The translations under genes and the position numbers were made by a program. A stretch of DNA of 64,000 bases, from positions 1,240,001 through 1,304,000 of the forward strand of contig JAWWNJ010000026.1 of assembly GCA_037176885.1 (NCBI GenBank). The letters are read 5' to 3'. The DNA is from Favolaschia claudopus. Lineage: Eukaryota; Basidiomycota; Agaricomycetes; Agaricales; Mycenaceae. Positions 1 through 64,000 of this stretch are shown here, in pieces; position 1 is the first letter of the stretch; every line of letters begins with the position of its first letter. Below the pieces are notes generated by a model. It was given only the letters and a program-made list of their open reading frames with translations. It did not search any database and was not told the DNA's origin.

Positions 1-2233
1 TGGATGTTTCAGGTACGTTTCCATTCATGCCTGCCTTTATTTCGTTTGGAGTGCTAAGTTCCTATCGTTTAGCATGGCGCTCGACATCTCACTCTCACTT
101 CTCGGAGGGGCGCCGATTCCCTGGATCGTATGAAAGATGCGCTGTCCCTCGCCAAAATCGCTTTTCTTGAAGCTCAAAGCGACCTCGAACTTCAGCTTCG
201 CAAATGCGACGCTACGAACGTCGACGAGATGCAGGCTCTTCTCAATAATCTGGAGGTTCCTGTAGCTGGATGTTTCCTCATGACGTTAGTCCTCTCTGAC
301 GCCCCATTCCTTAAACAAACACAAAACGCCTTCTCCGACGTCTACGCATCGAAACTTGGCGTGTTCGAAGTGCTTTCTAGGGTGGCGGATCTAAAATCGT
401 TAGACTTTCTGGTGAACTTCTCGTCGATCAGTGGATTGGTTGGTATTGCTGGACAGACGAATTATGCGAGGTTTGTCTTATCTATGCAAGTTGATATCGA
501 TTGAAAGCTGACATGGTTTGCTTCGTTAGCGCGTGTACATCGTTAGACGGTATCCTGGCAACTTATCCCAATGCGTTTTCGCTCATCACTCCCGGTATAT
601 TTGACGCCGGATATTTGGTGAGTTCAATTGGTAAACTTCTTCTTGACGCTGTGAGTTGAGAATTGTTATTAGGATCGAAAAGATGTTAGTAAAGATGATT
701 ACGCGATCATCTCGGCGGACGGTATGCTATCCATTTTCGAATTGTCCATCTTCTTCTAGCTGACGCAAACCCATAGCGTTATGGGCGTATCTCGAAGATG
801 GTCTGCGGAAGTTGGATGAGGGTACTCCATTCAATCAGTATTTCCCCGACGTCGACTGGCGAACCGTGGACCGACAATTTACCCTCCCCGTCTCTTGTCG
901 CCACCTACTTTCTACATCAGCCTCTCTGGATTTAGACGAGCCTTCTATTCTTCTGAGTGGGGAGGCGCTTCTCACTCAAATCTTGAATCTACTTGAAGTC
1001 TCGACCGAGGACTTTGACATCGGGCAACCTTTGGCGACATACGGGCTCGATTCGCTGAGCGCCGCAAAGCTCTCATCCATACTTCGTCCCTACGCCTCGT
1101 TCACGCCTGTTCAACTTCTGGGGGGAGGCGTTACCTGGGCAGAGGTTCAAGAGCAGCTTCAGTATTCCGCACAATTCGGAGGCGGCAGTGAAGCGTGCAA
1201 AGCCATTCTCCTCGATATACTTGGCCTCTCTGAAGATGACTTTTCCGCGGATGTTCCATTGAGCGCGTATGGCCTTGATTCGCTCGGGGCGTCGAGATTG
1301 GCCACGGCGCTGAGACCGTTGATGCCCGCCGTGACGCAGATGCAGCTCATGGGTCATACAACTTGGGCTGAGCTTGTCGGCGAATTGGGACAGCTCTCAT
1401 CGGAGTCCCATGTGCAAACGACGTTGGTGGAAATCTGCAGCGGTAACGATCTCCCGCTGATCGTTCTCCCGGGTGGGAATGGTTCTATGGGGCTGTTCTA
1501 CGCCCTCAGGACTCACTACAAGGGGGCTCTGTGGGCGGTTCAGGTCACCGATGCCACACCGCTTGATTGCCTTTCGGCTTTGGTTGCATTTTGGAAAGAC
1601 CAGATATGCGAAAAATGGCCACACGGGCCGTATCGCTTCGCCGCGTACTCGGGCTCGACTCTCCTTAGCGTGGCCCTGATAAAGATGTTCGAGGAGGCCG
1701 GCGAGGAGGTGCTGGGACTCACGTTCATCGATCATTGTCCCGCCCTTTGGCTGAGTGAAGAATCCGGTGTGATATTGCGGGAGAAAACTACTGCGGAGTT
1801 CTGTTCCTTCTCGGAACAGTCCCTCCTCCAGCTTCTTCGCATCGACAGCACGAGCGCTGACGCCTTGGCGAGCTATGAGGCTGCCATCAACGGGATGCCC
1901 GATGCGCCGAAGAACACGGTCAGAGAGTTGGAGATCCTGTCGAAGGTGATGACGGTGCAGTTTGATTTCCTGCGCCAGTTCTATCCGGATGGGGAGATTA
2001 GAACAATGTCGCACGAGGCGTTCACCACGCCATTTACGTCCTGGTTGAGCGCTTTCGGGGCACCATTGGCACTGATCGTTGTGGAATCGGGTTTCGTCCA
2101 CGTCGCTCCGGGTAGATGGGCTGACTTGGGAGCGAAGCGTGTAGGAAAACCGGTTGAGGTTCATTATGTTGATGGCGTTGGGCATTTTGGTTTATTCAAA
2201 GACTCCCGCGTCGCCGAGTTGTTGCAGGCCTAG
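1..2233 (+). CDS. Polyketide synthase, C-terminal part (KR-ACP-ACP-TE)
   Basis: This is the 3' end of a multidomain polyketide synthase; the 5' part lies before the window. Exons read as 1-12, 73-470, 530-617, 673-721 and 777-2233, with GT-AG introns and compatible phases. Exon 2 opens with the ketoreductase signature GARHLTLTSRRG, followed by FSSISG and the catalytic Tyr in QTNYA, so the KR reduces beta-keto groups. The last exon has two carrier domains in tandem, each with YGLDSL; the phosphopantetheine serines are residues 81 and 157 counted from the ATG at 812. An alpha/beta-hydrolase thioesterase follows, with nucleophile elbow AYSGS (Ser about 280) and a terminal His in VGHFGLF (about 458). 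This suggests product release by hydrolysis or cyclisation. The elbow lacks the usual first Gly of GxSxG. Domain identities are clear; the product cannot be told. Confidence 0.93.
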
Positions 2234-3983
2234 AAGTCATAGAAGAATTTTAGATAATCTAAATAGACTCAGTGTATATTGTGTATATTCGAAATGAATC
2301 CGACGATGAGTCACTTTCATCCTTAGCGCATTCGAATTCTCGGCGAGTGCATCCGACGATCGAGGCCTCGAGGTGAGTTACACGGAGAAAGACTGGAACT
2401 CAAACGTGTTGACTGGGCCATTCCGAGTGCCACGAACTCAGACGAAATTGCGTCCAGTTGTCCCACTGGCGGGAATTGTATAAATATTCGATGCGCAGGA
2501 CCCTTACCGCCCGATTTACAGTGCTCAACCCGGTGGCTGTCAAACCCTCGTTGATTCTTACCGACCTTCATGCTCGATGGCCTTTCCCTCTCAATCGCAG
2601 TCCTTTGCCAGAATCATACCACCGGAAACCCTGGTTTGGATAGAAGGCTCTACAACACTGAGAAAGAAATTCCAAGCCGCAAATTTTGGCCAACTCATCT
2701 CTATCGCCTATGCCCATGTTTCTTGACTGTCGGAGGTATTTTCCTACGGGACAGAATCCGACTCATACGAATTGGGTTGTTCCACTGATCTATTGGCAGA
2801 AATGAACTTGGCCGATATGCCCGAAACGTGTTCATATATTTACTCGTAGAATAGACAGATGCCCTAGAGCGAGTTTTTTTTGCACCAGTCAAGAAGATCA
2901 CTGGCAGCATTCCTTCGAGATTTATAGGCTTTTGAAATGAACTTGAACTGTTAACTTCTAAGCTACTTTCGAAAACGGACTGCGTTGCCGATTTGCCGCC
3001 ACATTAGGATTCCGGCAATCAACACTGGGATTAGCCGGCTGCGTTCAGGGTTTGCCGCTAGGTTCGGAACAAGCCCTCTCCGATCCGGACAAGCCGGGTT
3101 TCACTCCGTGTGTCCACAAGTGAATGTCATGTGAGTGTGAGGAAGCGGCTTGTTCCGCACCTAGTTTGCCGCATGGCCGATTTAATGGATGCCGAAATGA
3201 TGGCCAGTCCATATTTGTGATTTGTGCTCGATCTCTGCGTCATGGTCCTTCTCAAAATCGGCACACATGGTATGTAGTATAATCCGTAGTAGGCCCGCTT
3301 ACGCGGCAGAGCCCACTATCTAACACAATCTAACCCACAGAAACAAAATTCTAATTGGTTGTACACTAATACTTCTAAGTAACCCCGAAATGTCCTGCCT
3401 GAGGCAAGCAAAGCTGAGTGCCAACAAGACAACAGACATTTTCGCAAAGTATAAGCTACAAGGTGATGTGGAACAATGCGACGTGATGCGTGGTGATTTG
3501 GGAAGGTTGTCAGAATGTAGTGAGAATTTTGTCGGCAGGCTAGTACCTCCGAGTCGAAATGAAGGCCCTATGGAAGGAATCGGGAAGTGGGGAAATTTTG
3601 GATTCAGGGAAGGGCAGGGTTCAACGCAAGCATGGGATGTCGGTGTGAGTTTTGGAGTAACAATAAAGGACGATAATCGGCGCTCTGCGTAGAACGAGAC
3701 ATTGAAACGACACAGGATGGGAGAAGCCTGTGATGGTCGCTGTGCGGAAGCGTAACTCGAGGAGAGGAAGGGAGAAGTATTGTGACACTGAAACACTCGA
3801 GTTACTAATTAGTCCTACTGTACATGCTTGGCTAGAAAATCAGCTCACCTTTTGACAGACTTGATATCTTGAGCAGCAGGAAGTACAGGTGCTTTCACAA
3901 GCCAGGCTTTCGGGTTGCATTGGAGCGCAAGGAGCTGTTTGTCCAGGAGGTAGTAGTTACAGGGAAAAGCAGAACATTGCAGA
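2234..3983. other. Intergenic stretch, no supported gene
   Basis: About 1.75 kb between the PKS stop and the last Helitron exon. Only short unrelated ORFs occur (for example 3390-3692 plus, 100 codons), with no recognisable motif or convincing intron structure. The 3' end of the Helitron must lie here, but I could not fix it. A weak GC hairpin is present near 3294-3305 (CCGC-TTAC-GCGG). Confidence 0.5.
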
Positions 3984-6900
3984 TTAACGTGAGGGTTGCG
4001 AGTCTAAATCCACGCGTCTACGTTTGCGGGGCGAAGGACCGGCGGAATCCTGAGTGCGCAAAGTCAGTATAGGGACGAATGGTGAGAACTTTGGCGACTC
4101 ACCTGTTCCGAGACTCCTTGGCTCAAAGCTCTCCGTTTTCCAGACAAGACCGTGACATTGTGCAGCTGCGATGGTGGAGGATGGCGGGGAGCATCAAGAG
4201 CGACTTTGCCACGCCGCTTCTGATCGGGCCGTGATTCCGGTGACGGCATCTGACCTTCGTCTCTTCTCCTACGATCTGCACGTCCTACGAGCCGCTGGTT
4301 TTCTCGCTGCAATCGCTTGAGTCTGGTCGCTGGATCCTCCCGAATCGAATTTTCGTCTTCCTCTTTTGCCGACGAGTCTGGCTCCGCATTCAATTCACCG
4401 ATCTCCTTCTCAAGCCGTTTCACCGCATCTGACCTCTCCTCCTCCGTACCGTACGCAGCAATTGTCCTCAAGGCCAACAGCTCTAGCCTTCTCATCTCCC
4501 GCCGCAGATCTTCGGAGGAATGGCAGCAGATCTTCGCTTTGTCAAATGGTGTGAGGATTGCAAGACCCTCGAGGGATGTGACCCGAGATATCATCACATA
4601 CGGACTCTCGGTGCCACGGGCGTCCGCTAGGTTGACCACCGCCGTGCGCAGTGTTTTTCCCTGCGACTTGTAGGCGGTCATCGCGAATCCGGGTTGAACG
4701 GGAAGCTGGGTGCGCTTCACCGTGCAGGATTTGTGCGTGTAGGGGTGCTCGAGCATGAACTCCACAGTATCTTCCAGGGCCACGACGTGGTGGTCAGGGA
4801 GCCCTGGAATGATTCCGGGGCTCGTGTCTGGCGCGGCGATGACGCACGAAAGTGCGTGGCGATGTCCTTGCGAGTCGACTTTGTAGCGAACGCTTTTCAA
4901 GATCCCCGAACAACCATTGACAACACCGCCAGGCACGTCGAAGTTCTGCGCAATCATGACGGGCATACCAACAACCAACGGTATCTTCCCCAGTCTCTGG
5001 TTCGTCTTTCCTGAATCCAGACTCATCAACCGTTTCTGGAGAGCGGAATCTTCGACTAGCACACGTCCAATCTTGTCACTAGCATAATACCAATGCATTT
5101 CTTCACCCGTTGCCTTTGCGAATGCCCGTGTAGCTTCAAGATTCAGTTCGTCTTTCATCTGATTCTCGTTAACAATCATCGGCGTCCCTCTCCATGGTTC
5201 CGTAGTCCAATCAATGTCCAGATTCCCCAGCAAACGACTATTCAAGAGTTGAAAATCAGCTTCCGTGCACTTCCCGTGTCGCAGACGCCCGAGTAACTCC
5301 AAAAACCTCTTGTTTTCTGGTCCAGATTGACGCACAATTTCGGTTAACAGAACCACGGTCTTCACAGATAGCCAGAGCAGCTTTCCAAATATCGCTTTTT
5401 GACCTTGCTCGGTTCCAGCCTTCGAGGTACTAATTCCAGATTGTTTCCTCTTTCCGTTCTTCTTTGCATCCGGATTGATATGAGTATACAGTGCGTTCTG
5501 ACCAACTGGCGGCAGCTGATGAAAATCACCGGCGAAAACAACACTGACACCACCGAAGGCAAGTGTACTTCCTTTTGCAGCGCTCAAAGCCGAGCTAATC
5601 TCATGTAACAGGGCACAGCCAACCATTGAGATCTCGTCAACAAACAGATAATCGACACCGTCCCACATTTCCATAATATCGCGAAGTGCTTTCCCTGTTT
5701 TCTGACGACTACCTTTCTGACGCATACCCAGGGCTGCATGCAATGTCATTCCAGACACATTACGAGCTGCAACTCCCGTGTACGAAGACAGACGAAATCT
5801 GCGGTTCTGATCTCTTTTTTCGAAGAACTCTTTCAGAGCATCGATGATCCGAGACTTTCCCGTACCACCAGGGCCGCCAATGAACATTCTTAGTGGGTCC
5901 GCATCAAGCTTCGTGCTATGTTGCGCTACAATTTTGAAGGCCCGGACTTGTTCAACATTCAGAGTGTACTTTTCGATTATCTCTTGCATCAAAGACTCCG
6001 CTTCAGGTACTGACTCTTTTTCCTTGTTCGGTGAATTTTTGACAGCCGCAGACGAAAATGGTTGTGGAAGGGTGTTACGGAAAGCATGTCCACTTCGAAG
6101 CAAGGTCTGCGAGTCACCAGCATTCGATGTAGGGCCCTGTTGCCGTTCCGAGCTCACGGCATTGTTTCGAGCAACATTCTTCCATGCGTCTTTCCGGTCA
6201 GAGTAAACCTTCTCCCAGGTATGTTCTAGATGCCCATTACTTTCGCAGATCATCTCATGGCAAGAACGATTGCGCGTAACAGGTTCAATTTCCATTGAAT
6301 TCTCGGGGCCGAACATACCACTACTTTCTGCGCACAGTTTGGCAAGCAAGATATTATCAATGGTTCGTTGTGATCGTTTAGATTGGCATAAACTAATCGA
6401 CTCCAAATGATCAAGAACCTGAGCTTCGTCTATTTCACCGTACATCTCTCGATCAGTTGCAGACACCATCTCAGCGGACACATGAGAACGGTCTTTTCGG
6501 TTGTGCCGATTTTTATAATGTTCGTCGCGACTTTCTTTACATTCATGCAGCAACTGTCCATTGTCTATGATCTTTTTCACATCATCCGAACACTTTTGAA
6601 TGAACTGATCATACGCCTCGATCCAGGTTTGGTTCTCGTTTATCAAGTCGGACACATGTCGCCATGGTTTGAAAAGTATCAACATCAACCTTGCATGCTT
6701 ATCTTTCAGGTCAGTACGGTCTCGGCGAGGCAAAGCAGGTCCAATCAGTACGGGAACTTTTCGCAAATTTGGAGCGCATACACGAAGAATATGGGTTTCA
6801 GACTCGAGATGTTCGGAGTTCAGACTCACAGTAGGCCGTGATCGACCGCTCCAAGCCAAGATATCACCGTCAACATCTTTGTCCCAAGAGGCTCGGGGGA

Positions 6901-7088
6901 CAGGCTCCGTGTTCTCATGCTCGTCATCTTCGTCGGACAAGGCTGCACGGCCAGATACCATTCTATGACTACGGTAGGCTTTCTTTTTCTTGACCTTCTC
7001 AACACGACTGACAAAATCCCAGACAGATACAGGATCTAATTCTGAGCCGCGACGACAATAATCTGCGCCCTGGTTTGCTGATGCAACA
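3984..7088 (-). pseudogene. Helitron helicase domain (PIF1-like), 3' portion of RepHel gene
   Basis: Superfamily 1 DNA helicase of the PIF1/Helitron type, which unwinds DNA during rolling-circle transposition. The main exon is 7088-4103. From the ATG at 6961 (965 codons) it shows Walker A GGPGGTGKS near residue 362, Walker B LFVDEISMV, AGDFHQLPPVG, and the C-terminal motifs TAYKSQGKT and VMISRVTSLEGL. A 53-nt GT-AG intron (4102-4050) leads to a last exon 4049-3984 with 22 codons, including the basic nuclear-localisation-like PRKRRR and the stop. The frame upstream of 6961 stays open to the Copia insertion point at 7088 and joins in frame with 11860. The helicase itself has no internal stop, so only the insertions inactivate it. 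Confidence 0.9.
7084..7088. repeat. Target-site duplication CAACA, left of Copia element
   Basis: The 5-bp sequence CAACA abuts the left LTR and matches 11860-11864 beyond the right LTR. Removing the element plus one copy restores the Helitron reading frame. Confidence 0.9.
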
Positions 7089-7320
7089 TTTAGTGAAATA
7101 TGGGGGAAAAGTAGATAAATTCATACGAAGTACATGCCCGTATTTATACCCCCAGGAGAACAATAGAACAAATACATATAAACCTACACGGCGCGTTGAC
7201 TCGTTCAACTGCGCACCTTCCTGACTCCTACTGACTCGATATCTTGACTCGAGTATGACTCGACTCGTCTTCCGCAGTCTTGCTGGGCTGACTCGTCTCG
7301 TCCAGTTTCCCATCTCGACA
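7089..7320 (-). repeat. Copia 3' LTR (232 bp)
   Basis: Identical by eye along its whole length to 11628-11859. On the minus strand it begins TGTCGAG and ends CACTAAA. It contains six TGACTC motifs between 7196 and 7296, which may be activator-binding sites. Confidence 0.96.
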
Positions 7321-7327
7321 CTCCCCC

Positions 7328-9514
7328 TCAGACCGGCAAGACCCCTAGTTCCCTCGTGAATCTTTCGTGCTTGGGCCTCGCAAGTGGCTTGGTGAATATG
7401 TCGGCGATCTGGTCGTCCGTAGCGCAGTAGATAGGTTCGATTGTGCCGTTCTCGATCTTCTCGCGAATGAAATGATTTTGGACGTCGAAATGTTTCGAGC
7501 GAGCGTGGTATTGAGGGTCTCGTGCTAGCGCCAGCGCCGCTTGATTATCCTCGTGGATTACCGTAGGTCCTTCCTGACCATATCCCATCTCGTCCAACAA
7601 ATACCGACTCCAGACGGCAAATCTCGTTGCATGTGCAAGCGCCGTATATTCTGCTTCAGTTGATGAAGTCGCGACTGTCGTCTGCTTCTTCGAACTCCAC
7701 GCGTAAGCGGCCCCTCCTAGCATAAATGAATATCCAGAGATTGATTTGCGGTCGTCTGGGTTGGCTGCGTAGTCGGCGTCGCTGTAAGCTGTAGAAACAA
7801 CGGTGCGTTCGTTTATGTCGCCATAGACAAGTCCATGATTTCTCGTTCCAGATAAATAGCGCAAGACGCGCTTACACGCCGTAAAGTGTTCGGGCCCAGG
7901 ATTGGCCGAGTATTGGCTGAGGGCGGTAACAGCGTACGCGATATCCGGACGCGTGCAGATGGCGGCGTACATAAGTCCGCCAATCATCGATTGGTATTGG
8001 CCGCGCAGATCAGCTGGAGCCGGTGGTGCGTCCGCTGGCATCTTGCGTAGCGTGATGTGGGGATCCATTGGGGTTGAGAGCGAGTTGGCATGAGTGAGGC
8101 CGTATTTCGCGAGCAATGTCTCGATGTAGACGCGTTGAGAAAGAGTGATGATACCGGCATTCCGGTCCCGGCTAATCTCAATCCCGATGATCCGACGTGG
8201 CTCTCCCAAATCCTTCGTCTCAAATAATCCCTCGATCTCCTTCTTGGTTCTCTCTGCTTCCTCTCTCGACGTTGACATGATTAACAAGTCGTCTACCCAC
8301 ACGGTTATCCAAGTCCTTTCGCCGTCCCGTTCTCGGTAGTAGACGCAGTGGTCAACGGCGGTTTTGACAAGCTGGATAGTGGTGAGTTGGCGGTCGAATT
8401 CGCGATTCCATTCGCGTCCCGCTTGTTTTAACCCATATATCGTCTTCAGAAGTCTCAATACTCTCCCTGTTCCATCTTCAAAACCCGGTGGCTGCCGCAT
8501 ATAAATCTCTTCCTTCAATTCTCCGTTAAGGTACGCGCCCCGAATATCCATCTGTATAATTTCAAGATCTTCTAAGGCTGCGATAGCGAGTGCGGCGCGC
8601 ATGGATTCAAGACGAACTACCGGAGCGAACGTCTCGGTGAAATCAATTCCAGGGATCTGCGAGCAACCGAGGGCGACAAGTCTGGCCTTGTATCTCGACA
8701 CTTGGCCATGCTCGTCTACCTTCTTAACGAAAGTCCATTTGCTTCCAATTGCTTCACGACCCTCTGGTAAGTCCACCAGCTCATAAGTTCCTTTCTCTTT
8801 CAACATCTCTATCTCCTCTCTCATTGCATTCTTCCACTCCAAACTTTCGGCTGACTCGGTTGCTTCCTTGTAGGTTCGCGGTACACCGGTCGCGTCAGGG
8901 ATTCCTCCTGCCATATACGCGAACTCTGCTCGCTCCCCCTCGTCCTCCTGAATCCGTGAAGTCGTCGACGGTCTCGCAGCTGGGTTATTGAGCTTGCGAT
9001 AGTCATGGTGGATGGTGGAACGGGATGAACGGCGAGATGGTATAGAAGGTGTGTTTCCTGTTTCGTTTTGGTGGTTCGGCGATGTAGAGGTTGTCGTTGG
9101 AGGCGTGATCGATGGCTGCGGTGGAGTCTGCGCGTGCTGCTGCGACGCTATCGGCGCGTTCTGGCTCGGTGCTGTCTGCGCGTTGCGCTGTGACTCTATC
9201 GGCGCCTGTGGCTGCTCTCCATTCGACGTTGTCGGCGGGTGGTGTTTCTCCACGAGTGCGGGTTGTGCAGGGAGTTCTGCGGGCGATTGCTTGCTCGGCT
9301 TCCCCAGCTCCCCCTCGAGCTGCACATCGGCCGGGGGCTGAGGGCTCGGCATGACCCATACGACGTTTCGTGCTTCGCGAATCGCGCGATTCTTAGGATC
9401 AAAGTACTTCACGATGTCTGTATGGTCTCCGAAGCCCACGAACATGAATTTCTCCGCCTTCTCGTGGTCCCCTCCCAACTTCGACAACTTCTGTGCCGGC
9501 TCGCGTTTAACCAT
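7328..9514 (-). CDS. Copia Pol, reverse transcriptase and RNase H part
   Basis: Encodes the C-terminal half of the Copia polyprotein, 728 codons. After the integrase C-terminus come the RVT_2-type reverse transcriptase, with the active-site box WVDDLLIM, and the Copia RNase H (AYSDADYA, SSTEAEYTAL, ending IADIFTKPLA). It copies the element RNA into DNA and degrades the template strand. It overlaps the upstream Gag-integrase frame at 9409-9514 and sits in the -1 frame, so it would be made only by frameshifting, or the gene has lost one base near 9510. The stop lies 7 bp before the LTR. Confidence 0.94.
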   Translation of the reverse strand: MVKREPAQKLSKLGGDHEKAEKFMFVGFGDHTDIVKYFDPKNRAIREARNVVWVMPSPQPPADVQLEGELGKPSKQSPAELPAQPALVEKHHPPTTSNGEQPQAPIESQRNAQTAPSQNAPIASQQHAQTPPQPSITPPTTTSTSPNHQNETGNTPSIPSRRSSRSTIHHDYRKLNNPAARPSTTSRIQEDEGERAEFAYMAGGIPDATGVPRTYKEATESAESLEWKNAMREEIEMLKEKGTYELVDLPEGREAIGSKWTFVKKVDEHGQVSRYKARLVALGCSQIPGIDFTETFAPVVRLESMRAALAIAALEDLEIIQMDIRGAYLNGELKEEIYMRQPPGFEDGTGRVLRLLKTIYGLKQAGREWNREFDRQLTTIQLVKTAVDHCVYYRERDGERTWITVWVDDLLIMSTSREEAERTKKEIEGLFETKDLGEPRRIIGIEISRDRNAGIITLSQRVYIETLLAKYGLTHANSLSTPMDPHITLRKMPADAPPAPADLRGQYQSMIGGLMYAAICTRPDIAYAVTALSQYSANPGPEHFTACKRVLRYLSGTRNHGLVYGDINERTVVSTAYSDADYAANPDDRKSISGYSFMLGGAAYAWSSKKQTTVATSSTEAEYTALAHATRFAVWSRYLLDEMGYGQEGPTVIHEDNQAALALARDPQYHARSKHFDVQNHFIREKIENGTIEPIYCATDDQIADIFTKPLARPKHERFTRELGVLPV

Positions 9515-11541
9515 AACTCACACCCAAACTCTTTCAGATGCGATACGTCGGGCTTTTTACGCGTCCAAGCTTCTCCAGGCGTCTTCCCCTTGAGTGCGCG
9601 CGTCGGTGCACGGTTTCGGATGTACGCTGCGTACTCGACGGCTGCCTCCCAGAGGAATGCTGGTAAGTCCCTTTCAATTAACATTGCGCGCGCTAACTCG
9701 ATTATAGTCCGATTGAAGCGCTCTGCTACTCCATTCGACGAGTGCGCGTACGGCGCGGGGTTCTGCAGTGTGATCCCGCGGGCCTTCAACCACGCTTTCA
9801 CTGCCCCGCTCGTGAGTTCCTTCGCGTTATCCACTCGGAGGACCTTTGGCGTATACCCGTACTGACGTTCCACCCAGACAATATAACCTTTAATCTTCTC
9901 AAATGCCTCGTCACGACGCTTCAAGAAGTCGGGTTTGCAATTGCGGGTTGCGTCGTCGGTGAAAAGGATGGCATATCGAGATTTATTCAGTGACTCGACC
10001 CGCGCGGGCCCCCAGATGTCGCTATGCGTCAACTCTCCGGGTTTCTCGCAACGGTCCTTCGCTTCCTTCGGGTACGGCTTTGTCGTCATTTTAGCTTTGA
10101 CGCAAGCCTCGCATTGGCTGAACGGTGGTGAGTCTCCATCAACATTGAGTCCTTCGACGAGCTCCTCTCGTTTCAGCCTCTCTAACCCACTGATCGCCAG
10201 GTGTCCCATCCGGCGGTGCCAGGCATCCCACGTCTGTGTGCTCGCCTCCACAGCGGCGTTTGCTCTCTCCATCTCCCCCTGCTGTTTTTGCTTGCGGGCT
10301 CGCGCTGCCATGGGGTACAGACGTCCAGTCTTGCTCCCCACAGCTAACACTCGACTATCAGCGCGTCGCACAAATTCTACCTTGCCGTGATTGAATCGGG
10401 CTTCCAAACCCGCTTCATCGAGTCGGCTAATCGAAAGTAGATTGTGCGCGCAGCTCGGTGCATACAGCACGTCGAGCAATCGGTGCGTTATAGTCTTCCC
10501 ATTGACGTCACAGTCTAATAGGATCGTTCCGCGTCCCACAGCATGCAGCGGGGTTTCTCCAACGCCCGCGACTGGTATCTCCACCGTCCTCAACTCGATA
10601 AATGCTGATCGGTCGTTGCAGATGTGCGAAGTGGTTCCGGAATCGGCAAGCCAAGAATAAAGCGAAACAGTGTTGGATTGGGCGGCATACGCGGCTTCGA
10701 CAAAATCGGTACCTACGTCGGCCGCCTTATTCGCGCTCTCCTTGCGTCCTTTACGTCCCGGACCCTTCCCCTCTTTGCCTCCACCTTTCGACCAGCAATC
10801 GGCGGCGATGTGACCCGTCTTGTGGCAATTGAAACATTCTATCTTCCTCTTTCCGTCTCCCCTCGTCTGCCCAGCTCGCCCGTACATCGCGGAGTTCCCA
10901 TCACCGTTCTTCTCAAGACGTCGGCGATACTCTTCAAGTACCAACGAGATGAATGTGTGCGATGAGATGGTGGGGGTGTTGCTCGATGCGCCCAGGTATG
11001 CGGATGTGAAGTTGTCCCAAGATTCGGGGAGAGAACTGATGATGAGCAACAGGAAATCTTCGTCTGAGATAACGCTGCCCAAGATCGCCAACTCCTCCTG
11101 GATCCGTCTCAACTCCGTAACGTGTGCCGCAATATCCGTCGCGTCATCGGCAATCGTGCGGTACATTCGGCGGCGAAGCGACAATATTCCTAATTTCCCG
11201 CTCTTCTCCTTCACTTGCTTCAGCTGCGACCACATCTCGGCTGCAGTCTTGGCGCCCGCGATGTGGACCATCTGCGAGTCGCTCAAGGTGAGCTCGATCT
11301 GCGTCTGCGCCTTCCCGTCTAATTCCTCCCAGCGCTCTAATTGTTTCCGCTCATCGTTCGTAGGGTTATCGACGTCAACAGGAACTGGTTTGGGAGTAGT
11401 GCCCTCGATGATCTTCAAGAGGCTGCGCTCGCGCATAATGGCGTTGACACGGCGCTTCCATGGTATCCAGTTGTTGTCGTTGAGCTGCTCGATGCGGAAC
11501 AGCGACGACGGCGTAGTGTCGGCGGCGGCGGTAATCGACAT
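9409..11541 (-). CDS. Copia Gag-protease-integrase polyprotein part
   Basis: A 710-codon frame starting 87 bp inside the 5' LTR. Order of domains: Gag (UBN2-like, residues 15-230), zinc knuckle CFNCHKTGHIAADC (about 235-248), aspartic protease with WLADSGTTSHIC (about 295), the GAG-pre-integrase HHCC zinc region (WHRRMGH, CEACVKAK), then the integrase core with HSDIWGP, RVDNAKE and NGVAERFNRT carrying the D, D and E residues. The last about 30 residues after GCELW are out of frame with the family. The authentic continuation is in the -1 frame (7328-9514). The sequence GTTAAAC sits in the zero frame at that point. Confidence 0.94.
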   Translation of the reverse strand: MSITAAADTTPSSLFRIEQLNDNNWIPWKRRVNAIMRERSLLKIIEGTTPKPVPVDVDNPTNDERKQLERWEELDGKAQTQIELTLSDSQMVHIAGAKTAAEMWSQLKQVKEKSGKLGILSLRRRMYRTIADDATDIAAHVTELRRIQEELAILGSVISDEDFLLLIISSLPESWDNFTSAYLGASSNTPTISSHTFISLVLEEYRRRLEKNGDGNSAMYGRAGQTRGDGKRKIECFNCHKTGHIAADCWSKGGGKEGKGPGRKGRKESANKAADVGTDFVEAAYAAQSNTVSLYSWLADSGTTSHICNDRSAFIELRTVEIPVAGVGETPLHAVGRGTILLDCDVNGKTITHRLLDVLYAPSCAHNLLSISRLDEAGLEARFNHGKVEFVRRADSRVLAVGSKTGRLYPMAARARKQKQQGEMERANAAVEASTQTWDAWHRRMGHLAISGLERLKREELVEGLNVDGDSPPFSQCEACVKAKMTTKPYPKEAKDRCEKPGELTHSDIWGPARVESLNKSRYAILFTDDATRNCKPDFLKRRDEAFEKIKGYIVWVERQYGYTPKVLRVDNAKELTSGAVKAWLKARGITLQNPAPYAHSSNGVAERFNRTIIELARAMLIERDLPAFLWEAAVEYAAYIRNRAPTRALKGKTPGEAWTRKKPDVSHLKEFGCELWLNASRHRSCRSWEGTTRRRRNSCSWASETIQTS

Positions 11542-11627
11542 GTTTGTAGTGATAGAAGTTGTTGTTTAGATAGCGAGAATGATAACGAGTTGGTTGATTT
11601 AGATGGCAAGGGCGGGGGCCCAAAACC

Positions 11628-11859
11628 TTTAGTGAAATATGGGGGAAAAGTAGATAAATTCATACGAAGTACATGCCCGTATTTATACCCCCAGGAGAAC
11701 AATAGAACAAATACATATAAACCTACACGGCGCGTTGACTCGTTCAACTGCGCACCTTCCTGACTCCTACTGACTCGATATCTTGACTCGAGTATGACTC
11801 GACTCGTCTTCCGCAGTCTTGCTGGGCTGACTCGTCTCGTCCAGTTTCCCATCTCGACA
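11628..11859 (-). repeat. Copia 5' LTR (232 bp)
   Basis: The second, identical LTR copy; as the element is on the minus strand this is the upstream, promoter-bearing one. The Gag ATG lies at 11541. Confidence 0.96.
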
Positions 11860-11864
11860 CAACA
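11860..11864. repeat. Target-site duplication CAACA, right of Copia element
   Basis: Matches 7084-7088 exactly. Confidence 0.9.
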
Positions 11865-14023
11865 AAACTTCCGGCCGAGTTGATTTTTAATCGAATCTCA
11901 TCTACATCTACTGACTCAGTCGTGAATAGATCTTCTTCAAGTTCTTCATCATTTTTGGCTTCAGACACAGAATTATCAATCATCTCTTTATCCGAGGCGC
12001 CGTCTGTCTCACTAGATATGGTATTGTTGTGCTCTGCCGGAGGATCAGGCTCTGAATCCGAATGCAGGCTCCGTGCACGGGGATAACACTCGGGACTCGG
12101 GCGCTCTGAATCAATGAACCGTTCCAGACTTGGCCAATACAGATTCACAAACTCGTGGCTCGTAAAATGGTCTTCGAAATCCATAAGGTACGAAACAACT
12201 TGCTGGCCACTAAGTTCCTGTTGAGCAATCATAGAATGTGCGCACTTTTGAAGCAGACGTCGAGCTCGAGTCTCAAAATCATCTTTCTCTGGGTCATACT
12301 CTCCGAGTCGGGTAACAGCTAATTCCAATGCAGCATACGCAACATGGGCTTGCAATTGGGACTTGGTTATATAATCGGTAATGTAAAACATGACTGCTTT
12401 TGCGGCGGGACCAGACGAAATAAACTTTATATCCATGTTGCAACGTATAGACTCCAGCATTGTCAAATTGAAGTTGTTGACTAATCCGTCCAAGCAGCGC
12501 AATTCAAATTCTCCGGTTTCAGGATCAAAAACACTCAAAGGTTTTGCATTGCTCGCATCAAGATCAAACCGACACTCCTTTATATATCCTGGACCTTTCC
12601 AATACTTGTAACAGGTAGGAGTATGCTCGTGTCGCTGACATGTTTCCACCAGATTATGCAGGTCTTTCTTCCGAAACAGTTCCAACTCATCTGGATCAGA
12701 CGCCGAAACGGGGCCACGCGTACTGCACGGGTGAAACTTACCAAGGGGAAACTCCGACTCCGGATGAGGATCATGCGGCACGGCATTAGAAATTGTATCT
12801 TCCAAAAATTCCATCAGACGTCTCTGAAATTCTAGGTTACCGCCATTTTCAAGCGCTTTAGACTTGATTTCATTCGGATTCAGACCCCCTTCAATCCACA
12901 CAACCATATGGCAATGCAACGAACCACGGCCTTGCGCCTCAACAGTTCCATAGTAAGCATTTACAACACCCAGAATGCCACCTTCAGTATCCTTTTGCTT
13001 TTCATCGTACCCCAGAATCGCAGAAATGAATGCTTTTATGAAGACGTTGAAAAATTCAGCAGCAACGGCAGGGTTTTGTGCAACCAAGACAGACTGATCT
13101 TTCCAGACATTTGAAAGGTCGTCGGCAGTCAGGTTATCAATATCAATCTCATCGCCAGCAAGAAAACGAACGAGTGGATTGTACACATCAGCCGGATTAA
13201 TGGTGATGTAGAAACTTGGAAGACCCTTATCCATCATCAAGGCTCGGATTTCATTGCGCATAACCAGTTTGGATTGCGGGGAACCTTGCACATGAGCGCT
13301 GATCAAATTGACTTGTTTCATTAGGGCAAGTACCCGGTTCTCTTCTGGATCATCAGACATTCGAAAATCCCCTCTACTGACCCTTTCAGAAACTGTATGG
13401 ATCGCGTTCGCCGACACTGTGGCAAATTCAGCTGCAATATGATCGAAATTATCTCGCCGGACTTTGAAACTGGTATTTAACAACACTGTTCTGCGTTGAA
13501 GCATATTGAAAGCAGTAAACAGGAAGGAATAATGAGTTTGGAATCGCCGATCGGACAAATTAAACAAATGCTTCAGGTGAGTCTTGAAAGCGAGACCAGT
13601 CTTTCGCCTGCTATCCTCCATTCCACCGATACCGTACGGAAACAGGGTAGGGTATATCAAAGGAAACAAGTCCGGATTGTTGAACTCATTTACAGGCAAC
13701 GGATCATGGCGCAGCTCAAGGTAGTTCCCATTAGGTTTTTTTAGGTGCCGGCTGGCGGCTTTCCTCAATACACGCGACGATTCATGACCTTTGACATCGG
13801 TGACAACAACACTTTCGAATGGGATATCAGAACGGTAGGAGACACTGGAAACTGCATTCTTTATCATTTCTTTGACAGAACTTGAAGCCTCGGAAGATTC
13901 AGGTCCAACTTGAGATCCCTTTGACTCACTCGAAGTCTTCTCAGCATACGACGAAGTCGTGGCTTCAATACCAGCGGACGGAATGACATGCTCAATATGG
14001 AACGGAATATTACGCCTACCACT
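11860..14023 (-). pseudogene. Helitron Rep (HUH endonuclease) domain, middle of RepHel gene
   Basis: The Helitron replication-initiator domain, which nicks and rejoins DNA by covalent tyrosine linkage. From the first ATG at 13867 it shows the Helitron-like N-terminal region (LFPLIYPTLFPYG, then DKGLPSFYITINPAD), the HUH motif in GSLHCHMVVW and a two-tyrosine motif FYITDYITK. The reading frame is open from 14023, just after an in-frame TGA, to the Copia insertion at 11860. There it joins in frame with the helicase segment ending at 7088. All the key residues I would look for are present; the lesion is the Copia insertion. Confidence 0.92.
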
Positions 14024-14026
14024 TCA

Positions 14027-14081
14027 ACGACTCCCACTACCACTACCACGACTTCGACCACGACCGAGACTCCTACTACCA
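14027..14081. repeat. Degenerate CCACTA/CGACCA simple repeat inside the Helitron gene
   Basis: A low-complexity run of CCACTAC and CGACCACGA units. On the minus strand it places stops directly after the KDVK end of the DUF6570 region and shifts the frame before the Rep region, so it separates the two halves of what is normally one Helitron protein. Confidence 0.7.
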
Positions 14082-14414
14082 CTACTTCACGTCTTTGTAT
14101 AGATGGTTGTGAGCAGTCAACCAGTTCAATGCGTTCAGAACTTTCTCTTTGCGGACAATCAAGGGTTTGGCTTTAGTTTTAATCCACTCATCAGACGGCG
14201 GATTTGAGCCAACAAAATAACACAAATAGGCGTTGTAATTTCCTCGATGGAAGGCGGCAGCGTATTTGCAATGGCAGACGGCTGCTGGGGGTATATTATT
14301 ACATGCCCTTTCATTCCGCGTTGAACATTTGGCAGACCTAGATCATCCTCTTCTCGCAACTGAATAATCCAACATTTAGCTCGACATCGGGCAATCATCG
14401 CTTCCTCCACAAAC
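14082..14414 (-). pseudogene. Helitron DUF6570-type region, C-terminal fragment
   Basis: Continues the 20400-21847 protein after removal of the second LTR element. It reads EEAMIARCRAKCWIIQL, then HVIIYPQQPS and PPSIEEITTPICVI, which is the conserved domain preceding Rep in fungal Helitron proteins. The published frame is lost around PICVI, where a neighbouring frame takes over near 14160-14230. The segment ends at a TAG at 14082-14084 within the simple repeat. Exact domain naming rests on my memory of the family. Confidence 0.8.
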
Positions 14415-14784
14415 TGTAATGGGTGGTATTTATATTTGGATTACTCTTTAGCTACAATTCACGTGTACACGATGACGTGAGAAATATGATCATCTTATCT
14501 TACCACAAACCACATCGTACCTCAGTGTCCAAAAGTGTTATCAAGCATTTAGGACTGGAGGTCAAGGGTTTAGTGAGTAATTGTCTGTGCTTACTGATAT
14601 TCCACAGCTCGGAGTGCCCCAGACAGATATCTGCTGGGGCTGGAGAGCTAGCCTACAGATATCTGAAGTGCGAAACTCTCCTCGCACACACCATTCGGAC
14701 GCCGCATACAATATTAACCACTACTCGCTCGCCAGTTGCTCCCTCCGCGCTCCCCTTAATTTTGTAGCCCAAACGGGTCCTACA
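14415..14784 (+). repeat. 5' LTR of the non-autonomous element (370 bp)
   Basis: Nearly identical to 20029-20399; one C fewer in the stretch after GGAGTGCC. It contains the palindromic pair CAGATATCTG twice around 14628-14665. Confidence 0.95.
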
Positions 14785-14894
14785 AAGGTGGACACATTGG
14801 GAACGCGGAATACTCTGGCCGGCGAGAACACTCACATATAGCATCCCTAGCATCCCTTCCCATTCCATTCCAGTCAACTTCAATCTCAACACCC

Positions 14895-17800
14895 TTGCCT
14901 CTGTCTTGTTCTGTCTCTGATTCCTCCTCTGGGGGAGGATGGACTCGTCGTCGAGCAAGACGATCCTTCCCCCACAGAACATGTGTTTCACATGCGGCGG
15001 CGACCTCGTGGCACGCCGGAACCGAGTCGGCCGAAGATTTACCGACGATCCAAGCGGCTTACTGTTTGTCGCGCCACGTAGAGCTGGAGGCAGAGCAGGT
15101 CGTCGATCGCGGTAAAGGAGGACGGTTTGCGCTAGTTGAATCCTTTTACAATCGGATAGACCGAGTGGTGAGAGATCTGCAATATGACTTACAATGTGCA
15201 GCTTCGGTGGTGCCAGGAAGAAAGCGCTATTTTCATGTTGATCCAGAACGCAGTCTTCTATCAATTCTGCAGGGCGGTGGATCTCTGCTCCAGCTGGAAG
15301 CCGCCTGGGAAATTTTGCGAGGACGTTTGGATCTGGGAATAGAGTTTGTGAGGAGATACGTTAAAGAGCTCGATATGCTGGACGCGTCAAAGCCAATCCC
15401 CACTGCGTCCGCTGGAGCAGCTCATAATGAAGATCGGATAAGTGATGTAGAACGAGAACGTCCCCAGATTATCAACGGTGGCGTGAAGGAACGACTCACG
15501 AAACGAAACTGCATCCCAAAACCCTCCCCGCTTCCTTCCACCTCTCCTCCTCCGTTCCCCGCTCCTCCTCGGGTCGTTGACCGAGTTGTAGTCGAGCTTG
15601 GGGAGCGGAAACAGCGCGAGACGGGCGAGAGCGAGACAACACCGACCCCATCATCGTCAAGTCAGTGCAGCGATTATGTTGTGCCTGGGGGGCGGCAGTA
15701 CGACGACGAAACCAACAGGTGTTCATCGTCGCAGCGGAACTTACTTGACGAGGGGAAACTGAATAATAAATCAAGAACCGTCAATCGGAACGGTAACGCG
15801 AACTTACAACGCAGCAGATGGACGTTCATCCAACGTGTTGCTTCTTCCCACCACTCACCCACCCACGCATGCCAACAAAATACTAAACAGGATCCATCCA
15901 CGAGCGAGTCTGGGGGGCGGTTAGCAGGCACACACATTGACAGCTTTGCGAACGAGACTCCCTCCGAGTATGGGTCAAAGAACGCGTGCGCGAGTTATTT
16001 TGAAAACAGAAGCTTAGTTTTCTGTCGAACCCCGGTCGTCGAGAGGAGATTGAGCAGGGGTTTGACTCAAAGGAACAGTTTTTCAGATGAGTTCGCCCCA
16101 CTGCAAAACAATTCATTACTCGCCAAAGGTCCGCTGACGGATATGGGGAATGGAGCGTTGGCGCGATCGATCTGCGCCAACATCCGAGACAACGAAGAGC
16201 TCAAAGAAGCACATTCGTCAGCTCAGGCAATCGACTCAAAGATGAGGAATTCACCCACCAAGCAAATCACCATTGAGTTTGAAACGCGGATTAAGGAACT
16301 AAAGAGATGGATTCAGAATCATGCAGATCGAATGGAAAGACGGGCTTACGTCGCCAACGGCGTCTTCAGCTCTACTCACGACCATTCCAGCAAAATTGTC
16401 TGCGCTCTGTCGTCGCCAGGGTCGAGGCGGGTGACTTCGGCAATGGCGAGTGTCGTCCAAGTCGGGATGCTCGAAACGTCGAATACGAAAACCTCGGCGG
16501 TGCTTCCAGCGGGGGAGGACAAGAGACAATATCTTCTGCTCAGTCAACGTCAGCTAGAGTTGAGCTTAGGACAAGGAATCATAGGCATGCCTTGCTTTCA
16601 AACCTGCAAGTGGTTTCATGCTCTTCTGCCTTCGATGCGCGCATCTACAAACACCGATCGGCTTGGTCAAGACGAGACAGGCGCGATCGATTTCCCTCGC
16701 ACGGCAAACGTGTCGTACTACGCCGCCAACAGCCCGCCAGCGATCAGGTCCAAACCCCCGTCTCCACCCTCTGCAAATGCGAAGGGCGTCGAGGGTGGGG
16801 GGCTTTGGACTGCGGCGTCGGAGATGATGTCTACCGGCAGTCAGCGTGTGGACACTAATGCCAAAGGGCTACTTACCATGCTCCAAATCGTTTCACCATC
16901 CCTCGCAAGCACTCTCGTTCCAACAAAATCACCGTCACCAACGGCGGTATCTTCGGCAGCAGAATCATTACCTTTCGTGCCCGTTCGCGCGATCGAAAAG
17001 CTAGATGACGGAACATTTCCATCAGTACAACAAGCGCTTGCCATGGATGGACCGACGAGTGAGGAACAAGTGCGCGAAGGAGCAGCGGCACCATTTACTT
17101 CAGCTCAAGATGGAAGCGAGAAAGAGGGTCTAAAAGTGAAGGATAATTGTTCAGCTAAGTCTACGCCATCGTCGAATATTACTTCACTTACCGTCGGATC
17201 TTGCGCGAGGAGCGTCGACGGCGACGTGTTCGGTTGTTTGCCTGGTCATTGGATTTCAATGTTGTCACGCCGGACATGGAATCCCAGCGTGACAGCTCAA
17301 AACCACGGGGGCGGCGCGCGGTTTGGTTCGGATACACACGACAACGAGGTTCCAAGGCCGAGCGAGGACCTGAAGGAAGAAAGAAGTCCAGTAACTAACC
17401 TATACAAGTCCCCGTTCCCGTTACTCGCGGATGCGAGCGCCGTCGAAGGCGAGGGGCTTCGAAAATGGACACGAAGAACTGCGCCGATGATTCTCCTAAC
17501 CAACGCGTGCCCTGGTTCTGGGTTCGGTAAACGGAAGGAGATTGAGCTCGATGGGCGCGGAGACCATCTACAGAGAGTGAATCAGGAGGTCTCCGACGCG
17601 GCGGACAGGCACGCGAATTTCTGGGCTATCGTGCACGTTAGCGTAATTATATGGACCACCGACAACGCTCACCCATCAAATACCGCTGTTAACGTCGACG
17701 TCCGCATGCCGCAGTCATCGAAGTCCCCGCCTCTGGCGCCCGCTATGGCGAGCGCCATCAAGGGTGGGGGGCTTCAAACGACGTCTACGACGTCGAGGGC

Positions 17801-18056
17801 GATGACACGTACTCGACGGGCAGAACAGCTCACTGGGGACCTAGTCTTTTCAAATCCTCTCACTGATGGTGTCGTGTCAACAAATTTCAGCTCATTGGAA
17901 GCTGTTCTCGTGGTATCGGACTCCTTAGCTTTTGCGTCTGTCAGCGCCAACGTACGGATGAAAGGGGACGCAAACCTTGCGCGTAATCAACACGAGGAGA
18001 GCTCGCCATGCCCGATATGGAAACGCGAAGGGATTGGCACCTGCGTCTCGGCTTGA
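14895..18056 (+). CDS. Unknown 1053-aa protein of the non-autonomous LTR element
   Basis: A single uninterrupted ORF that starts 110 bp after the 5' LTR, where gag normally lies. I do not recognise it. Residues about 45-160 look globular and partly helical (LVESFYNRIDRVVRDLQYDL; LLQLEAAWEILRGRLDLGIE). The rest is rich in Ser, Thr, Pro and charged residues. Three spaced copies of a motif like KSP-P-LA-A-GVEGGGL occur around residues 620, 840 and 960. No zinc knuckle, protease DSG or RT YxDD box is visible. It could be a divergent Gag or captured host sequence. A GC-rich ORF of this length in otherwise non-coding DNA is unlikely by chance, but its coding status is unproven. Confidence 0.5.
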   Translation: MPLSCSVSDSSSGGGWTRRRARRSFPHRTCVSHAAATSWHAGTESAEDLPTIQAAYCLSRHVELEAEQVVDRGKGGRFALVESFYNRIDRVVRDLQYDLQCAASVVPGRKRYFHVDPERSLLSILQGGGSLLQLEAAWEILRGRLDLGIEFVRRYVKELDMLDASKPIPTASAGAAHNEDRISDVERERPQIINGGVKERLTKRNCIPKPSPLPSTSPPPFPAPPRVVDRVVVELGERKQRETGESETTPTPSSSSQCSDYVVPGGRQYDDETNRCSSSQRNLLDEGKLNNKSRTVNRNGNANLQRSRWTFIQRVASSHHSPTHACQQNTKQDPSTSESGGRLAGTHIDSFANETPSEYGSKNACASYFENRSLVFCRTPVVERRLSRGLTQRNSFSDEFAPLQNNSLLAKGPLTDMGNGALARSICANIRDNEELKEAHSSAQAIDSKMRNSPTKQITIEFETRIKELKRWIQNHADRMERRAYVANGVFSSTHDHSSKIVCALSSPGSRRVTSAMASVVQVGMLETSNTKTSAVLPAGEDKRQYLLLSQRQLELSLGQGIIGMPCFQTCKWFHALLPSMRASTNTDRLGQDETGAIDFPRTANVSYYAANSPPAIRSKPPSPPSANAKGVEGGGLWTAASEMMSTGSQRVDTNAKGLLTMLQIVSPSLASTLVPTKSPSPTAVSSAAESLPFVPVRAIEKLDDGTFPSVQQALAMDGPTSEEQVREGAAAPFTSAQDGSEKEGLKVKDNCSAKSTPSSNITSLTVGSCARSVDGDVFGCLPGHWISMLSRRTWNPSVTAQNHGGGARFGSDTHDNEVPRPSEDLKEERSPVTNLYKSPFPLLADASAVEGEGLRKWTRRTAPMILLTNACPGSGFGKRKEIELDGRGDHLQRVNQEVSDAADRHANFWAIVHVSVIIWTTDNAHPSNTAVNVDVRMPQSSKSPPLAPAMASAIKGGGLQTTSTTSRAMTRTRRAEQLTGDLVFSNPLTDGVVSTNFSSLEAVLVVSDSLAFASVSANVRMKGDANLARNQHEESSPCPIWKREGIGTCVSA

Positions 18057-20028
18057 CGACGCAGGCGCGGGCGCGCGTGAATACGCCGCTAACACGAATG
18101 TTAGCTACAAACTATTCTGTGGGGTCAAGGGACTCACCTGGACTTTCCACCCGGTCAATTATCCGTCACGGCAGCACGACCCTCGAAAGCGACTCGTGCG
18201 CGAGCGTTTCGAGGTCCCAAATACCCGGTTACGAAAAATTTCTTCATTTTTCTTCAATTTCGTTCGATATTTCTTGCATCTCAGCTGGATTTCAACCTTC
18301 CAACAATCAAATGCATAGCCTCTCGAGTTCAGGTCGCCGTTCGGTCCCATCGTCGGAGAATTTGGGCAGGAAAGTCGCCTAAGAGGTTGCGAGAAGACAA
18401 CGGGTGCCGAAATTTGTCTTCAAGCCAGGAGACAGCGGTGGAGTTCTACCAGATGTTGTGACATCTGGCAATAGGGACATCTTGACAGAATGTAAACTGA
18501 GACGGTGCGGGTGGATGGAGCGACGAGAACGGAAGCTGCAAGCGGCGACAAGAGAGGGACGAGTGAGAGAGGTGTGTGACTATCAGTCACATCGTCACAA
18601 TATCTCCGCTCTCACTCTCAGCTGAGCTCTTTCATGGACGTGTTTCGACGCGTTCCATCTTGTGAAACACTTTTCATCTCCCTCTCCACACCTTCTGGCT
18701 CATATTCAGCTGCTCTCTGGTTTTCAAGCAACTTCTCAGCCTACAGACGTGCGACACTTCGCTAGAAACTGTAGATAAACACTCTCCCTTTCTGGAGCTC
18801 TTTGTCCTTGGTTCTGGAGGCCTACTATCGTTTGAGACTATATTCGGCCTCAAATTCTCTTTTTTCTACACGCTCCGAAGTCTCCGATAAATGAAAAACT
18901 TCTCAAACAACTCAATTCGTTGGGAAGCGTCGAGAAACGGATTTGGAAGGGATAATGAAGGATGGGGGGGTAGATCCAAGAAATGAAGGCACTCCTAGCG
19001 CGTGACCTTGACGGGGGCTTGTTTTGCTCACAAACGCCCCCGCGAGGCGCGTCTTATTAAATTTTCCAGACTCAAAATTTTCTATTGACCATTTTCTTGC
19101 ATTTTCTTCTCTGCCAACGGCCTCTCTTCGTTGGATGCCTTTCAACGCGAATAACGCGGAGGTCTTACCGCCTGAGCGACGGGACATCGACCTCTTGGAG
19201 CTGACAGCATTTTCTGCAACCTACAACTTGTCCGGCGCAAACGTAAACTCGCAGGACTTGACGCCGGCTGCACGGTTTTAGCTCGTTGTTTTACACCATC
19301 AACTTCTTGATTATCCAGCCTAGGTTCTGCTGGTTGGGACTGGTTTGCACACGAAAACACACAGATCGTCTCTGACACCTTACCGTTCCCCTTCTGCGCC
19401 CAAGCGCGGCACGGCATCACTTCTGAATCCTGTTCCCTCCTGCTCAATCTCCGCGCTCGCTCGGCGCACACTGTGCTTACCCCACCCAGAGAGACACTTT
19501 GTCTCTCCTCCCTTCCCTTCCAACAACTACCTGCTCTTACGCTTTCACCCGCCGCGGCCCGCACCGATGTGTGGCTATAGACTGGGGGCTACCTTGTCCC
19601 TGGGGGAATTCCGAAACTACCCGGTCTCACTCGACCGTTACAACCGGCCACTTTCGTGGGGGGCAATAGGGGTAGGTATAGGTATGGCGGAGTGACGCGA
19701 CTATGGAGCGTTGGAGAAAGGCTTGGGTATGGTGGGTATCGGGAGCGAAGCGACCAAAACCTGTAGCGGAGCCGGAAAGTCTTGAACATGGAGACGCAGG
19801 AGATGGGAAGCAGTATACGGAGCAGGAAGGTACATCCCTTGGAGGTGGAGCGTAGCGGAATTGGAGAGGGGTTGGATATGGAGATGCAGTAGCTGCGCTG
19901 CAGCATACGGAGATGGAATGGACGAGTCTTGAAGATGCAGTGGAAGGCAAAAAAAATTTCTCAAGATTTTTCTCCCGCCACGCCTCCCTGGACGCATCTT
20001 GTTCTTGCAGCTCAAGAGTGGGGGGCTC
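18057..20028. other. Non-coding interior of the non-autonomous LTR element
   Basis: Nearly 2 kb between the long ORF and the 3' LTR. Only short overlapping ORFs occur, with no recognisable motif. The last 18 bases contain the probable polypurine tract. Confidence 0.6.
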
Positions 20029-20399
20029 TGTAATGGGTGGTATTTATATTTGGATTACTCTTTAGCTACAATTCACGTGTACACGATGACGTGAGAAATA
20101 TGATCATCTTATCTTACCACAAACCACATCGTACCTCAGTGTCCAAAAGTGTTATCAAGCATTTAGGACTGGAGGTCAAGGGTTTAGTGAGTAATTGTCT
20201 GTGCTTACTGATATTCCACAGCTCGGAGTGCCCCCAGACAGATATCTGCTGGGGCTGGAGAGCTAGCCTACAGATATCTGAAGTGCGAAACTCTCCTCGC
20301 ACACACCATTCGGACGCCGCATACAATATTAACCACTACTCGCTCGCCAGTTGCTCCCTCCGCGCTCCCCTTAATTTTGTAGCCCAAACGGGTCCTACA
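20029..20399 (+). repeat. 3' LTR of the non-autonomous element (371 bp)
   Basis: Matches 14415-14784 except for one extra C; ends CCTACA before the target duplication ACAAC at 20400-20404. Confidence 0.95.
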
Positions 20400-21847
20400 A
20401 CAACAGATAAATCTCTTAACTCAGGCGGAATTGGTCCAAGATAATTGTAATTGGCCATGGAAAGACGAGGGACTTTGCCAGATTTGAGTGCAGATTTACA
20501 ACCTTTACAGACAACCAGTACGGGTTCCATGCTGTCGAGGTCATTCTCTATGCACTGTGGATCAATCAAAAGCGAATCATACTGACCAGAATCAACAGGC
20601 ATGGGTGGCGGTATCATCTCTGGATCAAGCCACGGCAGTTTTGCTTTCTCAGATTCAAGATCGGGATCTTCGCTTTCTGACGCTGAATTACAGGGTTCGT
20701 CCGGGGATTTGAGCAGTTTGAGATCGAATTCTTCGAATGAAATGGTCGTTCTTTGTTTCATGTTACAGCGCTCAACACAACTGCCACAGGTAAAGGTAGA
20801 TAAAGCATCCTTCGAAATCAATGCGTTGAACTGTTTCTTGAATTTCTCTTTCAGACCAGGGGAAATGAGCTGTGGCCACTCTGCCTTCAACTTTTCACTC
20901 TGTCGGACACGAGACTCGGTTTCGGCATCACGCTTGGTCTGTCTCGACTGGTAGCAAGGTCTTTTACCATTCAAACTTTTGATATATTTCCCTACCTGAG
21001 ATCGCAACTTCGCTGGACCGTCGTCAACAGAATATTCGACATTATGCATACTCAGTATCCGACGGGCAACAGACTTGGACAGACGGGGCTGTAACTGGGT
21101 AAGCAGCCGTATTTGTAACATTTGTTGAAATTCTTCCTGGGTCATAGAGTCAGACACCGGAGCTTTGAACATTTGGCGGACAACAGACTGACACCCGATT
21201 GACATCAAGTTGCTCTTCTGAGATCCACAGGCACCGGAAACGAGATGAGTGGTGATTGTATTGGATAGTGTTTTTGCGGAACAATTCTTGCTCGGGATTC
21301 CATGCAGAGCTGCCAACGAAATGAGAGATGAGAGAGGTAGTCGATCGATTCCTTCAAGAACCTGTTGACTCGGATGGGTCTCGGAGAATTCTTCGACCAG
21401 AGTATTACGCCGATTGATCAGTTCAGACTGAATGAAACTCGAAAATGCATCGAGATCGGAACCTTGTTCACCTCCGTTTCCTAGGACCGATCCGATGATC
21501 TTTAGAGTAAAACCAGACAAGCGGGTGGGAGCAGATATCAAAAGACTGAGTGCGAAGTAAGCCATCTCCCGGGAATTTGCAAAGTCGTGTCGAATAGACT
21601 GACATTCAGGCAACTGGGAAGAATCAGGTAGCTGACCACAGGCTCCGTAGAGGAAATGTGTCAAGAGTGCTTTCTTGCTGTCCTCGAGAGATGTCATGTT
21701 AACGACAGGAATACCATGTCCGCGAAGCAACTCAAACAACCAGCGTTGATTCGTGTGAGAGAAAAGATTCTCCGCATTGTTCGTTGAGAGGAGAAGGCAC
21801 GCTAAACGATCGCGACCACTAAACGGAAGATTTGAAGTCTCGGACAT
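20400..21847 (-). pseudogene. Helitron N-terminal region with DUF6570-type cysteine motifs
   Basis: A 1.45-kb open frame starting at the ATG at 21847. It begins with two helical repeat-like segments (RDRLACLLLSTNNAENLF; a second similar unit LPLSSLISLAALHGIPSK), each followed by a cysteine (LYGACG, LVSGACG). Farther on come FTCGSCVERCN and VCKGCKSALKSGKVP-LSMANYNYLG-PPELRDL, which mark the DUF6570-type region at the front of fungal Helitron proteins. It is cut at SVV by the LTR element at 20399 and continues at 14414. These cysteine pairs probably bind zinc. Confidence 0.85.
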
Positions 21848-21895
21848 GGGGATCGGGGGAAGAGAAGTGGAGGGTGTGCGCCAAACATATTCATG

Positions 21896-22557
21896 TCAGT
21901 TTCGCATCATCGACGGTGATGCATCAATCTCTGATGGAGCAGAGTTGAAGGAAACAGTATTCATCGAAACAAAGTTTCGGGGAGAAACAGTTTCATTCAT
22001 GACAGTTTCATTTATGACAGTTTCAACAGGTTTAACAGGTTTAACAGGTTTAACAGGGTTAACAGGTTTAACAGTATGAAGAGGACGCGATGCGCCGCTC
22101 GAGTCTGTAGTGTAAAGGTCAGTAAAATTATCTGTAATTGGAAGGGGAGACATACCAGTCGTTGAACTATGTTGGCCCGTGGTGACAGCTACCGATCTAC
22201 GTAAGAAGATGGGCGTGGTCAGAGATAAACAATGCTCGTACAAGTAGTAGACGGCAGAAATGTCGCCCACGGATCGAAAGCGGCGGGGACATTGTCACCG
22301 AGACTGAGAAGTAGCTCCCTCAGATGTGCTTTCCAGTCGATAGCAAGCACAATGTCGAAAGCAAGATGTTGGGAAATGTCGCAAGCCAGAATGACAGTCA
22401 AAGAGTCCCGTCCAGCAGTTTGCAGCGTCAAAGCAAACGGCGACCGAGCAGCTTTACCGACGAGGTGAGTATTCACAAAAGCAGCCGAGATTTGAGTAGT
22501 CGGTCCAGCAGACCGACCGACGCGAGAGGCAAGAGTTCCGTTGATGAGGAGAGACAT
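21896..22557 (-). CDS. Probable upstream exons of the Helitron protein or a separate gene
   Basis: The segment 22557-22245 encodes a clean sequence beginning MSLLINGTLASRVG, including FDIVLAIDWKAHLRELL and AAFDPWATFL. A possible 45-nt intron (GTACGA...ACGTAG) leads to SVAVTTGQHSSTTG and then a repeat-rich tail (VKPVKPVKP). I have the impression of such N-terminal segments in basidiomycete Helitron-linked proteins but cannot name a domain. The join to the ATG at 21847 is not resolved. It may be the first exons of the Helitron protein or an independent short gene. Confidence 0.4.
22026..22074. repeat. 9-bp minisatellite (GGTTTAACA)n
   Basis: About five and a half copies of GGTTTAACA, one copy degenerate (GGGTTAACA). 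On the minus strand it encodes Val-Lys-Pro repeats. Confidence 0.85.
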
Positions 22558-24043
22558 CGTTGTTTGGGGAGGAAAGAAGAAAGCGCGCCGGATCTTGCAG
22601 TGGTTCTTTTATGTCCCCGCCCAGTAACTTGGGCGGAAAAAGCCGAATGACGCAATGTGACGCAAGGTGGGATATCGATTTGAAATTCAATTCAGTCCGA
22701 TACGGTCTTGTGTCCAAGGGGGGTTTGGTCTGGACTGTAGAAGTACTGTAGACCGGGGCGAGATCCATGACCTCCATTTTACAGCTCTCAGCCTTTACTG
22801 CATTAAGTAGTATTGGTTTGAACAAAGTTTGAATGCTTTTGAATGCTACCGAGGCGTGGGATGATTGTGGCTGTGTTTTGCATCACAACGTCGGAGGGCA
22901 CCCCAAGACCCACTTCTTTCAGATAGTGGGAATATAGATTATATGGAAGGTGGCCTCAGGATCTGGAGACTTACTATGGCAAGCAATCAAGAAGTAAAAT
23001 TCAAATAACTCCTGAATTTATAGATCAGGTACCGATACGGAGCTGGTGGAAGGCTCGGTACGTCGATAAAGAAGATTTAAACCGTTATATTGCCTCAAAG
23101 GACATCTCACAACGCCAATTTGACGCACTCAGTGCACATTTCGGGGCCGAATTTACGATGCCGAAAGTGATAATTGATCCGGAGCGACCTTGCAACATTG
23201 TCGAATGACGACTGCCAGTCTGCAAGCTACGTCTTTTGCTCCTGGCCATGAGGCCTTGTAGTCTGTTAGTTACCACGTCAAATAACCGGCGGCCTGCGTT
23301 ATTATGTCAGCATCACGGAAGCATGCACAAACAAATCGTTAGCGACACGCGACTTGACGCGTTTTCAATGCATTCCTCTCATTGTAGGCATTCTGACTGC
23401 GTCTAAAGTGTGTTTTAACGCTGACTAGAGTCTCCTCATGAGGTCGACTCGGCTCCAATGGGGCGAGATGGAATTTTCGACCGTTTTGGGCCATAACACA
23501 ACCGGGATGTCAGTACGATGAGTATTGGGCTGAAAATATTAAACAAAGGTAAGCAACAATTCTGTTTGACTATGTTACTGATGTTTAAGTGGATCCGGCG
23601 CCTTTTTGCGCCCTTTTGGCCCTAGGACGCGTCCTCGTCGCGTCCCAAATTGGTTCACGTAAGCTTCCCAAAACGGATAAGGCAGGCCTGTCAAATGTAA
23701 CCGAACTTCAATGCCCCCAACCTCTCCAAGGGGTTGGGGCAGTTGAAGTTCGGAAGCAGTAGTCTCGGCTAACAATGATTTCCCTTTTATGGATGGAAAC
23801 TGACATGATTGTTCTCACAAGCAATTCACAGTAAAATCCCATTTACAGTGACTTCCCCAACCCCGTAACGTGCGGGTGGGTAGGAGCCTGAATTCTCAGC
23901 TGGATTTTGCTACCGGTTGCTCGGAGCTAAACTAATTAGTAAGATGAATCGGGGTAAGTTCACTATTTACTTCCCCGATAAGCCGGCGGCAAAGTTGAAA
24001 GGTGCTCAAGCGCCGAAAACAATGCACTACTGTACCGACTAAT
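22558..24043. other. Region between Helitron coding pieces and the TIR element, no supported gene
   Basis: Short ORFs only (for example 23575-23775 minus), with no motif recognised. The Helitron 5' end should lie in the first few hundred bases. Confidence 0.5.
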
Positions 24044-24050
24044 AATAGGG
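24044..24050. repeat. 7-bp target-site duplication AATAGGG, left
   Basis: Lies immediately outside the left inverted repeat and is identical to 50590-50596 immediately outside the right one. Confidence 0.88.
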
Positions 24051-24160
24051 TACGGTAGGCGGGATGGTCGAGGTTGGTTTTGAAGTTTTGACATCCGAGT
24101 TCCGAAGAAGTCCGAAGTGTGCCGCGGCTAAGTACGTGATGAAACTGCCAAATCAGGCAG
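24051..24160 (+). repeat. Left terminal inverted repeat (110 bp)
   Basis: Reverse complement of 50480-50589 with a handful of mismatches and a small indel near its inner end. The outer 88 bases match without any difference that I could see. Confidence 0.92.
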
Positions 24161-24638
24161 ATGCCGACTCGGTCGGAATCTAGAAAATTCAAGCACCACT
24201 TTGCCATGGGCATTGTAGTGCCCGTATAGATAGTATGTAGCTCTTTCTTTGAGCCTATAGGACATCTTTTGTTATGTTGAATGGTGGGGGGAAAATTGTC
24301 GGCCGTTGAAGGGAGAAATAAGGTGCATCAATTAATCATTATCATCAATCTCGACCTCAATGCGGATCGTATGCGCTACAATGACGCAAATGGATTTCAA
24401 GCGAGCTAGCTCAAAATGCAGTTGCGTCATACATTGGAAGTATGCTCAGAATATTGTTGGAATATTGACACAATTTTGTTTCCTTGTTGCTGTGTTCCTT
24501 GACTGGGAGCCAGACTGCCGGATCAATCAATCAAGTCTGGTCAGTCAGGAGGTACTAGATGACGCTCTGCTGTTAACTTAAAGAACTTTTGAGTATTGAT
24601 GTCATACCATATAATTCGGTATTACAGGTAACATCTAA

Positions 24639-26203
24639 CTACAGTAGCAAAGGCAGCATGCGGCAAAATATTGTCCACCCATCAGTCAGCTTCAACTTCG
24701 GACTCCCAATCTGTTCATACACTTCTGCTGCCTGTGTATCAAACTCGTCTGACACCCAACGATAGCACTCCTCCCTCGACTTTGGGATATTCTGTCGAAG
24801 CTGATCAATGTATTCTTGCGGTGCCTGCTCACCGAATTTAACAAGTCCGAACCGTTCTGGAAAATCACAAATGTAATTTGGCGAGAACCCAGAAGGAAGG
24901 ACTTTGTCCTTCTGTAACCGAATACGGTGATTATTCCAGTAATCAACAAAATCATCCAGACAGAGCTGAATAATTTTCGGCCACAGCCAATTGAATAGAT
25001 TACTGTAAAATGTTCGTCAGAATTTGATAGTTGAAGAGTTGGGGAAGCATACACATGAACATCATAAGCTGCATTGAAATAATTGAGGGTTCGGCCCAGC
25101 AGTAAAATTTCCTTGATGTCAAGCCCAACATAATTTGTAAAAAGCTTCCAGGATGCTTCAATGGGAATGTTGTCGGTGCTCGGCAATGCCACAAAAGCAG
25201 GATGATCTTCCAAGGAGACATCGGGCATGCATTTTTGGCTAAAATAGCGAGTCAGAACCAGTAGAAAATAAATCAGCATAGCTCTTACCGCAAAGCAAGA
25301 TGCGCTGCATATAGCTCCCCCGTCTCAGACCCTCCATCAACTGTCGCCTGAACAAAAACTTTAAGAACGGTTAAAAACAAATCTAGAATATGCAGTAAGT
25401 GAACACATACGACCATTATCTCCAACCAAGTCAAGATAGTAATGACCGACAGTCGATGAGCATCGAGCATTAGGGACAGTCAAGAATTTGATCATTCTAC
25501 TGCTTGAATGGCAGCGAGAACCGTAGATATCTATACCAACTCGCCCCATGCGCAAGGCTTTGAAGTTCAATTTCTCGTGGCCGTCAAAATGAACTTCATA
25601 GTAGACTCCGGTGTCGGTAAGGTGTCCACGCTGCTTAGGGGTACGGTTACGGCCCGGATATCTAATCTCTGCTCCACCGGGATCCAAGTCGGCCATCAAA
25701 CGGCGAACTGTGTCGCTGCAAAATTATCAGCTTGAAGTACACTGGAGAAGGAACAACCGCCATACCGGGGAATTTTCACACCATGTTCGCGGGCTATCTG
25801 AGTCTGAACCGTTCCGGGACCCTTGCGAGAGGAAGCATTATCAGAAATGACTTCGCCGATGATTGTGGCTGAAATATGTTCCGGCGGTGGTTTCTTGACA
25901 GTGTCGACATTGAATTTGCGATTGAGGCCTTTCAAAGTAGTGAGACTAGTACATGCAAGTGAGCAAAGTGAATACTCGGCATGTCAAGAACTATATACAC
26001 ACCCAATCTTGTAGTTAAAATCCTTGACAAGATAATCCAGTCGCTGAGCAAGACTCAGACTGTTGCGAGAATATCTGTGGAGAGCTGCTTCCAGCACATC
26101 ATCCGGCGGTCCTAATATTTCAACGTTAAGTCGGATTTAAGAATTTGGGAATACCCTCACTTGTGCCGTTGTAGTGACCGTTATTGCCAGCTGTGTTGAC
26201 CAT
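24639..26203 (-). CDS. Integrase-core (DDE) transposase-like protein, 417 aa
   Basis: Seven exons: 26203-26161, 26111-26003, 25945-25766, 25715-25414, 25358-25289, 25238-25053, 25002-24639. All six introns are GT-AG, 49-57 nt, and phases agree throughout. The N-terminal half (LAQRLDYLVKDFNYKIG; GTVQTQIAREHGVKIPRDTV) looks like helix-turn-helix DNA binding. The catalytic core is of the fungal integrase-core type: EVHFDGHEKLN (Asp155), GHYYLDLV, TVDGGSETGE (Asp219) and IPIEASWK (Glu262), a DD43E spacing. The tail DFVDYWNNHRIRLQKDKVLPSGFSPN fits the family. The gene has no lesion. It sits next to the left inverted repeat and is divergent to the alpha-kinase gene, so it is the likely transposase of this element. 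The position of the 55-nt intron 25359-25413 is the least certain. Confidence 0.87.
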
Positions 26204-26892
26204 TTGACGGTGTTCACTGAAGATTGCGGTAGACTTACAAGCTATTTATATTATTGGGCTTGGATGAGTCGAGTCAAGACAGGTTGAACCGTGGGAAATT
26301 CGCTTACATGTATTCTTGCCGCCTGTATCGACACTTGTTCCGAAAATGACTCGAAAATGACTCGGATTGCAGAGCATTCACCGATCCACTGTGCTTTCCG
26401 TGTGTGCATGAAACTGGACTGACTCAGAAATTGTGCAAAATCAGCGAGTTGACTCGTCCAACCCACCTGAATATCCGTGTTTCCGGATATCCGTTTCCGA
26501 AGCGCAGTAGAAAATGAGTCAAGCTGGACTCTCATCTCCGGATTCTAATGTTGCTGATCAATCGTGTTACTTCTTTTGTTCTATCCGTACAAGTTCAACC
26601 GTGGGAGCTACCTGCGGTTATCCTTTTGACCCACCTTCGTGCCCGCTCCAAAATGACTCGAATTGCAGACTCGCAGATTTCGTGCTCACAAAAAATCAGA
26701 CTGACTCAGAATTTGTTTGAACCCATGACTCGAAATGTACCCACCTCAATATCCATCCGAAGCCCAGTTACAACGAGCAGCACGGTTCCGAGTTTTGATT
26801 TGTGAACTCTTTCACCTGTCACTGAGGCTGTACTTATTTATAAACACTGAAAGCACCACCCGAAATTCAGCCACCTACTTCTACTATCTACA
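26204..26892. promoter_or_regulatory. Shared divergent promoter with a cluster of TGACTC boxes
   Basis: This 689-bp spacer between two divergent ATGs holds about nine copies of TGACTC(A/G) on either strand, including one full TGAGTCA palindrome near 26515. TGACTCA is the classic bZIP (Gcn4/AP-1) site. Two diverged halves repeat the order TGACTCG-ATTGCAGA...GACTGACTCAGAA...CCCACCT-AATATCC (26346-26480 and 26652-26760). The motif TT(G/C)AACCGTGGGA occurs at about 26282 and 26593, and again at 49961. This would fit co-regulation of both genes. Confidence 0.55.
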
Positions 26893-29800
26893 ATGGCTCA
26901 AGATGTCGACCCAACTCTTTGCACTAATCTCAACTCTCCCGGTGAATGCTGTGGCGCCTCTTTTGATCACAAGGCAACACCTGGACTCTGTGCAGCATGC
27001 TATGTCGCTACTACGGACTCAGCGCGCGCCTTGGAGAGGAAGGTATTTTTTTTATCTTTAACTTTCCGAGAAATATAATGATCGTACTCTAGGATTGGCC
27101 CCAATGCGAGGGCTGCTCGGCCCAACTGAAGCTTCTCAAAGGGTCTCGTTGTGGTTCATGTATTAGAAAGTTTGCTCGCACCCTTCAAAAAGGATCACAC
27201 AAATCCAGCGGAGGTACTTTGTCTGCGCCGATTGGAAATGCAAAGGGTATGGCTCGGCAGATTACTGTATATCTCGTCCCTGCCACCTCCAATACTAGGA
27301 CTGATGCATCGCGTATGCTCGGAAACGCCACCCGGGCCTTTCCTGAGGATACCCCGATGGAAGGTGAGTTTAATGAGCACTATTCTGCGTTGGATTTGTG
27401 ATTCTTAACACCCCTGGTGCTAGTAATTAGCCTAATGTCTTGAACGTAGACACAGGTAACAGTTTCTATAACCACGACTGTAGCCAATTTTGTCTACATT
27501 CATGGTATCGAGTCTCTTACCCTTGTCTCTGGCCGTCAATTTTAGTCTAGTGGTTCAGGGCCACTTTCAATTGTTTTTTTATTCGGTCCTGTCAATGGTG
27601 GACTCCGTGATGATGCGTTGACCATCATGTTGACGATCAATTTCTGCTCAAAAACTCTTCCAGCTGAGTCCCAAAGTAGAGAAAATTGTCGTATAAAGTA
27701 GTAATCGTAGTAATCAAACGGAACATTTCCTATTCGGAAGAAAATAGCTGATCGGTCCCAGAATCGTCCGTCAACAATTGGCGGGCCACGGTAACCGCCG
27801 GAACATTCCACTTCTCGCGGAAGAACTCGGCTAATCTGTCGTGCCACGCTGCCTGTTTCAAAGCATATGCCTTCAACCCGCCCCGCGTCGCGAAAGTGAG
27901 ATCATCCCTCAGACTCACGTGAGCGCGCCACCACGCTGCTTGCCACGCAAGATACCGTAAAACCCGCCGCATCTCCTCTCGTAATAACATTACCTCCTCG
28001 CACCACCTCGTCTTCCTCGCGAGCGATCGTGACCACTCGACACGGACAGCTGTTTAAGATAGAAGATGGTAGTAGTAAGCAGCGGTATTCAAAAGGTTAA
28101 AGAGGTAGGCACTTACATTCATGCATCATTTCCTCATCTAACGCGCCCGGCGCGGTCCAAATCCAAGACATGACCCGTTTCGAAGTCCCCGGCGCGTTAC
28201 GTGGTGCGCGCGCGCCCCGCCCTGATCCCAACATCGCTAATTTCTTGCGCGCCGCCGAGTCGCTCTCTTCAGCATCCCCATCGAGTTGCACATCCTCAGG
28301 CTTTAGCTCCCGAAGGTGTGGATATGCGTCATTTCCCTTAAGCGCAATCAATGCTACGCGCCCTTGGCGGTAGCGACTGGCGTGGGATTCGACGCGATCA
28401 CCGACTTCCCCAATGAGGGTGCGCGCTCTTGTGCTAGGAACCTGGCCCGTAATATTGGCGTTGCGAAAGCTGATGAGATGCCGCTTGGCGTGAAGGCGCG
28501 CGCGCAGGGAGGCGAGGGAATTTTCGCATTGAGCGACCCTCAACTTCGTCTCCATCTCCGGTAATCCGGGGATACATCCGTGAAGCGGATCAGGCGGGTT
28601 TCGACGTCGCGCCATGTCGCTCGGCATAAAAAGTTTGACTGCTTCTGCGTTGGGGGGCGGGGCATCGGGATCCCTTGACGCTTCATACTCTTCCAATGCT
28701 GCCGCTGCCCCAGGCATGTAGATTCTCTGCAGACCGCGAAATTTGTTGATTTTTACGTGGAGGGCATGACGCCATTCTTGAATTTTGTTCTCACGATCAG
28801 CGGTGATCAGTGCCGTTGATCCTCTGAGTTGCGTGGTTATTCGCCGCCTTGCCAAATCATAAGCGAAAAGAAGGAGCATCGAAATAATTGCATACTGGGC
28901 ATCTTCGATCTGAATACCAGCCACCAAGAATGCTGTTGCACTTTGTCCGTGCAAAGGCGCCGTCCCAGATAGAGCCTGTTCATCTTTACGAACCTCTAAG
29001 CGGACTCGAACTTCGGTTGGGCAATCTATCATCAATTGTCAGTGATTTCCCGGTTCCGGGTCGAGTGACTCACCTCGCCGCGACAGAGTAAAGGGATTGG
29101 GCTTTGTGCCGTCTGCCTCCCATTCCTTGATCCGCGTGCGCCATTCCGTTCTGACTTCTTTTTCAACCGTCTTGCTCACATCCTTGAACGCAGCTACCTG
29201 GCGATCTCGTTCGGCGATTGCGATAACAAGTTTTCGCTGTAACGCGTCCCCTACATTCATTTGAGATCATTTCTCTGCAAGTAAACATCACCGACACACC
29301 TTGCCCGATATTCTTCAAGAAATTATGATTGTCGATTTTACCTTCCATCACATCGGCCCGCATGCCAATACCGGCGTCCTTTGTGGAGAAAGCTGCGGGG
29401 TTCAGAACACCCCAGGTCCGTTCCACGCCTTCCCCATCACTCCTGCCAACTCCGGGCCGGAAGCTGAGGCTGTTTTGATTTTGACAGTCCTCGTTGTGTG
29501 AAGAGGCGTGCCAGACAGGCAAGCCGTATTGAACATTGATGTCTTTCAAGGGCAGTCGCATTGAAGCAGGTAGCTTATCCATACGTTCCTCAATCTTCAA
29601 TTTCCATTGGCAGCCGATATCATAAGAGATTGTTAACCAGAGCAGGCTGAATCCCGCCAGTGCAGCCATCACGATATAATCCATATTAGCGTATCTGATA
29701 GATCACTGTTAGCATGGTAGAAAAGACAAGAGGTACTTCGACATACCTTTCCCCTTTTTGCAAATCCCCAATTCCATTCGGACGCATTGACTCGTGCCGT

Positions 29801-32800
29801 GCACACACACAACCACCCACTCCCGACACGCGTAAACCTGTTGTGTTTCGAGTGTCTTTTTGCAGCAAAGCCGCAAACGCAATACATGTGCTGATCTAAA
29901 TAATATATTTAGCATTTTTCGGAGCCGTTGAAACGCACTGACCTCATCTTCGCCGACATAATTTTTAAGATGTTCCCGATAGCTATTGGGCTCTACCCAA
30001 TATCCCCAACCTGGCCCAAGGGAAGGATCATCAATTTCATGGACGCGAATCCGATTGCGGAGGCGAAAATTCGCATCCACCGCAAGGATCAGCATGTATA
30101 GGAATCTTATCAGACAATCAGTTGCGTCAATCCCAATCAATACTCAGACTCACTGATATTTTGCGTCGACTTCACGCCAGCCATCGGGTAAGTTTCGACC
30201 GTCTTGCGGGCATGCCCAACACCTCACCGCACACTCTCCCAGCGCCGTACTCTCCACTCCACGTGGATCATGCCCTCGTCCCGCTCGTTTGAGTCGCATC
30301 AAGAAGGACCATTGACGCGATACGCGATTAAACTGTTTATAGCGGTCCTGTTTTGGCTTGAGCTTGGCGTTCGGAGAAACTCGGTTCAAGACCTACCGGT
30401 AACCAAGTCATATTGGAGCTTGCGGACGCATCCGTTGCGCGTTCTACCGAGGTTACAAAGTCTCGCACGTTGAAATTCCCCACAACATTATAAAGACGGT
30501 ATGTTTCGAGCGTTCGGAAAGTAGCGCAAGTGCCGGGGTCGGTAACAGTCGCGGGATACCACCCGTTGCGAAGTAGTTGTTCAATATTATCAGCGTCATC
30601 TGACTTAGCACACTTGCAATAGCGAATTTGAATTTGGTGAATTATCGGTTCCTCAATAACGACGAGTTTATGCTGAGCTGGATCGGGCAAGGGACAAGGG
30701 AACCCTCCGTGCCCGAGCTGATAAACGAGACCAAGCTGTGCGAGAGTGCGTGGAATCCAGTAATCACCGTTCCATTGCTTTGAATCTGAGTCAGCAGAAG
30801 TATAATTAAAGCACATAAGCGAGCCCCACTTACCTGGATGACGTGCAAAGGGGTCCGCTTGTGATTCTCTAAACAGCAATCAAGACATTGAAGAAACTGC
30901 CCGCATTCATAGCATTTGAAGAGGGAGACTTGAGCGGAGAATCTGGCGCTGCAGTGTGCGCAACACGGATCAGTTGTATCATCGCCAAGTCCCTCGTGCC
31001 GTAAGAGTTCGGTCAAAAACTCTCCCATGAGCGGACGCCAAAGAGACATTGGGTCTTTCTGTGGGTGTTCAGTCGTATATTGTACGGATAAATACTTGCA
31101 GAGAAAATACCGTGCTCTGATATTCTTTCCTCTTGCCTAGCATGGTTGCTTGAGGGATTGAGTTTTGAGCTTCGTTTTCATCGAAATTGTCATCGGGAAT
31201 AGGGATCCATTGAGCGAGTTGATCGTCAAGTTGGGTGGGTTCAAGGCGTCTCTTTTTGTGAGTTACATTCAAAAGTTCCTCTTCGCGGTGCTGGCCGTCG
31301 AATGAGAGATATATCCCTCGATCACCAGTCAATGTGAAGTTAGCGCCGTCATAGTCATCGTCGACATCCACTAGGTTTTGATTTCGTTCACGCAAAGCAC
31401 GGCGACGCATGTAGAGTAGAAAAAGGCGAGTGTCGGGAGAGATGGGACACAGCGAAGAAAAGGAAGCGGCTTTTCAAGCAATTTTCGAGACCGGATTTTC
31501 ACATCAATTTTCGCCGCATGCATTTAGACGAGCTCCATGCGTACGGTTACCAGAACCAGTGAGGTTAAATTGTAAATCCAGGGGCAAAGCCCATAAAACC
31601 GGGGCGACGCAGTCGCAACACAACATGGAAAGAGGAGATGAAAGAGATTGATATGGCTGTGCAAGCCGGCCAAAGCCGGGAGTGATGTCACACTGTGACA
31701 CTCTTTCTTCCCACCGCCTGGTGCGGTGAAAACAACAACTTTCTACTGTAAATATCTACGGGCTTGCTGGTACCAAGACGCGTGGCTCTTCAGGGAAGAT
31801 CAGACCGCTCCAATCGTAGGTAACTACGCTCTCATCCTTCCAATCGGGATAGTCACACGCCAGTCCCGCCTCCTCCCCGAAATGACGAAAAGGCGCGCGA
31901 AACATCGGTTTGACACAATTCGGGCAAGTCCAACGGCGTTCGAGCCACAGGCGAATGCATACATAGCAGTGACTATGTCCACAAAGGTATCTAGAGGTCT
32001 TTTGTTAACATTCATCGTTCAGAAAGTGTAAGGAATGAAGATACGCACGACACGGGGTGAGATTTCACCTGATGACATATTCCGCACTTGTGGTGGTCGT
32101 ATTTCGCAATCTGCTCGCTAGGTCCCTTTCCATCGACCCATACACCACCGTTTGTTCCGGACCTCCGGAGGACGTTTTGACAGATGCTGTTAGCTGACAT
32201 CTCCGAAACATTCCCTGGAGACCGAAACATCGATTCCCAGACAATCCGTCGGCGATGATGTCCTGGGGACATTCTGCGCTGAAGCTCTCCAGGACATTAG
32301 AGCCAGTTTGCTGACGGCGCTTGCCATAAATAATATTTGAATTGCTTCTTAAATTCGATCAAAATACAAATAAAAAAATGGTATTGCAAGCAACAAAAGT
32401 ATACATTGAGTGGCTACACAAATGATTCTAGGAGGGAGAGGAGAAGAGGAGGGAGAGGAAGTAAATGATAATTTTCCGGAAGATGGAGAGAAAGAGAGGT
32501 GGGGAGAGGGCCGAAGCGTGTTGATGAGAGAGGCTTGGGGAGGACGACGGCAAGGACTTTGATGAAGGTTTGCATGGGTTACACTCTTGAGAAGTTTTCA
32601 GCTTGCGGCCTTGGACTCTTGCGACCGTTGTCTTGCAGTCTCAGCCTTGCACAGTGAGGTTCTTGGATCTTGCGGACTTGCGACTCTTGCCTGAGGTGGA
32701 GAGATCTTCGTGCCACAACGGACTTGAAGAGGCTTGAAGATTGAAGCTTGAAGGGATGTTGAGGAGAGATGACAGTGTCAGAGGCTTCGAGCTTCCTTCT

Positions 32801-35800
32801 GGGGTGTCGTGAAAGACGAGGAGTTTGGAGGGGGGATGAGGGAAGAAGACAAGAGAGTGACGTGGCAGCGGAGACCGTAATGACAAACATCACCATTGAA
32901 TGATGCCACGTCATGATGCGATGTGGGGACTTCATCGTTTTCTCGAGTTCGACGCCAAATCCAGCAGCAAAAGGTTGCGTCCGCTCGAGGAACTTCATGA
33001 ACTTCCTTGGAATACATTGTGCATTCAATACTAAGTCACAAGGAGTTTATTGGGGGATATAGCTACTCCAAATACAGTACTTGTTGAATCAGACGAGCTT
33101 AAGATTCCAGTATATATCTTAAGATTTGAACAACCTTCTAGGATGTCCTTCAACCATCCACAGACTGTCCCAACCACGCTTCTGAGGACATTTCGAAATT
33201 GAGAGCTGTTGGAGCTCGCAAATCATGGTTCCGAGGACATCACACCTCGGACATTATTTTGACATTTGAATAAAATGGTGGTGTAGGTCTGCGTGCACCA
33301 AAGGTAGAGAACGCGTCTCTCGCCATCCAAGCACAGCGATCGCAGCTGGCGTGTCAGCTACCTCGCGGCGTATTACTTGGGCTTCCTCTTGACGCTGAGC
33401 TCGCACCGCTCTCTGGGTTTCGTTCCCCAGCACATTGTTTTGAGTGCTGACTCGATAGAACATAGCTACACGAGAAACTGCGCGCGAAAGTGCGCGCGCT
33501 TGAGGATGTGCGTTAATGATATCCAGGAGATAGGTATTGAAGACCGCACCTCGCACATCCTGGCGGCTAGGCGACGACGCTGGATAAAGATTCGACATTG
33601 AAGGAGGAATATTTTCTTTGCCCCTCAAGATGTTGTTGGGTTTACGGGGAGGAGTAGTCATTGAAGTGAGTATTTGTGGCGGTTTTGCTTTTGAAAGTTG
33701 GGGATCAGGGGTCTTACCCCTTCTTGCTTTGAATTCATCTGGACAGACCCTCGCATTGAATCATTCTGCGCAAAACCATTTTGGGCTGGATGTCTCCCAC
33801 GTCGCACATTTCCATGTGCATTTCCAAGCCGTTTATCCCCCAAAATCTCGCTAATCCTTTCCGAGTTGCTGTATTGTGACGCGTCTCTCTGCAAATTACC
33901 AAAGAGAAAAAACTCGGCTGTGGTTTTTCAAATTTTTTGCGAACGTTGAGACAAGTCTAGACTACTCGTGAGTCCTTGAATCTTTTTATCATCAGTGTTT
34001 GATGCGTCGTATCGGAAACAAGAATCTCTGTGCAGGGTCGGTGCAGCGATCTTGCGAACTTTTACAGCTTGGCCATGCGCACCTCGGCTAAACGCGGGGA
34101 GGGGCGGAACTACCCGAGGATTGTTCTTCACGACGAGCCAAGATGTCGGCGCGTCGTTCCCGGTAAGTCAGCCCGAGATCATCGAAACCCTTGGCTCAAT
34201 CTGTTTTTTTGGAAGAAGCCTTCAAAAAATCCATTTGTCAATAGCACCACGCAAGCGCATACGAGCCCGCTATTCCTTTTTAGTAACCTTCCGAGTCTTC
34301 CTGGTCACATGGAAGCACATGGAGCGGTCTGGATTGCTTCCGCAAATCTTGCGAACTTTTTCTTCTTTTTATTTCCAGGCCTAGTCTACTTCCGTGGGAC
34401 GTTTCACCCTCCCATCAGACATCATCATGACGAAAAGGCACAACAGGTTGAGCGAACCTTTTCATTCTTTGCACGCAGCGGGTTCCCGCCGCCCTTAATG
34501 GGAGGCATCATGCAAGCAATGTAAGTCAAGGTTTCTCGTGCTACATATGAATGAATCTCTTTTCACGCGTTAAGCTGACCATCGTCCTCCCAGAATTCAA
34601 CCCCATTCGGTTTTCAGCTTGCGCATTACGTACCCAAGGAACCGAAAGCTAAACTCGCTCAGGTTTCCTGATTGTGAATTTGTACTGGTTTACCTCGTCT
34701 AATTTGACACGACCACAAGGTCAATTCTCTACGCGGATTTCGGGAGCAACGCGCAACGTCGCACTTGAAATTTTGCCCCGTCGGTATCTTTACTGGGCAG
34801 TCTTTATTCCGGCGCTGACTACAGTCAAATTGCAGGCTACAGTACGTTTCCGGCCACGAAAACCCGGACTTCTTAAAGATCTTTTGATTCTAGTACGATC
34901 CTCCCCCCCAAAAAAATCCCCCGAGCCTCCAACCTTCGCAAAAAAATCGCCGTTATGTCTCAAGCACCTGGTCGCCGTGGCAGTTCTTCTGTCCACTTTG
35001 TCTACGTCCGTCAACCATTGGGCAACCCCATTCGTGCCCGCCATACCTATGCATTCGGCAACCTGCTGCTGACTCGCAGTGCATTCCTCCTCTCGAGCGA
35101 AAAAATCGATCGTGTTTACCGGGGTGAGGTCTGTATACTATTTTTCTCTCTTTGGTTTGTTACATTGTCTGATAGAACTTCTCAGATGCGTCCCGAGGAA
35201 CAGCGCGCCTACATCGACGCTATGTATGACTTCCCACTTGCGGACCAAGACCTGTCCCTGCACCAACAAATGCTTGATGCTTTCCATGGTCCTCTCAGCC
35301 CTATTCCTGCGGATCCCGCTGTCGAACCGACACTCGAGCAACAGATGTACGACCTTTTCGAGGGCCCTCTTACCCCGCTGCCCGATGACTCCGACGCCGA
35401 GGACTCTATTTCTGTCGCTGGCGACACGCCGGCGTCGCCTCCACCGGCAACCCTCTCCAACGTCCTCGATCTTCCCGCCACACCGGCCTACACGCCGGCG
35501 TCGCCTCCACCGGCAATCACCTCATTTCCCCTCTCCAATGTCCGCGATCTTCCTGCCACACCGGCCTTACATGCCGCAGATCAAGGCGACGCGTCGGACT
35601 CGGATGCCGAGATTGATGAACTCGCTTCGTCTGCCTCTGCCGCAGGCGACAACGACAACACTCCAGCCCCGGCTTCTGTTGGCCGGTTCTACACCACAGA
35701 TGGCTACTTTGCCGTCCACCATACCCCTCCTCATTATATCGACCCCAGCTATCTGCTCCCATCTTCTCCCGCAGCCAGCGGGCCCTACACCGCGGACGGC

Positions 35801-38800
35801 TACTATTACGCTGATGACGATCTCTCTGACTCTATGGACACCAACAACCCGCTCCCATCCCCCACTTCAAGCGAGTCCGACTCGGAATCGGAGGTCGATG
35901 AACTCATGTCGTCTCCTTCCGTTGCCGCCGCTGATACCGGAGAGAGCAACACCGCCGCACCATCCTCTCCGATTGACAGCCTTTTCGCATACGAGGATGT
36001 CGTCGACGACGACAACAACGACGACAACGAGGCGGATATCGGAACCAGCGGGCCGGTTCACCGGCACGGTTTCGATTGGAGTTATTTGGACTCCATCGAC
36101 GAGCTCATGGGGTCTCCTCTCGTCGCCCCTGCTAATCTCGACGACGACATCAATATCAGCGATTCGGACACCACACCATCCTCACCGACCGACAGCCTCT
36201 TTCCATCCGAGGGTGTCGACGAGACGGAGGTCATGATGTCTCTGACGGGTGGTCTGAGTTATCCAGCCGATAGTCCCGTCGAAGCTGGTGTTGACCTTGA
36301 GGAATTCATGAATTCTCCCACTGGCGGCCTAGGCTACCCAGCCGATTACGTCGAGTCGGATGCGGAGGTTGACGAGCTTATGTCATCTCCCGCCCCGGCA
36401 GCGACGGACCGCAATGACTCCAATTCTTTTTCGGATCGCCGGACACCACCTCTCGCTTCTCCTGCTCGTTCCGAGACCAGCTTAGCTCTCCTGCAACTTC
36501 TTTCAACACCTATCACACCCGCCTCAGACGCCAGCATGGACATCTCCTCCCCCGCGACTCCCGATGCGACTCCCGACACGAGTATGGAACTTGAAGATCC
36601 ATTTTCGCCACCTCGTACACCCAGCGCTGGCCATGAGCTCAACCCTTTTGCTCCAGGTTTCACCCTCCGCTCGCCTCTTGAACTCGCCCCGCGTAGCGGT
36701 AGCAGCATTGAACTCGACCAAATCCCTCATGCTCCTCCAAAATCGCCATCCCTCAGCTTCTTTCGCATTGACCGCGGCTACAAAACTCCCGACTTTGACC
36801 AACCTGACTCGAGCCCAACCACCCGGCCCCGTCGTTTGATCACATACCTCAAAAGGGATCGCGAGCGCTATGGTCGTCCGGCCATCATCAAAGATCATCC
36901 AGTTGACAACGATACACCCCAGATTGATGTCGGACGCGTTGAAGACCAAGGCAACACCGAAGCTCTACCTACCGACCCTCATCGTTCTCGTCGTTCCCGT
37001 CGTTCACTCAAAGGCTCAAGCTCCAAGAAGCCTACCCGTATCTCCCGCCGTCTCTTGCAGGAGTCCGCTAATCATCCAAGCCGACCCGGGGAAGTGTTGC
37101 GTGATGCGGCGTGGTACACTCATTACCAGTCGTATGCGGCTGTAGAGGGGTGAGCTCAACTATTCATATATTTCCATCTGAAAGCTCATTCTCATCTCCT
37201 CTAGCCGCCCCCGCCCTCTGATCGACTGCGACGGTGTTGTGATGGTCGTTATATCAGCGGGACCGGAGGCCCTTCAAACTTGGTGGGAGTGGGTGATTGC
37301 GCACGCGACCACGCTTTCACTCGGTCTTTATCGGGTTGTTGATTTCACTCACCTCGGATCCGGAGAATCGGTAGTCAAGATCGGCTTGTTGTGCGGTCCC
37401 GATGTGAGTGCAACTAGCTCTATATAACGCGTGCTCACTATGTTTTTGAATTTATAGGGTCCATTTGAGATCGCAATCTCTGGCCCCGTTGGCGCCGAAC
37501 TTGCACGGATTCTAACGAGCCCATTTTTTAAGGCTATCTCAGCCTATCACAACCGTGAGTGCCGCTTTCATTTTGTCGCTATTGATTACTTATACGCGTT
37601 TCATGTAAGATATGTACCGTCTCTACGCTCCTCAGGCGTTCGCCTATCTCGAAGGACAAATGGAAAAACTTCCTGTCGACCTCCCGTTCGCCAACTCGGT
37701 TTATACCACCTGCGAACTCCGTTATGGCGACACACCCACCTTCGATGATTTCAACGACGATACCGCCTTCGATACTATGGATGCGACATCCGTCCTTGGA
37801 CTTGTTGGTGGTCACGTCACTTTCCAGGAAGACCAGATTATTCAGCAATTGAGGGTCGGCCACACAGTCCTTGCAGCATCTGGATCGAAGCGGATCAACT
37901 TTCCGACGGTCAAAAAGCTCGGGCGGCGCTTCCTGTTCCGCCAATATGTTGACGCGGGGGTTTTGCGCTGGATTGAGAAGGGCGGCCGTACCGACAAAGA
38001 ATTCGAGGCCCTCCCTGAGGCTGATCGTGCTGCATGGGTCGCTGGTCGTCGTGAGCGGGCCGAAACTGGTCTCAGGATGTTTGGTAATATCGCTGATGTT
38101 GTTGTATAAATTTCTTTTCCTCGCTTCAATGATTTTGTCTTTGTCTACGTACGAGAAAAATTTTTGTCTACGTACAATAAAAATGATACCATCTTTCTTT
38201 GTGTCATCGAGTCATAATTTCACCTCTAGCTCTTCCTAAAGCGTGCCGACCCGATGAGATCTGTCCTCACGCCTCTTAAATACGACTCGGTTTCCGTCCG
38301 TTGCCACATACTCCATGCCTTCCCCCACCACATGTAAGCCTTCATTCTTTCTTTCAATTCTGAGTCTCTAACAAACCTCAGTCTGCCTCATCACATATTC
38401 ATATGGCTGTAGTAGTCTGGTATCTGGGTGCGAACACATTGATTCTATTACATGGCGAATTAACATTATATACAGAGAGAATATTCACTGGCAGCTTGTG
38501 CTTCGTGATGCCGGCGAACACGCGTTGAACCTGAATGAAGGGAACTTGACGGAGGACGAGGACGAGATTCCGGATTTAGAGCCACCTGAAAATGATCTCC
38601 ACTGCCCCACTTGTTGCCGTCGGCTCAAAGCCAAGCTTTGACGGTGAAAATAATATACAGTGTGTGCGAATCACCCTTGCGAATAAATGTTTGCAAATGG
38701 AACTCTATTTCAAAGATAAAAAAGTACATATCATAATCGAAATACAGAACGCGGAGAGGAGGAGATGGGAGGAGTATCGGCCACAACACAGAACAGAGAC

Positions 38801-41800
38801 ACAGCAGGTCGAGAGCATGATAATGGAACAATAGAAATAGGGGCTCGTTCAAACACTCGCCTGGCGTAAGGAAAACCCCTCGCTACCATCATCATCAACA
38901 TCCGAAGCGTCGGGGCCATCGTCTTCCTCGTCTTCCTCGTCTTCGTCCAGGCATAAATCGCTATCGTAAGGCTCCTTCGACAACCTCCTCAAACGAGCAT
39001 TTTTGCGGCGGATTTGCTGTCTTTGGAGGTAAGCGGCCAGGGCTTCTTCTCCGTACGCCTCCCGATAGTCCCTTGATACAATATTTGTGAATGCGAAGCT
39101 GAGATGGTAAGGTTGAAGGAAGCAAATACCTCATTCGACGGCTAACCGTTGCCAAGCGCAATGCCTCGCGGTTCCTGGCATGTGCTGTTCTGTGAGACGT
39201 TGGCGATTGATGATGATGCGGCGCTCACCTTGCCCGGTACTCCGCCTGATATTGACGCTCCCGGTCTACAGCAGCCTCGTGCGTATCCGTTGCCCCACCC
39301 TTCAGTTCAGCGCGCTTGCTTCAAGAAACATTCAATCAGGAGCAGAGGGTAGACAGAAAAGAGCACATACCGTGCCATACGTATTCTGGCTTTTTCGTTG
39401 CGCGCGAGGTGACGATTAAGCCTGGAAAACGGATAGGACTTCAGTAGTAGCACGCGACAAGGGCAGATGAATAGCATACAAAATTTGATACTCAGTCTTT
39501 TCCGCGAGACCAAATTTCAATGCCCGCATGGGTGGAGGATAGCAAAGGAAGGAGGTCTTCTTTCTGCGTAGAAGTTTCATGCTTTGCGTCGAGGGCTCAG
39601 TCTTCATAGTGGTACAAGTTTCGAACGGTGAGCAAGTGAGAACAAAGAAAGAGGAAAGAGGTAGTGACGGTCAAGAAGAGAGAGAAAGTAAACAAGCGCA
39701 AATTCTCAACGGCGAAGCGAAGTATACCCGCGGCCAAAAGGTATTTCGTAATTGTGTAAACGTAACACCAATGAGACACACCATATCGAGTTCGTCGCGT
39801 TCAAGGCCATGTAGAGGGTGAATTCTGGTCCATAAAGGTGTCGAAAGTCACAAGTACAGTAGTATAAACATACTAGAATGTGTTTGGAGTGTTTCAGCTC
39901 AAGTTGAAAATGTCGGACTCACAACATTGCGAAAAATGGTCAAGATGGCAGTATGGGATATGGAACAAGTCTCAAGATTCGATTTATAGCAGTTCGCACC
40001 AGCCCAAAATAAAAAATTGGATAAAAGACCAAAGACAAAGTGTTCCGACCTGATTTTTAGACTGAATTGTAGGTGAGATCCGTCTCTGTCAATTTGAAGC
40101 GGTCAGAGGTCTCAACTTGTGCTTGGGAGAGAGTATGAAAAGAATTCGGGTGCTTCGGCGTGTAGCTAGTTCGCACAACTTTGCCGATTCGGGCAATGTG
40201 GAGAAATACCAAGTTCCTTTGAAGTTCCTGCAACAGCTACGTAGAATTCCTTGGGTAAATATTGAAAATAAATTATAGGTCGAGAGATACACGCTTGTGC
40301 GAGCTCAAAATGAGCTTGGGTGCATCTGTAAAACCGGAATATCGCAAAATGGCTGTCTATTTTTGGGACATTCTGGTGCTGGGTCATGGGCGCTTAGCCT
40401 AAGGCTGCATGGGCGCTAAGCCGAAACCAACCCTCACAGACTCAAGTACAGCGGACAAGGAGAAGGGGAAAAACTCTGGATAAAGCTGTATGTAGTTTAC
40501 AGATGAACGAGCTAATAAGATCCTCATCCCGCATACGGTAGAGTCAAAACCGCGGTATCCCCACACTGAACCGCTTCTGCAAACTTCTTCAAGGCGTTCT
40601 CGCGCCCAACCACCGACTCGTGAGTCGCACAAGAGATTCCAGAGGTATTGAGCTGGCATTCGAGACTACAAATAGAGCTATTGAGATATTTTTAGAGAGA
40701 AGTAAATGAACACATACTGAGAACGGTAAACGCCAGGTAAAATTCCGCGATAGACAACAAACCAACGTTCGTCCAAATTCTCGTTACCATGCAATGGATT
40801 GCCATCATCAACGCTTGAAGAAGGAAGGGGAAGTCGGGGAATGGGGAGTACGGGAGCCGAAGAACCCAAACGACGCGTCCAAGCGCGTGCTTCAGCATAC
40901 TCAAACGCCGTCTGCGCTTCAGCGAGAGTGGCATACCCACGGAAAATGGAATTGCTAACTCCGGACACCAAAGGTTTTGCAATGAGCCTGCACTAGTGAT
41001 AAATAAGATAGATGGTCATTCAACATCTAACACACCAGGACTCGTAGACGCCGCACTCTCGGCCGGCGAATACAGCGTATGCAGCCGCTTTATACTGCTT
41101 CTTCTTTGGCTTTGCAACCTTGATTTTTCGAACGTGCCCGTCCTTCACTCCTTGGCTGGCGGCACCGGCCTCTGACCTGAAGAAACAAATCAGCGTGTAG
41201 AAATGAAATTCAAGGGTAAAAACTACCATTCTGTAGTGACCCCGCTCTTCGTGGGTGAATGATACTGATATACGGGGGCAGTCGGCGCCGAGTCATTGAT
41301 ACGATTGCCGACGGTTGTGAAGCGAGCTGGGCGCGGCGGGGTGCGCGGAGCGCTGGATTGCGCTCCTCGAACAGCGTTGAGATTGAGCTTTGCCAAACTC
41401 TGGAGGAGTTCCTCATCTTCATAGTTCTTTGAAAGTTGACGGTCAGACATGAGAGGAGCAGAGAAGAGGAAAGCCTGATTCATCGAATCATTCCAACAAA
41501 CCCCCGCGATCTTCGAAACTCGTGCTCCATGTGGAGGGCGACAGCCGAAGACACCGAATCTCAAAAGTTGACCACCGCACTAAGCAAGGAAACCCAGGAA
41601 TTTGAAAGTCGGGTATCCGGTGAAGAATTCTAGTGGAATTGCGTTTGAGAGATTGTCTTGTGATTGCGATTATGACTCAAGGAAGAGCGACGATGTCCAC
41701 GTATACCTAACGACGGACAAACCTCCACATGCATATGGATGCGCATTTGTATTCTTTCGCTGAAATCTGTGCCACCTAGTTGGATGAAACGGAAAAAAAA

Positions 41801-44800
41801 ACACTTTCATGAGTCATTCGTGATTCAGTGCTGATGCGGGTCGGCGACAAACCTATTCTTCCGCCGCTCTGAGTCAGACGCAGTCCTTTTTGCGGAAGTC
41901 TGCGCCGCGTAGTCGGATGAAACATGAAAAAGTTCCTGGAATCTTACCTGTTTTGGCTGAGAAACAACGGCCCTTCTGCTCTGAGTCAGAAGCAATCTTT
42001 TTGCGAAAGCCTGGACCGCCTAATCGGATGGAACCTGAAAAAGTTCGTGGAATATTACCCGTTTGGGCCGATGAAGGTTGCACGAGAACAATTCTTCGGG
42101 TGTTTTTCACCTCAATGAGGCTTTCCGGGGATACACAACAAGCACGAAACACAATCTGCACTAGCCAAGAGTGTTGAGGAGGGGGGCATCATATGGAAAT
42201 TTTGCAAGAACACTCACGGATGTCGGAAACAAGAATATACAAGAATCAAACACAGATTGATTGAAGCACAGTAAAAACGACTCGATTGAATTCGGATGTA
42301 AGAAGTGAACAGGGTAAGCGACAACCAAAACAAGTCAACAACTACGGGAAATAAAAAAAACAGCTCTTGATCAAATTACGCGGCGGTATTCTTGTTCTAG
42401 CGAAGGGTAGTTAGATATTGTGAGAATCAGACTAATCAGGAACTTTACCCGGCACTCAAGGGACGACAGCAATCCCATGACTCGCAAGGGCATCATTGAA
42501 CGCATGAAGAGCGAGGAGCTGGGTCTTGTAGGACCTCATGCGCCCTCCACGCACGCCGACTGTTGCCGAAAGAGCCGCCCCGTGGCTGAGGGTGACGCCG
42601 ACGAATTTGCCTTGGTAGATGCAGTACCAAACAGAATCGTCACCCGCATGGGGAGGGTCGGGAATGGCCGTGAGCGGCTGCGGGGGGATATTGCCAAAAA
42701 ATCCCCCAACCTCCCACGGTGGAGTGGTGCGGACGAAAGTCGGAGCCGCGACAGCGGGAGCTGCTGGAGCTGCGACAACGGGAGCCGCCGGAGCCGCGAC
42801 AACGGGAGCCGCTGGAACCGATGCAGAGCGGGAAGCAGCAGGGAAGAGTGGAACCGGCGCAGGGAAAAAACCCCTCGGCGCGGGCGCAGGCGCAGGCGCG
42901 GCCTCCGGAGAACGGGAAGGCGCCTCGTTGGTGACCGGCGCGGATGCTTGAGAAGAGATCAGACAAAGCCCCGCCATGCACACGAAAAAAACAAACCTCG
43001 GCGGAACGAAGAAAGGTCGAACGAGGTAACGACGTCCAGAACCCTTTGGAAAGCGTCGACGGTGCGAACTGTTGGAAAGAAATGAGCAGACGATGAGTGG
43101 CAGACGTCGTGATTGCTTACCGTCGACGCCGTCCAGATTAACAGAGGCCATCGTGCGAAGCACGATCTCGAATGCCGCCGCAGTGTCGTTGGCTAATGAT
43201 ATTGAGCAAGGGATATGTAGAAAGTAAAGATCCACATACCCTCTGTGTGTGCAGCCGCTGGAGCAGAGCGCTCTGGTCCAGAGGTTGTGGAGTTGATGAT
43301 GGTCATTGTAGTTGGGAGATGAGAGAGGTGGAGAATGGACGCAACGGGAATCGAGGATTTTATAGTACGTACGGCAAGCGGAGGGTTTGTGAGATCGAGA
43401 TCTGGAATCTAAGATCCAGATTGATGCGAGTCTACGCATGCACATGCGGAGGTCAGGAACTGCTTGGAAACAGGCGGATAAATCGGATAACTTACCATAC
43501 GTGCGAGAAGAAACAAAACAAATTGGCAACCAAACAAACTAATACTCTCAGAGCATCCACAAGCTGCATAGTACCGCACTTAGCAAAGAGTTGGTGAGTC
43601 GTTCATGCCGCCCAATTAACCAACAGCTAACATCGAGTAGTAATGCCCAAGCCTAGAAAGCGTTCCAGAAAGAAAGTCGCGAAAGAAGACCGTAAAAATT
43701 TGCGGTTGTGGGCCGAGGGAGCGCGAGAAACTATCTTGACTCCTCATCTCGACGCATACCAGAAAGCCAAAGATCAAGGACGTCGCCAGGAGCGGAAGAT
43801 TTTGAAGAAAATTTGTCGCGAATTTCACGCGCGGGTCGGATGGCGAGTCAAGGATCATGAAGAGCCTGTCTTGAAAGAGTGGGATCCAGCCGCACCTGAG
43901 GACGAAGAAATGCTGTCTGAGGAGGACGCGGCGGCGAAGGCGACGCGAGTGAATGAGCTCGATGCGGTACGTGACAATGTGACATCACGCTTCCTTTTTC
44001 TCTGCTTCTCATTGTCTGCCAGCGAATCCGCCGTTGGTTCACCTATCGACTCAGAAAGATCCGCAAAACTCAGCGCGTCGGTAAAGATGAAGATCCACGG
44101 AAAGACCCTTACGCCGTCCTCTTAGCCAACTTGTCTGGAGTCACTGCACCACCCAAAGCATTACAGGCCTACCAGCAATTCATGAAGGAATCTTACGAGG
44201 AGAAGATCGCACCGATTGTGGCGGAGCGATGGGAGGCTGAAAAACGGGACAACACTAAGCTAGCAGAGCGCTCGAAAGAACCCAAGGCGGGGTTTCGCGC
44301 TGAGGTCGCTCGTCAAGTTTTTGCAAACCTCTCAAACGACGAGCGGACAGCAGTTTCAGAGCGCGCTAAACAGCAGGGTGCCGAAGCCAAGGCTTCGTAC
44401 CTAGGGGAATTGAAGGCTACTCCATCGCAGAGCCCGGCGGACCGGCAGAGGTGAGCGCATTCGTACCAAATTCCCATTGCTTGCATGGATAACTGAATCA
44501 ACGGAACTTCTTTGTAGATGTATCGATGCGGTGCCGGATTTCATTGGTCCAATCCTACAGGGATTGCATGCTCATACCGGTATGCACGCCACGCTGATTA
44601 TGGGAGGGCCGGTGCCGAAGTATGATGGAGAATTACGGACCTTACAGTGAGTTGCTCACAGTTGCGAGAAATTCAGGCGCTCAAATCCATAATATAGCGT
44701 TTCTTACGGGCGCAATCGTACAGTGCTTGGTCCCCACTGGCCGCAATGGGATAAGGCCCGATTTTCAGAGGTTACAAAATTCATGACGGATTATCTCCGT

Positions 44801-47800
44801 ACCGCTTACAGTAAGTTTTTACTCCAATCCTCATAGACATGTCCTGAGCCTCCATAGCTCCGCAGGAGTGCGCTCAATCAGCTCTCACCGCCCCCGACTT
44901 GAGTGGTGCGACATACACCATTAACGATACTCCAGATGGCGACTCCGACTCGTCGTCGTCGGATGACTCGGACTCGGATTCGTCGGATTCGGATTCCGAC
45001 GACGAGGACGTAGAACTCCAACGTCGCCCAAAGAAGAAGCGTAAAGTTAATGCACCGAAAACGACTGTCACAACGACAGGATCGACAGGTGAGTGATTTC
45101 GGGTATTTTCTGCTCACTCTCTAAATTTGTACATACCCAGCTACTCCTGATGACGGTGCCGCCCCTGATAGCCACGAAGCCTCCGATAACGACGACAACT
45201 CCGATGGTGCGACCACGCCTACCAGGCCGCTCTTCGACGGTCCCTATTTAGGTTATCATATACCCGAGAAAAAGCGACAAGAAAACATTGCACGCAATAA
45301 AGCGCTTCTTGCACAGCTCATGAGCGACGTCGGGCCCGACCTCTCTACGCTCATGGACGAGTTGAAGTCGTCGGGACCGTCTTCACAGAAACCCCGGGCC
45401 GGTAAATCGAAGTCTACCCGTCCCCGTGCTGCGCCTCCCGCTCGCACACGCCAATCTTCTCGTCTAGCAAATGGCAGCACCACCGTGGACTCCGACAACC
45501 TCCCTCCGCCGGCATCAACGTCCCTTTCCCCACCGTCAGCCCCTCCGCCAGCATCCCCTCCCTTGGCGTCAGCGTCTCCCCCGCCGTCAGCATCCCCTCC
45601 CCCGCCGGCGTCAACGTCCCTTTCCCCACCGTCAGCCCCTCCGCCAGCATCCCCTCCCTTGGCGTCAGCGTCTCCCCCGCCGTCAGCGTCTCCCCCGCCG
45701 TCAGCATCCCCTCCCCCGGCTGCAGCGTCGCCCCCTTCGTTGTTGCCTCCTCCGGCGGTCCCGCATGATGACTCGCCGGCGGTACCGACGACTGACTCAG
45801 TCGTTGCGGAACCGACGAGTCTCCCTGGCGACCCAATCATACCAGCCGGAGGACCTGACTCGACAGCTCCAACTTTCCCCCCACTTTCTCAAGCAGCACA
45901 TGCGGCGATCGCGAACGTGCCCCCACCATCCCGTACTACGCGTTCGACAGCGATCCGACCTGCTTACCCGCCAAACGCACCGCCCTGGTTCAAAGACAGC
46001 CACGCCGCTATGACCAAGATCGACCTCGGCTGCCATTTCCAGGCATTGTTGGCAGTTTGGACGCGAATAGAAGCCGCCTCGCGCTTTGAACACAGCTCAT
46101 CAAATCTGTCAGCCAAATCTCGACCGAAACTAGTCGGCTCGTGGATCTCTTCTAATCGTCGCACTGAGCCGGTGGTAGAGAACCCCGCTGAGTATGCTGC
46201 GCAGTGGCAGCAGTGGTGGGACATACTTCAACCATCGTGGAGGGGAAAGGACGCGCGAGGGTTGTGGGTTGTCTCCGATAGCTACGGAGGCGGAGGTCAG
46301 GAGTGGGGTCCACTGTACCGGTGGGGAGTCAACGGTGTGTTAAGTATTGTGGCGTCGCTTTATTTCTGGGGTTGTGCGGTGCGATTTCAGCCCGAGAATT
46401 TGCGTGTCTGGGAAACTGCAGTTCATGATGTGATGTGGATGTTGGAGGGAATGGCAGTATACTACGAGATGTTTAAGGGAAAATTCTGATGCCTTGCGTA
46501 CTCGTACTCGACGTGAAATACTTAGTTAAAATTTTTGTGGTGTTAAAAAATTGCGAACTTAGAAAAATTTAGCGGGGTGGACATGGATCATGTGTTTTGG
46601 CTTCTTACTACGGAATCGCGAGTTGAAGTCAGTGATACTGTTACCACTCATAATTTTTATTCATACACTCCAGCAACACAATTATTGAAGAATGGTTCTT
46701 AAGGTAGTCAAAAGGATATTCTTAAAATTTTCCTGCACCAAAGTTGTGAGACGGTCGTTATTATCGAACACTACCCAGCATGAAAATTATCAAGGAGTAA
46801 ACAAGTCTTGTTGACGGGGCAAGGCGGAAAGTGATTAAGGCCACGGCGGGCGCCCTGCATCGCACCAAGCTGCATCAATCCGTCACATACGCCGCCCTTG
46901 TCTTGTTGCAGCGTCTAAAAGCGCGCTTCCCCACAGCGCGCGGCTCCTCGGGCCATCGTCTTTTCATTTCCGCTTTCATGATCGCTTCCAAGGTCATCTG
47001 CGACGACACCTACTCGAATAAATCGTGGAGCATCGTTGCGCAGGGAATGTTCACATTGCGAGAAATCAACCAGATAGAGCGTAAGATGTGCAACTACCTG
47101 GATTAGGAGCTCACTGTCGACACTGACGGCGGTTATGTAATGAAGTAGCGGTGGAAGAGGGCGGGTAACCGACCAAGCGGCGGAACGACGAGGGACGATG
47201 GTCGGGTGGTGAAGGGTGGGAAAAGGCTGGAAAGCCCCGAACAAGCGGCGGAACGACGAGGGACGATGGTCGGGTGGTGAAGGGTGGGAAAAGGCTGGAA
47301 AGCCCCGAACAAGCGGCGGAACGACGAGGGACGATGGTCGGGTGGTGAAGGGTGGGAAAAGGCTGGAAAGCCCCGAACAAGCGGCGGAACGACGAGGGAC
47401 GATGGTCGGGTGGTGAAGGGTGGGAAAAGGCTGGAAAGCCCCAAACAAGCGGTGGTCGCTGATTCGCGGGAAGAAGGCGGGAAGCGGAATCACGAGGGTG
47501 GTCGGGTGCTGATAATGTGGAAAGGGCCGAACAAGCGGAATGACGAGGAACATTTGTCGGGTGGTGAAGGGTGGGAAAAGGCTGGAAAGCCCCAAACAAG
47601 CGGCGGTCGCTGATTCGCGGGAAGAAGGTGCGGGCGGGAAGAGGGCGGGAAGCGCCGGATAACCGAATGATGAGGATTCATCGTCGGGTATTAATGGGTG
47701 GGAAGAGGGCGGGAAGCGCCGAAGAGATCTGAGGCACCATCAGAGACGAGCGAAAAGCGAAAAAAGTAAGCCATCAGTAAGTGCGAAAAAGTATCCCATC

Positions 47801-49716
47801 AACAAGTGCGAAAAAAATGCCCGCGCAATTTTTCTGGGCGAACAATTACCAGTGTTTTGGGCCCTTGAATCAGATGGCAAGCCAGATCAAAGCTGTAACA
47901 GAGCATATATGCACAGTGTTGCCCATAGCCAGTCTATTGGCCAGGTACGTGGCTTTTGAAACTGCAACCAATGTCTACGTCCGTGTTTTTTAGTTTATAT
48001 ATTAGTACTAGGGCTCTTCTTAATTCGTTTATTTGATAGATGTCATGACGCACCTTCTTCGCCATTGGAATTTGGATTGGGAAAAGGATTCTGCAGAAAG
48101 TCTCACACCGTGCGCATTTTCATCTTTATCTTTCAGTCAAGACTTCAAGTATTAACGAGTTGTAATTACAGGGAACACATATCTCTCCGTCTCTTTGGCA
48201 ATGTTGGAATTCAACCGCACAGCACTGCCGGGTCTTTGGGCAATTTCTTCAGCATTCATGATCGTATCTATGGCAATAATCCAAAGAAGATGCTTCAAGG
48301 ACCTCCGACCCTCAAACTACCTTCTCCTGCCATTTACCTGGAGGGGTTGATCTTGGTCAAAGAGGTGAGCCGTTGATTATTGGTCTTGCGCCTGAATTGT
48401 AATTCATTTACTTAGTATGAGGATCAAACCGGTGCCGAAGCCCCGTACTTTGTGCACACAGAAAAGGAAATCAGGAAGCGTAAACTAAGTGCAACCACTG
48501 GAAATGTCACAAGTGTTGTTAAGCGTACTCGAAGTAAGTCGCATTTCGCCGAACGAATGTAAAAGTATTAATAATGACTTACTATTGGTAGGCCAACTCC
48601 CGAGCCGCGTGTTTACACCCCTGCGCTCAGAAATTGGTGATCTTCCTGGCTTTTCAAAGGTCCTTTTCCTTTTTGCTACTGTCTCAGTGGCGAGGGATGG
48701 TGCAGTTAGCATTATCTGGCCGGATTCTACCGCCACTCCAGTGGCTTGTACTCTACAAGATACACCTCTAGGTCAAGGAAAGACGAAAAAGGTGTTCAAG
48801 GTGCGCTTTCAATTCAATTTTGATTCGATTTTACTCATCGAAGGTGTAGGCCATTTACGACAGGATGCCCTGGGTCGCCAAACGCTTCTTCGACATTGGT
48901 ACTGGGGAGGAACAAGTCGAAATTCACGAAAACTCAAAGTTCCTCATTCAAGAAATCACTCGCTTGGCAAAATCCGGGTATTATTTAGAACATTTCGTTG
49001 CTGAAGCGAAGCAGAGGGGAGTTAGTATAGACGAAAGTGAGCACTACCTTTTCTAATTATATGCTAACTCAGACTGATTTTCTTCAGCAATCTCCGTTAC
49101 TGATTTCAAACTTGGAATTGAGGTGGTACAAGACGGTGCCTCGCCTTCTCTTGCATCAGGAGTTTCACTCGATCGGTACCAAGATGCGAACACCAACTCC
49201 AACTCCAAATTGCTCTGGCTCTTTGAGCCTCGTCGATCCGCTCGTGTTGACCACTGGAGTGGAACCAATGACTATCCAGCTTGGCATCACAAGAAACTCG
49301 GCAGCACTTTGAACGCATTTACTCACTATGTATATCACCTCACCCAGGAATCCATAGTTCTTGCCGACCTTCAAAGTATGTTTGATTCTCTCCTCCATGT
49401 TGAGATTTATCCTAATAAATGTATCCCTTGTAGCTTCAACAGCTGTCAACGAACATGGAGACGGACTCAATGTCTTATTCGACATGATGACTCACACAAG
49501 CAATGGGTGCGTACTACTTGAGCACTCTTTTTCTGCAATGCCCTCAGAATTTACAGTGCCAGCGGGGTCGGTGATCATGGCCAGGAAGGCATCGATACCT
49601 TTGTTCAGAGCCACGAGTGCGTTGACCGGTGTGATGGATGTGGGCTCAGTAAGGAAGGATTTACAAAGGCTTTGAAGGAGTCGGGTGAATCTGACGAAGA
49701 AGAAGAAGATCAGTAG
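26893..49716 (+). CDS. Alpha-kinase (MHCK/EF2K type) with N-terminal zinc region, 570 aa; intron 2 holds the KDZ element
   Basis: Ten exons: 26893-27042, 27093-27363, 48040-48109, 48172-48364, 48416-48533, 48592-48800, 48850-49036, 49088-49375, 49434-49506, 49563-49716. All phases fit and there are no stops. Residues 1-75 carry Cys pairs (GECCG, GLCAACY, QCEGC, RCGSC), probably zinc-binding. The kinase domain has VAKRFF (Lys348, ATP binding), IVLADLQ, LFDMMTHT and GVGDHGQEGIDTF, then a Cys cluster SHECVDRCDGCG and an acidic tail, as in basidiomycete alpha-kinases. Exons 2 and 3 lie 20.7 kb apart. They join in phase as PMED-VMTHLLRHWN, and the intron minus the KDZ element is 61 nt. The protein would phosphorylate Ser/Thr; its substrate is unknown. 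Splicing of so long an intron is doubtful. Confidence 0.87.
27402..27408. repeat. 7-bp target-site duplication TTCTTAA, left of KDZ element
   Basis: Repeated at 48017-48023. Removing the interval plus one copy leaves a 61-nt GT-AG intron in the alpha-kinase gene. Confidence 0.72.
27730..31410 (-). CDS. KDZ transposase with CxC2 cysteine cluster, 1070 aa
   Basis: Ten exons: 31410-31111, 31058-30834, 30777-30397, 30347-30154, 30105-29943, 29895-29747, 29694-29300, 29250-29074, 29025-28117, 28049-27730. All introns are GT-AG with matching phases, and no internal stop. The N-terminus has an acidic basic-rich leader. A CxC2-type cysteine cluster follows (CCAHCSARF, CYECGQFLQCLDCCLENH, CKCAKSDD). 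The KDZ core shows GVGGCVCARHES-RPNGIGDLQKGER (about residue 450), YDIGCQWK, HASSHNEDCQ, GVGRSDGEGVERTWGVLNP and KIDNHNFLKNIG. The C-terminal part is helical with an IPG-P-H-G motif. This is the full set expected of an active Kyakuja-Dileera-Zisupton transposase. It lies at the left end of the 20.6-kb element. Confidence 0.94.
31756..32272 (-). CDS. Small RING-finger protein, 152 aa
   Basis: Two exons, 32272-32049 and 31990-31756, separated by a 58-nt GT-AG intron that falls inside the RING. The spliced domain reads CGIC-HQVKSHPVSYL-CGHSHCYVC-IRLWLERRW-TCPNC, the C3HC4 spacing of a RING-HC finger, so it may be an E3 ubiquitin ligase or a zinc-binding adaptor. The C-terminal part (APFRHFGEEAGLACDYPDW, VVTYDWSGL) is well preserved to the stop. 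The start codon is uncertain; the first 25 codons are low in family-like character, and an ATG at about 32197 is an alternative. It is the first cargo gene beside the KDZ transposase, transcribed in the same direction. Confidence 0.82.
32273..33253. other. Spacer between RING gene and the 135-aa gene, no supported gene
   Basis: Contains a 149-codon minus ORF (32579-33028) without recognisable domains or a convincing gene structure. AGGACAT/ATGTCC-like words recur around 32250-32300 and 33140-33250. Confidence 0.5.
33254..33661 (-). CDS. Conserved-looking 135-aa protein of unknown function
   Basis: A single exon as read, beginning MTTPPRKPNN. A helical core (VFNTYLLDIINAHPQARALSR, VSRVAMFYRVS) and a charged segment (QRAVRAQRQEEAQVIRREVA) precede DTPAAIAVLGWRETRSL. 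The sequence looks like a genuine protein, and I recall similar small proteins in agaric genomes, but I cannot name a domain. An upstream minus ORF (33894-33658; MQRDASQYSNSERISEILGD...) also looks coding and may be a 5' exon; I found no in-phase intron joining the two. Confidence 0.6.
   Translation of the reverse strand: MTTPPRKPNNILRGKENIPPSMSNLYPASSPSRQDVRGAVFNTYLLDIINAHPQARALSRAVSRVAMFYRVSTQNNVLGNETQRAVRAQRQEEAQVIRREVADTPAAIAVLGWRETRSLPLVHADLHHHFIQMSK
34955..38109 (+). CDS. 977-aa protein: long disordered acidic region, C-terminal TET/JBP-like fold without catalytic residues
   Basis: Five exons: 34955-35128, 35186-37149, 37205-37403, 37458-37554, 37610-38109, with phases consistent. The first 60 residues are basic and hydrophobic. 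About 600 residues of Asp/Ser/Pro-rich low complexity follow, with repeated DAE-ELMSSP blocks. Next come a basic stretch (RRSRRSLKGSSSKKP), which may be a nuclear signal, and a 320-residue C-terminal domain. The final exon resembles the double-stranded beta-helix of the fungal TET/JBP dioxygenases carried by KDZ elements: spacing around TTCELRYGDTPTF, GHTVLAASG and RRFLFRQY-AGVLRW. The iron-binding HxD and distal His seem replaced (FDDFND; KRIN). If right it would be an inactive, DNA-binding relative. The start and first intron (57 nt) are less certain than the rest. Confidence 0.75.
38849..39607 (-). CDS. Small basic/helical protein with acidic tail, 179 aa
   Basis: Five exons: 39607-39492, 39421-39367, 39314-39229, 39189-39130, 39071-38849, all GT-AG with compatible phases. 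The spliced protein is Arg/Lys/Glu-rich (LNRHLARNEKARIRMARYRAE, RERQYQAEYRARTAHARNRE, YLQRQQIRRKNARLRRL), likely a long helix or coiled coil. It ends in an acidic tail (LDEDEEDEEDDGPDASDVDDD). A charge-segregated protein like this could bind nucleic acid or chromatin, but no domain is recognised. It belongs to the KDZ cargo block and is transcribed with the next two minus-strand genes. Confidence 0.72.
40524..41450 (-). CDS. Tandem RNase H1 N-terminal (viroplasmin-like) domain protein, 258 aa
   Basis: Four exons: 41450-41227, 41176-41036, 40987-40718, 40665-40524, with phases consistent. After a disordered N-terminus and a Lys-rich linker (VRKIKVAKPKKKQYK) there are two copies of the RNase H1 N-terminal/Caulimovirus VI fold: YAVFAGRECGVYESWLIAKPLV-G-SNSIFRGYATLAEAQ and WFVVYRGILPGVYRSHLECQLNTSGIS followed by RENALKKFAEAV. 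This fold binds dsRNA and RNA/DNA hybrids in RNase H1. No RNase H catalytic domain follows. The last intron could end at either of two AGs 12 nt apart. It is part of the KDZ cargo. Confidence 0.83.
42456..43306 (-). CDS. RNase H1 N-terminal (viroplasmin-like) domain protein with Pro/Ala linker, 233 aa
   Basis: Four exons: 43306-43240, 43192-43121, 43068-42997, 42946-42456, GT-AG introns of 47-53 nt, frames matching. A short helical N-terminal part (FEIVLRTMASVNLDGV, VDAFQRVLDVVTSF) is followed by a Pro/Ala-rich linker with repeats (APVVAAPAAPVVAAPAAP). The C-terminal domain is VWYCIYQGKFVGVTLSHGAA-LSATVGVRGGRMRSYKTQLLALHAFNDAL, a single viroplasmin-like domain, which would bind RNA or RNA/DNA hybrid. 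No nuclease part is present. Two such genes side by side in the same element is unusual. Confidence 0.83.
43643..46489 (+). CDS. 857-aa protein with helical N-terminus, acidic block, SV40-like NLS and Pro-rich region; function unknown
   Basis: Six exons: 43643-43966, 44023-44450, 44518-44646, 44698-44810, 44858-45088, 45141-46489, all phases consistent. The N-terminus is strongly basic (MPKPRKRSRKKVAKED) and predicted helical (LRLWAEGARETILTPHLDAYQ, FHARVGWRVKDHEEP). A middle part with RCIDAVPDFIGPIL, TLIMGGPVPKYDGELRTLHVSYGRN leads to a run of Asp/Ser (about 358-385) and the nuclear signal PKKKRKV. A Pro/Ser/Ala region follows (about residues 520-600), and a folded C-terminus with conserved Trp (AQWQQWWDILQPSWRGKD, GLWVVSDSYGGGGQEWGPLYRWG, WMLEGMAVYYEMF). 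I recall multicopy relatives in agarics without assigned function. The architecture suggests a nuclear protein. Confidence 0.8.
45510..45730. repeat. Tandem duplication in the Pro-rich coding region
   Basis: A unit of about 96 bp starting near 45510 (CCGGCATCAACGTCCC) recurs at about 45605, followed by partial CCGTCAGCGTCTCCCCCG copies. It encodes SPP/ASP repeats. Confidence 0.75.
46831..47130 (+). pseudogene. Cyclin (PHO80/Pcl type) N-terminal domain fragment with nonsense mutation
   Basis: The frame encodes LHQSVTYAALVLLQRLKARF, then SGHRLFISAFMIASKVICDD, YSNKSW, and FTLREINQIERKMCNYLD, a good cyclin-box match of the fungal Pcl/Pho80 type. The conserved Trp after YLD is a TAG; the same frame then goes on as ELTVD. 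Sequence upstream of the fragment does not extend the gene. So this is a captured, dead cyclin piece near the right end of the KDZ element. Confidence in the family is high; in the exact limits, lower. Confidence 0.78.
47170..47710. repeat. 68-bp tandem repeat array, about 4 good copies plus degenerate ones
   Basis: The word AAGCGGCGGAACGACG recurs at 47175, 47243, 47311 and 47379, exactly 68 bp apart, followed by related but diverged units to about 47710 (GGGTGGGAAAAGGCTGGAAAG). The array lies 0.3-0.8 kb inside the right border of the KDZ element. Long ORFs on both strands here are a by-product of the repeat. Confidence 0.93.
47711..48016. other. Right subterminal region of the KDZ element
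   Basis: No gene. It contains a short direct duplication (AGTAAGTGCGAAAAAGTATCCC / CAACAAGTGCGAAAAAAATGCC) near 47775-47820. The end, in reverse complement, resembles the left end of the element. Confidence 0.55.
48017..48023. repeat. 7-bp target-site duplication TTCTTAA, right of KDZ element
   Basis: Matches 27402-27408 exactly; followed 16 bases later by the TAG acceptor of the alpha-kinase intron. Confidence 0.72.
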
Positions 49717-50479
49717 TATTATTTACTTACTATTTGAAATCCCTCGGAGCGTAGACCAGACTGCAATCGCTTATATTGTCTTGTTCTTCCTGATTTGATT
49801 CTTTCGGAGCAGAAACTAAGACAATTGCATTGTGGATTTCATTAAATTGATCTTGATTCTCTGCCCAAGACTAGAGTAGAGGTATTATAGTCATGTTACT
49901 TGTCCAGAATCTCCCTTTTGCATCTTTACGCTCCGAAATTGTACTGGTCGTTGACAAGTTGAACCGTGGGAATGCCTATTGATCGCATCAATGCAGCTCG
50001 AAAAAATTCAACCTCGACGATTTCTAGGTAGGCAGAGATACAGAATCAATAAATCTAGTCACTATTGAATATTAGTAGCTCAAATTAGCTCTATATCAGC
50101 TCATTTTAACTTTGTACGGCGCGGAAACCGAACATTTTGGGGGCAGATCTAATGTTTTTTCTTAGGCACCTAATAGTAGATGAATAGAGGCCTAGAGCTC
50201 AGGCAGTAATTTTTCCTCGATCATCAGTAGTACATAGATTACTGTGTTGGATTTCCGGACCATGTTTGTGCATAGAATTGAGGCGTAATAACCCCAACTT
50301 TGAGACGGCCGCATTACACAGCCACAGACAACATTTCACAATGTCCTCTGTTTCGCACGGGGGTTGCCTCAGAATACTCTATAATTTCTTTTCCGTTAAA
50401 ATAAGCTTCCTTAGCTTTCACCTGTACCTCAACTAGGCATGGGAACGTGCGATAGCCTGAGGATAGACTCAACACTATC
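49717..50479. other. Non-coding right arm of the TIR element
   Basis: From the alpha-kinase stop to the right inverted repeat. It has no ORF of note. The promoter word GTTGAACCGTGGGAA recurs at about 49961. Confidence 0.6.
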
Positions 50480-50589
50480 TTCCTAATTTGGCAGTTAGCA
50501 TCACGTACTTAGCCGCGGCACACTTCGGACTTCTTCGGAACTCGGATGTCAAAACTTCAAAACCAACCTCGACCATCCCGCCTACCGTA
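50480..50589 (-). repeat. Right terminal inverted repeat (110 bp)
   Basis: Reverse complement of 24051-24160; the outer end CCTACCGTA abuts the 7-bp duplication AATAGGG at 50590-50596. Confidence 0.92.
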
Positions 50590-50596
50590 AATAGGG
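50590..50596. repeat. 7-bp target-site duplication AATAGGG, right
   Basis: Exact match to 24044-24050. Confidence 0.88.
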
Positions 50597-51213
50597 AGCT
50601 TCTCCCTTTGTTTTGTGGTCTGCCTGCCGAGTGCTCCTCTCTGATGCGCTGAGCTGAATGATTTGCGTTCTAGCTAGACGCCCGGACGGTGTCTTACCTC
50701 ACGATTCGCGCTGACTGCTTCGATTGTCGTCAATGCTCCGAGCCTCCGACATACACGATGTACATTATGCCTTGGCCGATCTGTGTGTAATCACACGTCT
50801 TCGCGAGCTCGGAGCCTCTCCGAGTCGCGGGCAAGTAAAATTCAAGTTGACTGAGTTCAAATTGATAATTTATAAATATAATTTTGCGAGAGATTTCTCA
50901 GTCATTTTGTCTGTCCACTCGTTTCAAGGGATTCACAAAGGTACTTAATATTGGCCTGATCTTGGCTCCTTTCTTCCCTTCCTGCTAACAAGTCTAAGAC
51001 TAGTAGTAAGATTTGCGTTGGATTTGAGTAAGATCGGTGTACCGAGGATCGGTGGGCCGCGGCCCGGACATGAGCGCAAAGAAAGTGTTCGCACGTGGCG
51101 GCCGGTGTCCGTGATTTTCGGTACCGCCACATCGCACGGCTGTATTCTTGAATATATAAGAGACGAGAAAAGTTCGGTATGCTTTCCACGCTACGTCCAG
51201 CTTGCGTACAGCC
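50597..51213. other. Upstream region of the P450 gene
   Basis: About 0.6 kb between the TIR element and the P450 ATG. A TATA-like ATATATAAGA at about 51152-51161 lies some 55 bp upstream of the ATG and may mark the core promoter. Nothing else is recognised. Confidence 0.45.
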
Positions 51214-53605
51214 ATGGATGATAAGCTCGTAGCTGTCTTCCTGCTTCTGTCTTGTTGTTTATGCTCGTACTGCTTTCTCCTTCGTCGGAAGAGCATTGTA
51301 GCTTGTATCCCTGGGCCGCCAGCGTCATCTTGGGTTTTTGGTGAATGAGTTTTAATCTAAGTCCTTCGAATTGCAATCCAATTTTTCCATCATCTTTCCA
51401 GGCCACATGAAGGATTTCCTGCTGCCTGATCAGTACGGCGATTTCGAGTATAGCTGGCAAAGAGAATATGGACAAGTGTACCGCATCAAGGGGTGCTTTG
51501 GGGTGAATGGCCGGAACCCTTCCTCTTATTCTTATCTATACCCAACGGATAATTGTCTGCAGGAAGATCGTCTGATGGTATCCGACCCAGTGGCTTTGCA
51601 GCATGTGCTCAACACGAACCTCTTCACCCACGGGCCCAGTCTTGAACAGTCAATGACCCTCGTATTTGACCCTCAAGCCGTCATGCCAGCGCATGGTATA
51701 CAATCCCTCTTTCAAATTTCAGCCGTATATGCTAATTGTACAATTGTGTGGTACTTAGGTGAAACACATAAACGCCTTCGTGCCGCACTGCAAGTCGGGT
51801 TCTCTGCGTCGGCCGTGCGCAGATATCAACCTTTGTTTCAGAATGTGGCTCGTAGCGTCAGTATGAATCTACTTGCGCATAAAACTGCTGACCCGGAAGC
51901 TCGTTTTCGCAGGTTACCGAACGATTGCAGAAAGTATGCGCTCTACTAGATTCAAGCACACCGACCGATATTCTACCGATCATGAGCGAAGCTTCGTTGA
52001 ATTCCATGAGTCAAGGTGGATTGTGAATGATTTATTTTTCTCCCATCCTCAGGTCCTATTGCAGTTCTTATGGGCTACTCAACAGAGGAACTCGGAAAAG
52101 ATTTCGTGTCAAATAATTCGAAGGTAATGTACGTCAATTGCTTTTCTTTTATATTGTTGTTCTTGCAGTGGTTCACGTGTAAAAAGGGCTCTTGCAGCGG
52201 CCCAATCCGAGCAGCAAATTTTAGCGAGCGCCGTTTCCAGCCACTTGCCCTTGTGGTGCTGGCGGGCGATAACTCAGCTTCCCATTCCAGGCTTCGATAT
52301 CATCCGCAATGCAAAAGTGTTTGCCAAGCGAGTTGGGCGGAAGGCCATCGCTGAGAAGTTGAATGCGGCACGAGAGGGAGTCGCGACTGACCCTCAAGCG
52401 CGGGCTGATGTGTTTGACCTGCTCTGTGTGTTATACCTAATTTCCAGAACGAGGCACGCTTTCTGAGATTTTCTAGTGAATATTGACCCGACATTATCAA
52501 AGAAACCTCCCAAGGCAGCGCTCACCCAAGAAGAGATCGCGTCTCAGACTGGTATGTATGGGGTCTTGATTTTTTAAAACTTAGTCCTCAACCAAAATCT
52601 CAACAGGAATCTTGTTCATCGCAGGCGAAGACACAACCACCAGTGCCCTTGTCTTTGCTTTGTTGGAACTGGCAGATCATCAGCAGTTCCAGGAAGAATT
52701 GCGTGCCGAGGTTCACCAGTTTGCGAAGATTGAATCAGATGATGCCGAGTTGAGTTATGACAATATGCCACTTTTGAATGCGTTCATCAAGGTCTGCCTG
52801 TATTCATGCTGTCCCTGTCATGTAGATACTAATGACTGAAACCGTCTTTCACCGAATTCACAGGAAACCCTCCGAAGAAACGCGCCAGGGTCATTCAACG
52901 ACAGGGCGGCCATCGTGGACACCGTATTACCTTTGACGAAGCCAATTCGGATCTCGAACGGGGAGGTGTTGCAACAGATACCAATACGAAAGGGACAGAT
53001 AGTGACCATAGCTACGGCGTCGTATCATAGGTGCGTCGTACTCCCCAAACTCGTTCATTCATACCGAACAACCGTTTGCAGAAATGAATCACTCTGGGGT
53101 GACGATATCGATGCTCATGAATTCAGGCCGTCGCGCTGGCTTGATGGAACAGCCTACCATGGGCGTGCTTTGGGTCCCTATGCGAATCTGTACGATTCAT
53201 ATTCATTACGCGCGTTTCGCTTTTCCCGATGCCACTGATTATTTTGTTTTTCCTAGGCTGACCTTCTTGGGTGGTCAGCGCGTCTGTCTCGGGTAAGTTT
53301 TTAAGCCTGAAACCTTGACTAACAAGAGAACTCATCAACCCTACAGATGGCGATTTGCGTGAGTCCTCCATCGATTCGGCGAAGTGTCGAATTCGAGGCT
53401 TATATTTACATGGATATCCGAACTAACAAATGGGATTCCTCATAGGCTTCTGGAGATGCAGGTTGTGCTCTTTGAATTGGTTGGAAATTTCCGTTTCACT
53501 CCCTCAAAAGATGGGCACCGCCTGCGGTCGCAGTTTGCGAATTCTCTCATGCCTATCTTGCCAGATGGTAATAGGGGCGCTCCGCTTACCGTCACTAGAT
53601 GCTAG
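51214..53605 (+). CDS. Cytochrome P450 monooxygenase, 545 aa
   Basis: Fourteen exons: 51214-51340, 51402-51502, 51563-51695, 51759-51856, 51913-52015, 52053-52128, 52169-52425, 52477-52551, 52607-52791, 52864-53030, 53082-53189, 53257-53292, 53347-53358 (12 nt), 53446-53605. All frames agree and there is no lesion. An N-terminal hydrophobic anchor (LVAVFLLLSCCLCSYCFLL) is followed by the proline hinge IPGPPASS. Motifs: I-helix FIAGEDTTTSA, K-helix ETLRR (ExxR), FRPSRWL, and the heme loop FLGGQRVCLG with Cys487. It is an ER-membrane haem-thiolate oxygenase that needs a P450 reductase. The substrate is unknown. A paralogue with the same exon pattern lies convergent at 62022. Confidence 0.94.
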
Positions 53606-53833
53606 ATGAACGTCATAGAGGAGAGTAGTTCTCTGGGTTTTGATCACTATTTCCGCAAATTTTGAATCGACGGCCCACCTCTCTCATAATACAGTTTATT
53701 CGTAAACTTCCCCGGGATGTGCTCTGTGTCTTCTAGACCCCTGTGTCATTTCAAGTACAATATATTCTATCTAAACTTCGATTAGGCATTTGTCCATACA
53801 TCAAGTCATAATCATCGCTCGTCTTCCAATTCT

Positions 53834-56730
53834 CTATGAAGACGAATCATCTACCGTCTCCTCAACCGACCCCCCATTCGAATCCTCCCTCTCCTTCTCC
53901 CTCTCCACCTCCATCTTCCTCCTCGCCGCTGCCTCCTTCCTCCTCTTCATCTTCAACTCCTCGATCTCCCGCTTCTCTTTCTCCTGCTTCTCGATCCACC
54001 CGCCAATCCCCTCCACCGCGCCTTCTGGATCGTTCTTACTCGTCAGGAGGTACCCCTGCAGCTGTGCGATCGAATACCGCGATGCGGGAATGGCGTCAGC
54101 GAAAGATTTTGCGAGGGCGGAGAGTCGTTCGGCGGATATTCGCTCGCCAGTGGTTTTGCTGAAGTAGCAGCCGATGGTGTTTTTGGAGGAGGAGGGCAAC
54201 TCGGGGTCGTATGGGTAGAAACGGTCAAACATTTGTTCAAGTTGTTCGGTCGTGGCGAGGCCATATTGGACCTGTGTCAATTTGAGCGAGATAGTCAGTA
54301 CAACGATGATACCAACAAACCTTGACATCCATGCGGCCGGGACGAATCAAAGCTACGAGAAGCAATCCGGTCAATTCACATTGCTTCTTTGAAAGATTCA
54401 ACCAACTCACCCGGATCCAACTGTTCAATATGATTCGTCTGCGCAAACGCGTCAGCTCTTCCTCTTTTCGAGCAGGCAAAGTAGGGGACGAACCGTAGCG
54501 AAAGTCAATCTTCCCTCTTCGCTCGCCACAGAATCTAGCACATTTAACAACCCCGCAAGTGTAACCTGCGATCGCGGCGGGATGGGTTCCCTGGGGATGA
54601 CATTGCCTTTCGCGTCCAACAAGGGTTCATCATCGGCGTCTTCATCGCGTGACGGGAAGGCGCAGTCGATGTCCCTATGGATAGGATGGATGAGTATATA
54701 TTTACACGAGGATAGTACAACTCACTCGATGAGAAGGATGCACCGGGCAGGTGTGTCGCGGATGAGGCGACCGAGGGTGTAGTCGTCGATCCTGAGGAGC
54801 GCGACATAGTTAGTTAGAATGAGTGAGATCGAAAAGGAACATACCCGGGTGCAGCGAGAGAAATAAAGTAGATTTCGAGTCCGAGTTCGCCAGCCTAAAG
54901 CACAAGTACGTCGATGAGCTATGATCAAAATTGCACGTAGGAGCGGAAAGAAGAGTGTTCACCAATGCGTGAATGGTTGAACTTGAAGTGAAGAGTCGAG
55001 TGAGTGCGTATTAAGTAAAGACAGGGATATAACCAAACCTTTTTCCCGTGCCAGGCTCCTGTTAATGCGGAAGAGATGTTCGTAAGTATGACAGAAATAA
55101 TTTTTTCACAATACGAACCCCGTATAGCAGATAACCTAGAAGATTCGACTGATAAAAAACAAACGAAGATTGAGAGGTATAAAGATAAACATACCACGCC
55201 GATGCGGAACCCCCGCAAACGTATACCACTCCTCGCTAGACAAAAACTCCCTCGCATCCTCCAAAATCGTCTCCTTCACGCCCCCAGGCAAAATCAACGT
55301 CGAAAACGCCCTGCGGTTCTTCGTCACTGCGCGCGCCCACGAGCCGTAATTGTCCGTAAGGTGGACGGTGACGCGCGAGATGGAGGCGGTGGTGTAGTGT
55401 ACTCTTGCGGCTTCGATGAATTGCGTGAGGATGGACTTGTCGCAGGAGTGGAGGAGGATGTTTATGGAGCCGCCTGACGTGCGGCCATTGCCGTCCTGCG
55501 GGGATGCGATTAGAAATCGTTAAAATAAAACGAGAGGTTGTTATAAGAGGACGACTACTCACCTCATACCCGATAACGAACTCCACCTGCATCCAGATTT
55601 CGCGCCACCGCAACCTTTGTTTCGTGTTCGACGACGGCACATACCGTACAGGTTGCTTCTTCGAGATGTCTTCATGATGATCGCGGTTCCAGCCTGCGTC
55701 GTTTTGTTTTGTGGATACGGTGAATTCGTTGGCGTCGCCCATGACATTGAGGGATTGCAGGTAATCGAGGACCCAGTCGTAGCTGAAGTCCGCTGTTGTT
55801 GGAAGGAAAGCAAGCACATGAGCGCGACAGCAAGAAGACATGGGATCACGGTGCTCACCTTGATTGAAGTGCCCAACGATTAAGGATTGAGACTGTATGT
55901 ATTGAATGATGCATTCAATGATGAATTCAAAGATAGATCGACAAGAATACACACCCAATCATAGTCTTGTCTCGGTGGTGGTTGGAGAGAACCACGATAA
56001 AATGTTCGTGCTTCCTGCACAAACTCGTCCAAAACACTTCGATTCCGACTCCACACCTGCAGCGTCAATGTCGAAGCACCCTCCTTCTCATCCTTGCTAA
56101 TCGTGATCCAATGCTTTCGCCTCCAATGGAAAAGTTCTGGCTCGTGAGCGCTTGGCTCGTAGATGATATCGGGGTATCCGTCGGCGCCGTTGAGAGCGAG
56201 ATCCCGGTTGGCGACCTTCTCGGCGTTCCGGGCGACGACGCGGAATGTCCGGGAGCGATTCCAAACCTTGTGGTGGTCGATGTACGCGGAGACCCATTCG
56301 TAGCTTAGCTCGCCTTGCTTGAACGATGCCTTGTTCAACGGTCATTCTTGGTCGGTTTTCGGGACTAAATCACGCAACATACCTTGACAAGGAAAACTGA
56401 GAGGGCGCAATCAGCTTCAGTGGTATTTAGATGAAAGGGGAAAACGCACAGCTGTTGACGGTAGAAACCATCTTAGCGCCCACTACGCGGCCCCTGACGA
56501 CGCACAGGATGGGGTAAGCAAGGAAAGAGGAAAAACGAGGCAGGGAGCGGGGGTGCGTACGTCTCGACGATGGTGCCCAAAAAGATGAATCGCACAAGTT
56601 CAGCAACTTGAGGGTTGCCCATGACCTGTTTGATCAAAAGGATGAGTGCGCGGAAAACTTGCTTCCATGGGCGACCGGTTGCAGTTTTGACGCGGCGTAG
56701 AGCGCGAATGAGGGCGCTGACGCCAGCCAT
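53834..56730 (-). CDS. BCS1-like AAA ATPase, with an apparent frame break at Walker A
   Basis: Many small exons on the minus strand. The N-terminus is MAGVSALIRALRRV; the BCS1 N-terminal domain follows (ELSYEWVSAYIDHH, RTFRVVARN, LTLQVWSRNRSVLDEFV; then GGSINILLHSCDKSIL and WYTFAGVPHRRGYLLYG). The AAA core has Walker A EPGTGK, STIHALAGELGLEIY, Walker B CILLIEDIDCAF, GLLNVLDSVASEEGRLTFATTNH and LIRPGRMDV. The C-terminus is a long charged helix. BCS1 proteins translocate folded proteins across the mitochondrial inner membrane; basidiomycetes have many divergent copies. The exon ending at 55039 is in phase 0, but the next (54981-54963) needs two carried bases. One extra A in the run 55040-55044 would explain this. 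It is therefore either a pseudogene or a homopolymer sequence error. Confidence 0.85.
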
Positions 56731-59700
56731 GGTGGGGAGAAGGTAGTGAGGAGGTGGTAGGAGGGTGAGGGTGGATCTGTCGAGCTTAAGAATGTCCCTG
56801 GAGGACTCCTAACACGTTGACAAGGCTGACAAGGTGTGACTTGGACAGAATGCTGTTGACTCGATCGAAGACGGACTTGAAGGTGAAGGACAGGACAGAG
56901 CGCGCGCGGTGCCACTGCGTGACTGCGTCCGCGTTCAGCGAGCCGTGCAGAGTCACCTTGATGCCACCGAGATTTTTATCTGCCGTCGGCTCCGAGCGCT
57001 ACAAGCGGATCAGCCCAGCGCAGATCATTGATGGCGGTGTCGACATAAATAGCCACGACTGCCACCCCCCGAAGTTCGCCAGTACCTGCCAGTACGATAA
57101 CTGTGAAAATCCTGCTATGTATAAAGCACCGGTGCTTTCTGATGTTCTTCGATATTCCTTCTCTTTACAACTTTTCCATTTCTTCGGTGGAAATGGGTTG
57201 ACTCCCAGTTTGGTTGGGGTGTCATTACTATGATTCAGAACTTATGCTAAGCTTGCCTCGATAGAATAAAAACGTGTACCGCCCAGCTTGAGTGTTCTGG
57301 AACACATTCGCAGGGTTTGTAATGCAGACCGGATTATTTCCTTTCTTGGAACGTTGGACGAGCAAGATTTCCTATTATGGACTGGCCTGCAAATTGAGAC
57401 GGTAACCAGCCGTCACTCGAACTGCTTGAAGCCCTCAGAGACTGGATCAATTGGTTTAGGGCTTGTAGCAACAGCTCGACATGACATACATAATCCCTGC
57501 GAACTCACAAATATGTATCGAGGTCGAGTTTCGGACACAAATTGTGAATAAATGCATAGACAGCATACCATATTCACTTTGTTGATCAGTAGTCTCGGTC
57601 CTTTGAACCTTTCTTCTCCCCTGCTTTGCCCTGGGGCCGTTTCCGTCGGATTTTGCCATCAGTGCTCAGTGATCACAGTTAATTTGCCCCGCCCGTGTCA
57701 AATTGCTTCATTGAGCAAGTGAATGACGGGAGAATAGCATTTCTCTCGATGAAGGAGCAAAGCAAAAGATAGTCAACTTTACGAACGCAGTAAATTGGAA
57801 CGTTGCCAGTGATCAAGCGATAGTCACGCAGTCACAGACCGTGACTCTCCCTCCAATGAACCAGTGCCACTCAGCACCACAACCCAAACTGCTAGACCCC
57901 AGCTTCAGTTTCAACGTTATATCAATGCTGCTCCGCATTCTGTCTCATACCTGCTAGCTTGATCTTGAGGCCCAAGAGATCCAGAATCAGAGAATGAAGC
58001 ATCCGAATGAAGAGTTTTTTCGTGCGATTCGATTGGACTTGGACCGTTCGACTGTCAAGTTATACGAATATCGACAACTCTGAACTGTCTATAAGTGCTC
58101 ACCTGGCCCGTTGACTTTCATTTCTCTCGACTGTACCTGGTGCGTCTACTGTCACCTTCAAAATCGCTGCACATTCTAACCACAAAATTCCTCAATTGCA
58201 GTTACTTTCTCTACGAAACCTGTGTCGCTGCACACCTGCGTGGATAGGAGTAGAACCCAGCTATACTTGCAACGCGTTATCTATCCGGCTTCTCGCTTCA
58301 GACTTCCCTACACGAAGGTGCGTTTGTCTTTGCCTGATGCCCCGCGAAACTCTTCCATTCCGACTGACCAACTCGTTTTCAGGCGTGACCCTCGAACCTA
58401 CGGTGCAGCTGTACCACATCGGCCCGGTGGCGCTCGATGATAGTCTGGAACAACTCTGTGTGTGTATGACAGGGTTTGTGGGCGGGTGGCGAGGAGAATC
58501 AGGGGATGGAAAACACAAGGATATCCTTTGCGCTTTTGGTGGTACGCATAATACACTCCCTGCTCCCCACTTTCGTCTCACTGAAATGCTCGACATTGCA
58601 GCGCTCTGGGATCTATGCCTGCAGGCAGATGTCTGCTGCCTCCGCCAAGCTCTTCACAGTCGGGTCAGCGTTTCTCACCGCTATCCCGCTCCTCTGACGC
58701 CCTTCGTCGCCGCCGCGCAACTAGCAAATTGCCTCTTCACACTTCTCTTTCTCGATGATTGGGCGGACGAGCGAGATTCAGCTATTTACATCTCATGCTT
58801 GACACCCGTTACTCAAGCCCAATATCGACACCCGCCTTCACGCATGCTGAGCTTTGCTCTGCGTAGGCGCCATCAGCTCAGCTCCGCAGGTGTTTTCACC
58901 GCCACGTCACATAGGCAAATCGTTTCTTTTGAGTCATGTAAAGCCGCAGGAGTCGTTTTGTGCGTCGCATGGATTCGGACCCGTATCGAAGTGGGTCATG
59001 CCATGCACGTCGCTGAGCGTTTCAAGACTGGGATGGGGGGAAAAGATGCGGGAGGTGAGGACTGCAAGTTGCTGGGCTCGGTACGTGCGCTGGCACTTCC
59101 GCATTCGCCACTCCCTTGGCTGATTCCCTTCCTTCCTTCTGCAGTGCTGCGCGCTGAACGTCAACCTCTTGCTGGTCTCCACCTCTACGCCGTCGCGCAC
59201 GTACGAAGGCCTCCGTCGATGAGCTGCGGATCCAGACGCATGCGCGGCGAGGAAAACAAGGAGCGAAGAGGAGACTTGGCGTGTCTGTCACTTTCCCAGC
59301 CCGGCTCGGGGTCTGCCAATGGCATGGTGAGTCCGTATAACCAGCCCTTCGACGTTTCATCTGACGCATCAGGGGCTCGGCAGTCCAGTGCTGGCAGTTC
59401 CCAAGATTTACTATACAAGCCCTCCTCTACAAGTCAGGTCTATACACGCCCGCCGGCTCGTTGACGTCTGCTGGGCTCTTCCTCCATACGCAGAGGGCGG
59501 CCTCCCGTGTCTTGCGACGAGCACGTCGAGCGGTGCGTGGATTCGGAGGGCGGATAACCAGCTCTGCAAGGCGGCCACGAGAGGCGTCGTATGTTCCTAC
59601 GTCCTTTCGGCCTTTGCACCGGCACGTAGAACGTCCGCCACAAGTGGTATAGCATCCCCATCCCCATCACCTCCCGCCGCTGGAGCATCGCGCAACCTTC

Positions 59701-62021
59701 TTGATACCTTCCCACCACTCTCGTCGTCGCCCCAGCATATCCCTGCGCCGCTCTCATGAAACCGCTCGATTCCGTCAGCTTCCCCACCAGCCGCTCAAAT
59801 GTCTTAGAACGGCGGTATATCGTACCCACCACCTTCATTTCGTGCGCACTTCTACCCAAATAATCCCCGCCGCTGTGGGCTCGTACAGCCTCTGCCGATA
59901 CCGCACCTGTACCCTGTCGATGATGTTCCTCGGGAAGTCCAGCACTGACTAGTCCGATCTCTGGACAAACAAACCAGCCCCCTTCGCCCATCCACAGCGC
60001 GTGATCCATGCACGCACGTCCGCCCTGCGACCTCTCTGGACGCTTTGAGTAGAATGGCGAGCGACGCACCCGTGAGACTCGACGGCACCGAGTACGCTCC
60101 CAGACGGTACGGGACGCTGGTGCCTTTAGAGACGTGGATGCCTGAACACCGCAAGGCGACAGCGGTGAGCGGCGCGGCGTGCAGACGCTGCCGCTGGCGT
60201 GTGGAGGTAGGGGTTATGGTGCAAGCGAGCTGTATCTTGTAAAGATAATGGATGGGAAGGGTGCATATCTCCATGAGAGTCGGTCGCAGGCGGCGGCTAT
60301 GCTGCGTAATGGGGAAGCGGCGGTGGGACAGGTGGACCGCGGGAGGCGGAGCTGGGGTCATGTCTTCCGGTCCACTGATTGCGTGCTGGAAGTGCTGCTG
60401 ACGACACCGCAGGTGAATCCAGCCCGCACAAGCTGATCGGTATATCGGGAATATAACGAGGGGAGACGACTGGCATGGCAAGGAGAGGAGCATCCTGCCG
60501 CCTCATCTTGTGGCTGAGCGGAGCGACCTTACCTTCTCGCGGCGCGGGTAGCGATGTTAGTACAGCCCAGAAGCTGCGAGAAGGAGGATACAGTATATAT
60601 GTGGCAGCTGGCTCGAGGAGGGAGCCCCCGCTGGTTAGCTGATGAGGCCAAGTAACCCGGAGTGAAGTCGAAGTCTACTTACTTCAATTTCGACCAGGTT
60701 CGGCGCGGTAAAGTGTCGTGAAGCTGTACCAATATTCAGTCAAGGGTGGTGGCGACGCAGCCAGAATGTCGTCTTCGTTGTCATCCGTGTCGTGACACCA
60801 TCATTGTATCCTCGAGCGATATCGCGGGCGGCGGTAACGACCGTGATCTTTCTTTCGTGTCACCGTTGCAGTACCGTTGCGCGTGCTAGTCGAGCTTAGC
60901 CAAGTTGGCTGTGATGAGCGCACAGTAGATACGTTCGAGACTTCGGAAGTAGTACTAGCCGCGTTGTCAGAGGTTGTTCGTTGACGCGGGTGCGCGGTAT
61001 GAGGCGCTGGCGCTGGCAGGGCGTTTTTCGGGCTCAGTGTAAGCTGTAGCAAAGTCTGGGGAGCACGTAGAAGGAACAGGAACAAACAATACGACCATGT
61101 TCATATTCCTCGTTCTGATTTCCAAACCACATCTGGGCTGTATTTCTCTGTGCCGAATGCATATGGACGCTGAAGCCCATGTTATTTCTCTGGATTCAGA
61201 CTGGATTTTTCGGACAATTCCACTTGGGGCAGACATTCGGCGCGGGATGGCGAGGAGTATCATGCAGGCGCGAAGATACGCATTAGATTTCTCGACGGTT
61301 GGCATGTCTTGTCTTGAATCCAGTACGCTGCACTGAAGTCGCCGTTCCAAGACTCCGGAACCATTTTTGAACGAGTGAAGCGGATTTTTCTCCCTCGCAT
61401 CACAACGAACTCTGGGAGTCTGTTCAACCCCCTCATCGCGTCAAATGAATTCCGGTGCCATTCAGTCGATCGAGCAAAAAAAATAAGTAGTGTAGTTCCC
61501 AATCGCCGATTAGTTGGCGGGAACCGGACTCGAAACCAAGGTCCCTGGTTGTCGAAAAGGGGTATGTAAAAGCTGATTTTTTTCTTTGGAAGGGTGCGAG
61601 TTCGATGTACACAACCGTTCGACGAAGGGGAATACGATAGCGTTGAGTCGCAAGAGGAAATACGGGCCGAGGAGGACTGTGCCAGGTTGATTCGACACCT
61701 CATTATGATGATTACTATTATACTATGTGATCCCACATTTCTCGTCGCGGTTCGATTACTTAGTTGAATGTATCGAGTTCATCTTCTTGAGGAAAACAAA
61801 GAAATATTCGACGCATCCCGTAATCTGTGATCACGGGACCTTGGTTCTCGACCATCTTTCCTTTTCCGTAACTTTGGACGAGCAAAATTTCCCTTTTCGG
61901 CAACCCCCAACTTGAACACCGACAAGATTGTTGATTCTCTGTACCGCACAAAATATCCCAGCGCCCACCGCAAAGAGACCTTATTTTTCAGACAATCTTC
62001 GATTCAATAACTTGACAATCG
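56731..62021. other. Five kilobases without recognised genes
   Basis: Several ORFs overlap in this GC-rich stretch: 58196-59464 plus (422 codons), 59440-60069 minus (209 codons) and 59852-60493 minus (213 codons). None shows a family motif, consistent intron structure or biased composition that I can defend. The P450 and BCS1 genes face into or flank it. A short similarity links about 57338-57376 to 61850-61891 (GGACGAGCAARATTTCC core). Confidence 0.45.
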
Positions 62022-64000
62022 TTAACATCGAGTAACGGCAAGCGGTGCACCCCTCGTCCCATCTGGCAGAACCGGCATAAGAGTATTCGCAAATCGCGCC
62101 CGCAACTGGTGTTGTTTGTCTTCCGAGGAAGTGAAATAGAACTTTCCAACCAGTTGAAAGAGGAGAACTTGCATCTCCAACAGACTATCCAAATCCAGAT
62201 TTGTTAGTATGTATCATTGTACATCTGAAACGGAAGACTAACGCAAATCGCCATCTGTAAGTTCGTACAATTAATTGGGTGCTCAGATATCATCGAAGGG
62301 CAAAAGATTCAAACCCACCCAAGACAGACACGCTGCCCGCCGAGAAAGCTTAACCTAGGTAAAACAAAAAAGCGTTGAGTGCGATTGTATTATTCTACAT
62401 GAAAGCAGCTCACAAATTTGCATACGGCCCCAGAGCACGCCCGTGGAACGCCGTCCCGTCGAGCCAGCGCGAGGGTCTGAATTCATGCGCATCATCGCCC
62501 CAGAGGGCTTCGTTTCTGTCACCGCGTCGTTAACGTTGTTCAGTGTGCAATATATATCATGTGCTCGGCCTGGAAAGTCCGACCCACCGATGATACGACG
62601 CCGCAGCCACAATCACAACCTGCCCTTTGCGAATTGGTATCGAATCCGCCATCTCTCCAGTTGAAAGCCGAATTGGATTCGTTAGAGGCAACACTGTGTC
62701 CACGATGGCTGCCCGCTCTTGCGCTGCGCCGGGTGTGTTTATTCTGAGTGATTCCTATGTAAGAGTTGGTAGACAAGATATTTCAACCGTCTCGAAGGAA
62801 CGAAAGAAGGAAGCATGAAACCGAACCTTGATCAACGCATTCAAAAGCGGCATATTATCGTAACTGAACCCCGCCTCCGACTTTAATTTGATTTTAGAAA
62901 ACTGGTCTATTTCAGCGCGGAGTTCATCCTGGAATGACTGATGCTTTGCGAGTTCGAGTAATGCGAATACGATGGCGCTGGTCGTTGTTTCTTCCCCTGC
63001 GATGAAAAAGGTTCCTAGCGATCGTTTTGATGAGAGTCAATTTTTTTTCAACTGAAAAAAGGAAAGGAAATGAAAACAGCAACAATCATATACTACTCAC
63101 CAGTCTGAGAAGCGAGCTCTTCATGCGTGAGAACGGCTTTTTGAGGTTTGTTTGATGACGTGGGGCGAATATTCACTTCGAATTGACAAGTGTAAGCATA
63201 AATAAGGGAAAAGAGCCAGAAGATTCGAGTCGACTACAGTATTACTCACGTAGCAAATCAAACACATCTCCTTGGAATTCCGATGTCGATTCAGAAACTC
63301 CTCCCTCTTGCACCCGGGCCGCGGCCAGCTTTTCCCGAATCGCCTTCCATCCAACTTGTTTCGCAAACACCTTCGCGTTGCGAATCAAATCGAAACCTGG
63401 GATTCCGGGGAGGTGAGTTAGCAAGCGCCAAAACCGGTGGGGGAGGTGGCTGGTGATGGCGCTGGCGAGGAGTTGGGTGGGAGAGTGGGTGCTGCGAGGG
63501 ACCTAGTTTAAAGTGTTGAAGTGAGTTGAAATTTCTTGTCAAAATCATAGAAGGAAGGAACCGGACGTACAAAACCTTGGCGTTATTCGTGACGAAATCT
63601 TTGCCTAGTTCTTTTGTTGAGTAGCTGAGGAGTGCTGAAAACAATTCGACAAGAGATGTGTGGAAACGATAAAATGGAATTATTCAATGCGTGCGGGAAC
63701 CTACCTTGGCTCATCGAGTTCAACGAAGCCTCGGCGATGATGGGTAGCATATCTGTCGTGTGCCGTCTGAATTCAAAGCGCAGATTTTATTTAGTTGTTC
63801 AGTGAGCTAGGAAAAAGGTTTGAGTCGATTTAATTTGGTTTCTTGCTTGGTTGATATTCAATATGGAGGAGGCACGTACCCTACGCGCAACACGCTCGAA
63901 TAGAGGCTGATACCCGCGCACTGCGGAGGCAGTGAAGCCGACTTGCGTCGCTGCGCGGAGGCGTTTGTGTCTTGAGCCTAGTATCAATTCGGATAATACC
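62022..64000 (-). pseudogene. Cytochrome P450 paralogue, 5' end beyond window, 1-nt deletion in exon 5
   Basis: Homologous to the P450 at 51214-53605, with the same exon layout. Exons as read: 63880 upward (partial, HKRLRAATQVGFTASAVRGYQPLFERVARR), 63806-63705, 63634-63576, 63502-63250, 63175-63101, 63014-62827, 62754-62588, 62515-62414, 62354-62319, 62254-62243, 62184-62022. Motifs are kept: FIAGEETTTSA, ESLR (ExxR), FRPSRWL, FLGGQRVCLG. The exon 63806-63705 is 102 nt against 103 in the intact copy. Its frame breaks after NSDGT, with a stop soon after. An alternative AG at 63768-63767 does not restore phase. So it is probably a recent pseudogene. Confidence 0.85.

Follow-up and report, generated by a model that had tools for sequence, protein, structure and literature searches.

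The 64,000-nucleotide stretch of Favolaschia claudopus DNA analysed here (the window) raises the question of whether an integrase-core gene and an alpha-kinase gene, lying divergently between inverted repeats, move as one unit, and what the kinase would contribute if they do. A DNA transposon with terminal inverted repeats (TIRs), a target site duplication (TSD) and these two genes spans window positions 24051-50589. Its left TIR (24051-24161, + strand) is about 111 bp long with the terminus TACGGTAGGCGGGATGG, and its right TIR lies at 50477-50589 (- strand). The segments 24051-24141 and 50499-50589 show perfect (100%) complementarity along their 91 nt, and an alignment of the right TIR with the left one extends to 112 nt with 96% identity. 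The heptamer AATAGGG lies flush outside both TIRs (24044-24050 and 50590-50596). The inverted repeats of about 110 bp with 7-bp flanks described in the first-pass annotation are thus confirmed. AATAGGG occurs nine times in the window against 4.4 expected, so that a 7-mer alone is weak evidence; the duplication is convincing because other copies show exact duplications of other sequences.

The element measures 26.5 kb with a nested insertion and 5.9 kb without it, a size that had been proposed from the window and that matches the uninterrupted copies L009, L010, L036 and L039 (5.8-6.4 kb). The insertion is foreign to the element proper. It occupies 20,608 bp (27409-48016) in a kinase intron and is flanked by duplications of TTCTTAA at 27402-27408 and 48017-48023. 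KDZ transposase and CxC2 exons (PF18758, PF18803) lie inside it at 29163-30879 on the - strand, together with other open reading frames (ORFs). The two ends of the insertion (CACCCC..GGGCTC) form no more than an imperfect inverted pair, and tandem 68-bp repeats at 47101-47659 lie close to the right one. Elsewhere in the window, two identical direct-repeat pairs (7085-7321/11624-11860 and 14414-14785/20028-20400) are spaced 4.5 and 5.6 kb apart, an LTR-retrotransposon size. An inverted pair of segments (52741-53369 and 62232-62877), 71-93% alike and about 9-10 kb apart, probably represents diverged duplicate genes.

The transposase gene (24639-26203, - strand) is modelled as an uninterrupted reading frame of 418 aa in seven exons (26203-26161, 26111-26003, 25945-25766, 25715-25411, 25358-25289, 25238-25053 and 25002-24639). 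It encodes an integrase-core DDE protein with catalytic residues D155, D220 and E263. Counted in the usual way, the 42 residues between the second D and the E make the triad DD42E, where the first annotation had DD43E. The database homologue P0001 of the same species scores 30.1 bits with PF24764 (rva_4), above the curated cut-off of 26, and a shorter 412-aa window model with six residues less scores 25.5 bits; the same profile matches 44 of 49 aligned integrase homologues at E 0.1 or better. The Pfam entry, as far as its name goes, mentions neither a transposon nor a kinase partner. The predicted structure (pLDDT 88) has TnsB, MuA, IstA and retroviral integrases as its nearest solved folds, and a search of solved structures by sequence with the integrase profile gave a single match at chance level. 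Cysteine is absent from residues 1-110 of the model, which therefore has no HHCC motif.

The alpha-kinase gene lies on the + strand. Its 5' exons (26893-27362), which encode a cysteine-rich N-terminal region, were modelled from the uninterrupted copy L014, and its remaining exons (48039-49716) contain the PF02816 catalytic domain; the kinase matches this profile with 86.6 bits, well above the cut-off of 21.3. The catalytic residues K391, E495, D542, D561 and H565 (P0123 numbering) are invariant across 22 homologues. Both genes had been called intact, which is accurate for the open integrase frame and for the kinase exons, all free of stops, but the kinase is split by the intronic insertion and lacks 172-182 bp (near 27166-27171) that L014 and L009 have. 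In its N-terminus (26893-27150), CxxC pairs are kept even in the Trametes and Daedaleopsis homologues, and the region weakly resembles the L37 ribosomal protein in its zinc ribbon (E about 0.5). One further database protein, P0152 (C116), joins a 99% identical kinase piece (24% of the query) to PF27041 'Transposase' and is either a chimeric gene model or a fusion.

Related ends are abundant in the genome. A 120-base left-TIR query finds 45 matches, and the exact 17-bp terminus occurs 125 times (58 forward, 67 reverse) compared with none for the reversed control. Twenty regions, and five more around divergent kinase matches, were read; besides the window, at least ten loci contain both genes, and they fall into three subfamilies. 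Both genes lie between matching ends in L009, L010, L013+L014, L036, L039, L040 and the rearranged L011, while C70 and C113 show DNA-level matches to kinase and integrase within paired ends, and L026 has both genes with its right end not found. The genes are arranged head to head in the window, L009, L010, L013+L014, L036, L039 and L040. Subfamily 1 comprises the window copy, L009, L010, L011 and L014; subfamily 2 comprises L036 and L026; and subfamily 3 comprises L039 and L040, which C70 and C113 join at 99% identity in one integrase exon. Protein identity between subfamilies is 66-72% for the kinase and 80-83% for the integrase, and the 17-bp terminus is nonetheless identical. In L026, positions 1001-1735 at the kinase-side end are 92.5% identical to the window and the body 67-70%, as if the copy had recombined between subfamilies. 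Short, non-autonomous derivatives of 0.5-0.8 kb with exact 7-bp TSDs also occur (C38:461333-461843, C52:1031328-1032166, C119:288757-289587 and C48:762311-763122). A 6.5-kb end pair (C48:763147-769601, TSD ACCGGCA), in which DNA searches matched neither kinase nor integrase, perhaps belongs to a more divergent subfamily.

Exact TSDs of 7-8 bp bracket nine of the 11 two-gene loci whose ends were inspected (the window, L009, L010, L013+L014, L036, L039, L040, C70 and C113); L011 and L026 have none. Among 23 end pairings tried, exploratory short-copy ones included, 15 have exact TSDs (13 of 7 bp, two of 8 bp and none of 6 bp) and eight have no TSD. Flanks joined with one TSD copy were used as queries for four of eight elements prepared, and uninterrupted sites exist elsewhere for all four insertions (window, L009, L010 and L036). 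For the window they are at C29 (92% over 1-300) and C268 (93% over 17-300), for L009 at C23 (94%) and for L010 at C125 (85%), and each may be an allele or a paralogue. L036 lies inside a high-copy repeat, and its query has 40 scored matches, the best 100% identical over 300/300 bases. Recurrent paired ends with the same gene pair and their own TSDs, and empty sites, were among the signs of mobility to which the first-pass annotation had pointed, the empty sites being proposed there for sister strains, and both are present in this genome. These elements constitute a real, recently mobile transposon family.

Two explanations that would deny the movement of the whole unit can be set aside. A short MITE-like element inserted twice around ordinary genes would suit the many short pairs that share these ends and have TSDs (for example 511 bp in C38 and 839 bp in C52), but it is scarcely credible and is rejected for the two-gene copies, because at nine places a single TSD encloses the complete two-gene unit, which is absent in its entirety from the uninterrupted sites. 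Segmental duplication of one locus, to which the outer flanks common to L020/L021/L022, L019/L023 and L027/L028 would point, has a negligible probability and is likewise rejected for the nine two-gene copies that have TSDs, which differ from one another in flanks and in TSDs.

Selection bears on whether the kinase is a passenger. When preserved copies are compared pairwise, the pN/pS ratio of the kinase falls within 0.07-0.28 and that of the integrase within 0.06-0.16. The close pair L014-L009 gives 0.075 (0.03-0.13) for the kinase and 0.069 (0.03-0.12) for the integrase. L014 compared with L036 gives 0.23 (0.19-0.27) and 0.16 (0.13-0.20), respectively, such between-subfamily values being rough since synonymous sites are saturated. 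Relaxed kinase ratios appear only in comparisons with the degraded copies L040 and L037 (0.56 for L039-L040 and 0.44 for L036-L037). The kinase of L040 is without exons 4 and 5, and stops interrupt it in L026, L011 and L038. Both kinase and integrase show purifying selection.

The two genes are also associated in position. Genome matches to the kinase (29, merged into 27 loci by DNA searches that miss divergent copies) were scored for a neighbouring integrase, a count that had been suggested at the outset. An integrase match lies inside the same element or nearby at 18 of the 27 loci, among them the window with its nested insert, C27 (a fragment only) and C187 (not head to head); it lies only about 13 kb off at two, and a DNA search found none at the other seven. 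Among 42 kinase homologues in the protein database, 17 lie on a contig equal in length to that of a same-species integrase homologue from the 120 of 211 listed, which is taken as a shared contig. Chance would give 2.05 such cases if the genomes measure 60 Mb, and still fewer if they are larger; adjacency itself was seen directly only in Favolaschia. Two of the 17 cases, C56 and C61, are elements verified in the genome. Integrase and kinase distances are uncorrelated over 15 of the 17 pairs (Spearman 0.15; 1113 of 5000 permutations as high), and because many of the database gene models are partial, this comparison across species neither supports nor excludes co-evolution. No rust protein appears among the 120 of 211 integrase homologues listed. 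A kinase-profile search that scored 7995 candidates gave 53 proteins; no rust is named among their sources, a result that does not bear on absence.

The first-pass annotation offered passenger or accessory regulator as the role of the kinase. If the kinase were a captured host gene and neutral, one could expect the seven kinase loci at which no integrase match was found, as well as short derivatives such as L015 that are without both genes and have TSDs. We regard this as improbable, and less likely than a conserved component, since three subfamilies whose kinase proteins are about 66-72% alike have the same head-to-head order, every well-preserved pair compared shows purifying selection with kinase ratios close to those of the transposase, and the same pairing occurs in IS3EU transposons of other fungi (in the available text of PMC12730594).

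Those IS3EU transposons also decide how far the system is new. No described DNA transposon had been thought to encode an alpha-kinase, but the TET+ IS3EU transposons already do (Kojima 2025, PMC12730594). According to the available text of that paper, their transposase and alpha-kinase genes are oppositely oriented, a TET/JBP gene with a presumed role against methylation lies between the two, and the hosts of the families with both accessory genes are rusts and, in one family, Tuber. In the rust IS3EU families the TSDs measure 6 bp, the TIRs exceed 30 bp and the ends take the form TAYGG..CCRTA. The Favolaschia element has matching termini, TACGGTAGG..CCTACCGTA (TACGG..CCGTA) in the window and in all listed two-ended copies. 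Its kinase is likewise opposite to its transposase, and its TIRs also exceed 30 bp but are longer, at 67-112 bp. It differs in its TSDs (7 bp in 13/15 and 8 bp in 2/15 instead of 6 bp), in its host, a member of the Agaricales, and in being without TET: the 689-bp gap between the genes (26204-26892) contains no ATG-started ORF over 94 aa. The likeness is one of description rather than of compared proteins.

Two other reports allow further comparison. The available text on IS3EU/GingerRoot (PMC10045372) gives TA..TA termini, an integrase-like DDE core and no HHCC motif, all shared with the Favolaschia element, but the IS3EU TSDs are usually 6 bp there and no kinase is named. Styx of Zymoseptoria (PMC10853768) is, as here, a fungal element with extra genes, and its authors relate its transposase to IS3EU; it has a 6-bp TSD, and the extra genes described in the available text have GATA, CCHC and DUF3577 domains and no kinase. 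Since the element does not have the 6-bp TSD, we call it IS3EU-like, not a plain member. It is an IS3EU-like variant with the kinase as a standing second gene. The word 'usually' may leave room for a 7-bp IS3EU lineage, and hAT lineages with 5-, 6- and 7-bp TSDs have been described by the same author (Kojima), as far as the available text goes. Within the open-access literature, to which our search was confined (subscription journals and Repbase lie outside it), PMC12730594 is the only paper, in its available text, that ties an alpha-kinase to a DNA transposon. The gene pair is therefore not new in kind, and the differences are TSD length, no TET, TIR length and host. The single mobile unit of the first-pass annotation, with the integrase as mover, holds up with the kinase as its second gene, and the claim of an undescribed system does not.

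The reading that we consider probable is that of a cut-and-paste IS3EU-like transposon with a 7-bp stagger and a kinase that belongs to it permanently as a second protein and most likely controls movement by phosphorylating the transposase or host factors. Judging from its predicted fold, the N-terminal helical (HTH-like) region of the transposase may bind the TIRs, and the D155/D220/E263 active site could then cut and join DNA. The alpha-kinase would be a lasting protein of the transposon lineage and not chance cargo, with the transposase or host factors of repair, chromatin or the cell cycle as its most likely substrates, and phosphorylation would set the timing or efficiency of movement. 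The window copy is a family member that was later swollen by the KDZ-bearing insertion. For regulation of transposition as the specific role of the kinase, the chances seem about even.

Alpha-kinases are signalling enzymes, which also suits a kinase that acts mainly on the host and stays out of the transposition reaction itself. It might weaken silencing, time movement to a stage of the cell cycle or help the element pass between dikaryon nuclei. The strong constraint on the kinase fits this equally well, and the company, in IS3EU families, of a TET/JBP gene presumed to act against methylation (available text of PMC12730594) points the same way. We rate this possibility below the preferred reading of a kinase that controls movement, and consider it somewhat unlikely. 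Similarly tentative is the proposal that the kinase belongs to the core proteins of transposition and has stayed together with the transposase from a time before the mushroom/rust split, with the 7-bp-TSD elements as a separate lineage. If the core-protein proposal is true, much of the unexplained spread of alpha-kinases in basidiomycetes would consist of transposon genes, and the zinc-ribbon-like N-terminus together with a possible ubiquitin-like domain would define a new kind of transposon-encoded signalling protein.

The insertion sites and selection tests show that a mushroom DNA transposon has an alpha-kinase among its maintained genes, which links to a one-sentence observation in other fungi. 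Alpha-kinase expansions have been reported in rusts (available text of PMC4469406). If the association is general, it would explain alpha-kinase expansions as transposon genes, and a transposon equipped with a kinase of its own would become a case open to testing.
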